IMG/VR virus record: IMGVR_UViG_3300043466_001873
Coordinates: 1-38,318 of that record
DNA: 38,318 bases
Origin: a virus
Reading direction: 5' to 3' (one strand)
Position 1 is the first letter of the stretch, and each line of letters begins with the position of its first letter. Shown here piece by piece: positions 1-38,318 of the stretch. The notes below the pieces were generated by a model that saw nothing but the letters and a program-made list of their open reading frames with translations, searched no databases and had not been told where the DNA came from. Made by a program: the position numbers and the translations under genes.

Positions 1-814
1 TCACGGGTGCCTCCATAATTTCTTGTGCTACTTGCACAGTTTCTGTTTGTGTTGGTGTTTCAATGATTGCTGCTTCAGCACCTTCAGTAACAACAACTGC
101 TGCTTCAGCTGCAGGAGCATCTTGCGATACTGCTACCTCTTCTACAACTGCTGCTTCTGCTACTACTGGCACTTCTGCTGTTGTTGTTGCTGGTGCTTCT
201 TCAGCAGCTGCAACAACTGTTTCTTCCACAGCTACTGCTGCTTCAGTTGTTTCTACAATTTCAGTCGAGAACTCAGAGTTCTTATCTGCTTCGGTTGACG
301 CTTCAGTCATGGTTTCATCCTTTTCCTTTTCCTTTTTGTCTTCTTCCATGTCAGCAGGAGATTTTTCATCTTCTACTTCTGGAGTAGCAGGCATTGCTGC
401 TGCTTCTTCCATTTTCTTCTCCTCTTCCATGGTTGGGGCAGGAGTTTCAGAAACAGGTGCTTCTTCAGTTGCTGGTGCTTCTTCGGCAGGAGCGGCTGGT
501 GCCTCTTCTGTCATTGCAGCATCTTCAACTACATTAGCTTCCATGTCTTTGTCTTCGTCTTCTTTTCCGTATACGCGATTAGCTGCTTCTGCTGCTTTTT
601 GAGCAAGTTCTGCAGTTGCTGTTTCACGACGCTTGATTTCGTTTCTAACTCCATCGAGCATGTCGGCAAGTGACGTCATAGCGTCAACTGTCTGCGCAGT
701 AGGATCCTCCTTCTCGACCGATTCAAATTCGCTGAGAATAGATGCCTGTAATTCACTTACTTGTTCGTCAGTGATGTCAGACAACTGATCCATCATTTGT
801 TTGATTTGGTCCAC
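1..814 (-). CDS. Capsid scaffold-like acidic protein (C-terminus cut by window edge)
   Basis: This open frame starts at a GTG with a strong AAGGAGG site 7 nt upstream and stays open to the window edge, giving at least 271 residues. The N-terminal third (about residues 1-85) has heptad-like helical character (Met-Asp-Gln-Ile-Lys-Gln-Met-Met start). The rest is extremely rich in Glu, Ala, Pro, Thr and Val, with repeated EEAPA-type segments and a charged Glu/Lys patch near residues 140-165, so it is low-complexity and probably disordered. It is the next gene after the maturation protease. In HK97-like phages that slot holds the scaffold or the capsid protein. Role as scaffold is inferred from position and composition; a long acidic N-terminal arm on another head protein is the alternative. 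Confidence 0.7.
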   Translation of the reverse strand, partial: MDQIKQMMDQLSDITDEQVSELQASILSEFESVEKEDPTAQTVDAMTSLADMLDGVRNEIKRRETATAELAQKAAEAANRVYGKEDEDKDMEANVVEDAAMTEEAPAAPAEEAPATEEAPVSETPAPTMEEEKKMEEAAAMPATPEVEDEKSPADMEEDKKEKEKDETMTEASTEADKNSEFSTEIVETTEAAVAVEETVVAAAEEAPATTTAEVPVVAEAAVVEEVAVSQDAPAAEAAVVVTEGAEAAIIETPTQTETVQVAQEIMEAPV

Positions 815-897
815 TACTGTCCCTCCTTAGGGTCAGTTAGGATAGGGCTTTTCCCCATCTCGCTGATCAGTCGAGGCTGAGGGACTCGCGTACGCAA
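814..897 (-). CDS. Possible 27-residue leader ORF before the scaffold gene
   Basis: An open frame from a TTG at 897 (or a shorter one from the ATG at 858) encodes a peptide ending MGKSPILTDPKEGQ. Its TAG stop overlaps the scaffold GTG start (TAGTG), which is the layout of translational coupling. No good ribosome site precedes the TTG or the ATG, so it may only be chance. It lies in an otherwise gene-free 168-base spacer. Confidence 0.25.
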   Translation of the reverse strand: MRTRVPQPRLISEMGKSPILTDPKEGQ

Positions 898-904
898 TAA
901 ATGC

Positions 905-973
905 GTGGAGGCACTCCACCTAATACTGAATACTACATTAGTTCTTATAGTGTGATTTTCTTTTTTACACTAT
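905..973. other. Two hairpins in the protease-scaffold spacer
   Basis: The spacer between the protease stop (983) and the scaffold start (814) holds two inverted repeats. One is GTGGAG-GCA-CTCCAC (905-919). The other is ATAGTGT/ACACTAT (947-953 with 967-973), with a T-run on the plus strand only. Neither has a T-run in the transcribed direction, so they are not convincing terminators. They could be RNA processing or stabilising elements between the protease and the highly expressed head genes. Confidence 0.4.
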
Positions 974-982
974 TTTTATGCA

Positions 983-3900
983 TCAGGTAAGCAACCTAAG
1001 TAACTTAGACATTTGACTAGATATCTCACTCTGGCTATATAACTCTTGGCCTGAAATAAAACTCTTTATCTCCTGGGTGGCAATATCCGCGTCCTTTTTA
1101 CCAATTTTGTCCTCAACCCTAGTAATCATCTTTTCCATAAGATCCTGTAGGGCAGGGGGTACATCGCTAAATCGAATCTTTTGAGCATCCTCGCCGAAGG
1201 CAAAAGGCAGATTAGCAATAACCTTGCCTAACTCTCCAGCACTCTCTCTAACATTGCCTATAGCCTCAGCGTTAAGCGCTCCTGTATCTAATCTATCTAC
1301 AATATCTAGCAAATCGCCAGCAGCCTTGGCTGCTCCAGCATAGTCACCAGTGTTATCTAGATTGTCAACTTCCTGAATCTTTTTTAATACAGCGTCTGAT
1401 CCAGCATCACCTAAGTTCAATTTCAACCGAGCAAGCACTTGTCGAAACTTCCCCGTGGCATCACGAGGTTGGGTTTTAGGTGTGTATTTAGATCTGGAAT
1501 CTTCCGCGTCTTGCTTACTCTTAACTTCTTTTTTTAGTATATCTGTTTCTTCATCTGTAAGACCTTCTAGGTCTTCTTTTGTTAAATCAGGTGTGGTAAT
1601 AACATCATCTTTAACGTTATTGACCATAGCGGCACCAGCAACAACTGATTCAACAATAGAGATTCTTGCTCGTAAACTAGCAGCAATGCTGTCTACATCC
1701 TCTATAGATGCTTCTTTCCAGTTTTCTGGAATTAAGTCTTTACGATCTAGTTGACGAGCCATCTTTACAATATGACGGCGAACTAGGCCACGCTTTCCTG
1801 GCTTAGCACGTCCATATGCTTGAACAGCATTTTTTAAATCAGAGACATTTCTAATAGGGAATGAGCCATCTGGAAGTGCTTTTTTATCTTTTGCTAATTC
1901 CATACGTTTTTTACGAGTAATAACTGCTAACTCTGCTTCTGAGTTATCAAGAGTTTGAAGCATGTAGGAAGAAGACTCTTCCTTCATCTTATTTACTCTA
2001 CTGGATAGTTCAGCTGCTTTAATAGCAGCAGTAATTGCTCTCATTCTATCTTTAGCACTATTGCTAGCGGCAATTAGTGGTGCTTCTAGTTTATCAATTC
2101 GAGTATTTAGTTCTGCTAGAGGGTCATGCTTTAATTGAGCAAGAACGCTTGCACCAGCAGCAACAAGAGCCATAACTTGACCTGATGCAACACGAGCACG
2201 AGCAATAGGGAATCCAGGAACATTTACTTGACAGATTGCCACAAGTTCTAGAGAACCCTTAATTGGTCTCCAATCTCCTGACGGAGCAGAAGCACGTAAA
2301 GCACGAATTTGTTCTGGAGTTGTTCCAGGGCGAAGTGCTCCTGAAACCCAGATGCCGTAAGCATCTTCTCCAGCATGTACGTCTGCTACTGCAGACGCTG
2401 TGTCATCATAATGACGAACTGCTTCTGAAGCACTGGCTTCAAGAGAAGCGTGTCCTCCAGCTAAAGTTAATTGTCCGACTGGAACATCTGTTCCGTCTTC
2501 AGTACGTACAGCACCAGTATGGAAGTATGCATAACTACTCTTGCTCCGTGGCGGACGAGTTCCGTAAGACATTCCGATATGGTCTACATGCCATGCAGCA
2601 ATGTGCCCATATACCTGACCTTCATCAGTCACAGTTAGCGCAGTTGGTTTTTTTAATTTTGGATTATCAAACCAATCTTTTGGTGGAGTAACTGGAATCA
2701 TTCCAGCCACAATTCCACAAGCCACTAACGCTGATGCGTCGAGAGGATTTAATCCTTCGACATAGACTCCATCAGAGATCACTTCTTCCTCCTGCTCTTC
2801 TCCGCTTTGGTCTGCGAGTTCTACTCGACATTCTTGAAAAGCGGGCTTAGGGACGAGAGTTACAGCCATAACTCTTGCCTTAGTTATCTTCATTTTACCT
2901 GCTCCAACTTTTTTGTTAGAGTCATTTTCAGCATTTTCATCTTCTTCATCTGCTTCAAACATGTCCATATCAGCAGAGACTCCACGAATGAAGCCACCAC
3001 GAACTAGTCTTTCCGCTTCTTTTCCGTACTCTCCAGTATCAAAATACCCTCTGGCATTTCCAATACCTTGGTCTACTCTTTCCATTGAAAGAATTGTTCC
3101 AATTACAACTGATCCAGAATGTCCTTCTCCAGTCTTAATTTGCCACAAAAATGGAAGAGGAAGTTCACGCATAGTGATGGCGCCTTTTTCAAATTTACGA
3201 CCATCTCCAGATTCGATGTCTTCTGGAATTACTAAAGGAATAACAAACTCTGATCCTCTAGTTTCTTCTACTTCTGCTCCTGCTAAGACAACTCTGCTTC
3301 TTGCATTTGCTGCTCTTGTTTTAAGAGAAGTTGCTTCGAGTATGGCCTCAGAAGGAAGTATAAAATCTGTGCTAAACGCGTCTGCTCTAATCCCTTTTTT
3401 TCCATAAAGTTGACGATGCTCCTTATCTCCAGTCCACATGCCAGTTGCTTCTTTATGACGCAACGCGCAGTAACCTTTTGCTCGAGGACCCATGTATTTA
3501 GAAAGTTGGCGAACGCAGCGGGTCCAATCACCTTTGGTGTTCCAACGAATTTTTGCTGCGCCTTTTCCATATAACCAATAGCGACGAAGGTTCTCGGCGT
3601 TACCTCTATTTCGGTCAACTCCTCCAGCAGCAATTAAAGAAGAAATTATTAAATCTGTAGTGTATGCAGATGCAGTTTTAGCAGCTGAATCTATTTGGTC
3701 TAAAACTATCTCTAGAGTGTCATCATCTAATACAACAACAGGTGGTGGAGTAGGGCTTTTTAAATCAAAAAGAATTGCTTCATCTTTTACCCAAGCCCCT
3801 GGCTTACGCTTCCATGTTGAAGTTGCAACAGAGTCTTTGCTCTCTGGAATTAGAGAAACTAAATCCATAACAGCCTGAGGATCATCTGGTGAAACAATTG

Positions 3901-5695
3901 CCATGTAAATTGGAGGAACATCTGAAGTTTCTGGAGTTACTTCTACAGAGGCAGCAGATGTAAGACCTTTAACAGGTTGTCGAAAAGCAGGTGGAACTTT
4001 TAATCCAGGAGAAGGAGTTAAGTCCTTAGTTGGCTTATAACTCTCTATTGAAGAAGGGTCTACATTTGGTCGATACCAAACTGCATTCGGATATGTAGTT
4101 TCTCCGTTTACTATAACTTTTTTCTCTAAGAATTTTCTTAAACTTGGGTCGTTATAAGCATTAGGAGTTTTTGTTGGTGTAGCACTAGAAGAAGCAGCCT
4201 CTGCTCTCTTATCTGCACTCCATGCTGGAAGGTCGTTTAGAATTGTGCGAACTTGAGCAGTACTTAATTGAGGAAGTTTTCCAGGGAGAGAAGCGTAAGG
4301 CGAATCAATAGGAACTCTAGGTTCTCCTAGAATTCCTTTAGTAATATCTTTAGTAGATGTCAAAGACTTTTCTTGCGGAAGTGGTTTAAAGGTTTCTGCT
4401 GGTTCTGTTGTGTTTGCTGGTACATCTACAAATTTTCCGTTATCTAACTTAACCTTTACGCTTTGAGTAGCAGGGTTAATAGATTGAATTGTCCCTGAGT
4501 ACTCTTGCTTTTTTCCAATAACAACTCTTCCACCAGATTTAGCAAACTTACCTACAGCATCTCGTACCTGAGAACTTGCTTTTTGAGAGCGCTCTTCTGG
4601 GGTGTAGTTTCCATCTCGATTTGTTACAGGTTCAGTCGCTGCAGTTATAGGGGAGTCAGAAAACTCTTCGTACTCACCATAGACATGGTCGTCGTAAGAA
4701 ATTTCATCAATTAACTGCCAATCAATTCCATCCATCTCATCTACAAATATTTGAGACTCTTCTTGATTCACTTGAGATATAGAAATTGATTTCATAGGAT
4801 TAGAATCTAAGTTTCCTGAAACAATAATGGCAGTTTCTGTGTCTACAGGAACATGTATTTTCTCAACCATGTCGTACGGGTCATCAAGACTCTTATCGTA
4901 AGTATGGAAATCATAGTTAATATTTCCAAGGTCTTCCCACATTGCGTCGTCCCAAACAAAGACTAAACCGTCTGGATTCACTTTGTATAAACGATCAATT
5001 CCAGTGCCATCTAAACGAATACGAATAAAGAATTGAGGAGCCATATCTTCTGGCAACATCTCTGACTCAATAAAAGAATTAAGTTCTACTTTTTCTGGGG
5101 ACTCATAGTCAGACATAACAAATTTATATGAAGCAGTAATTGAGTTAGCCTGAGCCTTTTTATTTTCACGAGCAACTATTGCGCTGGCCCAACGCTCTCC
5201 AGCATCTCCACCCCAGAGTGCCCAAGCGATGCGTCCATTTGAAGGATATCCAGGTTCTGAAGGCTCGTAGCCTTTACCTTTTTTATCTACTTCATGACGT
5301 GGGAAATATTTAGCAATGTGACGAATTTTTCTAATACCAATTTGACCACCACGAGCAAGAGTTCTAGCAGTATTTAAACCTACAGATGTACCACCACGGT
5401 CATGCTTTTTACGCCACTCTAAGGCACGTTTTGCTTCTGCTTGAACTGATTTTGGAATTGTGTATAAACGGTCATTATTTGAAAAAATTTTTATATCTAA
5501 ATCTGATATTGCAGCAGTTGCTAACTCGTATGTGACAGAAGATGGGTTCTCTTGACTGTCATCAGGAGTAAAAGAGGCAATAAGAGCATCTGCGTAATCA
5601 ATGGATGAAACTAAATTTCTTTTTTCATCGACAACTACAGCCTTGTTTTCAAGCACAAATAAGGCGTTATTCCCACTGCGACCTATAAATTGCAA
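983..5695 (-). CDS. Capsid maturation protease, multidomain (1570 aa)
   Basis: Large modular head protein. Around residues 100-170 is a conserved phage module (RTLARGGQIGIRKI, then IAKYFPRHEVDKKGKG and GRIAWALWGGDAGERWA). About residues 375-430 hold an RDAVGKF motif and an SH3-like stretch. Near 715-770 is the GGVDRNRGNAENLRRYW...RCVRQL...ATGMW module. Residues about 820-960 match the U35/S78-type prohead protease layout: GHSGSVVIGTI, then GFIRGVSADM, then the terminal VTLVPKPAFQECRVEL strand. The following 230 residues (SYAYFHTG, GQLTLAGGHA, ALRPGTTPEQIRALRAS, VNVPGFPIARARV) resemble the C-terminal part of mycobacteriophage-type capsid maturation proteases. After that comes a DGSFPIRNVSDLKNAVQAYG module, then another RDATGKF motif and a helical tail. 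The start is TTG with GGAG upstream. It is far longer than usual prohead proteases (about 200-700 aa). Confidence 0.85.
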   Translation of the reverse strand: MQFIGRSGNNALFVLENKAVVVDEKRNLVSSIDYADALIASFTPDDSQENPSSVTYELATAAISDLDIKIFSNNDRLYTIPKSVQAEAKRALEWRKKHDRGGTSVGLNTARTLARGGQIGIRKIRHIAKYFPRHEVDKKGKGYEPSEPGYPSNGRIAWALWGGDAGERWASAIVARENKKAQANSITASYKFVMSDYESPEKVELNSFIESEMLPEDMAPQFFIRIRLDGTGIDRLYKVNPDGLVFVWDDAMWEDLGNINYDFHTYDKSLDDPYDMVEKIHVPVDTETAIIVSGNLDSNPMKSISISQVNQEESQIFVDEMDGIDWQLIDEISYDDHVYGEYEEFSDSPITAATEPVTNRDGNYTPEERSQKASSQVRDAVGKFAKSGGRVVIGKKQEYSGTIQSINPATQSVKVKLDNGKFVDVPANTTEPAETFKPLPQEKSLTSTKDITKGILGEPRVPIDSPYASLPGKLPQLSTAQVRTILNDLPAWSADKRAEAASSSATPTKTPNAYNDPSLRKFLEKKVIVNGETTYPNAVWYRPNVDPSSIESYKPTKDLTPSPGLKVPPAFRQPVKGLTSAASVEVTPETSDVPPIYMAIVSPDDPQAVMDLVSLIPESKDSVATSTWKRKPGAWVKDEAILFDLKSPTPPPVVVLDDDTLEIVLDQIDSAAKTASAYTTDLIISSLIAAGGVDRNRGNAENLRRYWLYGKGAAKIRWNTKGDWTRCVRQLSKYMGPRAKGYCALRHKEATGMWTGDKEHRQLYGKKGIRADAFSTDFILPSEAILEATSLKTRAANARSRVVLAGAEVEETRGSEFVIPLVIPEDIESGDGRKFEKGAITMRELPLPFLWQIKTGEGHSGSVVIGTILSMERVDQGIGNARGYFDTGEYGKEAERLVRGGFIRGVSADMDMFEADEEDENAENDSNKKVGAGKMKITKARVMAVTLVPKPAFQECRVELADQSGEEQEEEVISDGVYVEGLNPLDASALVACGIVAGMIPVTPPKDWFDNPKLKKPTALTVTDEGQVYGHIAAWHVDHIGMSYGTRPPRSKSSYAYFHTGAVRTEDGTDVPVGQLTLAGGHASLEASASEAVRHYDDTASAVADVHAGEDAYGIWVSGALRPGTTPEQIRALRASAPSGDWRPIKGSLELVAICQVNVPGFPIARARVASGQVMALVAAGASVLAQLKHDPLAELNTRIDKLEAPLIAASNSAKDRMRAITAAIKAAELSSRVNKMKEESSSYMLQTLDNSEAELAVITRKKRMELAKDKKALPDGSFPIRNVSDLKNAVQAYGRAKPGKRGLVRRHIVKMARQLDRKDLIPENWKEASIEDVDSIAASLRARISIVESVVAGAAMVNNVKDDVITTPDLTKEDLEGLTDEETDILKKEVKSKQDAEDSRSKYTPKTQPRDATGKFRQVLARLKLNLGDAGSDAVLKKIQEVDNLDNTGDYAGAAKAAGDLLDIVDRLDTGALNAEAIGNVRESAGELGKVIANLPFAFGEDAQKIRFSDVPPALQDLMEKMITRVEDKIGKKDADIATQEIKSFISGQELYSQSEISSQMSKLLRLLT

Positions 5696-5712
5696 CTTAA
5701 ACTCCGTCTCTT

Positions 5713-5997
5713 TTACTTCTTTGACTCGTACTCTTTTAGCTCGTCCATTCCGATAGCCTCGCTAGAACCTTCGGCTTCGTCATATACGGCTATAAAGGCG
5801 GGGTCAACATATATGACCATTAAACCATCAAAATCAAATAGGTCATCCTCGTCAGATAGCTCCATCCAGTCGCCATTGCGTCTATAGAAAGTGCCCTCAT
5901 CTGATTCATAAATTATTACTGTTACTTCATCAAATTCTGTATCAATAAGTGCATACAAATCTTCAATGTTTTCTGGTTTATCTGGTGTAAAAGCCAT
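5713..5997 (-). CDS. Small acidic head-operon protein (94 aa), function unknown
   Basis: I do not recognise this family. It is strongly acidic (many Asp and Glu), with beta-rich central stretches and no membrane segment. An AAAGGAGT ribosome site precedes the ATG. It sits 2 bases after the preceding gene and 17 bases before the protease, so it is clearly part of the head operon. Confidence 0.7.
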   Translation of the reverse strand: MAFTPDKPENIEDLYALIDTEFDEVTVIIYESDEGTFYRRNGDWMELSDEDDLFDFDGLMVIYVDPAFIAVYDEAEGSSEAIGMDELKEYESKK

Positions 5998-5999
5998 AA

Positions 6000-6761
6000 T
6001 TACTCCTTTACCTTAGAGTCATCAATCGGACCTCCCGAAACCCATGCACGGCAGGTTCTAGCAGACGCACATTTGAAATCGAATGCTTCGCAGTATCCAA
6101 GTTCTCCAGCTTCGTCTATTGCATCAAACTCATCAGACTGGTTTTTTCCAGTCAGCCCCTGAGATATGCAATTTTTCATTGATGATGTGATTACAAAGAC
6201 AGCGCAATTACCGCAGCGTTGTTGCTTTGCAGTTTGTACATCTACGCTCCACTCTGATGCCAGTGCTTGCCAATATTCATCGTTTGGCTCATCTGGATTT
6301 AGCGGACCATACATAGCAGTATCAATAGCGTTCTTACGGTTTTTTAGATTAAGAGCAATGTCTTGAGTCGCAGGTGGGCAAGACTCAGAAGCTGCTGCTG
6401 TAACAGCCTTAGTAATATCTGGATTTCTAAAATACCAAGCATCTTCTGCTGAATATCCTTCTTCAACAATTGCTTCTTCTAATGTTTCATAGACAGCATC
6501 TGTAAGAGGAACTACATCAAGCATTGACATATTTTGTGAAGCAAGTAGCGCCCACTCTTCTGGGGTTGTTGGCGGTTGTTCTTCACGAGACAAGAAAAAC
6601 TCTATTCTCTCATCATTAAAGCTTTCAAACTCGGTAATATCTGGATTCTGTGGAACTGCATAAGCAGCACTATTCTCTGTTGTAACTATAGAAAACAAAT
6701 GAGCAGCATCTTCAGAGAAAACGTTATTTACGTTGTAGACTCTATATACGTTTATTGCCAT
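6000..6761 (-). CDS. Head-operon protein with C-terminal six-Cys module (253 aa)
   Basis: The first ~130 residues are acidic and unremarkable. The last ~75 carry a Cys-rich block: CGNC, then NC, YCEAF, KCASARTC and AWVSGGP. That is six cysteines in a pattern suggesting a metal site (Zn or an Fe-S cluster). The head-operon gene at 13124-14251 carries a related, shorter Cys block, so this phage places metal-binding modules in several head-region proteins. It has an AAGGAGA ribosome site. Function is unknown; a minor virion component is the likeliest role from position. Confidence 0.7.
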   Translation of the reverse strand: MAINVYRVYNVNNVFSEDAAHLFSIVTTENSAAYAVPQNPDITEFESFNDERIEFFLSREEQPPTTPEEWALLASQNMSMLDVVPLTDAVYETLEEAIVEEGYSAEDAWYFRNPDITKAVTAAASESCPPATQDIALNLKNRKNAIDTAMYGPLNPDEPNDEYWQALASEWSVDVQTAKQQRCGNCAVFVITSSMKNCISQGLTGKNQSDEFDAIDEAGELGYCEAFDFKCASARTCRAWVSGGPIDDSKVKE

Positions 6762-6773
6762 GTCGTTGTCTCC

Positions 6774-9700
6774 TTATAATTTCTTCGCTAAGTTTGATTT
6801 CCACTTATCAACATCGATACCCTTGAGGACGAGAAGTCTATCGATAATTGCTTGCCTATTGGCTGGTTTGACGTCCGATAGATAGTCTCCGCGTTCAATT
6901 GCTTGAATCGCTTGCAGGACAGTCATATCGATAAGTTCTTTATACGCTGTAGCTCCAATATCTTTAGCAAAAGCCTTATTGATTCGCCCACCATCACGAC
7001 CATCTCCACCAGTCATATAAGCAAGTGGGTCATTAATTCTGTAGTTATTTTGGAATAGTTGAGCAAAGCCATGGTCAATTGGAAGAATTTGAATCTCTTC
7101 ACGACCATTTCCATCAACATTTCCTCTATCAATTCCACCTAATAAGAAATTGTGAGTGTGTCGGTCTGTATTGAGGATAACTGCATCAAGAACTCCAAAA
7201 GCAATTAAATCAGCGATTGCTGCTCGTGCTGCTACGTCTAAGTAGTCCTGACCTGCATTTCCAGCAATTTTAGGATCTTTTTCAAAATCAAGAGAGTCGC
7301 CAGCATTTGTCATAATCAAAACTTGAGCGTCGTTATTGTGCTTGACAACTACTGGAACACCTGAAATTTTTAGAGCGCGTGCTAGTTGATTAGATGCGTA
7401 CTCGGAGTCAGCAGTATCTAAAGTGCGCTCGCGCTTGAAATAGAAAATCTGACCACTTGCTTTATCAATCAAACGATAGTTGTAGTTAGCATTAATTCCA
7501 TCGCCAACTCTTTGAATTTTAAATCCAGTAGGTTGCCCATTAATTTCAAGATCTGTCGGTTTATCATTTCCAAGGTTTTGACCAGCATTGAAGACTGCAG
7601 CAAAGTCAATATCCTTTAATTGTTCTCCTACAGGTCCTAAATCATCACGATTAGGGTTGAAAGCAAGTTTTTCTTCGTGAAGCCCTATTGCCATTCTTGC
7701 GTATTCGTTGGCACGAACCTTCTTGGCTTCAGCGCCACCAGCACCAAGATTTCTAATCTCTGAACTAATAATTTGAGAAAGAGCTTGACGAGCATCTACG
7801 CTTAGTGATGCTAGTGGTACTTCACCATCTTGTGCAAAGAAGTTTTGCAAATCATCTTTGTATGGAGCAGCAAAAGAATTGTCGACAAAGAACTGGTCAT
7901 CGGCAACTAATGCTTTTAAGTTTTGAGCATTCGCTAAATCAAACTTGTTTACTCCGTCAGCGACTCTTTTCTCTTGAAGAGCAATAGGGTCGATAAATGG
8001 CATATTTGCTTTACCAAAAGGCTTCTTATTGTTTTTAGCATAGCCCTTTACAGATTTTTTAAGTTCTTCTAGTTGTTTTTTAATATCAGAAACATCTACA
8101 GGCATTCCCTCTAAATAATCAATAGCTTCTGAAAGACTTTTAATATCTGCATAAATAATATCATCGTCAGTTTTGATATTTTTTACGTATAGCAATAAGT
8201 GTCTACGGGCAATACCTAACCTATAACCAGCACCGTCTCTTGCATTATCTGGAAGTCTCTTAGCAATTTCATCAACAACTTCTTTTACATTAGCAGCATT
8301 GATTGTTTTAGCGTCAGCAACAACAGCCTCTAAAGGATTGTTGATTTCATCAAACATTTTTCTTTCAAATTCTATTTGAAGTCTTTGTTTTTCTGGTTCC
8401 ACAATATTTTTTAACTGTTCAACGGCAGCAATTAAGTCATCAGCTCTATCTGTTCTTCCAAGACGACGTAGTAAGGCATCTAACTCTGTGATATCCATTC
8501 CTCGATGATCTTTTACATCAAGTTTTTCCACAAAGTTATTAATGGCTGCTTCAGCGTTCTTTAGGGTAGTATTTTTTCCACCCTTGTTGAGTTTTTTAAT
8601 TCCCTTGCGAACTTCTTCTAAACCATTTTTAATATTTTCATTGTCTAACTCAAAAACAACACCGAGTGGAACAAATTGTTCAGCTTCAGGACGCTCTATC
8701 GCGGCGCCTTCAGGGTCTGCTATGTAGTCCATTTTGCCGACGGTGAAGTTCTTTATTTCTCCATTTTCAATAGCAGTAATGTTTATATTTCCGTTTTGCG
8801 GATTTTCCCAGACCTTAACGGGCTTTACATATCTAGTTTTTCCATTGTAGTTAAAAGATATTTCGTCTCCAGCATCAATGGCACGTCGTATCTGATTTTC
8901 TAAATCTTTTTCCTTGCTCTTATCTTTTCTTCCTAGAGGCTCCATCAAAGGAACTGCAAATCTATCGTTTGCAATTTCTTCCACTGCTGGAGCTTCTTGG
9001 GCAGGACCCGCATTATCTTCCTGTTTAATAATCATTCTTGCTTTCCACAAACGTGGACCAGCCTCGCCTGGAATCTGTACCCAAACATAGTCTTTATAAA
9101 CTTTTCCGCCACGACCAATTCCACCAACTTTTTTGGCTTCATCAATTTGGTCTCCAGCACGAACAAGAACTACACCTTCGCCGTACATTTCATTCTTTTT
9201 TGGGTTTCCGTGACGAACTTTGTCGCCAGGCTTTAGAACAACTCCGTTTTTATCTTTATAGAATCCTTCTTTGTATGCAAATCCGCCTACAGCACGACCA
9301 GCAACTACTTCAACTCTTTGCTCTAGTGGTTGTCTTAGAGCGCGACCACGCTTTGGTCCATCACCCTTATTCTCTTCTGGAGCAACTCTAAATCCTTCAG
9401 AAACTTCACCAGTACCGAGGCGACGCATGTTACGGATAGGAGAACGACGATCAAAGAAGCGGAAATATTCTTTCTGATTTCTTGGGTCTTTAATTAAAAA
9501 TCTAACTCGACCAAATGGTGCTGGTTGGATATCAAGAATTTCTTCGTAAACCTTGTTGAAGTTATTCCACAAGAAATCACCACGTTTTACATCTCTTGCT
9601 TTGGTAGGAGCCAGACGTCCAGCATTTGCTTCAACAAAAGCATTTACCTTAATTACTTCTGGGTTCTCTTCTACATATGTTTTTTCTTCTGCTGGTTTAT

Positions 9701-12700
9701 TATCGTCAAGTTTTTCTTGTTCAACACGAACGTTATCAATTTCTTGCGGTGCTTGCTCGAGTTGATTATTGTCAATACCTATTAAATCAGCATCAATAAT
9801 TTCTTTCAAGCGGTCAGCATATTTATTATAGGCTGCTTCATCTTTCCATTCGAAGTTACCATTTACGTCAATCTTTGCAAATGGACCGTCTTCTGGTAGA
9901 CCATTGTCGTCATAAATTTCAATAGGTGCTTCTTCACGAGGACCACCATCATCTGGCTTGAGGAACATAATTCCGTCATCTAGCCAATCAAGTTCTGCAA
10001 CACCTTTTTGAATTTTATCTATCTGGTCAGCAGTTGGTTTGTAGTCTCCAACAAATGCTTCTGGGTTTACTTCTTGATTCTCTCCATCAACTTCTCTACT
10101 GTTTTCAATCTTGCTGAGAGTAAATGTTTTTCTACCCCCGTTTGCATCAATTGCTCTTACATTTACATTAGAGTTTCTAGGGTTTTCAAATATCTCTACA
10201 GGAAGAACTAAACGCTCAGTATCGTTGTAAAGGAATGCAATTCTCTTTTTAGCAGCAATCGCGTCTCTAATTTGTTTTTCTAGCGGGACATCTCCATCAA
10301 CAATAAGACGTACAGCATCTTCAGCAGGAATATCTACGTCGGCTACATTCTCTACTTGACCAACTAATCCTTCCTCAACAATCTTTCTTAACTCAGCGTT
10401 AGTGTCTACACCCTGAAGTTGAAGTGCATCTCTAACTGCTTCTCCTGGAACGTTAGCAACGAAGTCTTCGCCATCATCTGTAGGAAATGCAACTACAGCA
10501 GCGCCTGGAACTTCATTACCTGGCTCTACAGAGCGACGTAGCTCTTTTAATAAATTATTTGTAGGAATCTCTTGTGCCAAGTAAACAGGGTTATCTGAAA
10601 AACCTTCAGGAAGAACTGGGTCAGGATTTTCTGCAGTTACTTCTTTCCATGCAGCAAATGGTTCTTGACTAAGAGGATTATAGCCTTCTGGCATTTCAAT
10701 CTCTTCGTTTTTAGGCAAGTATGGAATGTGGTCTTTTGTTTCCATAAACTCATCTAGTTCTTTTTGGCTAAGACCATCTAATAGTGGAGGAAGTGGTATT
10801 AGTTCTACTGCTTCAGCATCAAACTTTGGTGCTTCGGTAGGAATTTCTAAATCAGGATTTTGTTCTGTAACTTTTTTAAATGACTCAGCAAGTTCTGGAA
10901 TATTTCCAGAAACAATTTCTTCTTTATTTCTAAAATCATTTAATGCTTTTTCATTACTATCATTGCCAAGTTTTTTATCATAAATTTTTGCTAATTCCAT
11001 AGGAGCATCTACACCTGCTTCTTGGAGAGCAAAGAAAAGTGCTTCAGCAGGAACGAATTCGTCTCCTCTATTGAAAGGAAGGGCTCCTACTCCTAAAGCA
11101 TTCTCTCCATTTTCTCCTGGAGAAACTGCCTGCTCTAATGCAGCAAGAATATCTCTTTCATCTTGTTTCTGAGCAAGTTCAACAGGGTCATCTGTGAAAT
11201 CTGGGCTCTCTTCGTCTATACGTCCTTGAGGGTCATACCCAGAACTCTGTTTGATTTTGTATGCGCCATCAGGATAGTTGTATTCAAAGTCATCTTTAGT
11301 TTCAACTGGAGCATCTGGTTGCTGAGGTTTATTAGGTAGTTCTGCAGCAGGAGCATCGGTCCCTGGGAAGTCTCCAGCATCGTTTACAATCTTCATGTTA
11401 TCGCCAAAAATCTTCCACTTTGCTTTTTGTCGCTCTGATGGTAAATCGACCATGTCTGAGTACGTATAGTCGTCTAATGCATCGGCAAATGCTTCTGGCT
11501 GAAGTTTTTCATCTAAAAAGAAACTAGCAATTTCTTTAGCAGACATCGAATCAATCTTGTTTAAATCTTCTTCTGTATATCCGTAAGGAGCAGCAAACTT
11601 TTTAATTTCTTCACGTGCTTTTTGAGCGTACTCGGTTGCCCGTGCATCTTTATCTTTTTCTACAGCGCTCCAGTTTTCATAAACCTTGTCCTCTAAAAGA
11701 CGGTTTACATCTTTTACTGAAATCTCGCCTTGCTCTACAACTCTTGCTACAAAATTGTTTTGGTTATATACGTTTTCTAAATCTGCTGGCTCTGTTTGTC
11801 TACGTAGCATGAGAGCATTATTTTTTTGTTTAATCTCCCAGCCTTCAGGAACATTACGGTCTAAAGCATCTACCCTATCGTCAGCATTTTTTTGTAACTC
11901 TGCTTCACGATTTGCAATAGCGTCTTCTCTTTCTTTTTTCTCAGCCATGAGTTTTTCATAAGCATTCGGTTCTTTTCTATCTTCGGCAGGAACTAAGCCT
12001 TGTCTAAATGGAAGTTCTGCTTGTGGATTAAGTATCTGGTCTTCATTTCCTTCTAACTTGTCTTGAACATCTGCCCAAGTCTTCACTACATCAATTTGCT
12101 CAGCGGACTTAGCATTTAGTATTTGATAATCTTTTGTGCCATCATCTTGTTTGGAAACGAGGACTACAAACTCTTTATTAGAATCTACATATCTTTCTAC
12201 TTTATCGCCAAAATCTTTATAATCTTCGTCTTTAACCCATCCATTAGGGGCATCAACAAAAACTAAATCTTTTTCATCTATAACTTCATCAGTTACGCTT
12301 GGAACTATTGGATTAGGGGAATAACCATCTGGAGTAGGTAAAACGGCTTTTACATACTCGCCCTTAGCAGGGTTAATCTCAGCAATTTTTCCATCTGGAA
12401 ACTCTACTTCTACATCTCTATTATTTTTAGCGTTAGCAACTACTCTTCCACTGATACTAAATACATTTCCGTTAAGACGGCGAATAAGAGCACGAATACC
12501 TCCGCCTTCATAAGCGAATCTTCCTTTACTGTCACGACGTTGGCGTCTAGCACGAGCACTACGAGACTCGAATGAGTTTCCTCCAGTTGCTGCAATCAAA
12601 GCCTCGCCAGGAATTACCCCCTGAGGAAGTGAGAGCAATATTGAAGTGTAATAGAGATGTTCTACAGATCCTGGTATAGATTCAAATGCTGAAGCAAGAA

Positions 12701-13127
12701 CTGCTTTTGCTTTTTCATCTGTAATTCTTGGGTCAGCAGCAAACCAGCGAGAACGTGCAATTCTTAATGCACTTGCAGTCATAGAGTGCTCGCGAGTTGA
12801 ACGTGGGTGAGAGATTGGTAGTAAATCTGTATTAGTTGCATAGAAAAAATCACTCTTATTGTGTTTAGCAAGTGATATGTATTTATTAAGTTCTTTCATT
12901 GCTAAATGCTCACGCAGGGATAGCGGTAAACCTTTACTCTCTTCTAGAGAGCGCATAACTACAGAGAAGGCAGCCTTTTTAGTAATCTTTCTTGCAGTAG
13001 ATGTCGAGAAGTTAGCGTCGTCTACAACTGATAAAACTTTATCTCTTAAGTCTGCTGCTTGTTTAATAGCATTAGCGCGATGACCTTCAGGAGTGATGGC
13101 ATAACTAATTCTTCTTATTCTGCTCAC
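6774..13127 (-). CDS. Giant modular head-region protein with WYL-like repeats and a C-terminal kinase-like domain (2117 aa)
   Basis: Starts at GTG with GAGGAG upstream, overlapping the previous stop by 4 bases (GTGA). N-terminus: a DLLP-SHPRS-TAS motif (about residue 100), then RRDSKGRFA and an SH3-like stretch. The middle is acidic and repetitive, including a duplicated block of about 60-70 residues (the DDPVELAQ...LQEAGVDA and DNPVYLAQ...LQLQGVDTN copies). Two WYL-like units follow (ISF/IAF-Y-N...VKPV/VLPV-WENP/FENP...F-T). A PGDKVRHGNP...GEGVVLVRAG stretch looks KOW/SH3-like. The last ~250 residues form a PI3/4-kinase/HipA-like fold: a FYFKRE strand with the candidate ATP lysine, SEYASNQLARAL helix, catalytic NTDRHTHN (about residue 1986) and IDHG (about 2017). 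It lies just below the portal, where MuF-type ejected proteins often sit. An injected kinase effector is my inference. Confidence 0.75.
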   Translation of the reverse strand: MSRIRRISYAITPEGHRANAIKQAADLRDKVLSVVDDANFSTSTARKITKKAAFSVVMRSLEESKGLPLSLREHLAMKELNKYISLAKHNKSDFFYATNTDLLPISHPRSTREHSMTASALRIARSRWFAADPRITDEKAKAVLASAFESIPGSVEHLYYTSILLSLPQGVIPGEALIAATGGNSFESRSARARRQRRDSKGRFAYEGGGIRALIRRLNGNVFSISGRVVANAKNNRDVEVEFPDGKIAEINPAKGEYVKAVLPTPDGYSPNPIVPSVTDEVIDEKDLVFVDAPNGWVKDEDYKDFGDKVERYVDSNKEFVVLVSKQDDGTKDYQILNAKSAEQIDVVKTWADVQDKLEGNEDQILNPQAELPFRQGLVPAEDRKEPNAYEKLMAEKKEREDAIANREAELQKNADDRVDALDRNVPEGWEIKQKNNALMLRRQTEPADLENVYNQNNFVARVVEQGEISVKDVNRLLEDKVYENWSAVEKDKDARATEYAQKAREEIKKFAAPYGYTEEDLNKIDSMSAKEIASFFLDEKLQPEAFADALDDYTYSDMVDLPSERQKAKWKIFGDNMKIVNDAGDFPGTDAPAAELPNKPQQPDAPVETKDDFEYNYPDGAYKIKQSSGYDPQGRIDEESPDFTDDPVELAQKQDERDILAALEQAVSPGENGENALGVGALPFNRGDEFVPAEALFFALQEAGVDAPMELAKIYDKKLGNDSNEKALNDFRNKEEIVSGNIPELAESFKKVTEQNPDLEIPTEAPKFDAEAVELIPLPPLLDGLSQKELDEFMETKDHIPYLPKNEEIEMPEGYNPLSQEPFAAWKEVTAENPDPVLPEGFSDNPVYLAQEIPTNNLLKELRRSVEPGNEVPGAAVVAFPTDDGEDFVANVPGEAVRDALQLQGVDTNAELRKIVEEGLVGQVENVADVDIPAEDAVRLIVDGDVPLEKQIRDAIAAKKRIAFLYNDTERLVLPVEIFENPRNSNVNVRAIDANGGRKTFTLSKIENSREVDGENQEVNPEAFVGDYKPTADQIDKIQKGVAELDWLDDGIMFLKPDDGGPREEAPIEIYDDNGLPEDGPFAKIDVNGNFEWKDEAAYNKYADRLKEIIDADLIGIDNNQLEQAPQEIDNVRVEQEKLDDNKPAEEKTYVEENPEVIKVNAFVEANAGRLAPTKARDVKRGDFLWNNFNKVYEEILDIQPAPFGRVRFLIKDPRNQKEYFRFFDRRSPIRNMRRLGTGEVSEGFRVAPEENKGDGPKRGRALRQPLEQRVEVVAGRAVGGFAYKEGFYKDKNGVVLKPGDKVRHGNPKKNEMYGEGVVLVRAGDQIDEAKKVGGIGRGGKVYKDYVWVQIPGEAGPRLWKARMIIKQEDNAGPAQEAPAVEEIANDRFAVPLMEPLGRKDKSKEKDLENQIRRAIDAGDEISFNYNGKTRYVKPVKVWENPQNGNINITAIENGEIKNFTVGKMDYIADPEGAAIERPEAEQFVPLGVVFELDNENIKNGLEEVRKGIKKLNKGGKNTTLKNAEAAINNFVEKLDVKDHRGMDITELDALLRRLGRTDRADDLIAAVEQLKNIVEPEKQRLQIEFERKMFDEINNPLEAVVADAKTINAANVKEVVDEIAKRLPDNARDGAGYRLGIARRHLLLYVKNIKTDDDIIYADIKSLSEAIDYLEGMPVDVSDIKKQLEELKKSVKGYAKNNKKPFGKANMPFIDPIALQEKRVADGVNKFDLANAQNLKALVADDQFFVDNSFAAPYKDDLQNFFAQDGEVPLASLSVDARQALSQIISSEIRNLGAGGAEAKKVRANEYARMAIGLHEEKLAFNPNRDDLGPVGEQLKDIDFAAVFNAGQNLGNDKPTDLEINGQPTGFKIQRVGDGINANYNYRLIDKASGQIFYFKRERTLDTADSEYASNQLARALKISGVPVVVKHNNDAQVLIMTNAGDSLDFEKDPKIAGNAGQDYLDVAARAAIADLIAFGVLDAVILNTDRHTHNFLLGGIDRGNVDGNGREEIQILPIDHGFAQLFQNNYRINDPLAYMTGGDGRDGGRINKAFAKDIGATAYKELIDMTVLQAIQAIERGDYLSDVKPANRQAIIDRLLVLKGIDVDKWKSNLAKKL

Positions 13128-14251
13128 GCTTCACTCTCCTCTTCTAAAACTGGAAGCAAATCTCCATCTAAACTGCCTTTTCCTAGTGAAGCAAGTAGTG
13201 ATGCTCTTAAGAATGGGTCTTCTCCGTTTTTAACTGCTCTTAACCAACTTGCTCTAATTGCAGGCTCTGCTTCATATCCATAACCTAGATACTCGGTCAT
13301 AGCAAAAATTGCATCCTCTACTGTTTCATAATCTTCTTTGTTTTTTAGTAGAATATTTAATTCTTGGTCTATTACATACTCGTCTAACTCGTCTTTTACC
13401 TGAGTTAAATCTTTACTTCCTTCTACGTTAACAACCCCTTCAGGAATTACAGCAAATCTGCATTTTCCTGTTGGCTCAACGGGGAGAGCAATAATTTTAC
13501 AATTTGAACCGCCAGCATATAAAACGCAATTGGCGCAAGTAACACCAATAGAAGCAACTTCATTTTCCGCAGGGGGCGTGTAGCCTGCCCAGATTCCTTC
13601 TTCGTCTTCATTAAACTTTCCATACTTCTGTGATATCTCAATTAGTGCATTTGCTAAATCTTGTTCTTCAGGAACTAAACCTGATGCAGTAATAGAGTTT
13701 GATTTTTTACTACTACGTGGGTGAGAAGATGGTAGCAAATCATTGTCTGACTTATAAGCAGCATTTGTTGGTCTACCAGATTTAAGTAGTTTTAGGAAAG
13801 CGTTTACTCGTGCCATTGCCCACTGATTACGATTCATACCAGGACGGTGTGAAACAGAGAATGCTCCAGCACCTCGGCGATAAACTGCTTTTAACATACC
13901 TAAAGTTGCTCTTCTTCCTTTAGGGCTTTTTTCATTGTGCTTTGATACTTTTTCTCTGAGAGAGTCTTCTACTGCTTTAGAAAAAACAACTTTACGAGAA
14001 CCTGATGCAGAACCTTTTTTATTTTTACTAGAGCCCTTGATTTGGTCTTTCTTAGGAGCAGGAGTTTGAGAAATTGTTCTTTTATTTTTTGCTGCAAACT
14101 CTGAATCATCTGATGCATCGACAGGAACGCAGTTAGGAACCATCTTGCCGTCCTTACCCTTTTTCATCCCGACTTGCTTATACCCATCCCAGCAAGGATC
14201 TCCTGCAGATACAAGTGAAGTAACTACATTATCAAATGAGGTATCAGACAT
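13124..14251 (-). CDS. Head-operon protein with DPCWDGYKQVGMK, Cys and DLLP-SHPRS modules (375 aa)
   Basis: An ATG at 14251 fits best (GGA 7 nt upstream, overlapping the portal stop); a frame extension to 14266 starts at TTG. Near the N-terminus is the PCWDGYKQVGMKKGK...VPNCVP motif. Residues about 85-180 contain TLGMLKAVYRRGAGAFS, then SHRPGMNRNQWAMARVNAFL, ending in DLLPSSHPRS, a module I recognise from phage structural proteins. Then comes a Cys block (CANC...C...C) like a small metal site. The tail is acidic. A minor head or portal-associated protein is likely; no enzymatic residues are apparent. Confidence 0.75.
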   Translation of the reverse strand: MSDTSFDNVVTSLVSAGDPCWDGYKQVGMKKGKDGKMVPNCVPVDASDDSEFAAKNKRTISQTPAPKKDQIKGSSKNKKGSASGSRKVVFSKAVEDSLREKVSKHNEKSPKGRRATLGMLKAVYRRGAGAFSVSHRPGMNRNQWAMARVNAFLKLLKSGRPTNAAYKSDNDLLPSSHPRSSKKSNSITASGLVPEEQDLANALIEISQKYGKFNEDEEGIWAGYTPPAENEVASIGVTCANCVLYAGGSNCKIIALPVEPTGKCRFAVIPEGVVNVEGSKDLTQVKDELDEYVIDQELNILLKNKEDYETVEDAIFAMTEYLGYGYEAEPAIRASWLRAVKNGEDPFLRASLLASLGKGSLDGDLLPVLEEESEA

Positions 14252-15956
14252 TGTCTGTTCCATCAACTGCTTGTTGTAATACTTGCTCTACCTCTGGTGG
14301 TAAAGGAGCGACAGAGTTTTGTTGCTGTGTGTTTCTAACTGCACCCATCATTTCTGGAGCAACAGTGTTTAACATTGCCTCTGTTAACTCTGGACCAATT
14401 GAACCCTTTTCAGAAAGCATACGAATAGCAAGTTCATTTGGTGTTGGTGCATCCATAGATGAGAATCCGTGTGCACGGCGCCATGAGTCATAAGAAATAG
14501 CACCGCGGTCAAATCCTGAATCAGCATCGGCTGCTTTATCATTTCTAGTTGCAACTGCTGATGGGTCATACCAAACAACAATTCTATTTACCTCTGTTGC
14601 ACTAAATCCTTGTGCATTAAGGTATGGGCGCAAGTAGACAACAGTTAGAGCATCAGCAATTAATAACATCAATGGCTCAATATGTGCCTTGTATAGTGAC
14701 TCATCGATTTGAAGCGCGTTTGAATACTTAACATTTGCTAAACCAGTAACAACATCTTTAGGAACATCTAGTCCTTGTAGAATTCTCTCTAGTACTCTGT
14801 CAGCACGAGAAGCAAGTGCTGGGTCAAATGAACGCTCGAACTTAAACTGCTTAATCTTGTCGCCAAGTTCTGCAGGTCCACGAATAATTAAAGGAACAAC
14901 AGCGGATGCGGACTCTTCGTCACGAATCGGAGTTGTCATCGCATCAATAAGTTGCTCTTCAAACTCATCTTCTGCTTCTTCTGCAGTAAAGCCTGGATTG
15001 GCTTCTGTATCTGTGTCATATGGATAATCTGGGTCGCCACCTGCTGCAACTGCCAAACCATCTGGTAAATAAAGTGCGCCAGCATTTAGGCGTGAACGTG
15101 CTGTTGCACGGAATGTTCTGTTAAGAAGTAGAAGTTCTGCGCAAAGATCTAGAAGACCACGTAGTGATGAATCTGCTTCATCTGAGTAACGAGGGTGTGA
15201 ACGCCAAATACGACCTACGAATGCACTCTTAGAAAGTTTGTTGTTAGGTGACGTATTTCCACCAACACTTTGTTCCCTACGACCAACAACATTAAATCCA
15301 CCACGAGTATCAGCCATTATCTCGTCTACAGATTTAATATCCCAAGACTCTGGAATTCCTGAACCAACACGTTCTGGCATTTGAACTAAGTAACATTCAC
15401 CAGCAACTGAAATGTTTAGGGCAGCATCGCGAAGAAGTCCTGCTTGTCCACCATACGCAGAATCTAAACGAGCAAGTGCTCGCTCAGCTGCTGCTGCTAA
15501 ACGTGGGTCAATAGTATTAGATAGTGCTACTGGTGCTGGAGCTTCTGCAGCATTATCTACAGCAGCGGCGTAAATACGAATACGAGAAACAACGGAAGCA
15601 ACTAGATTAAATGCGTATTTAATTTCTCCAATAGCATCATAGTATTCCCATGCTTCAGATTGCCATGCGCTAGAACCAGCGGAGCGGCGTTGTTTGAATT
15701 GTTCAAACTCACCTTTGTCATTAATTTTAATTTGTACTGCAGCAGCAGTTAAAGTTCTTGGTGTTGAGTAAGACGCTGATTGGGCGTTAGAGGAAATAAA
15801 GATTCCAGTAGGACCTGTAATTTTTGGTCGAGTATTTCTTACTACCTGAGTAGAACGAGTAGTAGATTTTTTTCTTTTTCTAACTTTATTTGTTTTATTT
15901 TCAGCAGGGACAATAGGGGTAGGCTCTATCGGCTCTTGGTGTCTAAAAACACTCAC
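14244..15956 (-). CDS. Portal protein (570 aa)
   Basis: Forms the dodecameric ring at the special vertex through which DNA enters and leaves. The pattern is that of actinophage portals: WEYYDAIGEIKYAFNLVASV near residue 100, LLLNRTFRATARSRLNAGALYLPDG in the middle, then the GLDVPKDVVTGLANVKYSNALQ region and VVWYDPSAVATRND towards the C-terminus. I chose the GTG at 15956 (SVFRHQEP) because GAGGAG sits 8 nt upstream. The frame also contains an ATG at 16010 without a good site, and that start would overlap the preceding gene. The next gene overlaps by 8 bases. Confidence 0.92.
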   Translation of the reverse strand: MSVFRHQEPIEPTPIVPAENKTNKVRKRKKSTTRSTQVVRNTRPKITGPTGIFISSNAQSASYSTPRTLTAAAVQIKINDKGEFEQFKQRRSAGSSAWQSEAWEYYDAIGEIKYAFNLVASVVSRIRIYAAAVDNAAEAPAPVALSNTIDPRLAAAAERALARLDSAYGGQAGLLRDAALNISVAGECYLVQMPERVGSGIPESWDIKSVDEIMADTRGGFNVVGRREQSVGGNTSPNNKLSKSAFVGRIWRSHPRYSDEADSSLRGLLDLCAELLLLNRTFRATARSRLNAGALYLPDGLAVAAGGDPDYPYDTDTEANPGFTAEEAEDEFEEQLIDAMTTPIRDEESASAVVPLIIRGPAELGDKIKQFKFERSFDPALASRADRVLERILQGLDVPKDVVTGLANVKYSNALQIDESLYKAHIEPLMLLIADALTVVYLRPYLNAQGFSATEVNRIVVWYDPSAVATRNDKAADADSGFDRGAISYDSWRRAHGFSSMDAPTPNELAIRMLSEKGSIGPELTEAMLNTVAPEMMGAVRNTQQQNSVAPLPPEVEQVLQQAVDGTDNV

Positions 15957-15996
15957 CCTTTTAACTCCTCGTCTCTGTGGCGGAGTAGAGGATTCT

Positions 15997-16287
15997 TCAT
16001 TTTTCCTCATACGCAGCCAGCAAACCAGCAATAGCAGAGATTGCTAAAACAATCCCTACTGGATGTACTACATTAGGGATAATCATACGTGATATTTCAA
16101 GTAGTGATGCGACCCAAATTGATGTACACCACATACAGGTGAACAGATAACCAAACTTTGACCTCTCTGGAGGAAACCTTTTCCAAATTGCATTTCTTGG
16201 TCTAGAAAAAATTTCATCTACTACTACAAGCCTTGCAATTCTGTAGGTCGCAAGACCTGCGACCAACAGTTCAAAAAAGTTATTCAT
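15997..16287 (-). CDS. DUF1360-like membrane protein (96 aa)
   Basis: Matches my memory of DUF1360: a first hydrophobic helix followed by YRIARLVVVDEIFSRPR, then a FTCMWCTSIW motif with the typical CxxC-like pair at the start of the second helix, then a third hydrophobic segment near the C-terminus. It probably spans the inner membrane three times. Function of the family is unknown. It is common in phages near head or lysis genes. The ribosome site (GGAGGGGAAGAG) is embedded in the end of the upstream gene. Confidence 0.75.
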   Translation of the reverse strand: MNNFFELLVAGLATYRIARLVVVDEIFSRPRNAIWKRFPPERSKFGYLFTCMWCTSIWVASLLEISRMIIPNVVHPVGIVLAISAIAGLLAAYEEK

Positions 16288-16647
16288 CTACTCTTCCCCT
16301 CCAACTGTAATGATTGAGCCATATGGATTCCAAGACCTCAATCTGGAACCGCAGCCACAGTTTTCGTCTTTACTGAATGCAATAAGTTTTCCCGACTCGG
16401 TGGTGACCCTGTGAATTCTATCTATCTTGCTATGAGAAACATATGTCTCGTTAAAAACCACGTTGGCGCCTGTAGGGGTATCTACAGCAATTACAAGTTT
16501 GTTATTGAGCAGGATTGCTCTACATCTATCTACGTGCCGAGTACCTGCAGGAGAAGCACCTTTAGGCAGAAGGTCATTTATATCTTCTAGAGAGCCTGGT
16601 AGCGCTAGAGCAACCATTGCTGGAAACACATCTGCTACTACTTTCAC
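16288..16647 (-). CDS. Conserved phage protein of unknown function (119 aa)
   Basis: GTG start overlapping the upstream stop. Residues about 40-65 (RAILLNNKLVIAVDTPTGAN) and the C-terminal TESGKLIAFSKDENCGCG...NPYGS form a beta-rich protein with a CGCG motif. I have an impression of similar proteins next to portals in actinophages but cannot name a function. Confidence 0.7.
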   Translation of the reverse strand: MKVVADVFPAMVALALPGSLEDINDLLPKGASPAGTRHVDRCRAILLNNKLVIAVDTPTGANVVFNETYVSHSKIDRIHRVTTESGKLIAFSKDENCGCGSRLRSWNPYGSIITVGGEE

Positions 16648-16991
16648 ACGACCCCCTTGTACTCGGAAGGTATGTAAAAATCTTCCCAGCCTAAAAATGA
16701 TTTAGCAATTGTTAGAGGAACTAGAAGAGGTTTTTCTCTAGAAGCACCTTTAGGGGTCAACCATACATCTATGTCTTCTATTTTTACTGCTATAGGGAAA
16801 GAAGCCCAGACTTTATTTTTCTTAAGAAGTGCTATAGGAAAAGCAATTGGGTGAGGAGACTCTTTAGAAGTAATTGTTTCTAGGCGTCTAGCGTTTGGTC
16901 TAGAACCTTGTTTTTCTGGGTTTAGCCAGATGGCAACAACTAAGTCTTTTTCTAAGTATGTTCCTGAAGAGTTCTTATATGTCTTAGCCAT
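16644..16991 (-). CDS. Hypothetical protein (115 aa)
   Basis: Unrecognised. Basic and beta-rich, no membrane segment and no cysteine. It overlaps the preceding gene by 8 bases and the next by 4, so it is translated as part of the head operon. Confidence 0.65.
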   Translation of the reverse strand: MAKTYKNSSGTYLEKDLVVAIWLNPEKQGSRPNARRLETITSKESPHPIAFPIALLKKNKVWASFPIAVKIEDIDVWLTPKGASREKPLLVPLTIAKSFLGWEDFYIPSEYKGVV

Positions 16992-17484
16992 TGCTTATTC
17001 TTCTAGCCATCGCTCTGTAGGTAACTCCAGCGGCTTCAGCAATAGCAGCGGTTGAGACGCCTCTATTGTGGAGGCTTTTTGCAAGTTCTGTCAGTTCGCT
17101 ATTGGCTATGGCTAGTTCGCTATTTGCTGCGCTCTTTGCTCTATAGCGTCTAGAAAGGCTTGAGAGGTGTTTTAAACGAGGTTTTAGCTCTGGAGGTACG
17201 CCTAGAGATATAGAACGTAGCCTAGGAGTGTCAGAGATGGGAGATAGAACTGTTAAAGACTTAGATGGAGTCTCTGGAATAGGCTTTATTTGCTCTTGCT
17301 GAGCGGCATTTTTGACCCAGAAATGGATAGTTGATTTTGGTTTAGGCGGAGTAAAGGACTCAGCGATAATCCCAAGTGACCAGCCTGCTTCCCAGAGGGA
17401 GCGGAGGCGAGCAGTAAATGCCCCCTGAGAAAGAGATAGCAAAAACTTAATCTCTTCCTTAGGTAGTTTTGGTTTATTTTTCAC
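16984..17484 (-). CDS. Double helix-turn-helix DNA-binding protein, first gene of the head operon (166 aa)
   Basis: Two helix-turn-helix-like segments: residues about 25-58 (FTARLRSLWEAGWSLGIIAE) and the C-terminal 138-165 (NRGVSTAAIAEAAGVTYRAM then ARRI). The middle is basic and proline-rich. It could regulate the late operon or act as a DNA-recognition subunit in packaging; position before the portal fits both. The GTG start follows AAAGGA with no spacer, so a Shine-Dalgarno start is impossible, but a TAAAAT box ends exactly 6 nt before it, which suggests a leaderless transcript. Confidence 0.65.
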   Translation of the reverse strand: MKNKPKLPKEEIKFLLSLSQGAFTARLRSLWEAGWSLGIIAESFTPPKPKSTIHFWVKNAAQQEQIKPIPETPSKSLTVLSPISDTPRLRSISLGVPPELKPRLKHLSSLSRRYRAKSAANSELAIANSELTELAKSLHNRGVSTAAIAEAAGVTYRAMARRISNG

Positions 17485-17490
17485 TCCTTT

Positions 17491-17496
17491 ATTTTA
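17491..17496 (-). promoter_or_regulatory. Candidate leaderless -10 box of the head operon
   Basis: TAAAAT on the minus strand, separated by 6 nt from the GTG at 17484, the same spacing as at 35109 and 35698. No recognisable -35 box lies 16-18 bp upstream. Confidence 0.5.
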
Positions 17497-17499
17497 CAT

Positions 17500-17915
17500 T
17501 GTTTTGGGATGTCGTACAGGAAGAGGGCATTGATTATTGGACGAAAAGAAAGAAAACATGAAGGTTTCCATTATTTGGTTTTGGCCTGTGAGACGGCTCT
17601 GTATTGTTTTGGACATTTTCTAAATCGTTTCCGGAAAGTTTTTTCTTAATAATAGATTTTTTGTATTTTTTAGGTTTTAAGATTATTTATGTAAAAAATA
17701 AAAAATAATAATTTTTATCTTCCTAAAACTAGGCAAATCGCTCTTATGTAGGTAAATACTTAAAAGAATAAACTTGAGTCAAGGCGACTCAAGTTTGACA
17801 ACTATAAAAATTATTTTAATGTTGAATGCACAAAAGCCTTTGCCTACTGCCTAACTTCCCTTGCCTACAAACTTAAACTTTTCTAAAGCAAGGCTTGACA
17901 AAAAGGGTAGATAAA
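17500..17915. other. AT-rich gene-free region with iterons and a palindrome (origin or control candidate)
   Basis: No supported gene. Contents: a very AT-rich tract at about 17640-17720; a 10-bp inverted repeat AACTTGAGTC-N5-GACTCAAGTT at 17771-17795; and three direct TGCCTA words (17841, 17848, 17862), with an inverted TAGGCA copy at 17730. It separates the lysis cassette (ending in a terminator at 17922) from the head operon. It is the only long AT-rich gap without box A/B repeats, so it could hold a replication origin or the late-operon control site. Confidence 0.45.
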
Positions 17916-17921
17916 TAATAA

Positions 17922-17944
17922 AGCCCCCCTTGTTCTGGGGGGCT
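17922..17944 (-). terminator. Terminator after the lysis cassette
   Basis: AGCCCCCC/GGGGGGCT stem of 8 bp with an 8-nt loop, followed on the minus strand by TTATTATT. It lies 9 bases after the stop of the peptidoglycan-binding gene. Confidence 0.85.
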
Positions 17945-17952
17945 CTATTAGT

Positions 17953-18408
17953 TTAATAGGCTATTAACACCTTTGTGTTGGCAAACAACTTTCTTACTGT
18001 GGACTCGTTAATGCCTTCACTGCCACAGAAATCTAGCAACGCCTTGTGGGTATTCTCTTTGTACCAACCTCGTTTATCTAGGTCGGCATCGGCATACCCT
18101 TTGGCAACTAATTGTTCTTGAACTAAAGCAACTGACCTAGAGTTTCTTTCATTGCCACCGAGAACTAACTTAGACAACACAACAACTTCTCCATCTTGGT
18201 GAGCCGCTGTTGCTGCTTCTAGTTTTTTACTTTTTGCTACTTCAGCCGCAGGTGTTGCTGGAGTATGAACAACTTCAACAACTGGCTTTGCTTCTGGTTC
18301 TGGTTCTGGTTCTGGTGTAGTAGAAACAACTTCTTCAACCGCAGGGGCTTCAGGCTCAGCCTGTGCTTCCCAACTGGTTGGGGCTTCTTGGTTTAATTCA
18401 TCGCTCAT
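17953..18408 (-). CDS. Peptidoglycan-binding-domain-like protein (151 aa)
   Basis: The ATG at 18408 overlaps the lytic transglycosylase stop by one base (TAATG) and has AGGGGG 6 nt upstream. The first ~65 residues are a Glu/Pro/Val/Ala-rich linker. Residues about 80-150 resemble a PG_binding_1 unit (SVALVQEQLVAKGYADADLD, GWYKENTHKALLDFC). It probably anchors or assists the transglycosylase at the cell wall. Box A is embedded in the coding sequence at 18223-18239, where it encodes AKSKKLE, the same words that begin the 65-residue protein at 19598-19795. Confidence 0.65.
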   Translation of the reverse strand: MSDELNQEAPTSWEAQAEPEAPAVEEVVSTTPEPEPEPEAKPVVEVVHTPATPAAEVAKSKKLEAATAAHQDGEVVVLSKLVLGGNERNSRSVALVQEQLVAKGYADADLDKRGWYKENTHKALLDFCGSEGINESTVRKLFANTKVLIAY

Positions 18409-19010
18409 TAAAATCCCCCTTCTGGGAACTTTGTAATCCATAGATTAAAATTGCTTTGCTCGGTATTACCATTATAAGGGAATGTACCTACACCCCATGA
18501 CGACCAATTGCTTCCTGCATTACTCATGTGATAGGCAATCTGGGCATTGACAACTGGGTCGAACAAGTCTTTATTGGAGTTAAGTTCGTACTTATCACGC
18601 CGTGCTACGCCTAATCCACCAATCATGTTGATTTGGAAGATGCCGTATGAATTATCTCCTGTTTTAACATTGCCATTAAAGGCTAGGGGGCGTCCATTTG
18701 ACTCTTTCTTGACAACTGCCCACGCTACTTTGAGTGCCTTACCTTCAAACCCAACGGTGCTTAGCATCTTGGCTAACTCTTCATCGGTAAAGGGAGTTCT
18801 TTGTTCAGCGAACTTCTTCAACTCTAGGTCCCTAATTTTTACTTTATGCGCCTCGATTTCTTCTTCAATCTGGGCTCTTACATCTTCTTTACTTTCCATT
18901 GTCTGTTGTGCGTTTGATGCTTGGATATATGTAGAGAAAGCGGATACGAATACCACCGCAATTAAGACACTTACTATTTTTTCGACAACTCTATTGTTTG
19001 ATTTGTGCAT
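18408..19010 (-). CDS. Lytic transglycosylase / endolysin with N-terminal signal or anchor (200 aa)
   Basis: Residues 12-30 are hydrophobic (IVSVLIAVVFVSAFSTYI), a signal peptide or signal anchor. A charged coiled-coil linker follows (about 40-70). The catalytic part has AWAVVKKESNGRPLAFNGN, with E103 as the likely catalytic glutamate, then the GDNSYGIFQINM motif typical of lysozyme-like SLT folds. It cleaves peptidoglycan, either for host lysis or during infection. Start has AAAGGA upstream. It is followed directly by the peptidoglycan-binding gene with one-base overlap. Confidence 0.85.
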   Translation of the reverse strand: MHKSNNRVVEKIVSVLIAVVFVSAFSTYIQASNAQQTMESKEDVRAQIEEEIEAHKVKIRDLELKKFAEQRTPFTDEELAKMLSTVGFEGKALKVAWAVVKKESNGRPLAFNGNVKTGDNSYGIFQINMIGGLGVARRDKYELNSNKDLFDPVVNAQIAYHMSNAGSNWSSWGVGTFPYNGNTEQSNFNLWITKFPEGGF

Positions 19011-19020
19011 TTATTTTCCT

Positions 19021-19186
19021 TTGTTAGGGGACAGAGACAAGGTTGCTCAATTAGCCAACCCGTGCCACCCGCTCTGGGGAGACAGGTATTACAACTACCT
19101 TTCTAATGCGTCTTTAGGTCGTAAGTCATTTGGTCGTTCATTGGTACTAGGTTACCACAATTAGTGCAGGAAAGTAGAGTTTTGGC
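19021..19186 (-). pseudogene. In-frame remnant of a second zinc ribbon
   Basis: Directly after the TGA of the 36-residue zinc ribbon, the same frame continues as AKTLLSCTNCGNLVPMNDQ, with an in-frame TAG at 19103-19105, then KGSCNTC. The pattern SCxxCG...CxxC repeats that of the upstream ribbon, so this looks like a tandem duplicate. There is no start codon between the TGA and the first CxxC. Decay is simplest; stop read-through would fuse the two halves. Confidence 0.4.
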
Positions 19187-19297
19187 TCAGCAATCCTCGC
19201 AAATAAGCCCATTTCTGTAGTCTCTCTCGTCTACAGCCATAGATTTACCGCATTTCCAACAAGAAATATAAATGATTTGTTTTTTGATGGTTTTCAT
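19187..19297 (-). CDS. Zinc-ribbon miniprotein (36 aa)
   Basis: MKTIKKQ start with an AAAGGGGGG ribosome site, then SCWKCGKSMAV and LICEDC: two CxxC knuckles 20 residues apart, a compact zinc ribbon. It has its own promoter at 19321-19349, 24 bases upstream of the start. Function unknown; such proteins often bind nucleic acid or RNA polymerase. Confidence 0.7.
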   Translation of the reverse strand: MKTIKKQIIYISCWKCGKSMAVDERDYRNGLICEDC

Positions 19298-19320
19298 CTA
19301 AATACCCCCCTTTAGGTTAA

Positions 19321-19349
19321 ATAGTACCACCTTCCTGACAAATAGTCAA
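19321..19349 (-). promoter_or_regulatory. Promoter for zinc ribbon and lysis genes
   Basis: TTGACT-17-TACTAT on the minus strand. The spacer contains TGTCAGGAAGG, shared with the promoters at 20620 and 21586. Confidence 0.8.
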
Positions 19350-19369
19350 AGACACGCCGAGACAGCAAA

Positions 19370-19425
19370 AAGCCCCCTAGTCCCAAACAAAGTTTCAGGC
19401 AACAAACAAAGTTTTTAGGGGGCTT
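19370..19425 (-). terminator. Long-loop terminator with direct repeats
   Basis: A perfect 10-bp stem (AAGCCCCCTA/TAGGGGGCTT) is followed by TTTTG on the minus strand. The 36-nt loop contains the word AACTTTGTTTG twice, which resembles repeat box B. Confidence 0.85.
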
Positions 19426-19448
19426 CTTGCCAAACCTATCTTTTCGGC

Positions 19449-19601
19449 TTACTTCTCTCTGCTAGCCAGAGTAGCCGTAGCAATGGATGTAAGACCAAAC
19501 GCTACCGTGTAAGTCATATTGTCCTGCCAAGCCGAGACTAGGGTTGCAAAACCTAGTACCAGAGTTCCAACAGCAGTCCAGACTATGTTTAAGTTATTCA
19601 T
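19449..19601 (-). CDS. Holin-like two-helix membrane miniprotein (50 aa)
   Basis: MNNLNIVW start overlapping the previous stop (ATGA). Two hydrophobic helices (about residues 5-24 and 28-45) are joined by a short turn (WQDNMTY), and the protein ends in a charged SREK tail. Size, topology and location in a lysis cassette fit a small holin or a DUF-type phage membrane protein. Confidence 0.65.
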   Translation of the reverse strand: MNNLNIVWTAVGTLVLGFATLVSAWQDNMTYTVAFGLTSIATATLASREK

Positions 19602-19795
19602 TTGTTGCCCTTCTTTTTAGGTTTAGTCCTACCCCTCAGGCGAGAAGAAGGATCTCTTAGTTGCGCTCCACCATTACGGATAGCCTTCCTAGCAGTTCTA
19701 TAACAAACTCCTAGTTCAACCGCAACACTATCTATAGCCAGACCAGAAGTATAAAGTTCTGCAGCCCGACCCTCAAGTTTTTTACTTTTTGCCAT
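19598..19795 (-). CDS. Small helix-turn-helix protein (65 aa)
   Basis: A helix-turn-helix resembling those of resolvases/Hin spans about residues 8-38 (AAELYTSGLAIDSVAVELGV then CYRTARKAIR), followed by a very basic tail (RGRTKPKKKGNK). It resembles the C-terminal HTH of the protein at 16984-17484. The first codons (MAKSKKLE) are formed by a copy of repeat box A. It overlaps the preceding gene by 14 bases. Likely a DNA-binding regulator; could it bind box A? That is speculative. Confidence 0.65.
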   Translation of the reverse strand: MAKSKKLEGRAAELYTSGLAIDSVAVELGVCYRTARKAIRNGGAQLRDPSSRLRGRTKPKKKGNK

Positions 19796-19964
19796 TGAAT
19801 CCAGAACCCTTTTTTCTCTTAACGGCTCTGTAAATTAAAACTCCAAACAAAACCGCGAGTGCCGCAGGCGTGTAGACGGAGATGTCAAAGAAGTTACTAG
19901 ACAACTCAATCCACTCAAACCTACAAGCAAAATCACAGTCAAGCAGTATTTCTGTTTCTTCCAT
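19782..19964 (-). CDS. Single-pass membrane protein (60 aa)
   Basis: Acidic N-terminus with two cysteines (LLDCDFACRFEW), one hydrophobic helix about residues 30-47 (YTPAALAVLFGVLIYRAV), then a basic KRKKGSGFNGKK tail, giving an N-out/C-in prediction. The ATG overlaps the previous TAA (TAATG). Holin, antiholin or spanin-like component of the lysis cassette is plausible. Confidence 0.6.
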   Translation of the reverse strand: MEETEILLDCDFACRFEWIELSSNFFDISVYTPAALAVLFGVLIYRAVKRKKGSGFNGKK

Positions 19965-20131
19965 TAGATTCCTTCTTTCACTTTGTTGTAATGAAGTTCA
20001 GCCAGTTCCTTGCGTAGTCTGTTGTTCTCCTGTAATAACTTACCCTGAGCCCTAATACCAACCACCATGACAAAGCATGAGCCGGCGAGCGCAATCATAA
20101 TTCCAATAAGTGTTCCCGTGTCAAGAACCAT
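19964..20131 (-). CDS. Membrane-anchored coiled-coil miniprotein (55 aa)
   Basis: MVLDTGTLIGIMIALAGSCF begins a hydrophobic helix (about residues 6-26), followed by a short coiled coil (KLLQENNRLRKELAEL). This layout recalls spanin-like or Rz-like subunits, although only one such gene is present. A degenerate copy of repeat box A (AGGAAAAAGTAAAAA) abuts the start codon, leaving no normally spaced ribosome site. Confidence 0.6.
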   Translation of the reverse strand: MVLDTGTLIGIMIALAGSCFVMVVGIRAQGKLLQENNRLRKELAELHYNKVKEGI

Positions 20132-20144
20132 TTTTTACTTTTTC

Positions 20145-20396
20145 CTACCTTTCCTGTTTTTCCAGTTTGATAAACATTTCATTGGTTCTCATCTGAGGCA
20201 TTGGTATCGCTTCCATAAATGCTCTTGCTTCAGCACTTGTTTTTAGTTCAGACCATTTCTCAAACTGTTCATCACTCATAGACGCAAACTTAATCAGAAA
20301 CTCGGCGCGAGGTATGTCAATACTCTGCCTGTCTTTGATAAGAAAGCCTTCTTTTTTTGCTAAAGCATTTGCTTTTTTAGTTCTCCAACCTGACAT
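20145..20396 (-). CDS. Hypothetical protein (83 aa)
   Basis: Unrecognised; basic N-terminus, helical, no cysteine or membrane segment. G-run ribosome site before the ATG. Second gene of the operon beginning at 20577. Confidence 0.6.
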   Translation of the reverse strand: MSGWRTKKANALAKKEGFLIKDRQSIDIPRAEFLIKFASMSDEQFEKWSELKTSAEARAFMEAIPMPQMRTNEMFIKLEKQER

Positions 20397-20421
20397 TATT
20401 TACTACCCCCTTTTTTCGTTT

Positions 20422-20577
20422 TTATGGATAAAGCAAGTCTAAGCAGAATTGGTTCATCTGCTCTGTTGGCACTTTGCACTCGGCAGGTGTTGTCGCGTTA
20501 TTAGCCCAAGCAACAAGTCCAAGAAAAACAAGTGCTACCGCTACTCTGCGTCTAATGTACTTTGCCTTCGTTTTCAT
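20422..20577 (-). CDS. Small exported protein (51 aa)
   Basis: Start set at ATG 20577 by AAAGGGGGATT upstream. Basic N-terminus (KTKAKYIRRR), a hydrophobic helix (VAVALVFLGLVAW) and an ANNA-like cleavage region give a signal peptide. Only about 28 residues with two cysteines would remain after cleavage. It is the first gene of the lysis-side operon; function unknown. Confidence 0.6.
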   Translation of the reverse strand: MKTKAKYIRRRVAVALVFLGLVAWANNATTPAECKVPTEQMNQFCLDLLYP

Positions 20578-20619
20578 ATAATCCCCCTTTAACCATATTG
20601 ACAATTTGCCAATAAGATA

Positions 20620-20647
20620 ATTATACAGACTTTCCTGACAAAATCAA
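20620..20647 (-). promoter_or_regulatory. Promoter of the small-membrane-protein operon
   Basis: TTGATT-16-TATAAT on the minus strand, with TGTCAGGAAAG in the spacer. The -35 box abuts the stop of the 52-residue gene. Confidence 0.75.
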
Positions 20648-20648
20648 C

Positions 20649-20807
20649 TTACCTGACTTTCGGCGTGTCGCTCTTTTGCTCATATATACGATTAACTACC
20701 CAGCCATCTACTTCCATTTTGCTTGCTCTTTCTTCAGCGATTTCCAGCGAAGATGCTCGTATAACTTTTGTCTTGTTCTTCTCCAAGATAATCTCGTATC
20801 TAGGCAT
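20649..20807 (-). CDS. Hypothetical protein (52 aa)
   Basis: MPRYEIILEKNKTKVIRASS... Its ATG overlaps the phosphatase stop (TAATG). It has an amphipathic helix (SLEIAEERASKMEVDG) after a beta hairpin. Not recognised. Confidence 0.6.
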   Translation of the reverse strand: MPRYEIILEKNKTKVIRASSLEIAEERASKMEVDGWVVNRIYEQKSDTPKVR

Positions 20808-21340
20808 TAGTTTCTCCAAGCCTCGACGCTTGCCTCTTTAAGCCACTTCTCAAAGCGACCATTGAACAAGGCGTGCTTGCTTCTATTGGCTCTAATCAAG
20901 TTAATGGCATCTTCAGCCGTGTAACCCTCACGAATAAGAACCAAAGCCATAATTAGTCCCGAGCGGTTCATACCTGCTTGACAACGAATTAAGACACGCT
21001 GACCGCGCTTCCACTCGGCATGTGCCATGCGAACAATCGGTTGTAAGTCACTAGGGTCAAAGTCCCTCATATCGCTATCGTAAAATCCAAAGCGTAGTTC
21101 TTTCACAAACCAATCAACAGGGTTTGCTAATGAGTAAGCGGTAACCACTAGGTCAAAATCTTTCTTAGTAATCATTGGCTTTTCTAATTGGTCAAAGACA
21201 TCATTATCATCAGTTCCACCCTGCCATAAGCCCGGAAGAACCTCTGACCACAAGTCTTTTGGATAGTCAATCGTGTAAGAGCGTGGTGCTATTTTTGTTT
21301 CTAATAGTTCTAATGCTTCGTCTTGCGAGGAAATTGTCAT
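20807..21340 (-). CDS. Dual-specificity/tyrosine phosphatase-like protein (177 aa)
   Basis: Start set at ATG 21340 because GAGAGGGGG lies just upstream; the frame extends further without a site. The P-loop reads RCQAGMNRSG, fitting CX5R with C120 and R126; the usual preceding His is Arg. A candidate general acid is in YDSDMRDFD (89-95). The C-terminal AINLIRANR helix also matches the family. It probably removes phosphate from proteins or small molecules of the host. It could be paired functionally with the kinase-like domain at 6774-13127, but this is speculation. Confidence 0.8.
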   Translation of the reverse strand: MTISSQDEALELLETKIAPRSYTIDYPKDLWSEVLPGLWQGGTDDNDVFDQLEKPMITKKDFDLVVTAYSLANPVDWFVKELRFGFYDSDMRDFDPSDLQPIVRMAHAEWKRGQRVLIRCQAGMNRSGLIMALVLIREGYTAEDAINLIRANRSKHALFNGRFEKWLKEASVEAWRN

Positions 21341-21363
21341 TTGGTTTCCCCCTCTCTTTTTGT

Positions 21364-21392
21364 ATTTTAGTAAGTAATTAAACATTTGTCAA
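21364..21392 (-). promoter_or_regulatory. Promoter of the phosphatase gene
   Basis: TTGACA-17-TAAAAT. The -35 hexamer is read as Leu-Thr in the C-terminus of the upstream 58-residue gene. Confidence 0.8.
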
Positions 21393-21554
21393 ATTACTTT
21401 TCTTATCTAGTTGTTTTTGTATTGCCTTGTTTATCATGTGATTTAAGAAGTCCGCAGTTGCTTGATAGTCTTTAACACTACGACGCTTTTTGTTTTTCAT
21501 GTGCTTCATGCGACCATAAGTTCCTAGTATCGCACTATCAGGTAACCCTTTCAT
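21378..21554 (-). CDS. Small basic protein (58 aa)
   Basis: MKGLPDSAILGTYGRMKHMK... It is strongly basic and helical, ending LDKKSNLTNV. The ribosome site is AAAAAGGGGGATTAA, the best match in the window to the loop of the candidate RNA at 23250-23353. Function unknown. Confidence 0.65.
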   Translation of the reverse strand: MKGLPDSAILGTYGRMKHMKNKKRRSVKDYQATADFLNHMINKAIQKQLDKKSNLTNV

Positions 21555-21585
21555 TTAATCCCCCTTTTTCTTACCTTGTTCCATA

Positions 21586-21614
21586 AGGATAGCACTTTCC
21601 TGACTTTTTGTCAA
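21586..21614 (-). promoter_or_regulatory. Promoter of the 58-residue basic gene
   Basis: TTGACA-17-TATCCT with extended TGC before the -10 box. The spacer contains AGTCAGGAAAG. Confidence 0.8.
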
Positions 21615-21681
21615 GAAGGCAACAATTTTTACAGTTACCAAGCGCTGACTTCCTACGCTCAATTTGAGCCCGCTTTGAAAT

Positions 21682-21781
21682 CTACAAACAACTTACGCAG
21701 CCAGACAGCCAGGCTGCTGCAATTTTTTTACTTTTTGCTATGGGCCCTGGTGGAAAGGATCATGATCTAAAAACAACTTTT
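21682..21781. repeat. Box B - box A - box B cluster
   Basis: Minus strand: AAGTTGTTTTTAGAT (21781-21767), then 28 bases with GATCATGATC, then box A (21740-21723), then CAGCAGCCTGGCTG, then AAGTTGTTTGTAGA (21694-21681). It fills the spacer between the terminator at 21829 and the promoter at 21614. Confidence 0.75.
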
Positions 21782-21828
21782 GGTTCTGCCTTCCGCCTTG
21801 ATGAAAAAAATGTTAAGTTTTTTCCAAT

Positions 21829-21865
21829 AAAAAACTCCCTGCCGTATAAAGACAAGGAGTTTTTT
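21829..21865 (-). terminator. Terminator after the 77-residue gene
   Basis: AAAAAACTCC/GGAGTTTTTT inverted repeat with a 17-nt loop; T-runs on both strands, so it could work in both directions. Confidence 0.75.
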
Positions 21866-21876
21866 GTTTTATTTAA

Positions 21877-22110
21877 TTATCTATCTAACCTAAGTATGCG
21901 TACGAGTTCACTAGCAGTTATTTCCCAGCCAGCATCTGTTTTAACGGCAGTAGCAGGGTGGGGTTCTATGTCAGAAGGTAATACAACTACCTCGTCATAG
22001 TTTTCATCTTGATAGAGTTCCCAAGCCTTGATAGCAGGTTCTGCATAGTCAAGTGGTAGCGGTGGATAAAAGTTTCCCCGTAAGTGGTAACTCATGTTAA
22101 TTGTGTCCAT
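21877..22110 (-). CDS. Hypothetical protein (77 aa)
   Basis: MDTINMSYHLRGNFYPPLPL... Proline-rich N-terminus and acidic middle; no known motif. AAGGGG ribosome site. It is the only gene of a transcript that starts with a strong structured leader. Confidence 0.6.
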   Translation of the reverse strand: MDTINMSYHLRGNFYPPLPLDYAEPAIKAWELYQDENYDEVVVLPSDIEPHPATAVKTDAGWEITASELVRILRLDR

Positions 22111-22130
22111 TGTTTCCCCTTTTTGTTAGG

Positions 22131-22207
22131 TTCGGTAGGGAGTCGTATTGTTTCCCACCCTCTAGAGTTAAAGTGGTTCAGGTGACCAGCGACTTCCCCC
22201 TACCGAA
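22131..22207 (-). ncRNA. Structured 5' leader hairpin
   Basis: The predicted transcript start (about 22208) falls directly at the 5' arm of a long stem: TTCGGTAGGG(GGA)AGTCG (22207-22190) pairs with CGACTCCCTACCGAA (22145-22131). About 44 nt lie between the arms, including a possible inner CCAC/GTGG helix. It could stabilise the mRNA or sense something. It resembles a tRNA acceptor stem only in length. Confidence 0.55.
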
Positions 22208-22214
22208 TAACTTT

Positions 22215-22243
22215 AGTATAGCAATTGTCCAAAGGAAAGTCAA
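22215..22243 (-). promoter_or_regulatory. Promoter of the 77-residue gene
   Basis: TTGACT-17-TATACT with extended TGC, near consensus. Confidence 0.85.
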
Positions 22244-22246
22244 GTA

Positions 22247-22356
22247 TCTATAAACAACTCATTTACCAAGATCCTTAGTAAGCAGCGACAGCAGCACTAG
22301 CAAAAAGTAAAAAATATATCTTCAGCAGCCAGATGGCCTAACTACAAACAACTTTT
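22247..22356. repeat. Box B - reversed box A - box B cluster
   Basis: Plus strand: CTATAAACAACTC (22248), TTACCAAGATC (22262), GCAGCGACAGCAGC, then box A in the opposite orientation to all others (22298-22314), then CAGCAGCCAGATGGCC and ACTACAAACAACTTTT (22341-22356). The last box B overlaps the stop of the Ntn-hydrolase gene. Confidence 0.75.
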
Positions 22357-22927
22357 AGGATCCGAAGTGCTGCACCGAGATGTTAATCGGCAGCCCCGTG
22401 CTTGGATCTAACTTGGCTGCAATAGTTATTGCTTGTCTAATAACATTCTTGGCTGTGCCTAAGGTTTTCTTTTTGTTATCTAGGCTTGCCAGCATCGCTC
22501 CCATAGCGTAGCCACTACCTGAGCCTATGGCGTATACGCCTGTTTCGTCATGTGCCCAGGAAAAGTCATCACCAATCTCGTAGACAGTCCCATTAACCGC
22601 AACCATTATCTGAGAGTCATGCTCTCCGTCTTTACTGTAAGAGTTCTCCTCGAAGCAACGCTTCATATCTTGGATAAAAACAGAAGATATAAACTTGTCT
22701 AACTTTGCCCCGTAAAGGTTTGGATTTATCGCAGGTGGCTTAAAAACATGTGTAAGTATGTTAATAGCACGCATATCTCCTGCCGCACCAATTAAGTATG
22801 GACCGTTTTTATTTACTTTTCCGTTGTCTTTGGGTAGCGTATATATTTTGCTGTTGTCTTCAGTTAGCCTTGAGTCATAGCCTATGGCAACCCAGTTCTC
22901 CCCCTGTATGGCTGCAATAGTTGTCAT
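22355..22927 (-). CDS. Proteasome-beta/HslV-like Ntn hydrolase (190 aa)
   Basis: The N-terminus MTTIAAIQGENWVAIGYDSR fits the 20S proteasome beta/HslV family: after removal of Met, Thr1 would be the nucleophile and Asp17 and Arg19 fall at the family positions. NGKVNK offers the Lys33 equivalent with a 3-residue insertion. YLIGAAGDMRAI and IGSGSGYAMGAMLASLD match later conserved strands. Length fits a processed beta subunit with no propeptide. It may self-assemble into a protease chamber or modify host proteolysis; actinobacterial hosts have a Pup-proteasome. No unfoldase gene is adjacent. G-run ribosome site; box A lies just upstream. Confidence 0.8.
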   Translation of the reverse strand: MTTIAAIQGENWVAIGYDSRLTEDNSKIYTLPKDNGKVNKNGPYLIGAAGDMRAINILTHVFKPPAINPNLYGAKLDKFISSVFIQDMKRCFEENSYSKDGEHDSQIMVAVNGTVYEIGDDFSWAHDETGVYAIGSGSGYAMGAMLASLDNKKKTLGTAKNVIRQAITIAAKLDPSTGLPINISVQHFGS

Positions 22928-22943
22928 GATTTTTCCCCAATTG

Positions 22944-22960
22944 TTTTTTTACTTTTTGCT
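22944..22960 (-). repeat. Box A between two genes
   Basis: An exact copy fills most of the 32-base gap between the 81-residue gene and the Ntn hydrolase gene and touches the stop codon of the former. Confidence 0.8.
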
Positions 22961-23205
22961 TAGTTTAGAAAGCCGTCCCACAAATCTTCTCTGAGTTTTT
23001 CATACTTATCTCCGTGGTATCCGTTGTTTCTCGCAGAAACATCCTCATCCCGAAGTAGAGAGTCTAGCGAAAGGACAGCCGTAAAGTCCTTCTCATCAAA
23101 CATAATAACAATCTTCGTGTCGCCGTCGGCAGGATCATCAACAAGGGCTGCAATAAAAGGAACGGCTGACCCGTTGGCGTGATAATACTTATCTACGATT
23201 TCCAT
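22960..23205 (-). CDS. Hypothetical acidic protein (81 aa)
   Basis: MEIVDKYYHANGSAVPF... Asp-rich, no recognised domain. No clear ribosome site: the AGGG lies in the 3' arm of a short ACCCT/AGGGT hairpin (23217-23235) followed by ATTTTTT, so initiation may be controlled by that hairpin. Confidence 0.55.
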   Translation of the reverse strand: MEIVDKYYHANGSAVPFIAALVDDPADGDTKIVIMFDEKDFTAVLSLDSLLRDEDVSARNNGYHGDKYEKLREDLWDGFLN

Positions 23206-23249
23206 GGTTAAAAAATACCCTACTCTCGGAAGGGTGATTTTGAGTTATT

Positions 23250-23353
23250 AAACACCAAACCCCCCAGATCGGTGGGGGGTTGGCGGAGCATGAAGGGGTA
23301 GTCCCTGCTCTCAACTTGGGGCGGAAAAGGGGATTAACCGCTACCCAAGGTGA
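23250..23353 (-). ncRNA. Candidate small RNA with anti-RBS loop and terminator
   Basis: On the minus strand, a TAAACT box (23364-23359) lies just before three hairpins. Hairpin 1 (23349-23315): CTTGGG-TA-GCGG, loop TTAATCCCCTTTT, CCGC-CCCAAG. Hairpin 2: GAGCA with TGCTC. Hairpin 3: a terminator AACCCCCC/GGGGGGTT (23281-23258) followed by a T-rich tract. Loop 1 is complementary to AAAAGGGGATTAA, very close to the G-run ribosome sites used by many genes here. The -35 box is absent; a degenerate box A (23371-23387) occupies that place. It could also be a 3' UTR of the gene above. Confidence 0.5.
23258..23281 (-). terminator. Terminator in the 23.3 kb spacer
   Basis: AACCCCCC/GGGGGGTT 8-bp stem with an 8-nt loop, followed by TGGTGTTT on the minus strand. 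Confidence 0.75.
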
Positions 23354-23399
23354 GAATTAGTTTAGCCTGATTTTTTACTTTTTATTTCCCAAAAGGCGT

Positions 23400-23747
23400 T
23401 TAGATTTTATCAACTATTGCCACTGGGACGACCACATTGGCAGAGTAAATCTCTCCTTTAGAGTTTGTTCTAGAGAATCTTCCCTTAGGTTTATCAAAAG
23501 AAATACTGATTTTACTTCTCCTGATAGCAACCACAGTTGCTTCTTCTCCTATCAAATACTTTGTTCCGCACTTATCGTTTAGGACAACTTTGTCCCCAAC
23601 TACGAAATCCTTTATATCCGCATCTACTCTTAGGGTGCTAAGTCTTTCCTCTATGAGTTTTTTAAGTGGGATTAGTTGTCTATCCAGTTCTCCACCAGCA
23701 ATAGCATTACAGGTTTCGTCAAACAAATCTATGGAAGTTTTAATCAT
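23400..23747 (-). CDS. Hypothetical protein with SH3/KOW-like middle (115 aa)
   Basis: Helical N-terminal half, then FVVGDKVVLNDKCGTKYLIG and EATVVAIRRSKISISF, the spacing of a small beta-barrel (KOW/SH3-like) that often binds nucleic acid or protein. Overlaps the next gene by 8 bases. Confidence 0.6.
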   Translation of the reverse strand: MIKTSIDLFDETCNAIAGGELDRQLIPLKKLIEERLSTLRVDADIKDFVVGDKVVLNDKCGTKYLIGEEATVVAIRRSKISISFDKPKGRFSRTNSKGEIYSANVVVPVAIVDKI

Positions 23748-23970
23748 TTTCTTCTACCATCCCGTCTTCATTTACAACCCCGATACTATTAGAAACTGAC
23801 GCTACATCAAATCCGTAGTATTCGTTCATAAATACAGAAGCAACACGAACAGCAAAATCGTTATCTGCTTCGTTTTCTTCTCTGAGTTTCTCATCTAAGA
23901 CTATTGTTGTCATTAGCGTAAAGTAGTCACCAACGAACATTACTGTTCGACTCGGTAGGATATTGTCCAT
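23740..23970 (-). CDS. Hypothetical acidic protein (76 aa)
   Basis: MDNILPSRTVMFVGDYFTLM... Acidic, not recognised. Overlaps the gene below it and follows the gene above by 2 bases, so it is operonic. Confidence 0.55.
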   Translation of the reverse strand: MDNILPSRTVMFVGDYFTLMTTIVLDEKLREENEADNDFAVRVASVFMNEYYGFDVASVSNSIGVVNEDGMVEEND

Positions 23971-23972
23971 TA

Positions 23973-24227
23973 TTAGTCCGCGTCCTTTAGGTGTTCGGCA
24001 ATATCTTCAGGATCTGCCCCCATAGATATTAGAACCTTGCGCCATAAACTAGCGACTCCAACCTTCGTGTCCATAAGAAAAAATAACTTATCCACAGAAG
24101 AATCTTTCTTGTTCTCCCACTTCTCAATATCACTTCTCAACATCTCCAGTAGTAGTGCCAATCCCATATTTAGGAAAGCACCTTCTTCGGAATCTACTTC
24201 CAACATCATTGTTTCTTTGTCACTCAT
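23973..24227 (-). CDS. Hypothetical helical protein (84 aa)
   Basis: MSDKETMMLEVDSEEGAFLN... Acidic and predicted mostly helical; not recognised. First gene after the promoter at 24254, with AAAAGGGGG upstream. Confidence 0.6.
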   Translation of the reverse strand: MSDKETMMLEVDSEEGAFLNMGLALLLEMLRSDIEKWENKKDSSVDKLFFLMDTKVGVASLWRKVLISMGADPEDIAEHLKDAD

Positions 24228-24253
24228 TTGAGTAACCCCCTTTTCTTAACATA

Positions 24254-24282
24254 AGTATCTCATGTAATTTGTTTTTTGTCAA
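24254..24282 (-). promoter_or_regulatory. Promoter of the 24.2-22.4 kb operon
   Basis: TTGACA-17-GATACT. The upstream gene's TGA stop codon is part of the TTGACA hexamer. Confidence 0.8.
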
Positions 24283-24665
24283 GCACCTTGTGGCGCATAC
24301 TCGACAACGCGAACAATCGCTTCTCGTTCTATTGAGCCAAGATGAACCCATGAAGTTGCATTTCCAAAAAACTTAGGGTTGTGGTCTGTTCCAACTTCCC
24401 ATTTGGTTTTGCCAGTAATTTCTGTATCTATCTGATACACAAGCAAAGTGTCATGCTCTACATATACGGGGTCGTTGCCTTCTTTAACAAAGTGGAAGTG
24501 TGACATCAACCTAAAACCCATAAAGGTTAAACAATCGTTTTCACTTTCGCTTGCATAGACTTCGCCAAAACTTGAGATAAGTCCGCGTTCATCTATGCTC
24601 TCTCGATTACAGACCGCACTCGCATGGTAAAGATAGCGTGGCAGATTTTTACTTTTTGTTACCAC
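24279..24665 (-). CDS. ADP-ribosyltransferase-like protein (128 aa)
   Basis: Begins at GTG with AGGGG upstream. The opening RYLYHASAVCNRESIDERGL, followed by GEVYAS and a FMGF stretch, resembles the first strands of small ADP-ribosyltransferase or RNA 2'-phosphotransferase (KptA-like) folds (YH-x-[ST] then 'I...GL', then 'VYAS/VHLS'). The later E-containing motif is not certain, so activity is unproven. Its first codons VTKSKN come from a copy of repeat box A. It overlaps the upstream gene by 7 bases. Confidence 0.45.
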   Translation of the reverse strand: MVTKSKNLPRYLYHASAVCNRESIDERGLISSFGEVYASESENDCLTFMGFRLMSHFHFVKEGNDPVYVEHDTLLVYQIDTEITGKTKWEVGTDHNPKFFGNATSWVHLGSIEREAIVRVVEYAPQGA

Positions 24666-24952
24666 TCAGACCCCTGTTCTATCAGTTGCTCAAACCCGTC
24701 ATTAGGATTTTCGTGATTAGTGGTGACTGCTTGTATAAATCTAAGACCGCAAGAATCCTCGAACCACTCCTGTAGGGTGGCTAGCATTTCTTCAGGTGTT
24801 GCTTCCACATTTGTTATTAGTGGGTCGTACTCGTACTCGCGCATTAGTTCTACCTGCTCGTCGTCCATTAAGACATAAATCTTGTGGCAGGTGTCCCAAG
24901 CGATAGCCTTTGCTTCGCTCACTCTTTCTTTTATTAGTTCCAAGTTATTCAT
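24659..24952 (-). CDS. Hypothetical acidic protein (97 aa)
   Basis: Start at ATG 24952, whose A overlaps the previous TAA (TAATG). Acidic, helical, with an EEMLATLQEWFEDSCGLRF stretch. Not recognised. Confidence 0.6.
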   Translation of the reverse strand: MNNLELIKERVSEAKAIAWDTCHKIYVLMDDEQVELMREYEYDPLITNVEATPEEMLATLQEWFEDSCGLRFIQAVTTNHENPNDGFEQLIEQGSEW

Positions 24953-25050
24953 TACCCAACCTCGCAATCATGTCCGTAGGCATACATCTCTGAGTCTGTT
25001 GGATCTGCTAAATTAAAAACTCTTTCACATTCAACGCACTTTACTTTCAT
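24952..25050 (-). CDS. Zinc-finger miniprotein (32 aa)
   Basis: MKVKCVECERVFNLADPTDS then GHDCEVG: CxxC plus His and Cys near the end (CCHC-type). Ribosome site AAAGGGGC. It leads a coupled two- or three-gene operon. Confidence 0.65.
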   Translation of the reverse strand: MKVKCVECERVFNLADPTDSEMYAYGHDCEVG

Positions 25051-25078
25051 TATTGCCCCTTTATTCAGTATTGGTTTA

Positions 25079-25106
25079 AGTATAGCAATTTTTATAAAAA
25101 AGTCAA
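25079..25106 (-). promoter_or_regulatory. Promoter of the 25.05-24.3 kb genes
   Basis: TTGACT-16-TATACT with extended TGC. Confidence 0.8.
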
Positions 25107-25207
25107 GTTTATTTAGGAAGAATCTTTTTGTGTCTTAAATCACACAACTAATCCTCCAAAAAAACTGACATTTTTTTCGCTAAGGTTTTTGGCGTATTTA
25201 ACTAAAT

Positions 25208-25266
25208 AAGTTGTTTGTAGTTTTACCTAGTCACTAGCGATCTTGGTAATTTTTTACTTTTTGCTA
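25208..25266. repeat. Box A - box B pair
   Basis: Minus strand: box A (25266-25250), TTACCAAGATCGCTAG, then ACTACAAACAACTT (25221-25208). TTACCAAGATC also occurs in the 22.26 kb cluster. Lies between the terminator at 25280 and the promoter at 25106. Confidence 0.75.
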
Positions 25267-25279
25267 GGACCAGAAAAAA

Positions 25280-25306
25280 AGAAACCCGGCGTCTAGCCGG
25301 GCTTCT
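25280..25306 (-). terminator. Terminator after the 155-residue gene
   Basis: CCCGGC/GCCGGG core stem extended by GAA/TTC, 5-nt loop, then TTTCTTTTTTTC on the minus strand. Confidence 0.85.
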
Positions 25307-25315
25307 CTTTTTGTT

Positions 25316-25783
25316 TTAGATTTCTACTTCTGAGTTTTCCTTTGTACGAACAATCACCTTACTGTGTATTTCGTTTCTTGTTTCAGCGAAGTCGCTTGAC
25401 TTCCAGCACTCATGTTCGTAGGCGCGAACTAGAAGTTTTGCTAATGAGTGTTCGCTATCTATTTCTAACGCTTTATTTAGGTTGTTAATAGATAGTTCTT
25501 TTTCCCCGTTCTCGTATAGGAACGCAGATGAAACTGAATAGAGATTAAGAAGTTCGGACTGATTGACTTCCTCTATCATTTTTTTACATAGAGAAATCAT
25601 AAAAGTTAATCCGAAATCGTTCGGCATACCCATAAAGTAATCACGAACAAGTAGATTTTTACTTATTGCTCTACTAGATACCTCTAACGCTTCTTTATCT
25701 AACTCTTTTGTTTCCATAAAGTTAGTAGCAAGAAAGTTAAGGGATTTTATTGCTTCACCTATTGTTATTGTCTTTGTTGTCAT
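25316..25783 (-). CDS. DUF4192/TPR-like protein (155 aa)
   Basis: KNLLVRDYFMG, SLCKKMIEE, then LYSVSSAFLYENGEKELSIN and ALEIDSEHSLAKLLVRA follow the actinobacterial DUF4192 pattern (VRD, CR/K, AW-G, AL...P...LA). The last part also resembles a TPR-type helical pair. Molecular function unknown. AAAGGGG ribosome site. A terminator sits just upstream, so its transcription is partly attenuated or it relies on read-through. Confidence 0.5.
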   Translation of the reverse strand: MTTKTITIGEAIKSLNFLATNFMETKELDKEALEVSSRAISKNLLVRDYFMGMPNDFGLTFMISLCKKMIEEVNQSELLNLYSVSSAFLYENGEKELSINNLNKALEIDSEHSLAKLLVRAYEHECWKSSDFAETRNEIHSKVIVRTKENSEVEI

Positions 25784-25808
25784 TTTTACCCCTTTGTTTT
25801 TTAAGAAA

Positions 25809-25829
25809 CCCCCCGCCTTGTGCGGGGGG
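25809..25829 (-). terminator. Intra-operon terminator
   Basis: CCCCCCGC/GCGGGGGG 8-bp stem with a 5-nt loop, then TTTCTT on the minus strand. Confidence 0.8.
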
Positions 25830-25844
25830 CTTCCCTTTTAATTA

Positions 25845-26249
25845 TTACCGAGTTGTTTTTAGAACTGTGTTGGTGCTTTCTGAACTGAAAGCCTCAACTA
25901 GCGGTAGGAGTTCAGGATTTTCCTGTAAGAACTTTTCTTTATCAAAGTTTGTACGAGTTTGTGTTCCTACTTTGATAACGGAAACTCCGTCAATAGTGCC
26001 TTCGTTTGCGACACCAATCCACTTATCGCCAACCTTCTTGTATCCAAGAAGTGAATAGATTTCGGCTTGTAGTGATTTGTATTGGGCTTCTAAGGTTGCC
26101 TTATCTGCCTTGTTTGCCTCAAACTTCTCTAGAAGTTCTTTGGCATTAGTTTCGTCAAGAGCGACTACTTTTGTATCGTTCTTGATAGTTGTAGTAGTAG
26201 TGCGAACTGCGACTACTGTGTCTACAACACCTTTAACTGTGTTTGTCAT
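25845..26249 (-). CDS. Hypothetical coiled-coil protein (134 aa)
   Basis: Thr/Val-rich N-terminus, then a coiled coil (LLEKFEANKADKATLEAQYK) and a beta stretch (YKKVGDKWIGVANEGTIDGV). Not recognised. AAAGGA ribosome site. Confidence 0.6.
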   Translation of the reverse strand: MTNTVKGVVDTVVAVRTTTTTIKNDTKVVALDETNAKELLEKFEANKADKATLEAQYKSLQAEIYSLLGYKKVGDKWIGVANEGTIDGVSVIKVGTQTRTNFDKEKFLQENPELLPLVEAFSSESTNTVLKTTR

Positions 26250-26298
26250 TTGTGTCTTTTTCCTTTCGGTAAGAGAGAGTTTCTCACTTACATAACGG

Positions 26299-26327
26299 AC
26301 AATACACGACTATTTCAGGGAAGTCAA
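26299..26327 (-). promoter_or_regulatory. Promoter of the 26.2 kb gene
   Basis: TTGACT-17-TATTGT. Confidence 0.75.
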
Positions 26328-26385
26328 GTCTAAAAGGCAGGAAAGTCTAAAATACTTTTATACCCCCGCAGCGGCAGCCTAGTGC

Positions 26386-26443
26386 TTTTTTTACTTTTTG
26401 CTATGCCAGATTTCCTGGAGCCGCAGACTTCCAAACAACTTTT
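26386..26443. repeat. Box B - box A pair
   Basis: Minus strand: AAGTTGTTTGGA, 27 bases containing CCAGGAAATCTGG, then box A (26403-26386). Box-to-box distance (39 bases) is the same as at 35.93-35.97 kb. Confidence 0.75.
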
Positions 26444-26448
26444 ACAAA

Positions 26449-26486
26449 AAAAAAGAAGACCTAGCGTTAGCCAGATCTTCTTTTTT
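26449..26486 (-). terminator. Bidirectional terminator
   Basis: GAAGACCT/AGATCTTC stem with one mismatch, flanked by A- and T-runs, after the DUF3846 gene. Confidence 0.75.
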
Positions 26487-26496
26487 CGGGAAGTTT

Positions 26497-26871
26497 TTAG
26501 ATATACATACCGCTCAGTAGGAAAGAAGCAGGTATAACTTTTTTATCGTAGTTCAGCCAATAAGCGACTTGTTCATCAGTAAGACCTAAAGTCTCACCCT
26601 CATCATCACAACTGCCAGTAATAATCACATTACCGAGAATTGGATTACTAGCGTTAAAGGCATCTGAGTAGATAGCCGAAGCAATCATATTTAAGGGAAG
26701 ACCCTCAGCGATGCCGTTTTCGTTGCACCACAAGTCTGCGCCTTCTAAACCAACACACTCAATCATGCCACCAACGGCATCACTTAGTAGTTGGTAAGAC
26801 TTACCAAAATCAAACTCAACAACGGATTTGTCTCCGTCTGTTGTAATGATTACTGCTTTTTGCTTTTCCAT
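26497..26871 (-). CDS. DUF3846-like protein (124 aa)
   Basis: Start at ATG 26871 (AAAGGGGG upstream). The order LLSDAVGGMIECVGLEGADL, NENGIAEGLPLNMIAS, ILGNVIITGSCDDEGETLGL fits the family: 'VGG-IE-v', a 'NE-g-L-N' turn and 'I-GnvlitG'. DUF3846 occurs in phage and plasmid accessory regions; no biochemical role is established to my knowledge. Confidence 0.7.
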   Translation of the reverse strand: MEKQKAVIITTDGDKSVVEFDFGKSYQLLSDAVGGMIECVGLEGADLWCNENGIAEGLPLNMIASAIYSDAFNASNPILGNVIITGSCDDEGETLGLTDEQVAYWLNYDKKVIPASFLLSGMYI

Positions 26872-26899
26872 TTTTCCCCCTTTACTTGTTGTTGGCTCA

Positions 26900-26928
26900 A
26901 TAGTAACAACTAAAAACAAAGAAGTCAA
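26900..26928 (-). promoter_or_regulatory. Promoter of the DUF3846 gene
   Basis: TTGACT-17-TACTAT. Confidence 0.8.
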
Positions 26929-26949
26929 GTACTGACCGCAAGTCTTTAA

Positions 26950-26964
26950 TTTTTACTTTTTGCT
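26950..26964 (-). repeat. Box A upstream of the DUF3846 promoter
   Basis: Exact copy 22 bases upstream of the -35 box and 2 bases after the stop of the 45-residue gene. Confidence 0.8.
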
Positions 26965-26965
26965 T

Positions 26966-27103
26966 TTACGCCGATACTAGTACTCGTGGGTAGTGTGGTT
27001 TTTCTACGCCTCTATCCCAGAAGCACACCGCACCGCCCATGTTGTCTACCCACAAATCAAAGTCGGCTGTGATATCCCAACCGCAACTTTTGCAAGTTAC
27101 CAT
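26966..27103 (-). CDS. Zinc-knuckle miniprotein (45 aa)
   Basis: MVTCKSCGWDITADFDLWVD... One CxxC plus a later Cys and His. The ATG overlaps the previous TAA (TAATG), so translation is coupled. Function unknown. Confidence 0.6.
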   Translation of the reverse strand: MVTCKSCGWDITADFDLWVDNMGGAVCFWDRGVEKPHYPRVLVSA

Positions 27104-27324
27104 TATTCGTTCTCCAATCCTGCCACCATACTCTCCCAGCATTTGGGATGAGTTCCTGAAATAATCTGTTCCCTTAAAGACATATCCAGTTCAGAGAAAG
27201 CCTCTTGTACCGACGCACCCTTTTTGCGTGCCATATACCCTTCAGAAGAAACTTCTACGAAGCCTCCCTTACCGCACATAGCGCAGGTTGGTGTCCGCAT
27301 TAAAACTGTTGTGTTGCTTGCCAT
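27103..27324 (-). CDS. Small metal-binding protein (73 aa)
   Basis: ATG at 27324 chosen for the AAAGGGG site; an upstream ATG at 27348 has none. CAMCGKGGFVEV and THPKCW supply CxxC plus H-x2-C, a plausible zinc site around a helical insert (VQEAFSELDMSLREQI). I have seen similar proteins in actinophages without function. Confidence 0.65.
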   Translation of the reverse strand: MASNTTVLMRTPTCAMCGKGGFVEVSSEGYMARKKGASVQEAFSELDMSLREQIISGTHPKCWESMVAGLENE

Positions 27325-27348
27325 AACTACCCCTTTCCCTTTAGACAT

Positions 27349-27377
27349 ATTATTTCAGAATAATCTTTATTTGTCAA
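27349..27377 (-). promoter_or_regulatory. Promoter of the 27.3 kb genes
   Basis: TTGACA-17-AATAAT. The -35 box lies in the codons of the upstream gene's C-terminal Leu-Asp-Lys. Confidence 0.75.
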
Positions 27378-27804
27378 GCATATCAAGAAGCGTCTCCGCA
27401 TCAAAATACTCCTGATAGACATAATTTTGTGCCGCACAAATAGCATCATCTAAAGTGTGGGTTACCGCATCAAGGTGTTCTCCGTAGCAATAAAGGTCGA
27501 ACCAAGAGTTCATATCCATAATTAAAGTTTCGTTCTCTACTGCTTCATTAAACTTACTGTCCGTATCAAAGCCACCTCGTATTAAATCCGAACCACCCAT
27601 GTAGTACTCGTCTGTCTTTCGGTTGTGTATCTTTGTATCTCCGTCACAATAAATATCAACGGCAAAGCCTTCGTATGAAACCGTTCCTATTAAACCTTCT
27701 CCAGCATAAAAACAAGCATCATATCTTTCGGTAACTGAAGGAACAAGATGAGATGCGTATTTGATAACAAACTTGCTTTCGTCCCGCATCTGATATTTTT
27801 TCAT
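27367..27804 (-). CDS. Hypothetical protein (145 aa)
   Basis: MKKYQMRDESKFVIKYASHL... Acidic, aromatic-rich; not recognised. The ATG at 27804 is abutted by repeat box A with no ribosome site. The frame extends to a TTG at 27858, but that start lies inside the terminator hairpin. Confidence 0.6.
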   Translation of the reverse strand: MKKYQMRDESKFVIKYASHLVPSVTERYDACFYAGEGLIGTVSYEGFAVDIYCDGDTKIHNRKTDEYYMGGSDLIRGGFDTDSKFNEAVENETLIMDMNSWFDLYCYGEHLDAVTHTLDDAICAAQNYVYQEYFDAETLLDMLDK

Positions 27805-27818
27805 TTTTACTTTTTGCT
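27804..27818 (-). repeat. Box A abutting a start codon
   Basis: AGCAAAAAGTAAAAA runs directly into the ATG of the 145-residue gene. A GCGGCCGC site precedes it, and the terminator at 27845-27877 is the only other element in the gap. Confidence 0.8.
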
Positions 27819-27844
27819 TTCGCCGCGGCCGCAAAGGGGAAGCA

Positions 27845-27877
27845 AAGTGGAACTCCAAAGGGGTAGGAGTTCCACTT
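27845..27877 (-). terminator. Terminator of the VWA gene
   Basis: Perfect 12-bp stem AAGTGGAACTCC/GGAGTTCCACTT with a 9-nt loop; the T-run is weak. Confidence 0.65.
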
Positions 27878-27888
27878 GCTCTTTTTGA

Positions 27889-29664
27889 TTAAGCACTTTC
27901 GCGCTCACCAATTCTTGTCATAACCGCTTGTGCCGATCTACCAATAACTTCGGCAGTTTCCGCAGGTTGATTTATGTCTAGAACAATCTCGGCATAATCT
28001 CCACCAATATCTTTCGCGCCTCTGCCGTTATCAAATGGCAACCACAAAATCGCAACGCCTGACGCTTTACATTTTTCTACAACTTCTCTCGCTCTCTTAG
28101 TTTCTTCAGGAGTGTATTCTCCGTCCGAAACAATTACGAGAAGTCTTGCGCCATTTCCATTGAGTAGATTTAGTGAGCCGTCCAACGCTTGGAAGGCTTT
28201 CTGAAACTTTTCAGTTCCGTCGGAAGCGGAATAAACATTTACTTTATCTAATCTTTGTCCAACAGATAAAGTTGGGAATACATCATTTCCGTAATAAACC
28301 ATAGCGCAGTTGCCCTGAATACGATTTACTGCTTCGCTCATTACCCACGCAGTTGTTGCCATTGGGTTCATAGCACTTCCCATAGAACCTGAAATATCAA
28401 CCATTACACCAACATTAAGAGTTGGTTCGTCTGTGTGTTTGCGAACTGTTCTACGGAAAGGTTTGGCTTGTGCCATTTGTCCCCTTGCACGATAGGCAGT
28501 ATTTTGGACAATAGCGCGAGCGCGAAGTCTTCCGGGTGGCACGATACTAGAAACCTGTATCTCATCTCTTTCGCGATACTTGGCTTTTTCTAGTGCTTCG
28601 CCAATAATTAAAGAAGCACGAAGTTCCTCAAAGGTAGGTTCTCTACTTTCAGTTAGAGTGCTTCGTGTACCTGAATTGCCCGGACCTGAAGTTTTACTAA
28701 ATACTTTCTTAGCAACTTCTTCATTTTCTTTCTGCTCTTCAGCCTCAGAAGCCTTAGCCTTAACTTCATCTTTCCAATCTTCAGATTGTTCTTGGTCGGC
28801 AAGTTCACCAAAGTTATTTAGTTCTACTGAACTACTTGCTTCTCCAAGTGCGCCCAAGATTGCTTTAAGAAGTTCCTTAGGTATATTCGCACCTTCTTGA
28901 TTACTTTCGTCTCCACGCTCTTTAGCAGTATCACGAACAATCTTCGCCCACTCTTTTGCTAGTGGATAAAGTTCTGTGGCATCTCTGTGATTGTCATGAA
29001 GTTGTGCTTTGCGAACTATTTCTCTCAACTTAGAAACAACATCAAGACCAAGTTGGTTCTCAACAAGTGTAGTTACATCTTTAACTTCATGTGCATCTAA
29101 AATACCAGCGTCAATACGAGCATGAACAAGACCAACAAGATTGCTTAAAGATTGTGTCTGTGTTTCATTTTCCATATCTTTTGTATCGCCAATAACAATT
29201 TCCATAGCGCAAGCGCGAAGAAAAGCGCGAGCCTTTGGGTGAGAAACGCTACCCTGATACTCAATACGACTTTCCTCTAATAAAATTAAGGCTTTGTATT
29301 CATCTTTTTCTAATTCTTCATACGCCTTAGGCATAGACCAACCTGAGAAGCGAGCATGAAACGCTTCGTGAATAATTGCGCCAGTTGCTTTAGGAAACTC
29401 ATACTGAGTAGCGCGATTAGAAATATCGCCAATCTCTAGTGGACTAATTCCTTTTCCGAAAGCCACATCAACATTTACTTCTATTTCTGCGGTGCTTGGG
29501 TTGTAACAAGCAGGCGCAGGACCGCCAGCACCAGGTCCAACATAGGCAACAAGGTCGTCACGAAGCGACCACTTGTTTGCTAACTGACCAATATCTCTAC
29601 CAACTCCTAACCACTCTTTAGGTGTGGCTTCGGCGCGAGTTTCACTCATTTTAATATGAGCCAT
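27889..29664 (-). CDS. Metallopeptidase-like plus VWA domain protein, CobT/DUF2201-type (591 aa)
   Basis: N-terminal half: a zinc-peptidase-like helix HEAFH at 99-103 (GAIIHEAFHARFSGW) with acidic helix LLEESRIEYQ (128-137) as a possible third ligand. A Glu/Lys-rich linker (about 285-325) follows. The C-terminal VWA domain (about 415-590) has the MIDAS motif DISGSMGS (D423, S425, S427), SDGT (481-484) and VSDGEYTPEE (D514). This organisation is that of DUF2201/CobT-like partners of MoxR-type AAA+ ATPases. Its own promoter lies at 29690. The AAA+ gene is directly upstream, so the two probably act as one machine. Substrate unknown. Confidence 0.82.
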   Translation of the reverse strand: MAHIKMSETRAEATPKEWLGVGRDIGQLANKWSLRDDLVAYVGPGAGGPAPACYNPSTAEIEVNVDVAFGKGISPLEIGDISNRATQYEFPKATGAIIHEAFHARFSGWSMPKAYEELEKDEYKALILLEESRIEYQGSVSHPKARAFLRACAMEIVIGDTKDMENETQTQSLSNLVGLVHARIDAGILDAHEVKDVTTLVENQLGLDVVSKLREIVRKAQLHDNHRDATELYPLAKEWAKIVRDTAKERGDESNQEGANIPKELLKAILGALGEASSSVELNNFGELADQEQSEDWKDEVKAKASEAEEQKENEEVAKKVFSKTSGPGNSGTRSTLTESREPTFEELRASLIIGEALEKAKYRERDEIQVSSIVPPGRLRARAIVQNTAYRARGQMAQAKPFRRTVRKHTDEPTLNVGVMVDISGSMGSAMNPMATTAWVMSEAVNRIQGNCAMVYYGNDVFPTLSVGQRLDKVNVYSASDGTEKFQKAFQALDGSLNLLNGNGARLLVIVSDGEYTPEETKRAREVVEKCKASGVAILWLPFDNGRGAKDIGGDYAEIVLDINQPAETAEVIGRSAQAVMTRIGERESA

Positions 29665-29689
29665 TTTTACTACCCCCTTTGTTAATCTA

Positions 29690-29718
29690 ATTATTGCATA
29701 CTAGGTATCTATTGTCAA
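29690..29718 (-). promoter_or_regulatory. Promoter of the VWA gene
   Basis: TTGACA-17-AATAAT with TGC extension. Confidence 0.8.
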
Positions 29719-29728
29719 GTTAATAAGG

Positions 29729-29759
29729 GGGGCGCATTTCACCTAGAGAAATACGCCCC
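29729..29759 (-). terminator. Terminator after the AAA+ gene
   Basis: GGGGCG-ATTTC arms with one mismatch, 7-nt loop, followed by CCTTATTAA on the minus strand. Confidence 0.65.
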
Positions 29760-29786
29760 ACCCCCCAGCCAAACTAATTTAATAAA

Positions 29787-30839
29787 TTAGATTTTGGCAG
29801 GCTTGGCTTCTAACCCATAAGCGCGAGTTAGAACATCTGCGACTACCGCCCTATCGTCATTTGGGGCTGACGCGATTAAGTTTGCGATAGCGAACTCAGT
29901 TCCGAAAGTTGTTGCTATGTCACGGAAGGCGAGAAGTTCTCGCATCTGTGGCGACCAACTTATTCTTTCTTTATTCAAAACCTTGCGATATAAGTTTTGT
30001 GCGCAAGTAACCATTTGTGTTGGAACTCCTAAAGTACGAGCCAAGTTCCAATCAGTTGTCATTTCTGCTTGGACAACAAAGCGAGATAGTAACGCTTCGC
30101 TAAGTCTTACGCCCGGAGCCTTTGGATTTGTCGCTGCGACAACATAGAAGTCAGGGTGAGATTTTACTGTTCCTCTTTCAGGATTAGCAGTAATTGTGAT
30201 TTCTCTTTTTCCGTCCATGAGATTGTAAATAACTGAAAGAACCTTAGGGTCAATCAGACCAATCTCATCTATGAAATAAACTTCGCCATTTTCCGCAGCC
30301 TTAACTAAATCTCCGTCCACCCACTCAAAGTTTCCACTAGGAGTTTGGACATAAGAACCAATCAAGTCAGCAACTTCTACATCACCATTACCAAGTAGTG
30401 TGCGAACACCTTCACCGAAAGAAGCCTCAATCAACGCAGTTTTACCTGTGCCGGGAACTCCATAAAGCATGGCGAACATTGGTTGTCCAACACCAGTTAG
30501 AACTGATTGCTTTGTTGCTTCTCTTGCTTTGCGTAGAACTTCTACATCTTTGTTTTGACCCCATACGCGAGCATGGTAGGCAGAACCATTTGGACGCAAG
30601 TAGACACTTTCGCCACCTAAAGCATCAACACTCATTAGAGCATCTGCCTTTGGTTTGCGTGACTTTCTATCAGCACCAATCGCTCTTTCAACATAGCGAC
30701 CTTGTGGAAGCACATTGGTAGACAACTGCTTTGACGCATTATCATTTACTCCTTGCGTTGCCACATCTATAATCATTTCCCAGTAAGTTGGAGAAAGATT
30801 AGGACTTAATTCTTTATATCTCTCTTTTAGAGTATTCAT
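29787..30839 (-). CDS. MoxR/CobS-type AAA+ ATPase (350 aa)
   Basis: Walker A GVPGTGKT (127-134), the ADLIGSYVQ strand typical of MoxR/CobS, Walker B VYFIDE (187-192), sensor 1 AATNP (235-239), and LSRF with the candidate arginine finger R253. About 100 residues precede the ATPase core. AAA+ proteins of this group remodel partner proteins and work with a VWA protein that presents the substrate, here the next gene. AAAAGGGGAT ribosome site; in operon with the 151-residue gene. Confidence 0.88.
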   Translation of the reverse strand: MNTLKERYKELSPNLSPTYWEMIIDVATQGVNDNASKQLSTNVLPQGRYVERAIGADRKSRKPKADALMSVDALGGESVYLRPNGSAYHARVWGQNKDVEVLRKAREATKQSVLTGVGQPMFAMLYGVPGTGKTALIEASFGEGVRTLLGNGDVEVADLIGSYVQTPSGNFEWVDGDLVKAAENGEVYFIDEIGLIDPKVLSVIYNLMDGKREITITANPERGTVKSHPDFYVVAATNPKAPGVRLSEALLSRFVVQAEMTTDWNLARTLGVPTQMVTCAQNLYRKVLNKERISWSPQMRELLAFRDIATTFGTEFAIANLIASAPNDDRAVVADVLTRAYGLEAKPAKI

Positions 30840-30857
30840 AGTTTATCCCCTTTTCCC

Positions 30858-31313
30858 TTATACCAATTCAGGAAAGCCAAGTGCTTTCCTAGAAATGTGA
30901 ATACGATAAATTACCTTGTTAGGTGTTTTGCTCTTTCCAATATCATCAGCATCATGGCGAGATATTTCTGTAAGGATAGGAGTTTTCTCCATAGCCCAAC
31001 CATTGGAAATAAGAGTGTCAAAGTAAGAAGTTGTATAGCGCATACGATTTTCCGTAAAGGTATCTTTATCGCTATCAGGAAGAAGTTGATTGTTGTCAAT
31101 CAAATCTTTTACTTCTTTAGAGTTAATGGAAGTAGTTCTCCATTGTCTTTTAGGTGTAGCAGGTGTAACCACTCTTCGGTGGAAAGACATTGGAACTAGA
31201 CTTCCCGAAGTGTTGTATGCGTCAGGTGTTACAAGTATCTGCATGACTTGTCCCGGCTTTCGGAACTCGGCATACACCGCAACTCCCTGCACTTTCTTTT
31301 CTTTATCCAGCAT
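30858..31313 (-). CDS. Hypothetical protein preceding the AAA+ gene (151 aa)
   Basis: MLDKEKKVQGVAVYAEFRKP... Beta-rich first half (GQVMQILVTPDAY), then helical, with no cysteines; not recognised. It is 18 bases upstream of the AAA+ gene and shares its promoter, so it may be a third member of the module. Confidence 0.6.
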   Translation of the reverse strand: MLDKEKKVQGVAVYAEFRKPGQVMQILVTPDAYNTSGSLVPMSFHRRVVTPATPKRQWRTTSINSKEVKDLIDNNQLLPDSDKDTFTENRMRYTTSYFDTLISNGWAMEKTPILTEISRHDADDIGKSKTPNKVIYRIHISRKALGFPELV

Positions 31314-31357
31314 TTCTTTTTCCTTTCTAGGTTAAGGTTTCTTGCTAGGTATAAGTA

Positions 31358-31386
31358 TTATTACATACTTTTGATTATTTTGTCAA
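31358..31386 (-). promoter_or_regulatory. Promoter of the 31.3 kb gene and the AAA+ gene
   Basis: TTGACA-17-TAATAA. The whole core promoter lies inside or over the 3' end of the upstream coding sequence. Confidence 0.8.
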
Positions 31387-31759
31387 ATTGCTCTTTTACC
31401 AGCGTGTCTGATTGGCAGAAGGTTTCTAGGCTTATCTCGTCTAGAACATTGTCAGGGTTATTGGTTTCACGAATAGAGACTTTCCCTGAGTGCCACTCAA
31501 CTACCTGAATTGTGTCGTAGTCAGGTGAGCAGAAATGATTTACTGAAATGCCATGTCCCAAAGTATCGTTCCAATTAGCACCCACAATTTGTGAGATACA
31601 AATACGAGTTGCGTAGTCAGAGTCGGACCAGCGACTTTCTGCTTTTTGTAAAGCATGAGCCAAGATTTCTTTTTGTGCTTCTCCACCCCATTGGGAGTAG
31701 ATGTAAATTATTGGGTCGGCAGGTTTTGCCTGAAACCCAATCACCATACGATCACCCAT
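31361..31759 (-). CDS. Conserved phage hypothetical protein (132 aa)
   Basis: MGDRMVIGFQAKPADPIIYI then YSQWGG: a start I recognise from phage proteins of unknown function. AAAAGGGGA ribosome site. Confidence 0.65.
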   Translation of the reverse strand: MGDRMVIGFQAKPADPIIYIYSQWGGEAQKEILAHALQKAESRWSDSDYATRICISQIVGANWNDTLGHGISVNHFCSPDYDTIQVVEWHSGKVSIRETNNPDNVLDEISLETFCQSDTLVKEQFDKIIKSM

Positions 31760-31790
31760 TTTATTTCCCCTTTTCTTTAGGCTTGGCAGA

Positions 31791-31819
31791 ACTCTACCAA
31801 ATTGTTATTCCTTTGTCAA
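31791..31819 (-). promoter_or_regulatory. Promoter of the 31.8 kb gene
   Basis: TTGACA-17-TAGAGT. TTGACA encodes Leu-Thr at the end of the upstream Api92-like gene. Confidence 0.8.
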
Positions 31820-32452
31820 GACCAAATCCTGCTTGGCGTGAAGTTCTATTGGCTTCAGGTTCTCAGGACAATCGTCGTAAAGGTCGTCGTAATCGCCATC
31901 AAAGTTTTCACATCTCCAGCAGTAGTTGTCATTGGCTTCCATCTCTTCTTCATGAGTTGATGGAATATCCCACTCTCTAATAATTTCGGTCGTTGAGCCC
32001 TGAAAGTTTATTTCTGCTCCCCAGCCCTGTTCTTCACGAAACTCCAAAGTCATGTTCACATTAGGATTTTGTTGTGCCAGTTTTTCTATGACCTGAGTTG
32101 GTGAAGACCACGCAGTATCAAACTTATAGTGAAGAGATGTTTCATCTTCTTCTAGAAGTTCTACCTCGCAGGCATCCCACTTAGTTCCCCACTCACGATT
32201 ATTAAAGTTATACCAGTTGTATTCGCTATCACCTTGCTTTTTTCCGTCAGCGAACCCATGAGTTCCATAGTATTCATCTAACTTGTCTGCTGGTGGTGGA
32301 AGGATATTCATAAAAGAAAAAATAGGTTTTTTCTCTACTTCTTCTTTATCCTCATACCTAGTTGTAATGCTTGCGCCAACCTGCGCTTTTAATTTTGCTA
32401 TGTCTTCTTTAGAACCATCTACTGATAAATGATTAAACACCCAATTAGGCAT
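31805..32452 (-). CDS. Api92-like / DUF1281-like protein (215 aa)
   Basis: MPNWVFNHLSVDGSKEDIAK start, NILPPP turn, WYNFNNREWGTKWDACEVEL, then LHYKFDTAWSSPTQVIEKLA and LEFREEQGWGAEI. This is the pattern of the ferredoxin-like fold of Api92-like phage proteins. A C-terminal extension adds a CWRC motif and an acidic stretch. Function unknown. Overlaps the gene above by 8 bases. Confidence 0.75.
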   Translation of the reverse strand: MPNWVFNHLSVDGSKEDIAKLKAQVGASITTRYEDKEEVEKKPIFSFMNILPPPADKLDEYYGTHGFADGKKQGDSEYNWYNFNNREWGTKWDACEVELLEEDETSLHYKFDTAWSSPTQVIEKLAQQNPNVNMTLEFREEQGWGAEINFQGSTTEIIREWDIPSTHEEEMEANDNYCWRCENFDGDYDDLYDDCPENLKPIELHAKQDLVLTKE

Positions 32453-32711
32453 TTTTACCCCCTACTAAGTTTTCACGAAACTCGGGTAAAGTAAAATCAG
32501 GAAGACCAAACATAAATCCCCCACCATTACCCTCTTCATCTTGCGAGAGAACAAGTTCAACAAGTTCTCCATTTGTAAGTTTTGCTATGAACATTGGAAA
32601 ACCGCGACCACCAAAATCATCAGGGTCAGTTCCCTTGAACCTAATAATTGTTGCGCCTTCAAGTTGTTTGTAATAGCCCATGTTCCAGCGTTCCTGTGTA
32701 TCGTCTTTCAT
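32445..32711 (-). CDS. Hypothetical protein (88 aa)
   Basis: MKDDTQERWNMGYYKQLEGA... Glycine-rich loops (DDFGGRGFPMF, GNGGGFMFGLPDF). Not recognised. AAGGGGGC ribosome site. Confidence 0.6.
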   Translation of the reverse strand: MKDDTQERWNMGYYKQLEGATIIRFKGTDPDDFGGRGFPMFIAKLTNGELVELVLSQDEEGNGGGFMFGLPDFTLPEFRENLVGGKNA

Positions 32712-32729
32712 ATTGCCCCCTTAGTTTTA

Positions 32730-32756
32730 TAGTCCGTGTTCGCAAGTAGCGGACTA
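32730..32756 (-). other. Leader hairpin of the 32.7 kb transcript
   Basis: TAGTCCG/CGGACTA 7-bp stem (32756-32750 with 32736-32730), 13-nt loop, within the roughly 80-nt 5' UTR. Confidence 0.5.
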
Positions 32757-32798
32757 ACCCACCTTCACAAATCGCTCATACAAGCGGTGCGAAACGCC

Positions 32799-32827
32799 AT
32801 CATACAAGAACCGCATCTTTTTGTCAA
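32799..32827 (-). promoter_or_regulatory. Promoter of the 32.7 kb operon
   Basis: TTGACA-17-TATGAT, near consensus. Confidence 0.85.
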
Positions 32828-32879
32828 GTATCCTTGTCCCTCGTTCAGATGACAAACGCCGGAATACCAGACATCACAA

Positions 32880-33010
32880 CAACTTCGGGACCTTCGCTTT
32901 TTTTGACAGCGGCAATTTTTTTACTTTTTGCTTGCGTGCCCGCATACAATTTTTACTTTTTGCTAAGGAGTCTTCCAACTTTCGGAGTAGTGTATAAACA
33001 ATTTTTATAG
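32880..33010. repeat. Two box A copies with degenerate box B
   Basis: Box A at 32916-32932 and 32950-32965, both in the usual orientation, with degenerate box B words at 32886 (ACAACAACTTC) and 32991 (TATAAACAATTTTTA). The spacer has no gene. Confidence 0.75.
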
Positions 33011-33046
33011 TTTGATGACTCGGGTATTTGGATGGGAAAATACAAA

Positions 33047-33070
33047 AGGCGTGCCTTTTCAGACACGCCT
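33047..33070 (-). terminator. Terminator after the 129-residue gene
   Basis: AGGCGTG/CACGCCT 7-bp stem, 10-nt loop, then TTTTGTATTTT. Confidence 0.8.
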
Positions 33071-33087
33071 AAAGTAAGTTAAAAGTA

Positions 33088-33477
33088 TTACACGGTGGCT
33101 CTAGTTTTCCAACCCTCGCCAGTTATTTTTATTCTGAACACAGACTCGAAAGCCGTAGCAACCAAATCTGTTATATCTACCCACTTATCCGTTGCATTAA
33201 ACAAAAGACTCGCATTAGGGTAGTCAGGCAAATCCGCATCCGATGTGTAGTCACCAAGCACTACAACCCTGTCGCCAGCCCAACGCCCAGAGATACCCGT
33301 ATCAGGTAAATCCCCGTTGCCTCGGTTAGGACTTGTCATTGTTAAGATATACATGGCGTCGGCAAGCGTGCCGTTGAATTCGCCAAGATGTTCATATTGC
33401 TTTAGACCCAAGCCGAGCCCGTGTGGTGATACAACTTCTTCTTTATCTAGATTTACTAGAACATGGTATTGACCCAT
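33088..33477 (-). CDS. Conserved phage hypothetical protein (129 aa)
   Basis: MGQYHVLVNLDKEEVVSPHG then LGLGLKQYEH, RGNGD and GRWAGDRVVVLGDY form a family I recognise in actinobacterial and other phages, with no known function. ATG overlaps the previous TAA (TAATG). Confidence 0.7.
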   Translation of the reverse strand: MGQYHVLVNLDKEEVVSPHGLGLGLKQYEHLGEFNGTLADAMYILTMTSPNRGNGDLPDTGISGRWAGDRVVVLGDYTSDADLPDYPNASLLFNATDKWVDITDLVATAFESVFRIKITGEGWKTRATV

Positions 33478-33653
33478 TAGTTAATCTCCTCAAGTGAGAT
33501 TGTTAAGTTCGATGTTGAGTACTCCTCGTCATCTCCCTCATGTGTAGCAGGTTCTTCAATCTGCGGTGCAACATGCCCGATTAGATTATCTTCTTCTTCA
33601 GACGAAAGTACTTTGTCCGTATCAAAAGAAATCACCATTCGATATCTAGCCAT
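33477..33653 (-). CDS. Small acidic protein (58 aa)
   Basis: MARYRMVISFDTDKVLSSEE... A beta strand followed by a very acidic stretch. Ribosome site AAAGGGG. Coupled to the next gene. Confidence 0.65.
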   Translation of the reverse strand: MARYRMVISFDTDKVLSSEEEDNLIGHVAPQIEEPATHEGDDEEYSTSNLTISLEEIN

Positions 33654-33679
33654 TTGGCTTCCCCTTTCTAGGTATCTTT

Positions 33680-33707
33680 ATCTTAGCAGTTTTTAGTTGT
33701 TTGTCAA
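33680..33707 (-). promoter_or_regulatory. Promoter of the 33.6 kb operon
   Basis: TTGACA-16-TAAGAT with TGC extension. TTGACA encodes Leu-Thr in the subtilase C-terminus. Confidence 0.8.
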
Positions 33708-34619
33708 GTTAAATTGCTTAGGGTAAAAGAGTGTCGTGGTTTTGTAGGCATTGACTAAGGAAGCATTAACGCTAGCCATAACCGTACTTAGGTTCTCGCC
33801 ACCAGAGAGTCTTTTATTTAGGTAAGTAGCAAAAGCCACAGTTGCGTTAGAAGTTCCTAGAGATAGGGACTTCTTGTCTGATATATCAGTTGTGATGTAT
33901 TTGCCGTAAGTGTAAAGGTCAAGGTCAGCACCATTGTTAGATGTAGCCATAATTGGGTACACCCAACCTGAGACTCCTCGCATTGAGTATCTGTCCTCGG
34001 TTGCGCCCACCGCAATCGCTTGTGGGATACAAGCAGGGTAGTCAATCTTTGTGGCGTTGCCACCATTACCAGCAGAGATAACAACTGCTACATCTGAAGC
34101 AATAAGGTTTGAGATTTGAGTTTGAAGTTTTGTCTCTATTGGACATGAAGCCTGTGAGTAGGCTCTACCTAGAGAGATAGATACCGCACCAACATTTAGT
34201 CGTGTCTTATTCTTCTCAACATAATCCAAAGCCCAAGATATTGCTTTAGTTGTGTAAGGAGTCGGCACACCTCGTGGAGTCATGCCAGCAACTCGGATAG
34301 AAACAATTTTTACATTTGGGTCGATGGCTACTGCTACTGAAGCCATTTGAGTCCCGTGACTAAACGAACCAGCAGTTGTCATAGCAGGAGTAATCTTTGA
34401 TGCGCCAGCGCCAGTCATTTGTGAAAAGCCATTTGGACATCTGTGAAACTCAAGAAAGCACGCTTCATCTACAACCGCACTTTTAGCCCAAGCCAAATCT
34501 GTGTTTATGCCTGAGTCGATAATTACTAAAGTTTTCTCACCAACCGCGCTCGCGGTTTGGGTGGGAATTAAAGTTACCGAAAGGGCAACTACCATAAGTA
34601 TAATTTTACTTTTTGTCAT
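33693..34619 (-). CDS. Secreted subtilisin-like serine protease (308 aa)
   Basis: Signal peptide: basic MTKSK, hydrophobic IILMVVALSVTLI, cleavage after TASA (residue 25). Catalytic triad of family S8: D35 in VIIDSG, H88 in SHGTQMAS, S257 in GTSNATVAFA, with oxyanion N185 in SAGNGGN. The usual Pro after GTS-x-A is Val. An exported protease in a phage could alter the host surface or degrade envelope proteins; no propeptide is evident. The ATG overlaps the zinc-ribbon stop (ATGA) and lacks a ribosome site, so translation depends on coupling. Its first codons come from a box A-like word. Confidence 0.85.
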   Translation of the reverse strand: MTKSKIILMVVALSVTLIPTQTASAVGEKTLVIIDSGINTDLAWAKSAVVDEACFLEFHRCPNGFSQMTGAGASKITPAMTTAGSFSHGTQMASVAVAIDPNVKIVSIRVAGMTPRGVPTPYTTKAISWALDYVEKNKTRLNVGAVSISLGRAYSQASCPIETKLQTQISNLIASDVAVVISAGNGGNATKIDYPACIPQAIAVGATEDRYSMRGVSGWVYPIMATSNNGADLDLYTYGKYITTDISDKKSLSLGTSNATVAFATYLNKRLSGGENLSTVMASVNASLVNAYKTTTLFYPKQFNLTNN

Positions 34620-34792
34620 TTGTTTAACACCAATCTTTGTCCTGCCCCTAACCCCAGCCCAACGCCAAAGTTTTCAAAACAATGTTGGCACATGTTTGCC
34701 CATGGTCCAATCTTTGTTCGTGCATCATAATTTGCTACTTCACCGCAGAAATCGCAGTTAGGTAAATTAACTACTTCTACTTGCTTAGACAT
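34616..34792 (-). CDS. Zinc-ribbon protein (58 aa)
   Basis: NCDFCGEV and MCQHCFENF: two CxxC pairs 20 residues apart, followed by a Gly-rich tail. It overlaps the gene above by 8 bases and is coupled to the subtilase below. Confidence 0.7.
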   Translation of the reverse strand: MSKQVEVVNLPNCDFCGEVANYDARTKIGPWANMCQHCFENFGVGLGLGAGQRLVLNK

Positions 34793-35102
34793 TTAGTTCC
34801 CTTACGCTATCTGCCATTGCTTTAGCATCAACTAGATTGTTCCAGTCTTCTGCTCTAATGTCAAGTAGGAACTGTATTGGTTCGACGTCATTTCCGACGT
34901 GAGCCAGGACGAGTGCCCTGTGATGGACAATGTCTTTGTTTGTATGACCTTGGTGGTCGAAGACAACCATTTGTAAAACATGGATGCCATTTGTAGAGAG
35001 AAAAGGCGCCCTCTCTGGGTACTGATTAAAATTAAGCACCTGTGCTGTCTTGATTAATTTTTTCAGTGTATTTGAGTTTACTGCTTTGTATTTGTTTGTC
35101 AT
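34785..35102 (-). CDS. Hypothetical protein from a leaderless mRNA (105 aa)
   Basis: MTNKYKAVNSNTLKKLIKTA... Beta-alpha mix with HVLQMVVFDHQGH; not recognised. No ribosome site; the A of ATG falls exactly at the predicted transcription start. First gene of the operon that leads to the subtilase. Confidence 0.65.
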   Translation of the reverse strand: MTNKYKAVNSNTLKKLIKTAQVLNFNQYPERAPFLSTNGIHVLQMVVFDHQGHTNKDIVHHRALVLAHVGNDVEPIQFLLDIRAEDWNNLVDAKAMADSVRELNV

Positions 35103-35108
35103 AGAAGT

Positions 35109-35137
35109 ATCTAACCATATGTTTAAACGTTTGTCAA
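35109..35137 (-). promoter_or_regulatory. Leaderless promoter of the 35.1 kb operon
   Basis: TTGACA-17-TTAGAT, then 6 nt, then ATG. Confidence 0.8.
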
Positions 35138-35138
35138 A

Positions 35139-35357
35139 TCAACCTTCGATGCGACATCTCTCATGCTCATTCATACAGCAAACACAGTAATTCTCATGAG
35201 CATCGTGACTACAGCATTTATCGGGATCTACTTTATCTAAAAGATTATTTAGCCAGCGATTTATTGTGTCAGCGGTTCTGACATTTAAATCGGATGTCGG
35301 TTCTAGTTGTTGCTGAATTTCTTTTAATTTATACGCTATGTAACCTAGAAGTATCAT
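35139..35357 (-). CDS. Cys/His-rich small protein (72 aa)
   Basis: ATG at 35357 chosen for GGGAG upstream; the frame extends to a TTG at 35390 inside the WhiB gene. Helical first half, then KCCSHDAHENYCVCCMNEHE and RC: six Cys and three His, likely a metal-binding tail. Overlaps WhiB by 29 bases. Confidence 0.55.
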   Translation of the reverse strand: MILLGYIAYKLKEIQQQLEPTSDLNVRTADTINRWLNNLLDKVDPDKCCSHDAHENYCVCCMNEHERCRIEG

Positions 35358-35691
35358 CCGCTTGTTCTCCCGATATCTCTGCTGTGTCAATTGAATTCTT
35401 GAATCTGACTATACCCATCCGTTCATCCTGTGTCAATCCACCCCACACACCGTAGTTCTCTGGCACCGCTAATGCGTGCTCTAAGCACTCCGTCTTAACT
35501 GGGCATGCCGTGCATATTTTTTTAGCGGCACTCTCCCGTGCCTGCTTCTCAAGTCCTCGGAGCATGTCGTCATTAAAGAAGACGGTTGCATCCACGCCGT
35601 CACTTCTACACAAGCCGTCGTCTTGCCATGACCAATGACTGGCAATCGGTATTAATGCATCGTTCATATTAAACACGGGGTCTGGGTTCAT
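35329..35691 (-). CDS. whiB-like: WhiB-like transcription factor (120 aa)
   Basis: The four cluster cysteines are C28 (GLCR), C60, C63 and C69 (ICTACPVKTECL), followed by the GVWGG turn (81-85) and a basic helix. WhiB-like proteins carry a 4Fe-4S cluster and bind the primary sigma factor; they are restricted to Actinobacteria and their phages. It could redirect host transcription to the sigma70-type promoters in this window. Predicted leaderless: -10 box 6 nt before the ATG. Confidence 0.93.
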   Translation of the reverse strand: MNPDPVFNMNDALIPIASHWSWQDDGLCRSDGVDATVFFNDDMLRGLEKQARESAAKKICTACPVKTECLEHALAVPENYGVWGGLTQDERMGIVRFKNSIDTAEISGEQADDTSRLHSV

Positions 35692-35697
35692 GCCGTT

Positions 35698-35727
35698 ATG
35701 CTAGCAATGGCTCAAGCCGTTTGTCAA
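35698..35727 (-). promoter_or_regulatory. Leaderless promoter of the WhiB-like gene
   Basis: TTGACA-18-TAGCAT with TGC extension, then 6 nt, then ATG. Confidence 0.8.
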
Positions 35728-35866
35728 GAACCGCTGTAGCAAGCCGCTTGCCGCTCAAACAACATCTCAATAATTTTAGGTTCTCAACTTTACGCCGCAT
35801 GCTGCGTAAAGCTATCCTATCAGGCCTGTCAAGCCGTTGAGCACGCCGAGCTAACCAGGTACAACC

Positions 35867-36180
35867 GTAAACAACTTTTGTAGATGGCAACCTCGACAGC
35901 TGCTGTACCAAGCCGCTTTTTTACTTTTTGCTATTAACAGCTCCAGGTACCTGGTCAGATACAAACAACTTTCTCAAGTGCTGTGCCATCTGGTGAAACC
36001 TCCGCCACCACCGCCTCCATCACCAGAGCCTCCATCGAGCTGGGAATCTAAAAACAACTTTTGAATGTGCTGCTCTTGTTTAATTTTTGAGCGTCAAGCT
36101 GCAGGAGGATTTTTCATTTGCACACTACAAACAACTTCGACATCTACCAGCTCCAGATGGCAAGCCGTTGAATTTATACA
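35867..36180. repeat. Long box A/B cluster, no gene
   Basis: Four box B copies at about 35867, 35960, 36048 and 36124 (76-93 bases apart) and one box A at 35917-35933. Between them are CCAGGTACCTGG, CATCT/AGATG inverted repeats and words such as CCAGATGG. No start codon with a ribosome site was found; short open frames exist on the minus strand but are broken by stops. Confidence 0.7.
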
Positions 36181-36223
36181 TACTTAGAATTAAGACTGTA
36201 CGAATTTAAAGAATCTCTGACGC

Positions 36224-36400
36224 TTAGCGGTTCTTCCCTAGGAAGGGGGTGATAGGACTGAAGTCGTCCTCGTCGCTCCACTTACCCGTTGAGTATCCGT
36301 TATCCGATTCTCTCTTGCATCTGTGTGCACCGTTTAACTTCGCGCTCTCGTAGGACTCACCACAGAAGTAGCAGGCCGTTAGTATCCGTTCCATATCCAC
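36224..36400 (-). CDS. Zinc-finger protein (58 aa)
   Basis: GTG at 36400 with AGGGGG 5 nt upstream (ATG at 36394 is the alternative). ACYFCGESYESAKLNGAHRC gives CxxC plus H-x-C. Acidic C-terminal tail. Confidence 0.65.
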   Translation of the reverse strand: MDMERILTACYFCGESYESAKLNGAHRCKRESDNGYSTGKWSDEDDFSPITPFLGKNR

Positions 36401-36409
36401 GATGTCCCC

Positions 36410-36523
36410 CTATCTCCCACGCCGTTTTTTATTTTTGTGCTTCATCTGGTCTATACCGTCAACATTGTCGACAAAGTCGGGTACCTCGTACTCGCTCAAA
36501 CAGTCACCGTCAAATAATCCCAT
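36410..36523 (-). CDS. Small protein (37 aa)
   Basis: MGLFDGDCLSEYEVPDFVDN... Acidic first part then a very basic KHKNKKRRGR tail. AAAGGA ribosome site. Not recognised. Confidence 0.5.
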   Translation of the reverse strand: MGLFDGDCLSEYEVPDFVDNVDGIDQMKHKNKKRRGR

Positions 36524-36543
36524 ACCCGTCCTTTCCCACGCCG

Positions 36544-36559
36544 TTTTTTACTTTTTGCT
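36544..36559 (-). repeat. Box A directly after a stop codon
   Basis: AGCAAAAAGTAAAAAA follows immediately on the TAG of the 56-residue gene. Confidence 0.8.
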
Positions 36560-36730
36560 CTAAGCCCCGAGCCGCTCATCCAACATCTTGATATTGTTTA
36601 GAAGTTCGACAGCCTCGTTAGCTCGAGCCGTTACCCGTATGTGTTCAGCACGGGTTGAGCATAGAACGATGTCTTCCTCAAGCCGCTTTGCTAGGCGAGC
36701 CGCTAGTTCTTCTAAGTTGTTTATACTCAC
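36560..36730 (-). CDS. Coiled-coil small protein after the terminase subunit (56 aa)
   Basis: GTG start overlapping the terminase stop (GTGA). VSINNLEELAARLAKRLEED and EAVELLNNIKMLDERL are heptad-like helices. It may be a partner of the small terminase; not recognised. Confidence 0.6.
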   Translation of the reverse strand: MSINNLEELAARLAKRLEEDIVLCSTRAEHIRVTARANEAVELLNNIKMLDERLGA

Positions 36731-37647
36731 GGGTAGGTTTCCTCCTGGCTTGCCGCTTCATCCGTTTTGTCAACGGGCGCTTCGTACGCACCGTCTTTGT
36801 TCATCTCTAACTCCACTAGGTGCTGAGCACCAGCGGCTAAACGGGCAAGCCGTTCTTTAATAATTTCATGTGGGCTACGCACCGTTACGTCCACGCCGAC
36901 ATCTAACTCCACGCCGCCTCGGACTCCAGCTCGGTCAAGGATTTCCGTTGATGCTTTTAGTCTGACGGGTTCGGATTGGGCAGACTCCATTAGTTCTTCT
37001 AGGACATCGACAGCGTATGGTGCAGATTGCAATAACTTCTGTCGTGCCCGTTCGACGTCAGCTCCAGGCCGTCTATTGGTACGAAGGTGGACACGACACA
37101 AGCCGTCATCTTTCGGACGCCCGCTACTCCAGAGTAGACATCTCAAGCCGTCTTGTTTAATGATTCGACAACGGTGAGGTTGTGAAGCCGGCGCTCGCTT
37201 TTCGGACTTGGGCCCGCCGCTCTCTTGTTCTGCTAAATAGGCACGGGTCGCGCCGATAACCCAAGGGGGTGTAATTCGGCAGGCCTTGTCGTCGACGATG
37301 AGGTCGAGGCCCGTTAAGAAATCTGAGTTGTTATTTTCTGGTTCCTGTAGAAGCACCCGTTTCTCAGAGAGAGAAAGCAGACGCCGTTCTTTGAGGGACT
37401 CCCTAGACCTAGCAACAATGAGGCCCGTTGGCATCCCAAGTTGATCGTAGACTGGGTCCCAGTTCAGGCTGGCCTGCCGTAAGGCGGCACGGTTTTCGTA
37501 ACTGTCTAAGCAGACGCCGCGTTCGTCTTCGATGATGCCGATTTCTGTTAAGTCAGGCCGCAGGTCGTAAGGGGTCGCAATATCAGGAAGGGAAAGGGAA
37601 GTGTCTTCTTTCTCCTCAGGAGAAGAGGAGGAGATATCAGAGGACAT
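36727..37647 (-). CDS. Terminase small subunit-like protein (306 aa)
   Basis: The C-terminal third reads like actinophage small terminases: APYAVDVLEELMESAQSEPV, then RLKASTEILDRAGVRGGVEL and SPHEIIKERLARLA. Before it is a zinc-finger-like block with C160, C170, C184 and H187 (HRCRIIKQDGLRC...GLCRVHL), also usual in that group. It would recognise phage DNA for packaging. No large terminase follows; the portal is 20 kb away. Box A abuts the ATG, with a hairpin terminator further upstream. Confidence 0.75.
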   Translation of the reverse strand: MSSDISSSSPEEKEDTSLSLPDIATPYDLRPDLTEIGIIEDERGVCLDSYENRAALRQASLNWDPVYDQLGMPTGLIVARSRESLKERRLLSLSEKRVLLQEPENNNSDFLTGLDLIVDDKACRITPPWVIGATRAYLAEQESGGPKSEKRAPASQPHRCRIIKQDGLRCLLWSSGRPKDDGLCRVHLRTNRRPGADVERARQKLLQSAPYAVDVLEELMESAQSEPVRLKASTEILDRAGVRGGVELDVGVDVTVRSPHEIIKERLARLAAGAQHLVELEMNKDGAYEAPVDKTDEAASQEETYP

Positions 37648-37660
37648 TTTTACTTTTTGC
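37647..37660 (-). repeat. Box A abutting the terminase start
   Basis: GCAAAAAGTAAAAA runs directly into the ATG; AAAGG is too far upstream (about 15 nt) to act as a normal site. Confidence 0.8.
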
Positions 37661-37677
37661 CTTTCAAAAAACTAAGA

Positions 37678-37734
37678 GGCAAGCCGCCCCCAGGAGATTA
37701 TTTTGGTTATTTTTTATCTGGGAGCGAGCTTGCC
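37678..37734 (-). terminator. Hairpin between holin-like and terminase genes
   Basis: GGCAAGC...CTCCCAG pairs with CTGGGGGCGGCTTGCC around an AT-rich loop of about 24 nt. It has no strong T-run, so it may also be an RNA-processing site. Confidence 0.5.
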
Positions 37735-37750
37735 AAACTAGATAAGTTGT

Positions 37751-38029
37751 TTACTTCTTCTTCTTTGAAGCTGCTGCTTTTGAGATTTTCTTTGTGATAG
37801 TAGCCGTTGCTGTCTCTGCGAAAGGACCGAATGCTGGGTCTTTCTTATTGACGTAGCGAAGGACTGTTGGGATTGCTGACGCCCAGAGGGAGTTGGCTAC
37901 TAGAAGCCATTCGCTCTGACCAAAATCTAAAGGACTGCCGATGCCTGTAGTTGATGAGACAACTACAATTCCGCCGACGACCTGACCAAGCAGGTTACGT
38001 GCATAGGACTCGAGCATTGCTTTGTTCAT
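37751..38029 (-). CDS. Holin-like small membrane protein (92 aa)
   Basis: ATG at 38029 chosen because GGAG lies 9 nt upstream; the frame extends to 38074 with no site. LLGQVVGGIVVVSSTTGIGS then LLVANSLWASAIPTVLRYVN give two hydrophobic helices, followed by NKKDPAFG and a Lys-rich tail. This protein type is common in actinophages and is often labelled holin or membrane protein. Confidence 0.65.
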   Translation of the reverse strand: MNKAMLESYARNLLGQVVGGIVVVSSTTGIGSPLDFGQSEWLLVANSLWASAIPTVLRYVNKKDPAFGPFAETATATITKKISKAAASKKKK

Positions 38030-38074
38030 GTGTCTTACTCCGTTTCGCGAATCTATAATGGAAGTGACCCGCAT

Positions 38075-38318
38075 TAGACACTAAGTTAGCATGGGTGATG
38101 TGAAAAGATTTTGGAGAAAGTTGTGTGAGAAAGCAGCCTATTACATAAACAAATGCCATTTGAGCCTAATTTACTTGCGTGTTTCAATAAATCTATTATA
38201 GAGAAAATACTTCCAATAAAACCTTTAAAACTGCTCTTGCATTTTATTAAAAAGCGGTTAGGGAGATTGAGTTTTTCTTTTGTTTTCCCAGTGGGTTATG
38301 TCAATGGGGTAATCAAAA
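38075..38318. other. AT-rich end of window, no supported gene
   Basis: No minus-strand gene. A 36-codon plus-strand frame (38091-38201, MGDVKRFWRKLCEKA...) lacks a ribosome site. A TATAAT word lies on the minus strand near 38200 without a matching -35 box. Confidence 0.5.

Follow-up and report, generated by a model that had tools for sequence, protein, structure and literature searches.

What are the paired repeats that lie in the long spacers of this phage genome? The window, that is, the whole stretch of DNA analysed here, is a linear virus record of 38,318 bases, and nearly all of its genes lie on the minus strand. It carries a portal protein gene and a WhiB gene (PF02467, E 9.6e-22), and therefore the host is likely to be an actinobacterium. 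Two asymmetric words recur in this sequence. Box A (GCAAAAAGTAAAAA, or TAGCAAAAAGTAAAAA in the sense of the genes) is rich in A-tracts, and its exact 14-base form occurs 14 times in the window, against 0.00 copies expected from shuffles. Box B (AAGTTGTTTGTAG in gene sense) occurs as 10 exact 12-base copies, against 0.08 expected. Searches of the open-access literature for intergenic repeats of freshwater actinophages gave no description of these boxes.

The boxes come together in six modules, and the sites of these modules are the six longest intergenic spacers in our gene list of the window. The first-pass annotation had reported more than ten copies of box B accompanying box A in the spacers at 21.7, 22.3, 25.2, 26.4, 32.9, and 35.9 kb; this agrees with our count of seven exact copies, three with one mismatch, and two with two mismatches. 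All modules are given here on the minus strand. Module 1 (21683-21779) displayed B (21768-21779), A (21725-21739), and B (21683-21694), all on the gene strand. Module 2 (22249-22354) consists of B (22343-22354), an inverted A (22299-22313), and a B with one mismatch (22249-22260). Module 3 (25208-25265) combines A (25251-25265) with an inverted B (25208-25219), and a terminator-like hairpin occupies its upstream side. Module 4 (26388-26441) holds B with one mismatch (26430-26441) and A (26388-26402), with an uncertain, degenerate second B near 26345. Module 5 (32874-33004) includes B with one mismatch (32993-33004), two copies of A (32950-32964 and 32918-32932), and B with two mismatches (32874-32885). 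Finally, module 6 (35866-36137) contains three copies of B (36126-36137, 36049-36060, and 35960-35971), A (35918-35932), and a further B with two mismatches (35866-35877). Counted between the first bases of B and A, the distance of exactly 39 bases previously noted for two of these spacers was recovered in both: B starts at 26441 and A at 26402 in the 26.4-kb spacer, and B starts at 35971 and A at 35932 in the 35.9-kb spacer.

The spacing of the boxes extends beyond the window. Across 215 distinct copies of A, collected from the window and the related genomes that we fetched, B starts at -39 (15 copies), -49 (5 copies), or +42 to +46 relative to A, in either orientation. The distance between box B and box A is about 40 or 50 bp; B lies on either side of A, often on both sides at once, an arrangement (B-A-B) that had been overlooked earlier and that makes full modules of 91-114 bp. 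The variable relative orientations remarked on before are seen both across the A copies and among whole modules: both B boxes and A point in one direction in 10 of 18 non-redundant modules, and the clade of the window carries an inverted A at the HslV 3' locus, where L121 and L131 have a forward one. Terminal inverted repeats, as expected of a mobile element, were not the rule among these 18 modules, in 14 of which the two B boxes are co-oriented.

The B-A pair is a viral feature. About 20 viral contigs contain it, in 27 stretches altogether; among 84,980 cellular genomes it was retrieved only once, in a Lachnospiraceae assembly, an occurrence that we take as chance. Of 24 records compared as a panel, 11 carry the A core (AAAAAGTAAAAA) in at least four copies and the other 13 carry at most one copy; most of the compared genomes are metagenomic fragments, and related sequences among them are not independent. 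No convincing A- or B-like boxes were detected in the first 50 kb of the Microbacterium phages Pumpernickel, Cece, Big4, and A3Wally.

The position of the modules provided insights into their probable role. A promoter-like TTGAC-TAnnnT sequence follows each of the six modules on the minus strand, at 21586-21614, 22215-22243, 25079-25106, 26299-26327, 32799-32827, and 35698-35727 for modules 1 to 6, respectively. Across genomes, 51 of the 76 A copies that are accompanied by B have such a match within 230 bp on one side, compared with 7.4% of random one-sided windows. The distance from module to promoter is variable, ranging from 50 to about 200 bp. As a separate observation, the word GTCAGGAAR lies inside or beside promoter spacers at 19339, 20639, and 21604 (minus strand), and a related word, AGTGCAGGAAGG, is repeated in relatives devoid of box A.

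Based on the sequences, we postulate that the modules are probably dispersed phage operators, in which box A and its flanking B boxes would bind one or more sequence-specific proteins upstream of host-type promoters. Near-fixed spacing, free orientation, drifting cores, and an upstream position are typical of sites for co-operating or bridging proteins, which is why we favour this reading. The copies of A and B would each act as an asymmetric site for such proteins, most likely phage-encoded, which would line up next to one another, or bridge B-A-B, upstream of the promoters that drive operons of small genes. Points against this reading include the variable distance from module to promoter and the 44 of 154 A copies that are directed opposite to the local genes, in contrast to stoperators. 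We infer an effect on transcription; that the modules silence rather than activate is a guess, made by analogy with the stoperators discussed below.

The cores, i.e., the segments between boxes, might be expected to carry a signal of their own, as the first-pass annotation had proposed that they often hold palindromes. They differ in composition (G+C content of 0.52 over non-redundant cores versus about 0.41 for the window), yet inverted repeats and folding displayed no excess over the cores' own shuffles in two sets of 36 and 43 non-redundant cores (mean inverted-repeat p of 0.57 and 0.63; mean folding z of -0.13 and -0.01), which argues against palindromic hairpins as their common property. 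With p 0.01, the core CCAGGTACCTGG from the 35.9-kb spacer is one of the strongest inverted-repeat cases of 79, which is about as expected by chance. Likewise, CCAGG and GCAGC are frequent in the cores, though the top scores of shuffles are about as high, so that no third motif emerged. At orthologous loci of sister phages the cores drift in place. There, cores are 55-90% identical, compared with 94-100% for A and 63-100% for B, where the loci were chosen for holding the module and the identities of A are inflated because its presence was required. Cores mostly diverge faster than boxes, and at 21.7 kb the identity of core 1 is 0.66 versus 0.90 for its left flank. In the operator model, the cores would serve as spacers that matter by their length and not by their sequence.

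An alternative is that the modules are a mobile or site-specifically recombining element, with B and A as constant ends and a core that is replaced or inverted by a recombinase. The orientations of A and B do vary, three records (G002, G006, and G013) carry a serine recombinase, and the gene adjoining module 3 in the window (24659-24967) adjoins the equivalent of module 2 in several sister phages. Breakpoints are also suggestive: where homology between the window and sister phages ends, 9 of 44 end bins fall within 45 bp of box A, against 2.6 expected by circular shift (P 0.005). Against random intergenic placement, however, the expectation rises to a mean of 4.9 and significance is lost (P 0.087), so we do not regard these breakpoints as proof of recombination. 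The link between box A modules and gene exchange is only suggestive, and the same pattern would arise from gene turnover at operon boundaries. Furthermore, the modules sit at orthologous loci with cores that drift in place, inverted repeats are not in excess, G006 and G013 have their recombinase gene a long way from the boxes, and no tyrosine integrase was found in 13 records, which may be fragments. Altogether, such an element seems improbable. Of the two possibilities raised in the first-pass annotation, then, a multi-protein binding site is sustained by the spacing, the orientation-free boxes, the drifting cores, and the position upstream of promoters, whereas a mobile or recombining element is disfavoured by the orthologous positions, the lack of palindromic ends, and the near absence from cellular genomes.

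Box A also occurs without B. On the minus strand of the window, single copies overlap the ATG of a 306-aa gene (37647-37660; GCAAAAAGTAAAAATG) and that of the gene ending at 27367 (27804-27818), while others lie in the gap that separates a stop codon from the following gene (36545-36559), directly past a stop codon and 22 bp upstream of a TTGAC promoter-like site (26950-26964), and at the gene junction before an HslV-like gene (22946-22960). On the same strand, a 65-aa HTH-like gene has a box A core within its opening codons (MAKSKK; 19779-19792), and another box A is in the linker of the 17953-18441 gene (18224-18238), where relatives encode AKSKK or AKSKN. Besides gene starts, stops, and junctions, single copies occupy coding DNA in several frames (AKSKK, AKSKN, KQKVK), pointing to a constraint on the nucleic acid. 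Under the operator model they would be further sites of the same system.

The surroundings of the copy at 37647-37660 deserve a description. Directly upstream of this box A and the ATG of the 306-aa ORF, a stem of about 16 bp encloses a conserved loop rich in A and T (TAAAAAATAAnCAAAATA; 37661-37735, minus strand). The stem sequence varies between clades with complementarity kept (window, L120, L121, L126, L141, and L153), and the structure may belong to a terminator or to a packaging site. Separately, several clades share a long hairpin-like sequence of similar type immediately after a box A, in L142 (13929, minus), L152 (12293, plus), L064 (14172, minus), L077 (16277, minus), and L054 (16970, minus). 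Meanwhile, CGGCTTG occurs 11 times on the minus strand at 35600-37700, a segment overlapping the part of the window with the highest G+C content, and three times elsewhere in the window on both strands.

Copies at start codons raise the question of whether box A works chiefly at translation starts or at the RNA level, as has been suggested for the SAS of cluster K phages, its pairing with B being a separate second function. Indeed, among the 215 A copies, 28 directly adjoin an ATG from which a frame of 30 or more codons runs, and A follows the local gene direction in 110 of 154 cases. Nevertheless, most copies are away from starts, many lie upstream of a promoter, and the remaining 44 of the 154 run against gene direction, which leaves this explanation little room.

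If the boxes are operators, which protein would bind them? The leading, though unproven, candidate is a family of double helix-turn-helix (double-HTH) proteins of about 200 aa, whose reference member has 207 aa (G006:37733-38353). Box A and the protein occur together in nine records, A alone in two, the protein alone in one, and neither in 12 (Fisher P 0.0005, a value that overstates the evidence, as the groups with and without A are related by descent and kinship was left uncorrected). The nine are strong homologues among the 11 records with box A; in the other two (G008 and G015) the A region is at the end of the record, and the gene may have been cut off. Among the 13 other records, only Pumpernickel has a strong homologue, and weak matches elsewhere fit a distant paralogue beside the portal gene. 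Gene content pointed in the same direction: 62 query proteins were present in at least four of five genomes with box A, and eight of these, including two of the double-HTH family, were absent from four genomes without it. A DNA-binding domain was recognised in the double-HTH family only, in a scan that covered part of the eight.

In three relatives (L133, L142, and L150), the first 120 bases of the double-HTH gene contain box A, exact or with one mismatch, and an inverted B, a layout that would suit autoregulation; most copies of the gene, including those of the window's clade, have no box at the 5' end. An AlphaFold model displayed two helical HTH regions with moderate confidence (pLDDT 75). 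A Foldseek search with this model gave no significant match in the PDB, and a search among the sequences of solved structures with the alignment of the family gave nothing convincing. Pumpernickel provides contrary evidence, since it encodes two copies of the protein and AAAAAGTAAAAA is absent from its whole genome. The double-HTH protein (L137:17733-18353) and a 166-aa protein encoded near the portal gene (window 16984-17484) look like distant paralogues, the latter being found both with and without box A.

A host nucleoid protein similar to Lsr2, or some other host factor, could instead bind the boxes. The A-tracts of box A speak for this, and Lsr2 as a phage-encoded binder was dropped since none was found in 13 phage records, so a host protein would be needed. 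This is very unlikely in our judgement, as the boxes are fixed words rather than mere A+T-rich DNA and the pair is all but missing from the 84,980 cellular genomes. Least credible of all is a module transcribed as a structured leader or small RNA: the modules do lie in non-coding DNA beside terminators and promoters, but they precede the promoter, carry A in both orientations, fold no better than shuffles either as 18 non-redundant whole modules (mean z of -0.26 and -0.55) or as cores, and have their best Rfam matches far under the gathering scores, for which we rejected them as RNA elements.

The dispersed operators proposed here are best explained as comparable to the stoperators of cluster A and the SAS of cluster K phages, while being a distinct two-box variant. 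Cluster A mycobacteriophages such as L5 carry more than 20 dispersed, asymmetric 13-bp sites in promoter regions and short intergenic spaces, and in TipsytheTRex a single two-domain repressor monomer reads such a site (PMC9283540). Many asymmetric sites, intergenic and at promoters, are likewise found in the window. In contrast, the sequence differs, two boxes at near-fixed spacing replace one, the A+B modules lie 50-200 bp upstream of promoters, and A may run against the genes where stoperators follow the direction of transcription. The cluster A repressor has an HTH and a Stoperator domain; our candidate has two predicted HTH regions and no significant structural match. Cluster A phages are also temperate and carry integration genes, and of the 13 records scanned here, which may be fragments, three encode a serine recombinase and none was found to encode a tyrosine integrase.

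The SAS of cluster K genomes are a 13-bp asymmetric repeat in 11-19 copies, all in the non-structural region, and about half of these copies have a further element upstream that contains a variable spacer, the ESAS (PMC3203893, PMC12699233). Their consensus (GGGATAGGAGCCC) differs throughout from both boxes, and SAS sit close to start codons, only a few bases away, unlike most copies of A. ESAS are paired 17-bp inverted repeats with spacers mostly of 4-13 bp, whereas B is a single asymmetric box about 25-46 bp from A on either side. The inverted pairing also has no counterpart here, as B pairs are mostly direct and cores show no inverted-repeat excess. The 17-bp repeats of the cluster O phage Corndog (PMC4351075) are similarly dispersed, phage-specific, intergenic and coding, and found in phages without a known integrase; unlike our boxes, they are palindromic, and most of them lie away from promoters. 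DSL-LC01 (OQ999401; L174 in our set) is a related phage with a 77% identical portal that has neither A nor B boxes. Upstream of its small genes, at about 22.6-43.3 kb, one motif is repeated more than 30 times, and this motif is a palindrome (GATTCTA-N12-TAGAATC) overlapping TATAAT, apparently a separate promoter-operator system.

A bolder version of the operator model holds that new double-HTH regulators form a three-point complex on B-A-B, acting on host-type promoters from a distance regardless of orientation, with the sites also serving as joints for cassette exchange between phages. We consider this unlikely; if true, it would be unlike any described phage operator system.

These findings have implications for phages of abundant freshwater actinobacteria, such as the virus described here, which are known almost only from metagenomes. 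We found no account of how such phages control their many small genes. The modules offer a defined cis element, spacing rules, and one named candidate protein, all of which can be tested in vitro with no need for a cultured host. Alongside stoperators and SAS, they would represent a further distinct solution to the question of dispersed repeats in actinophages.
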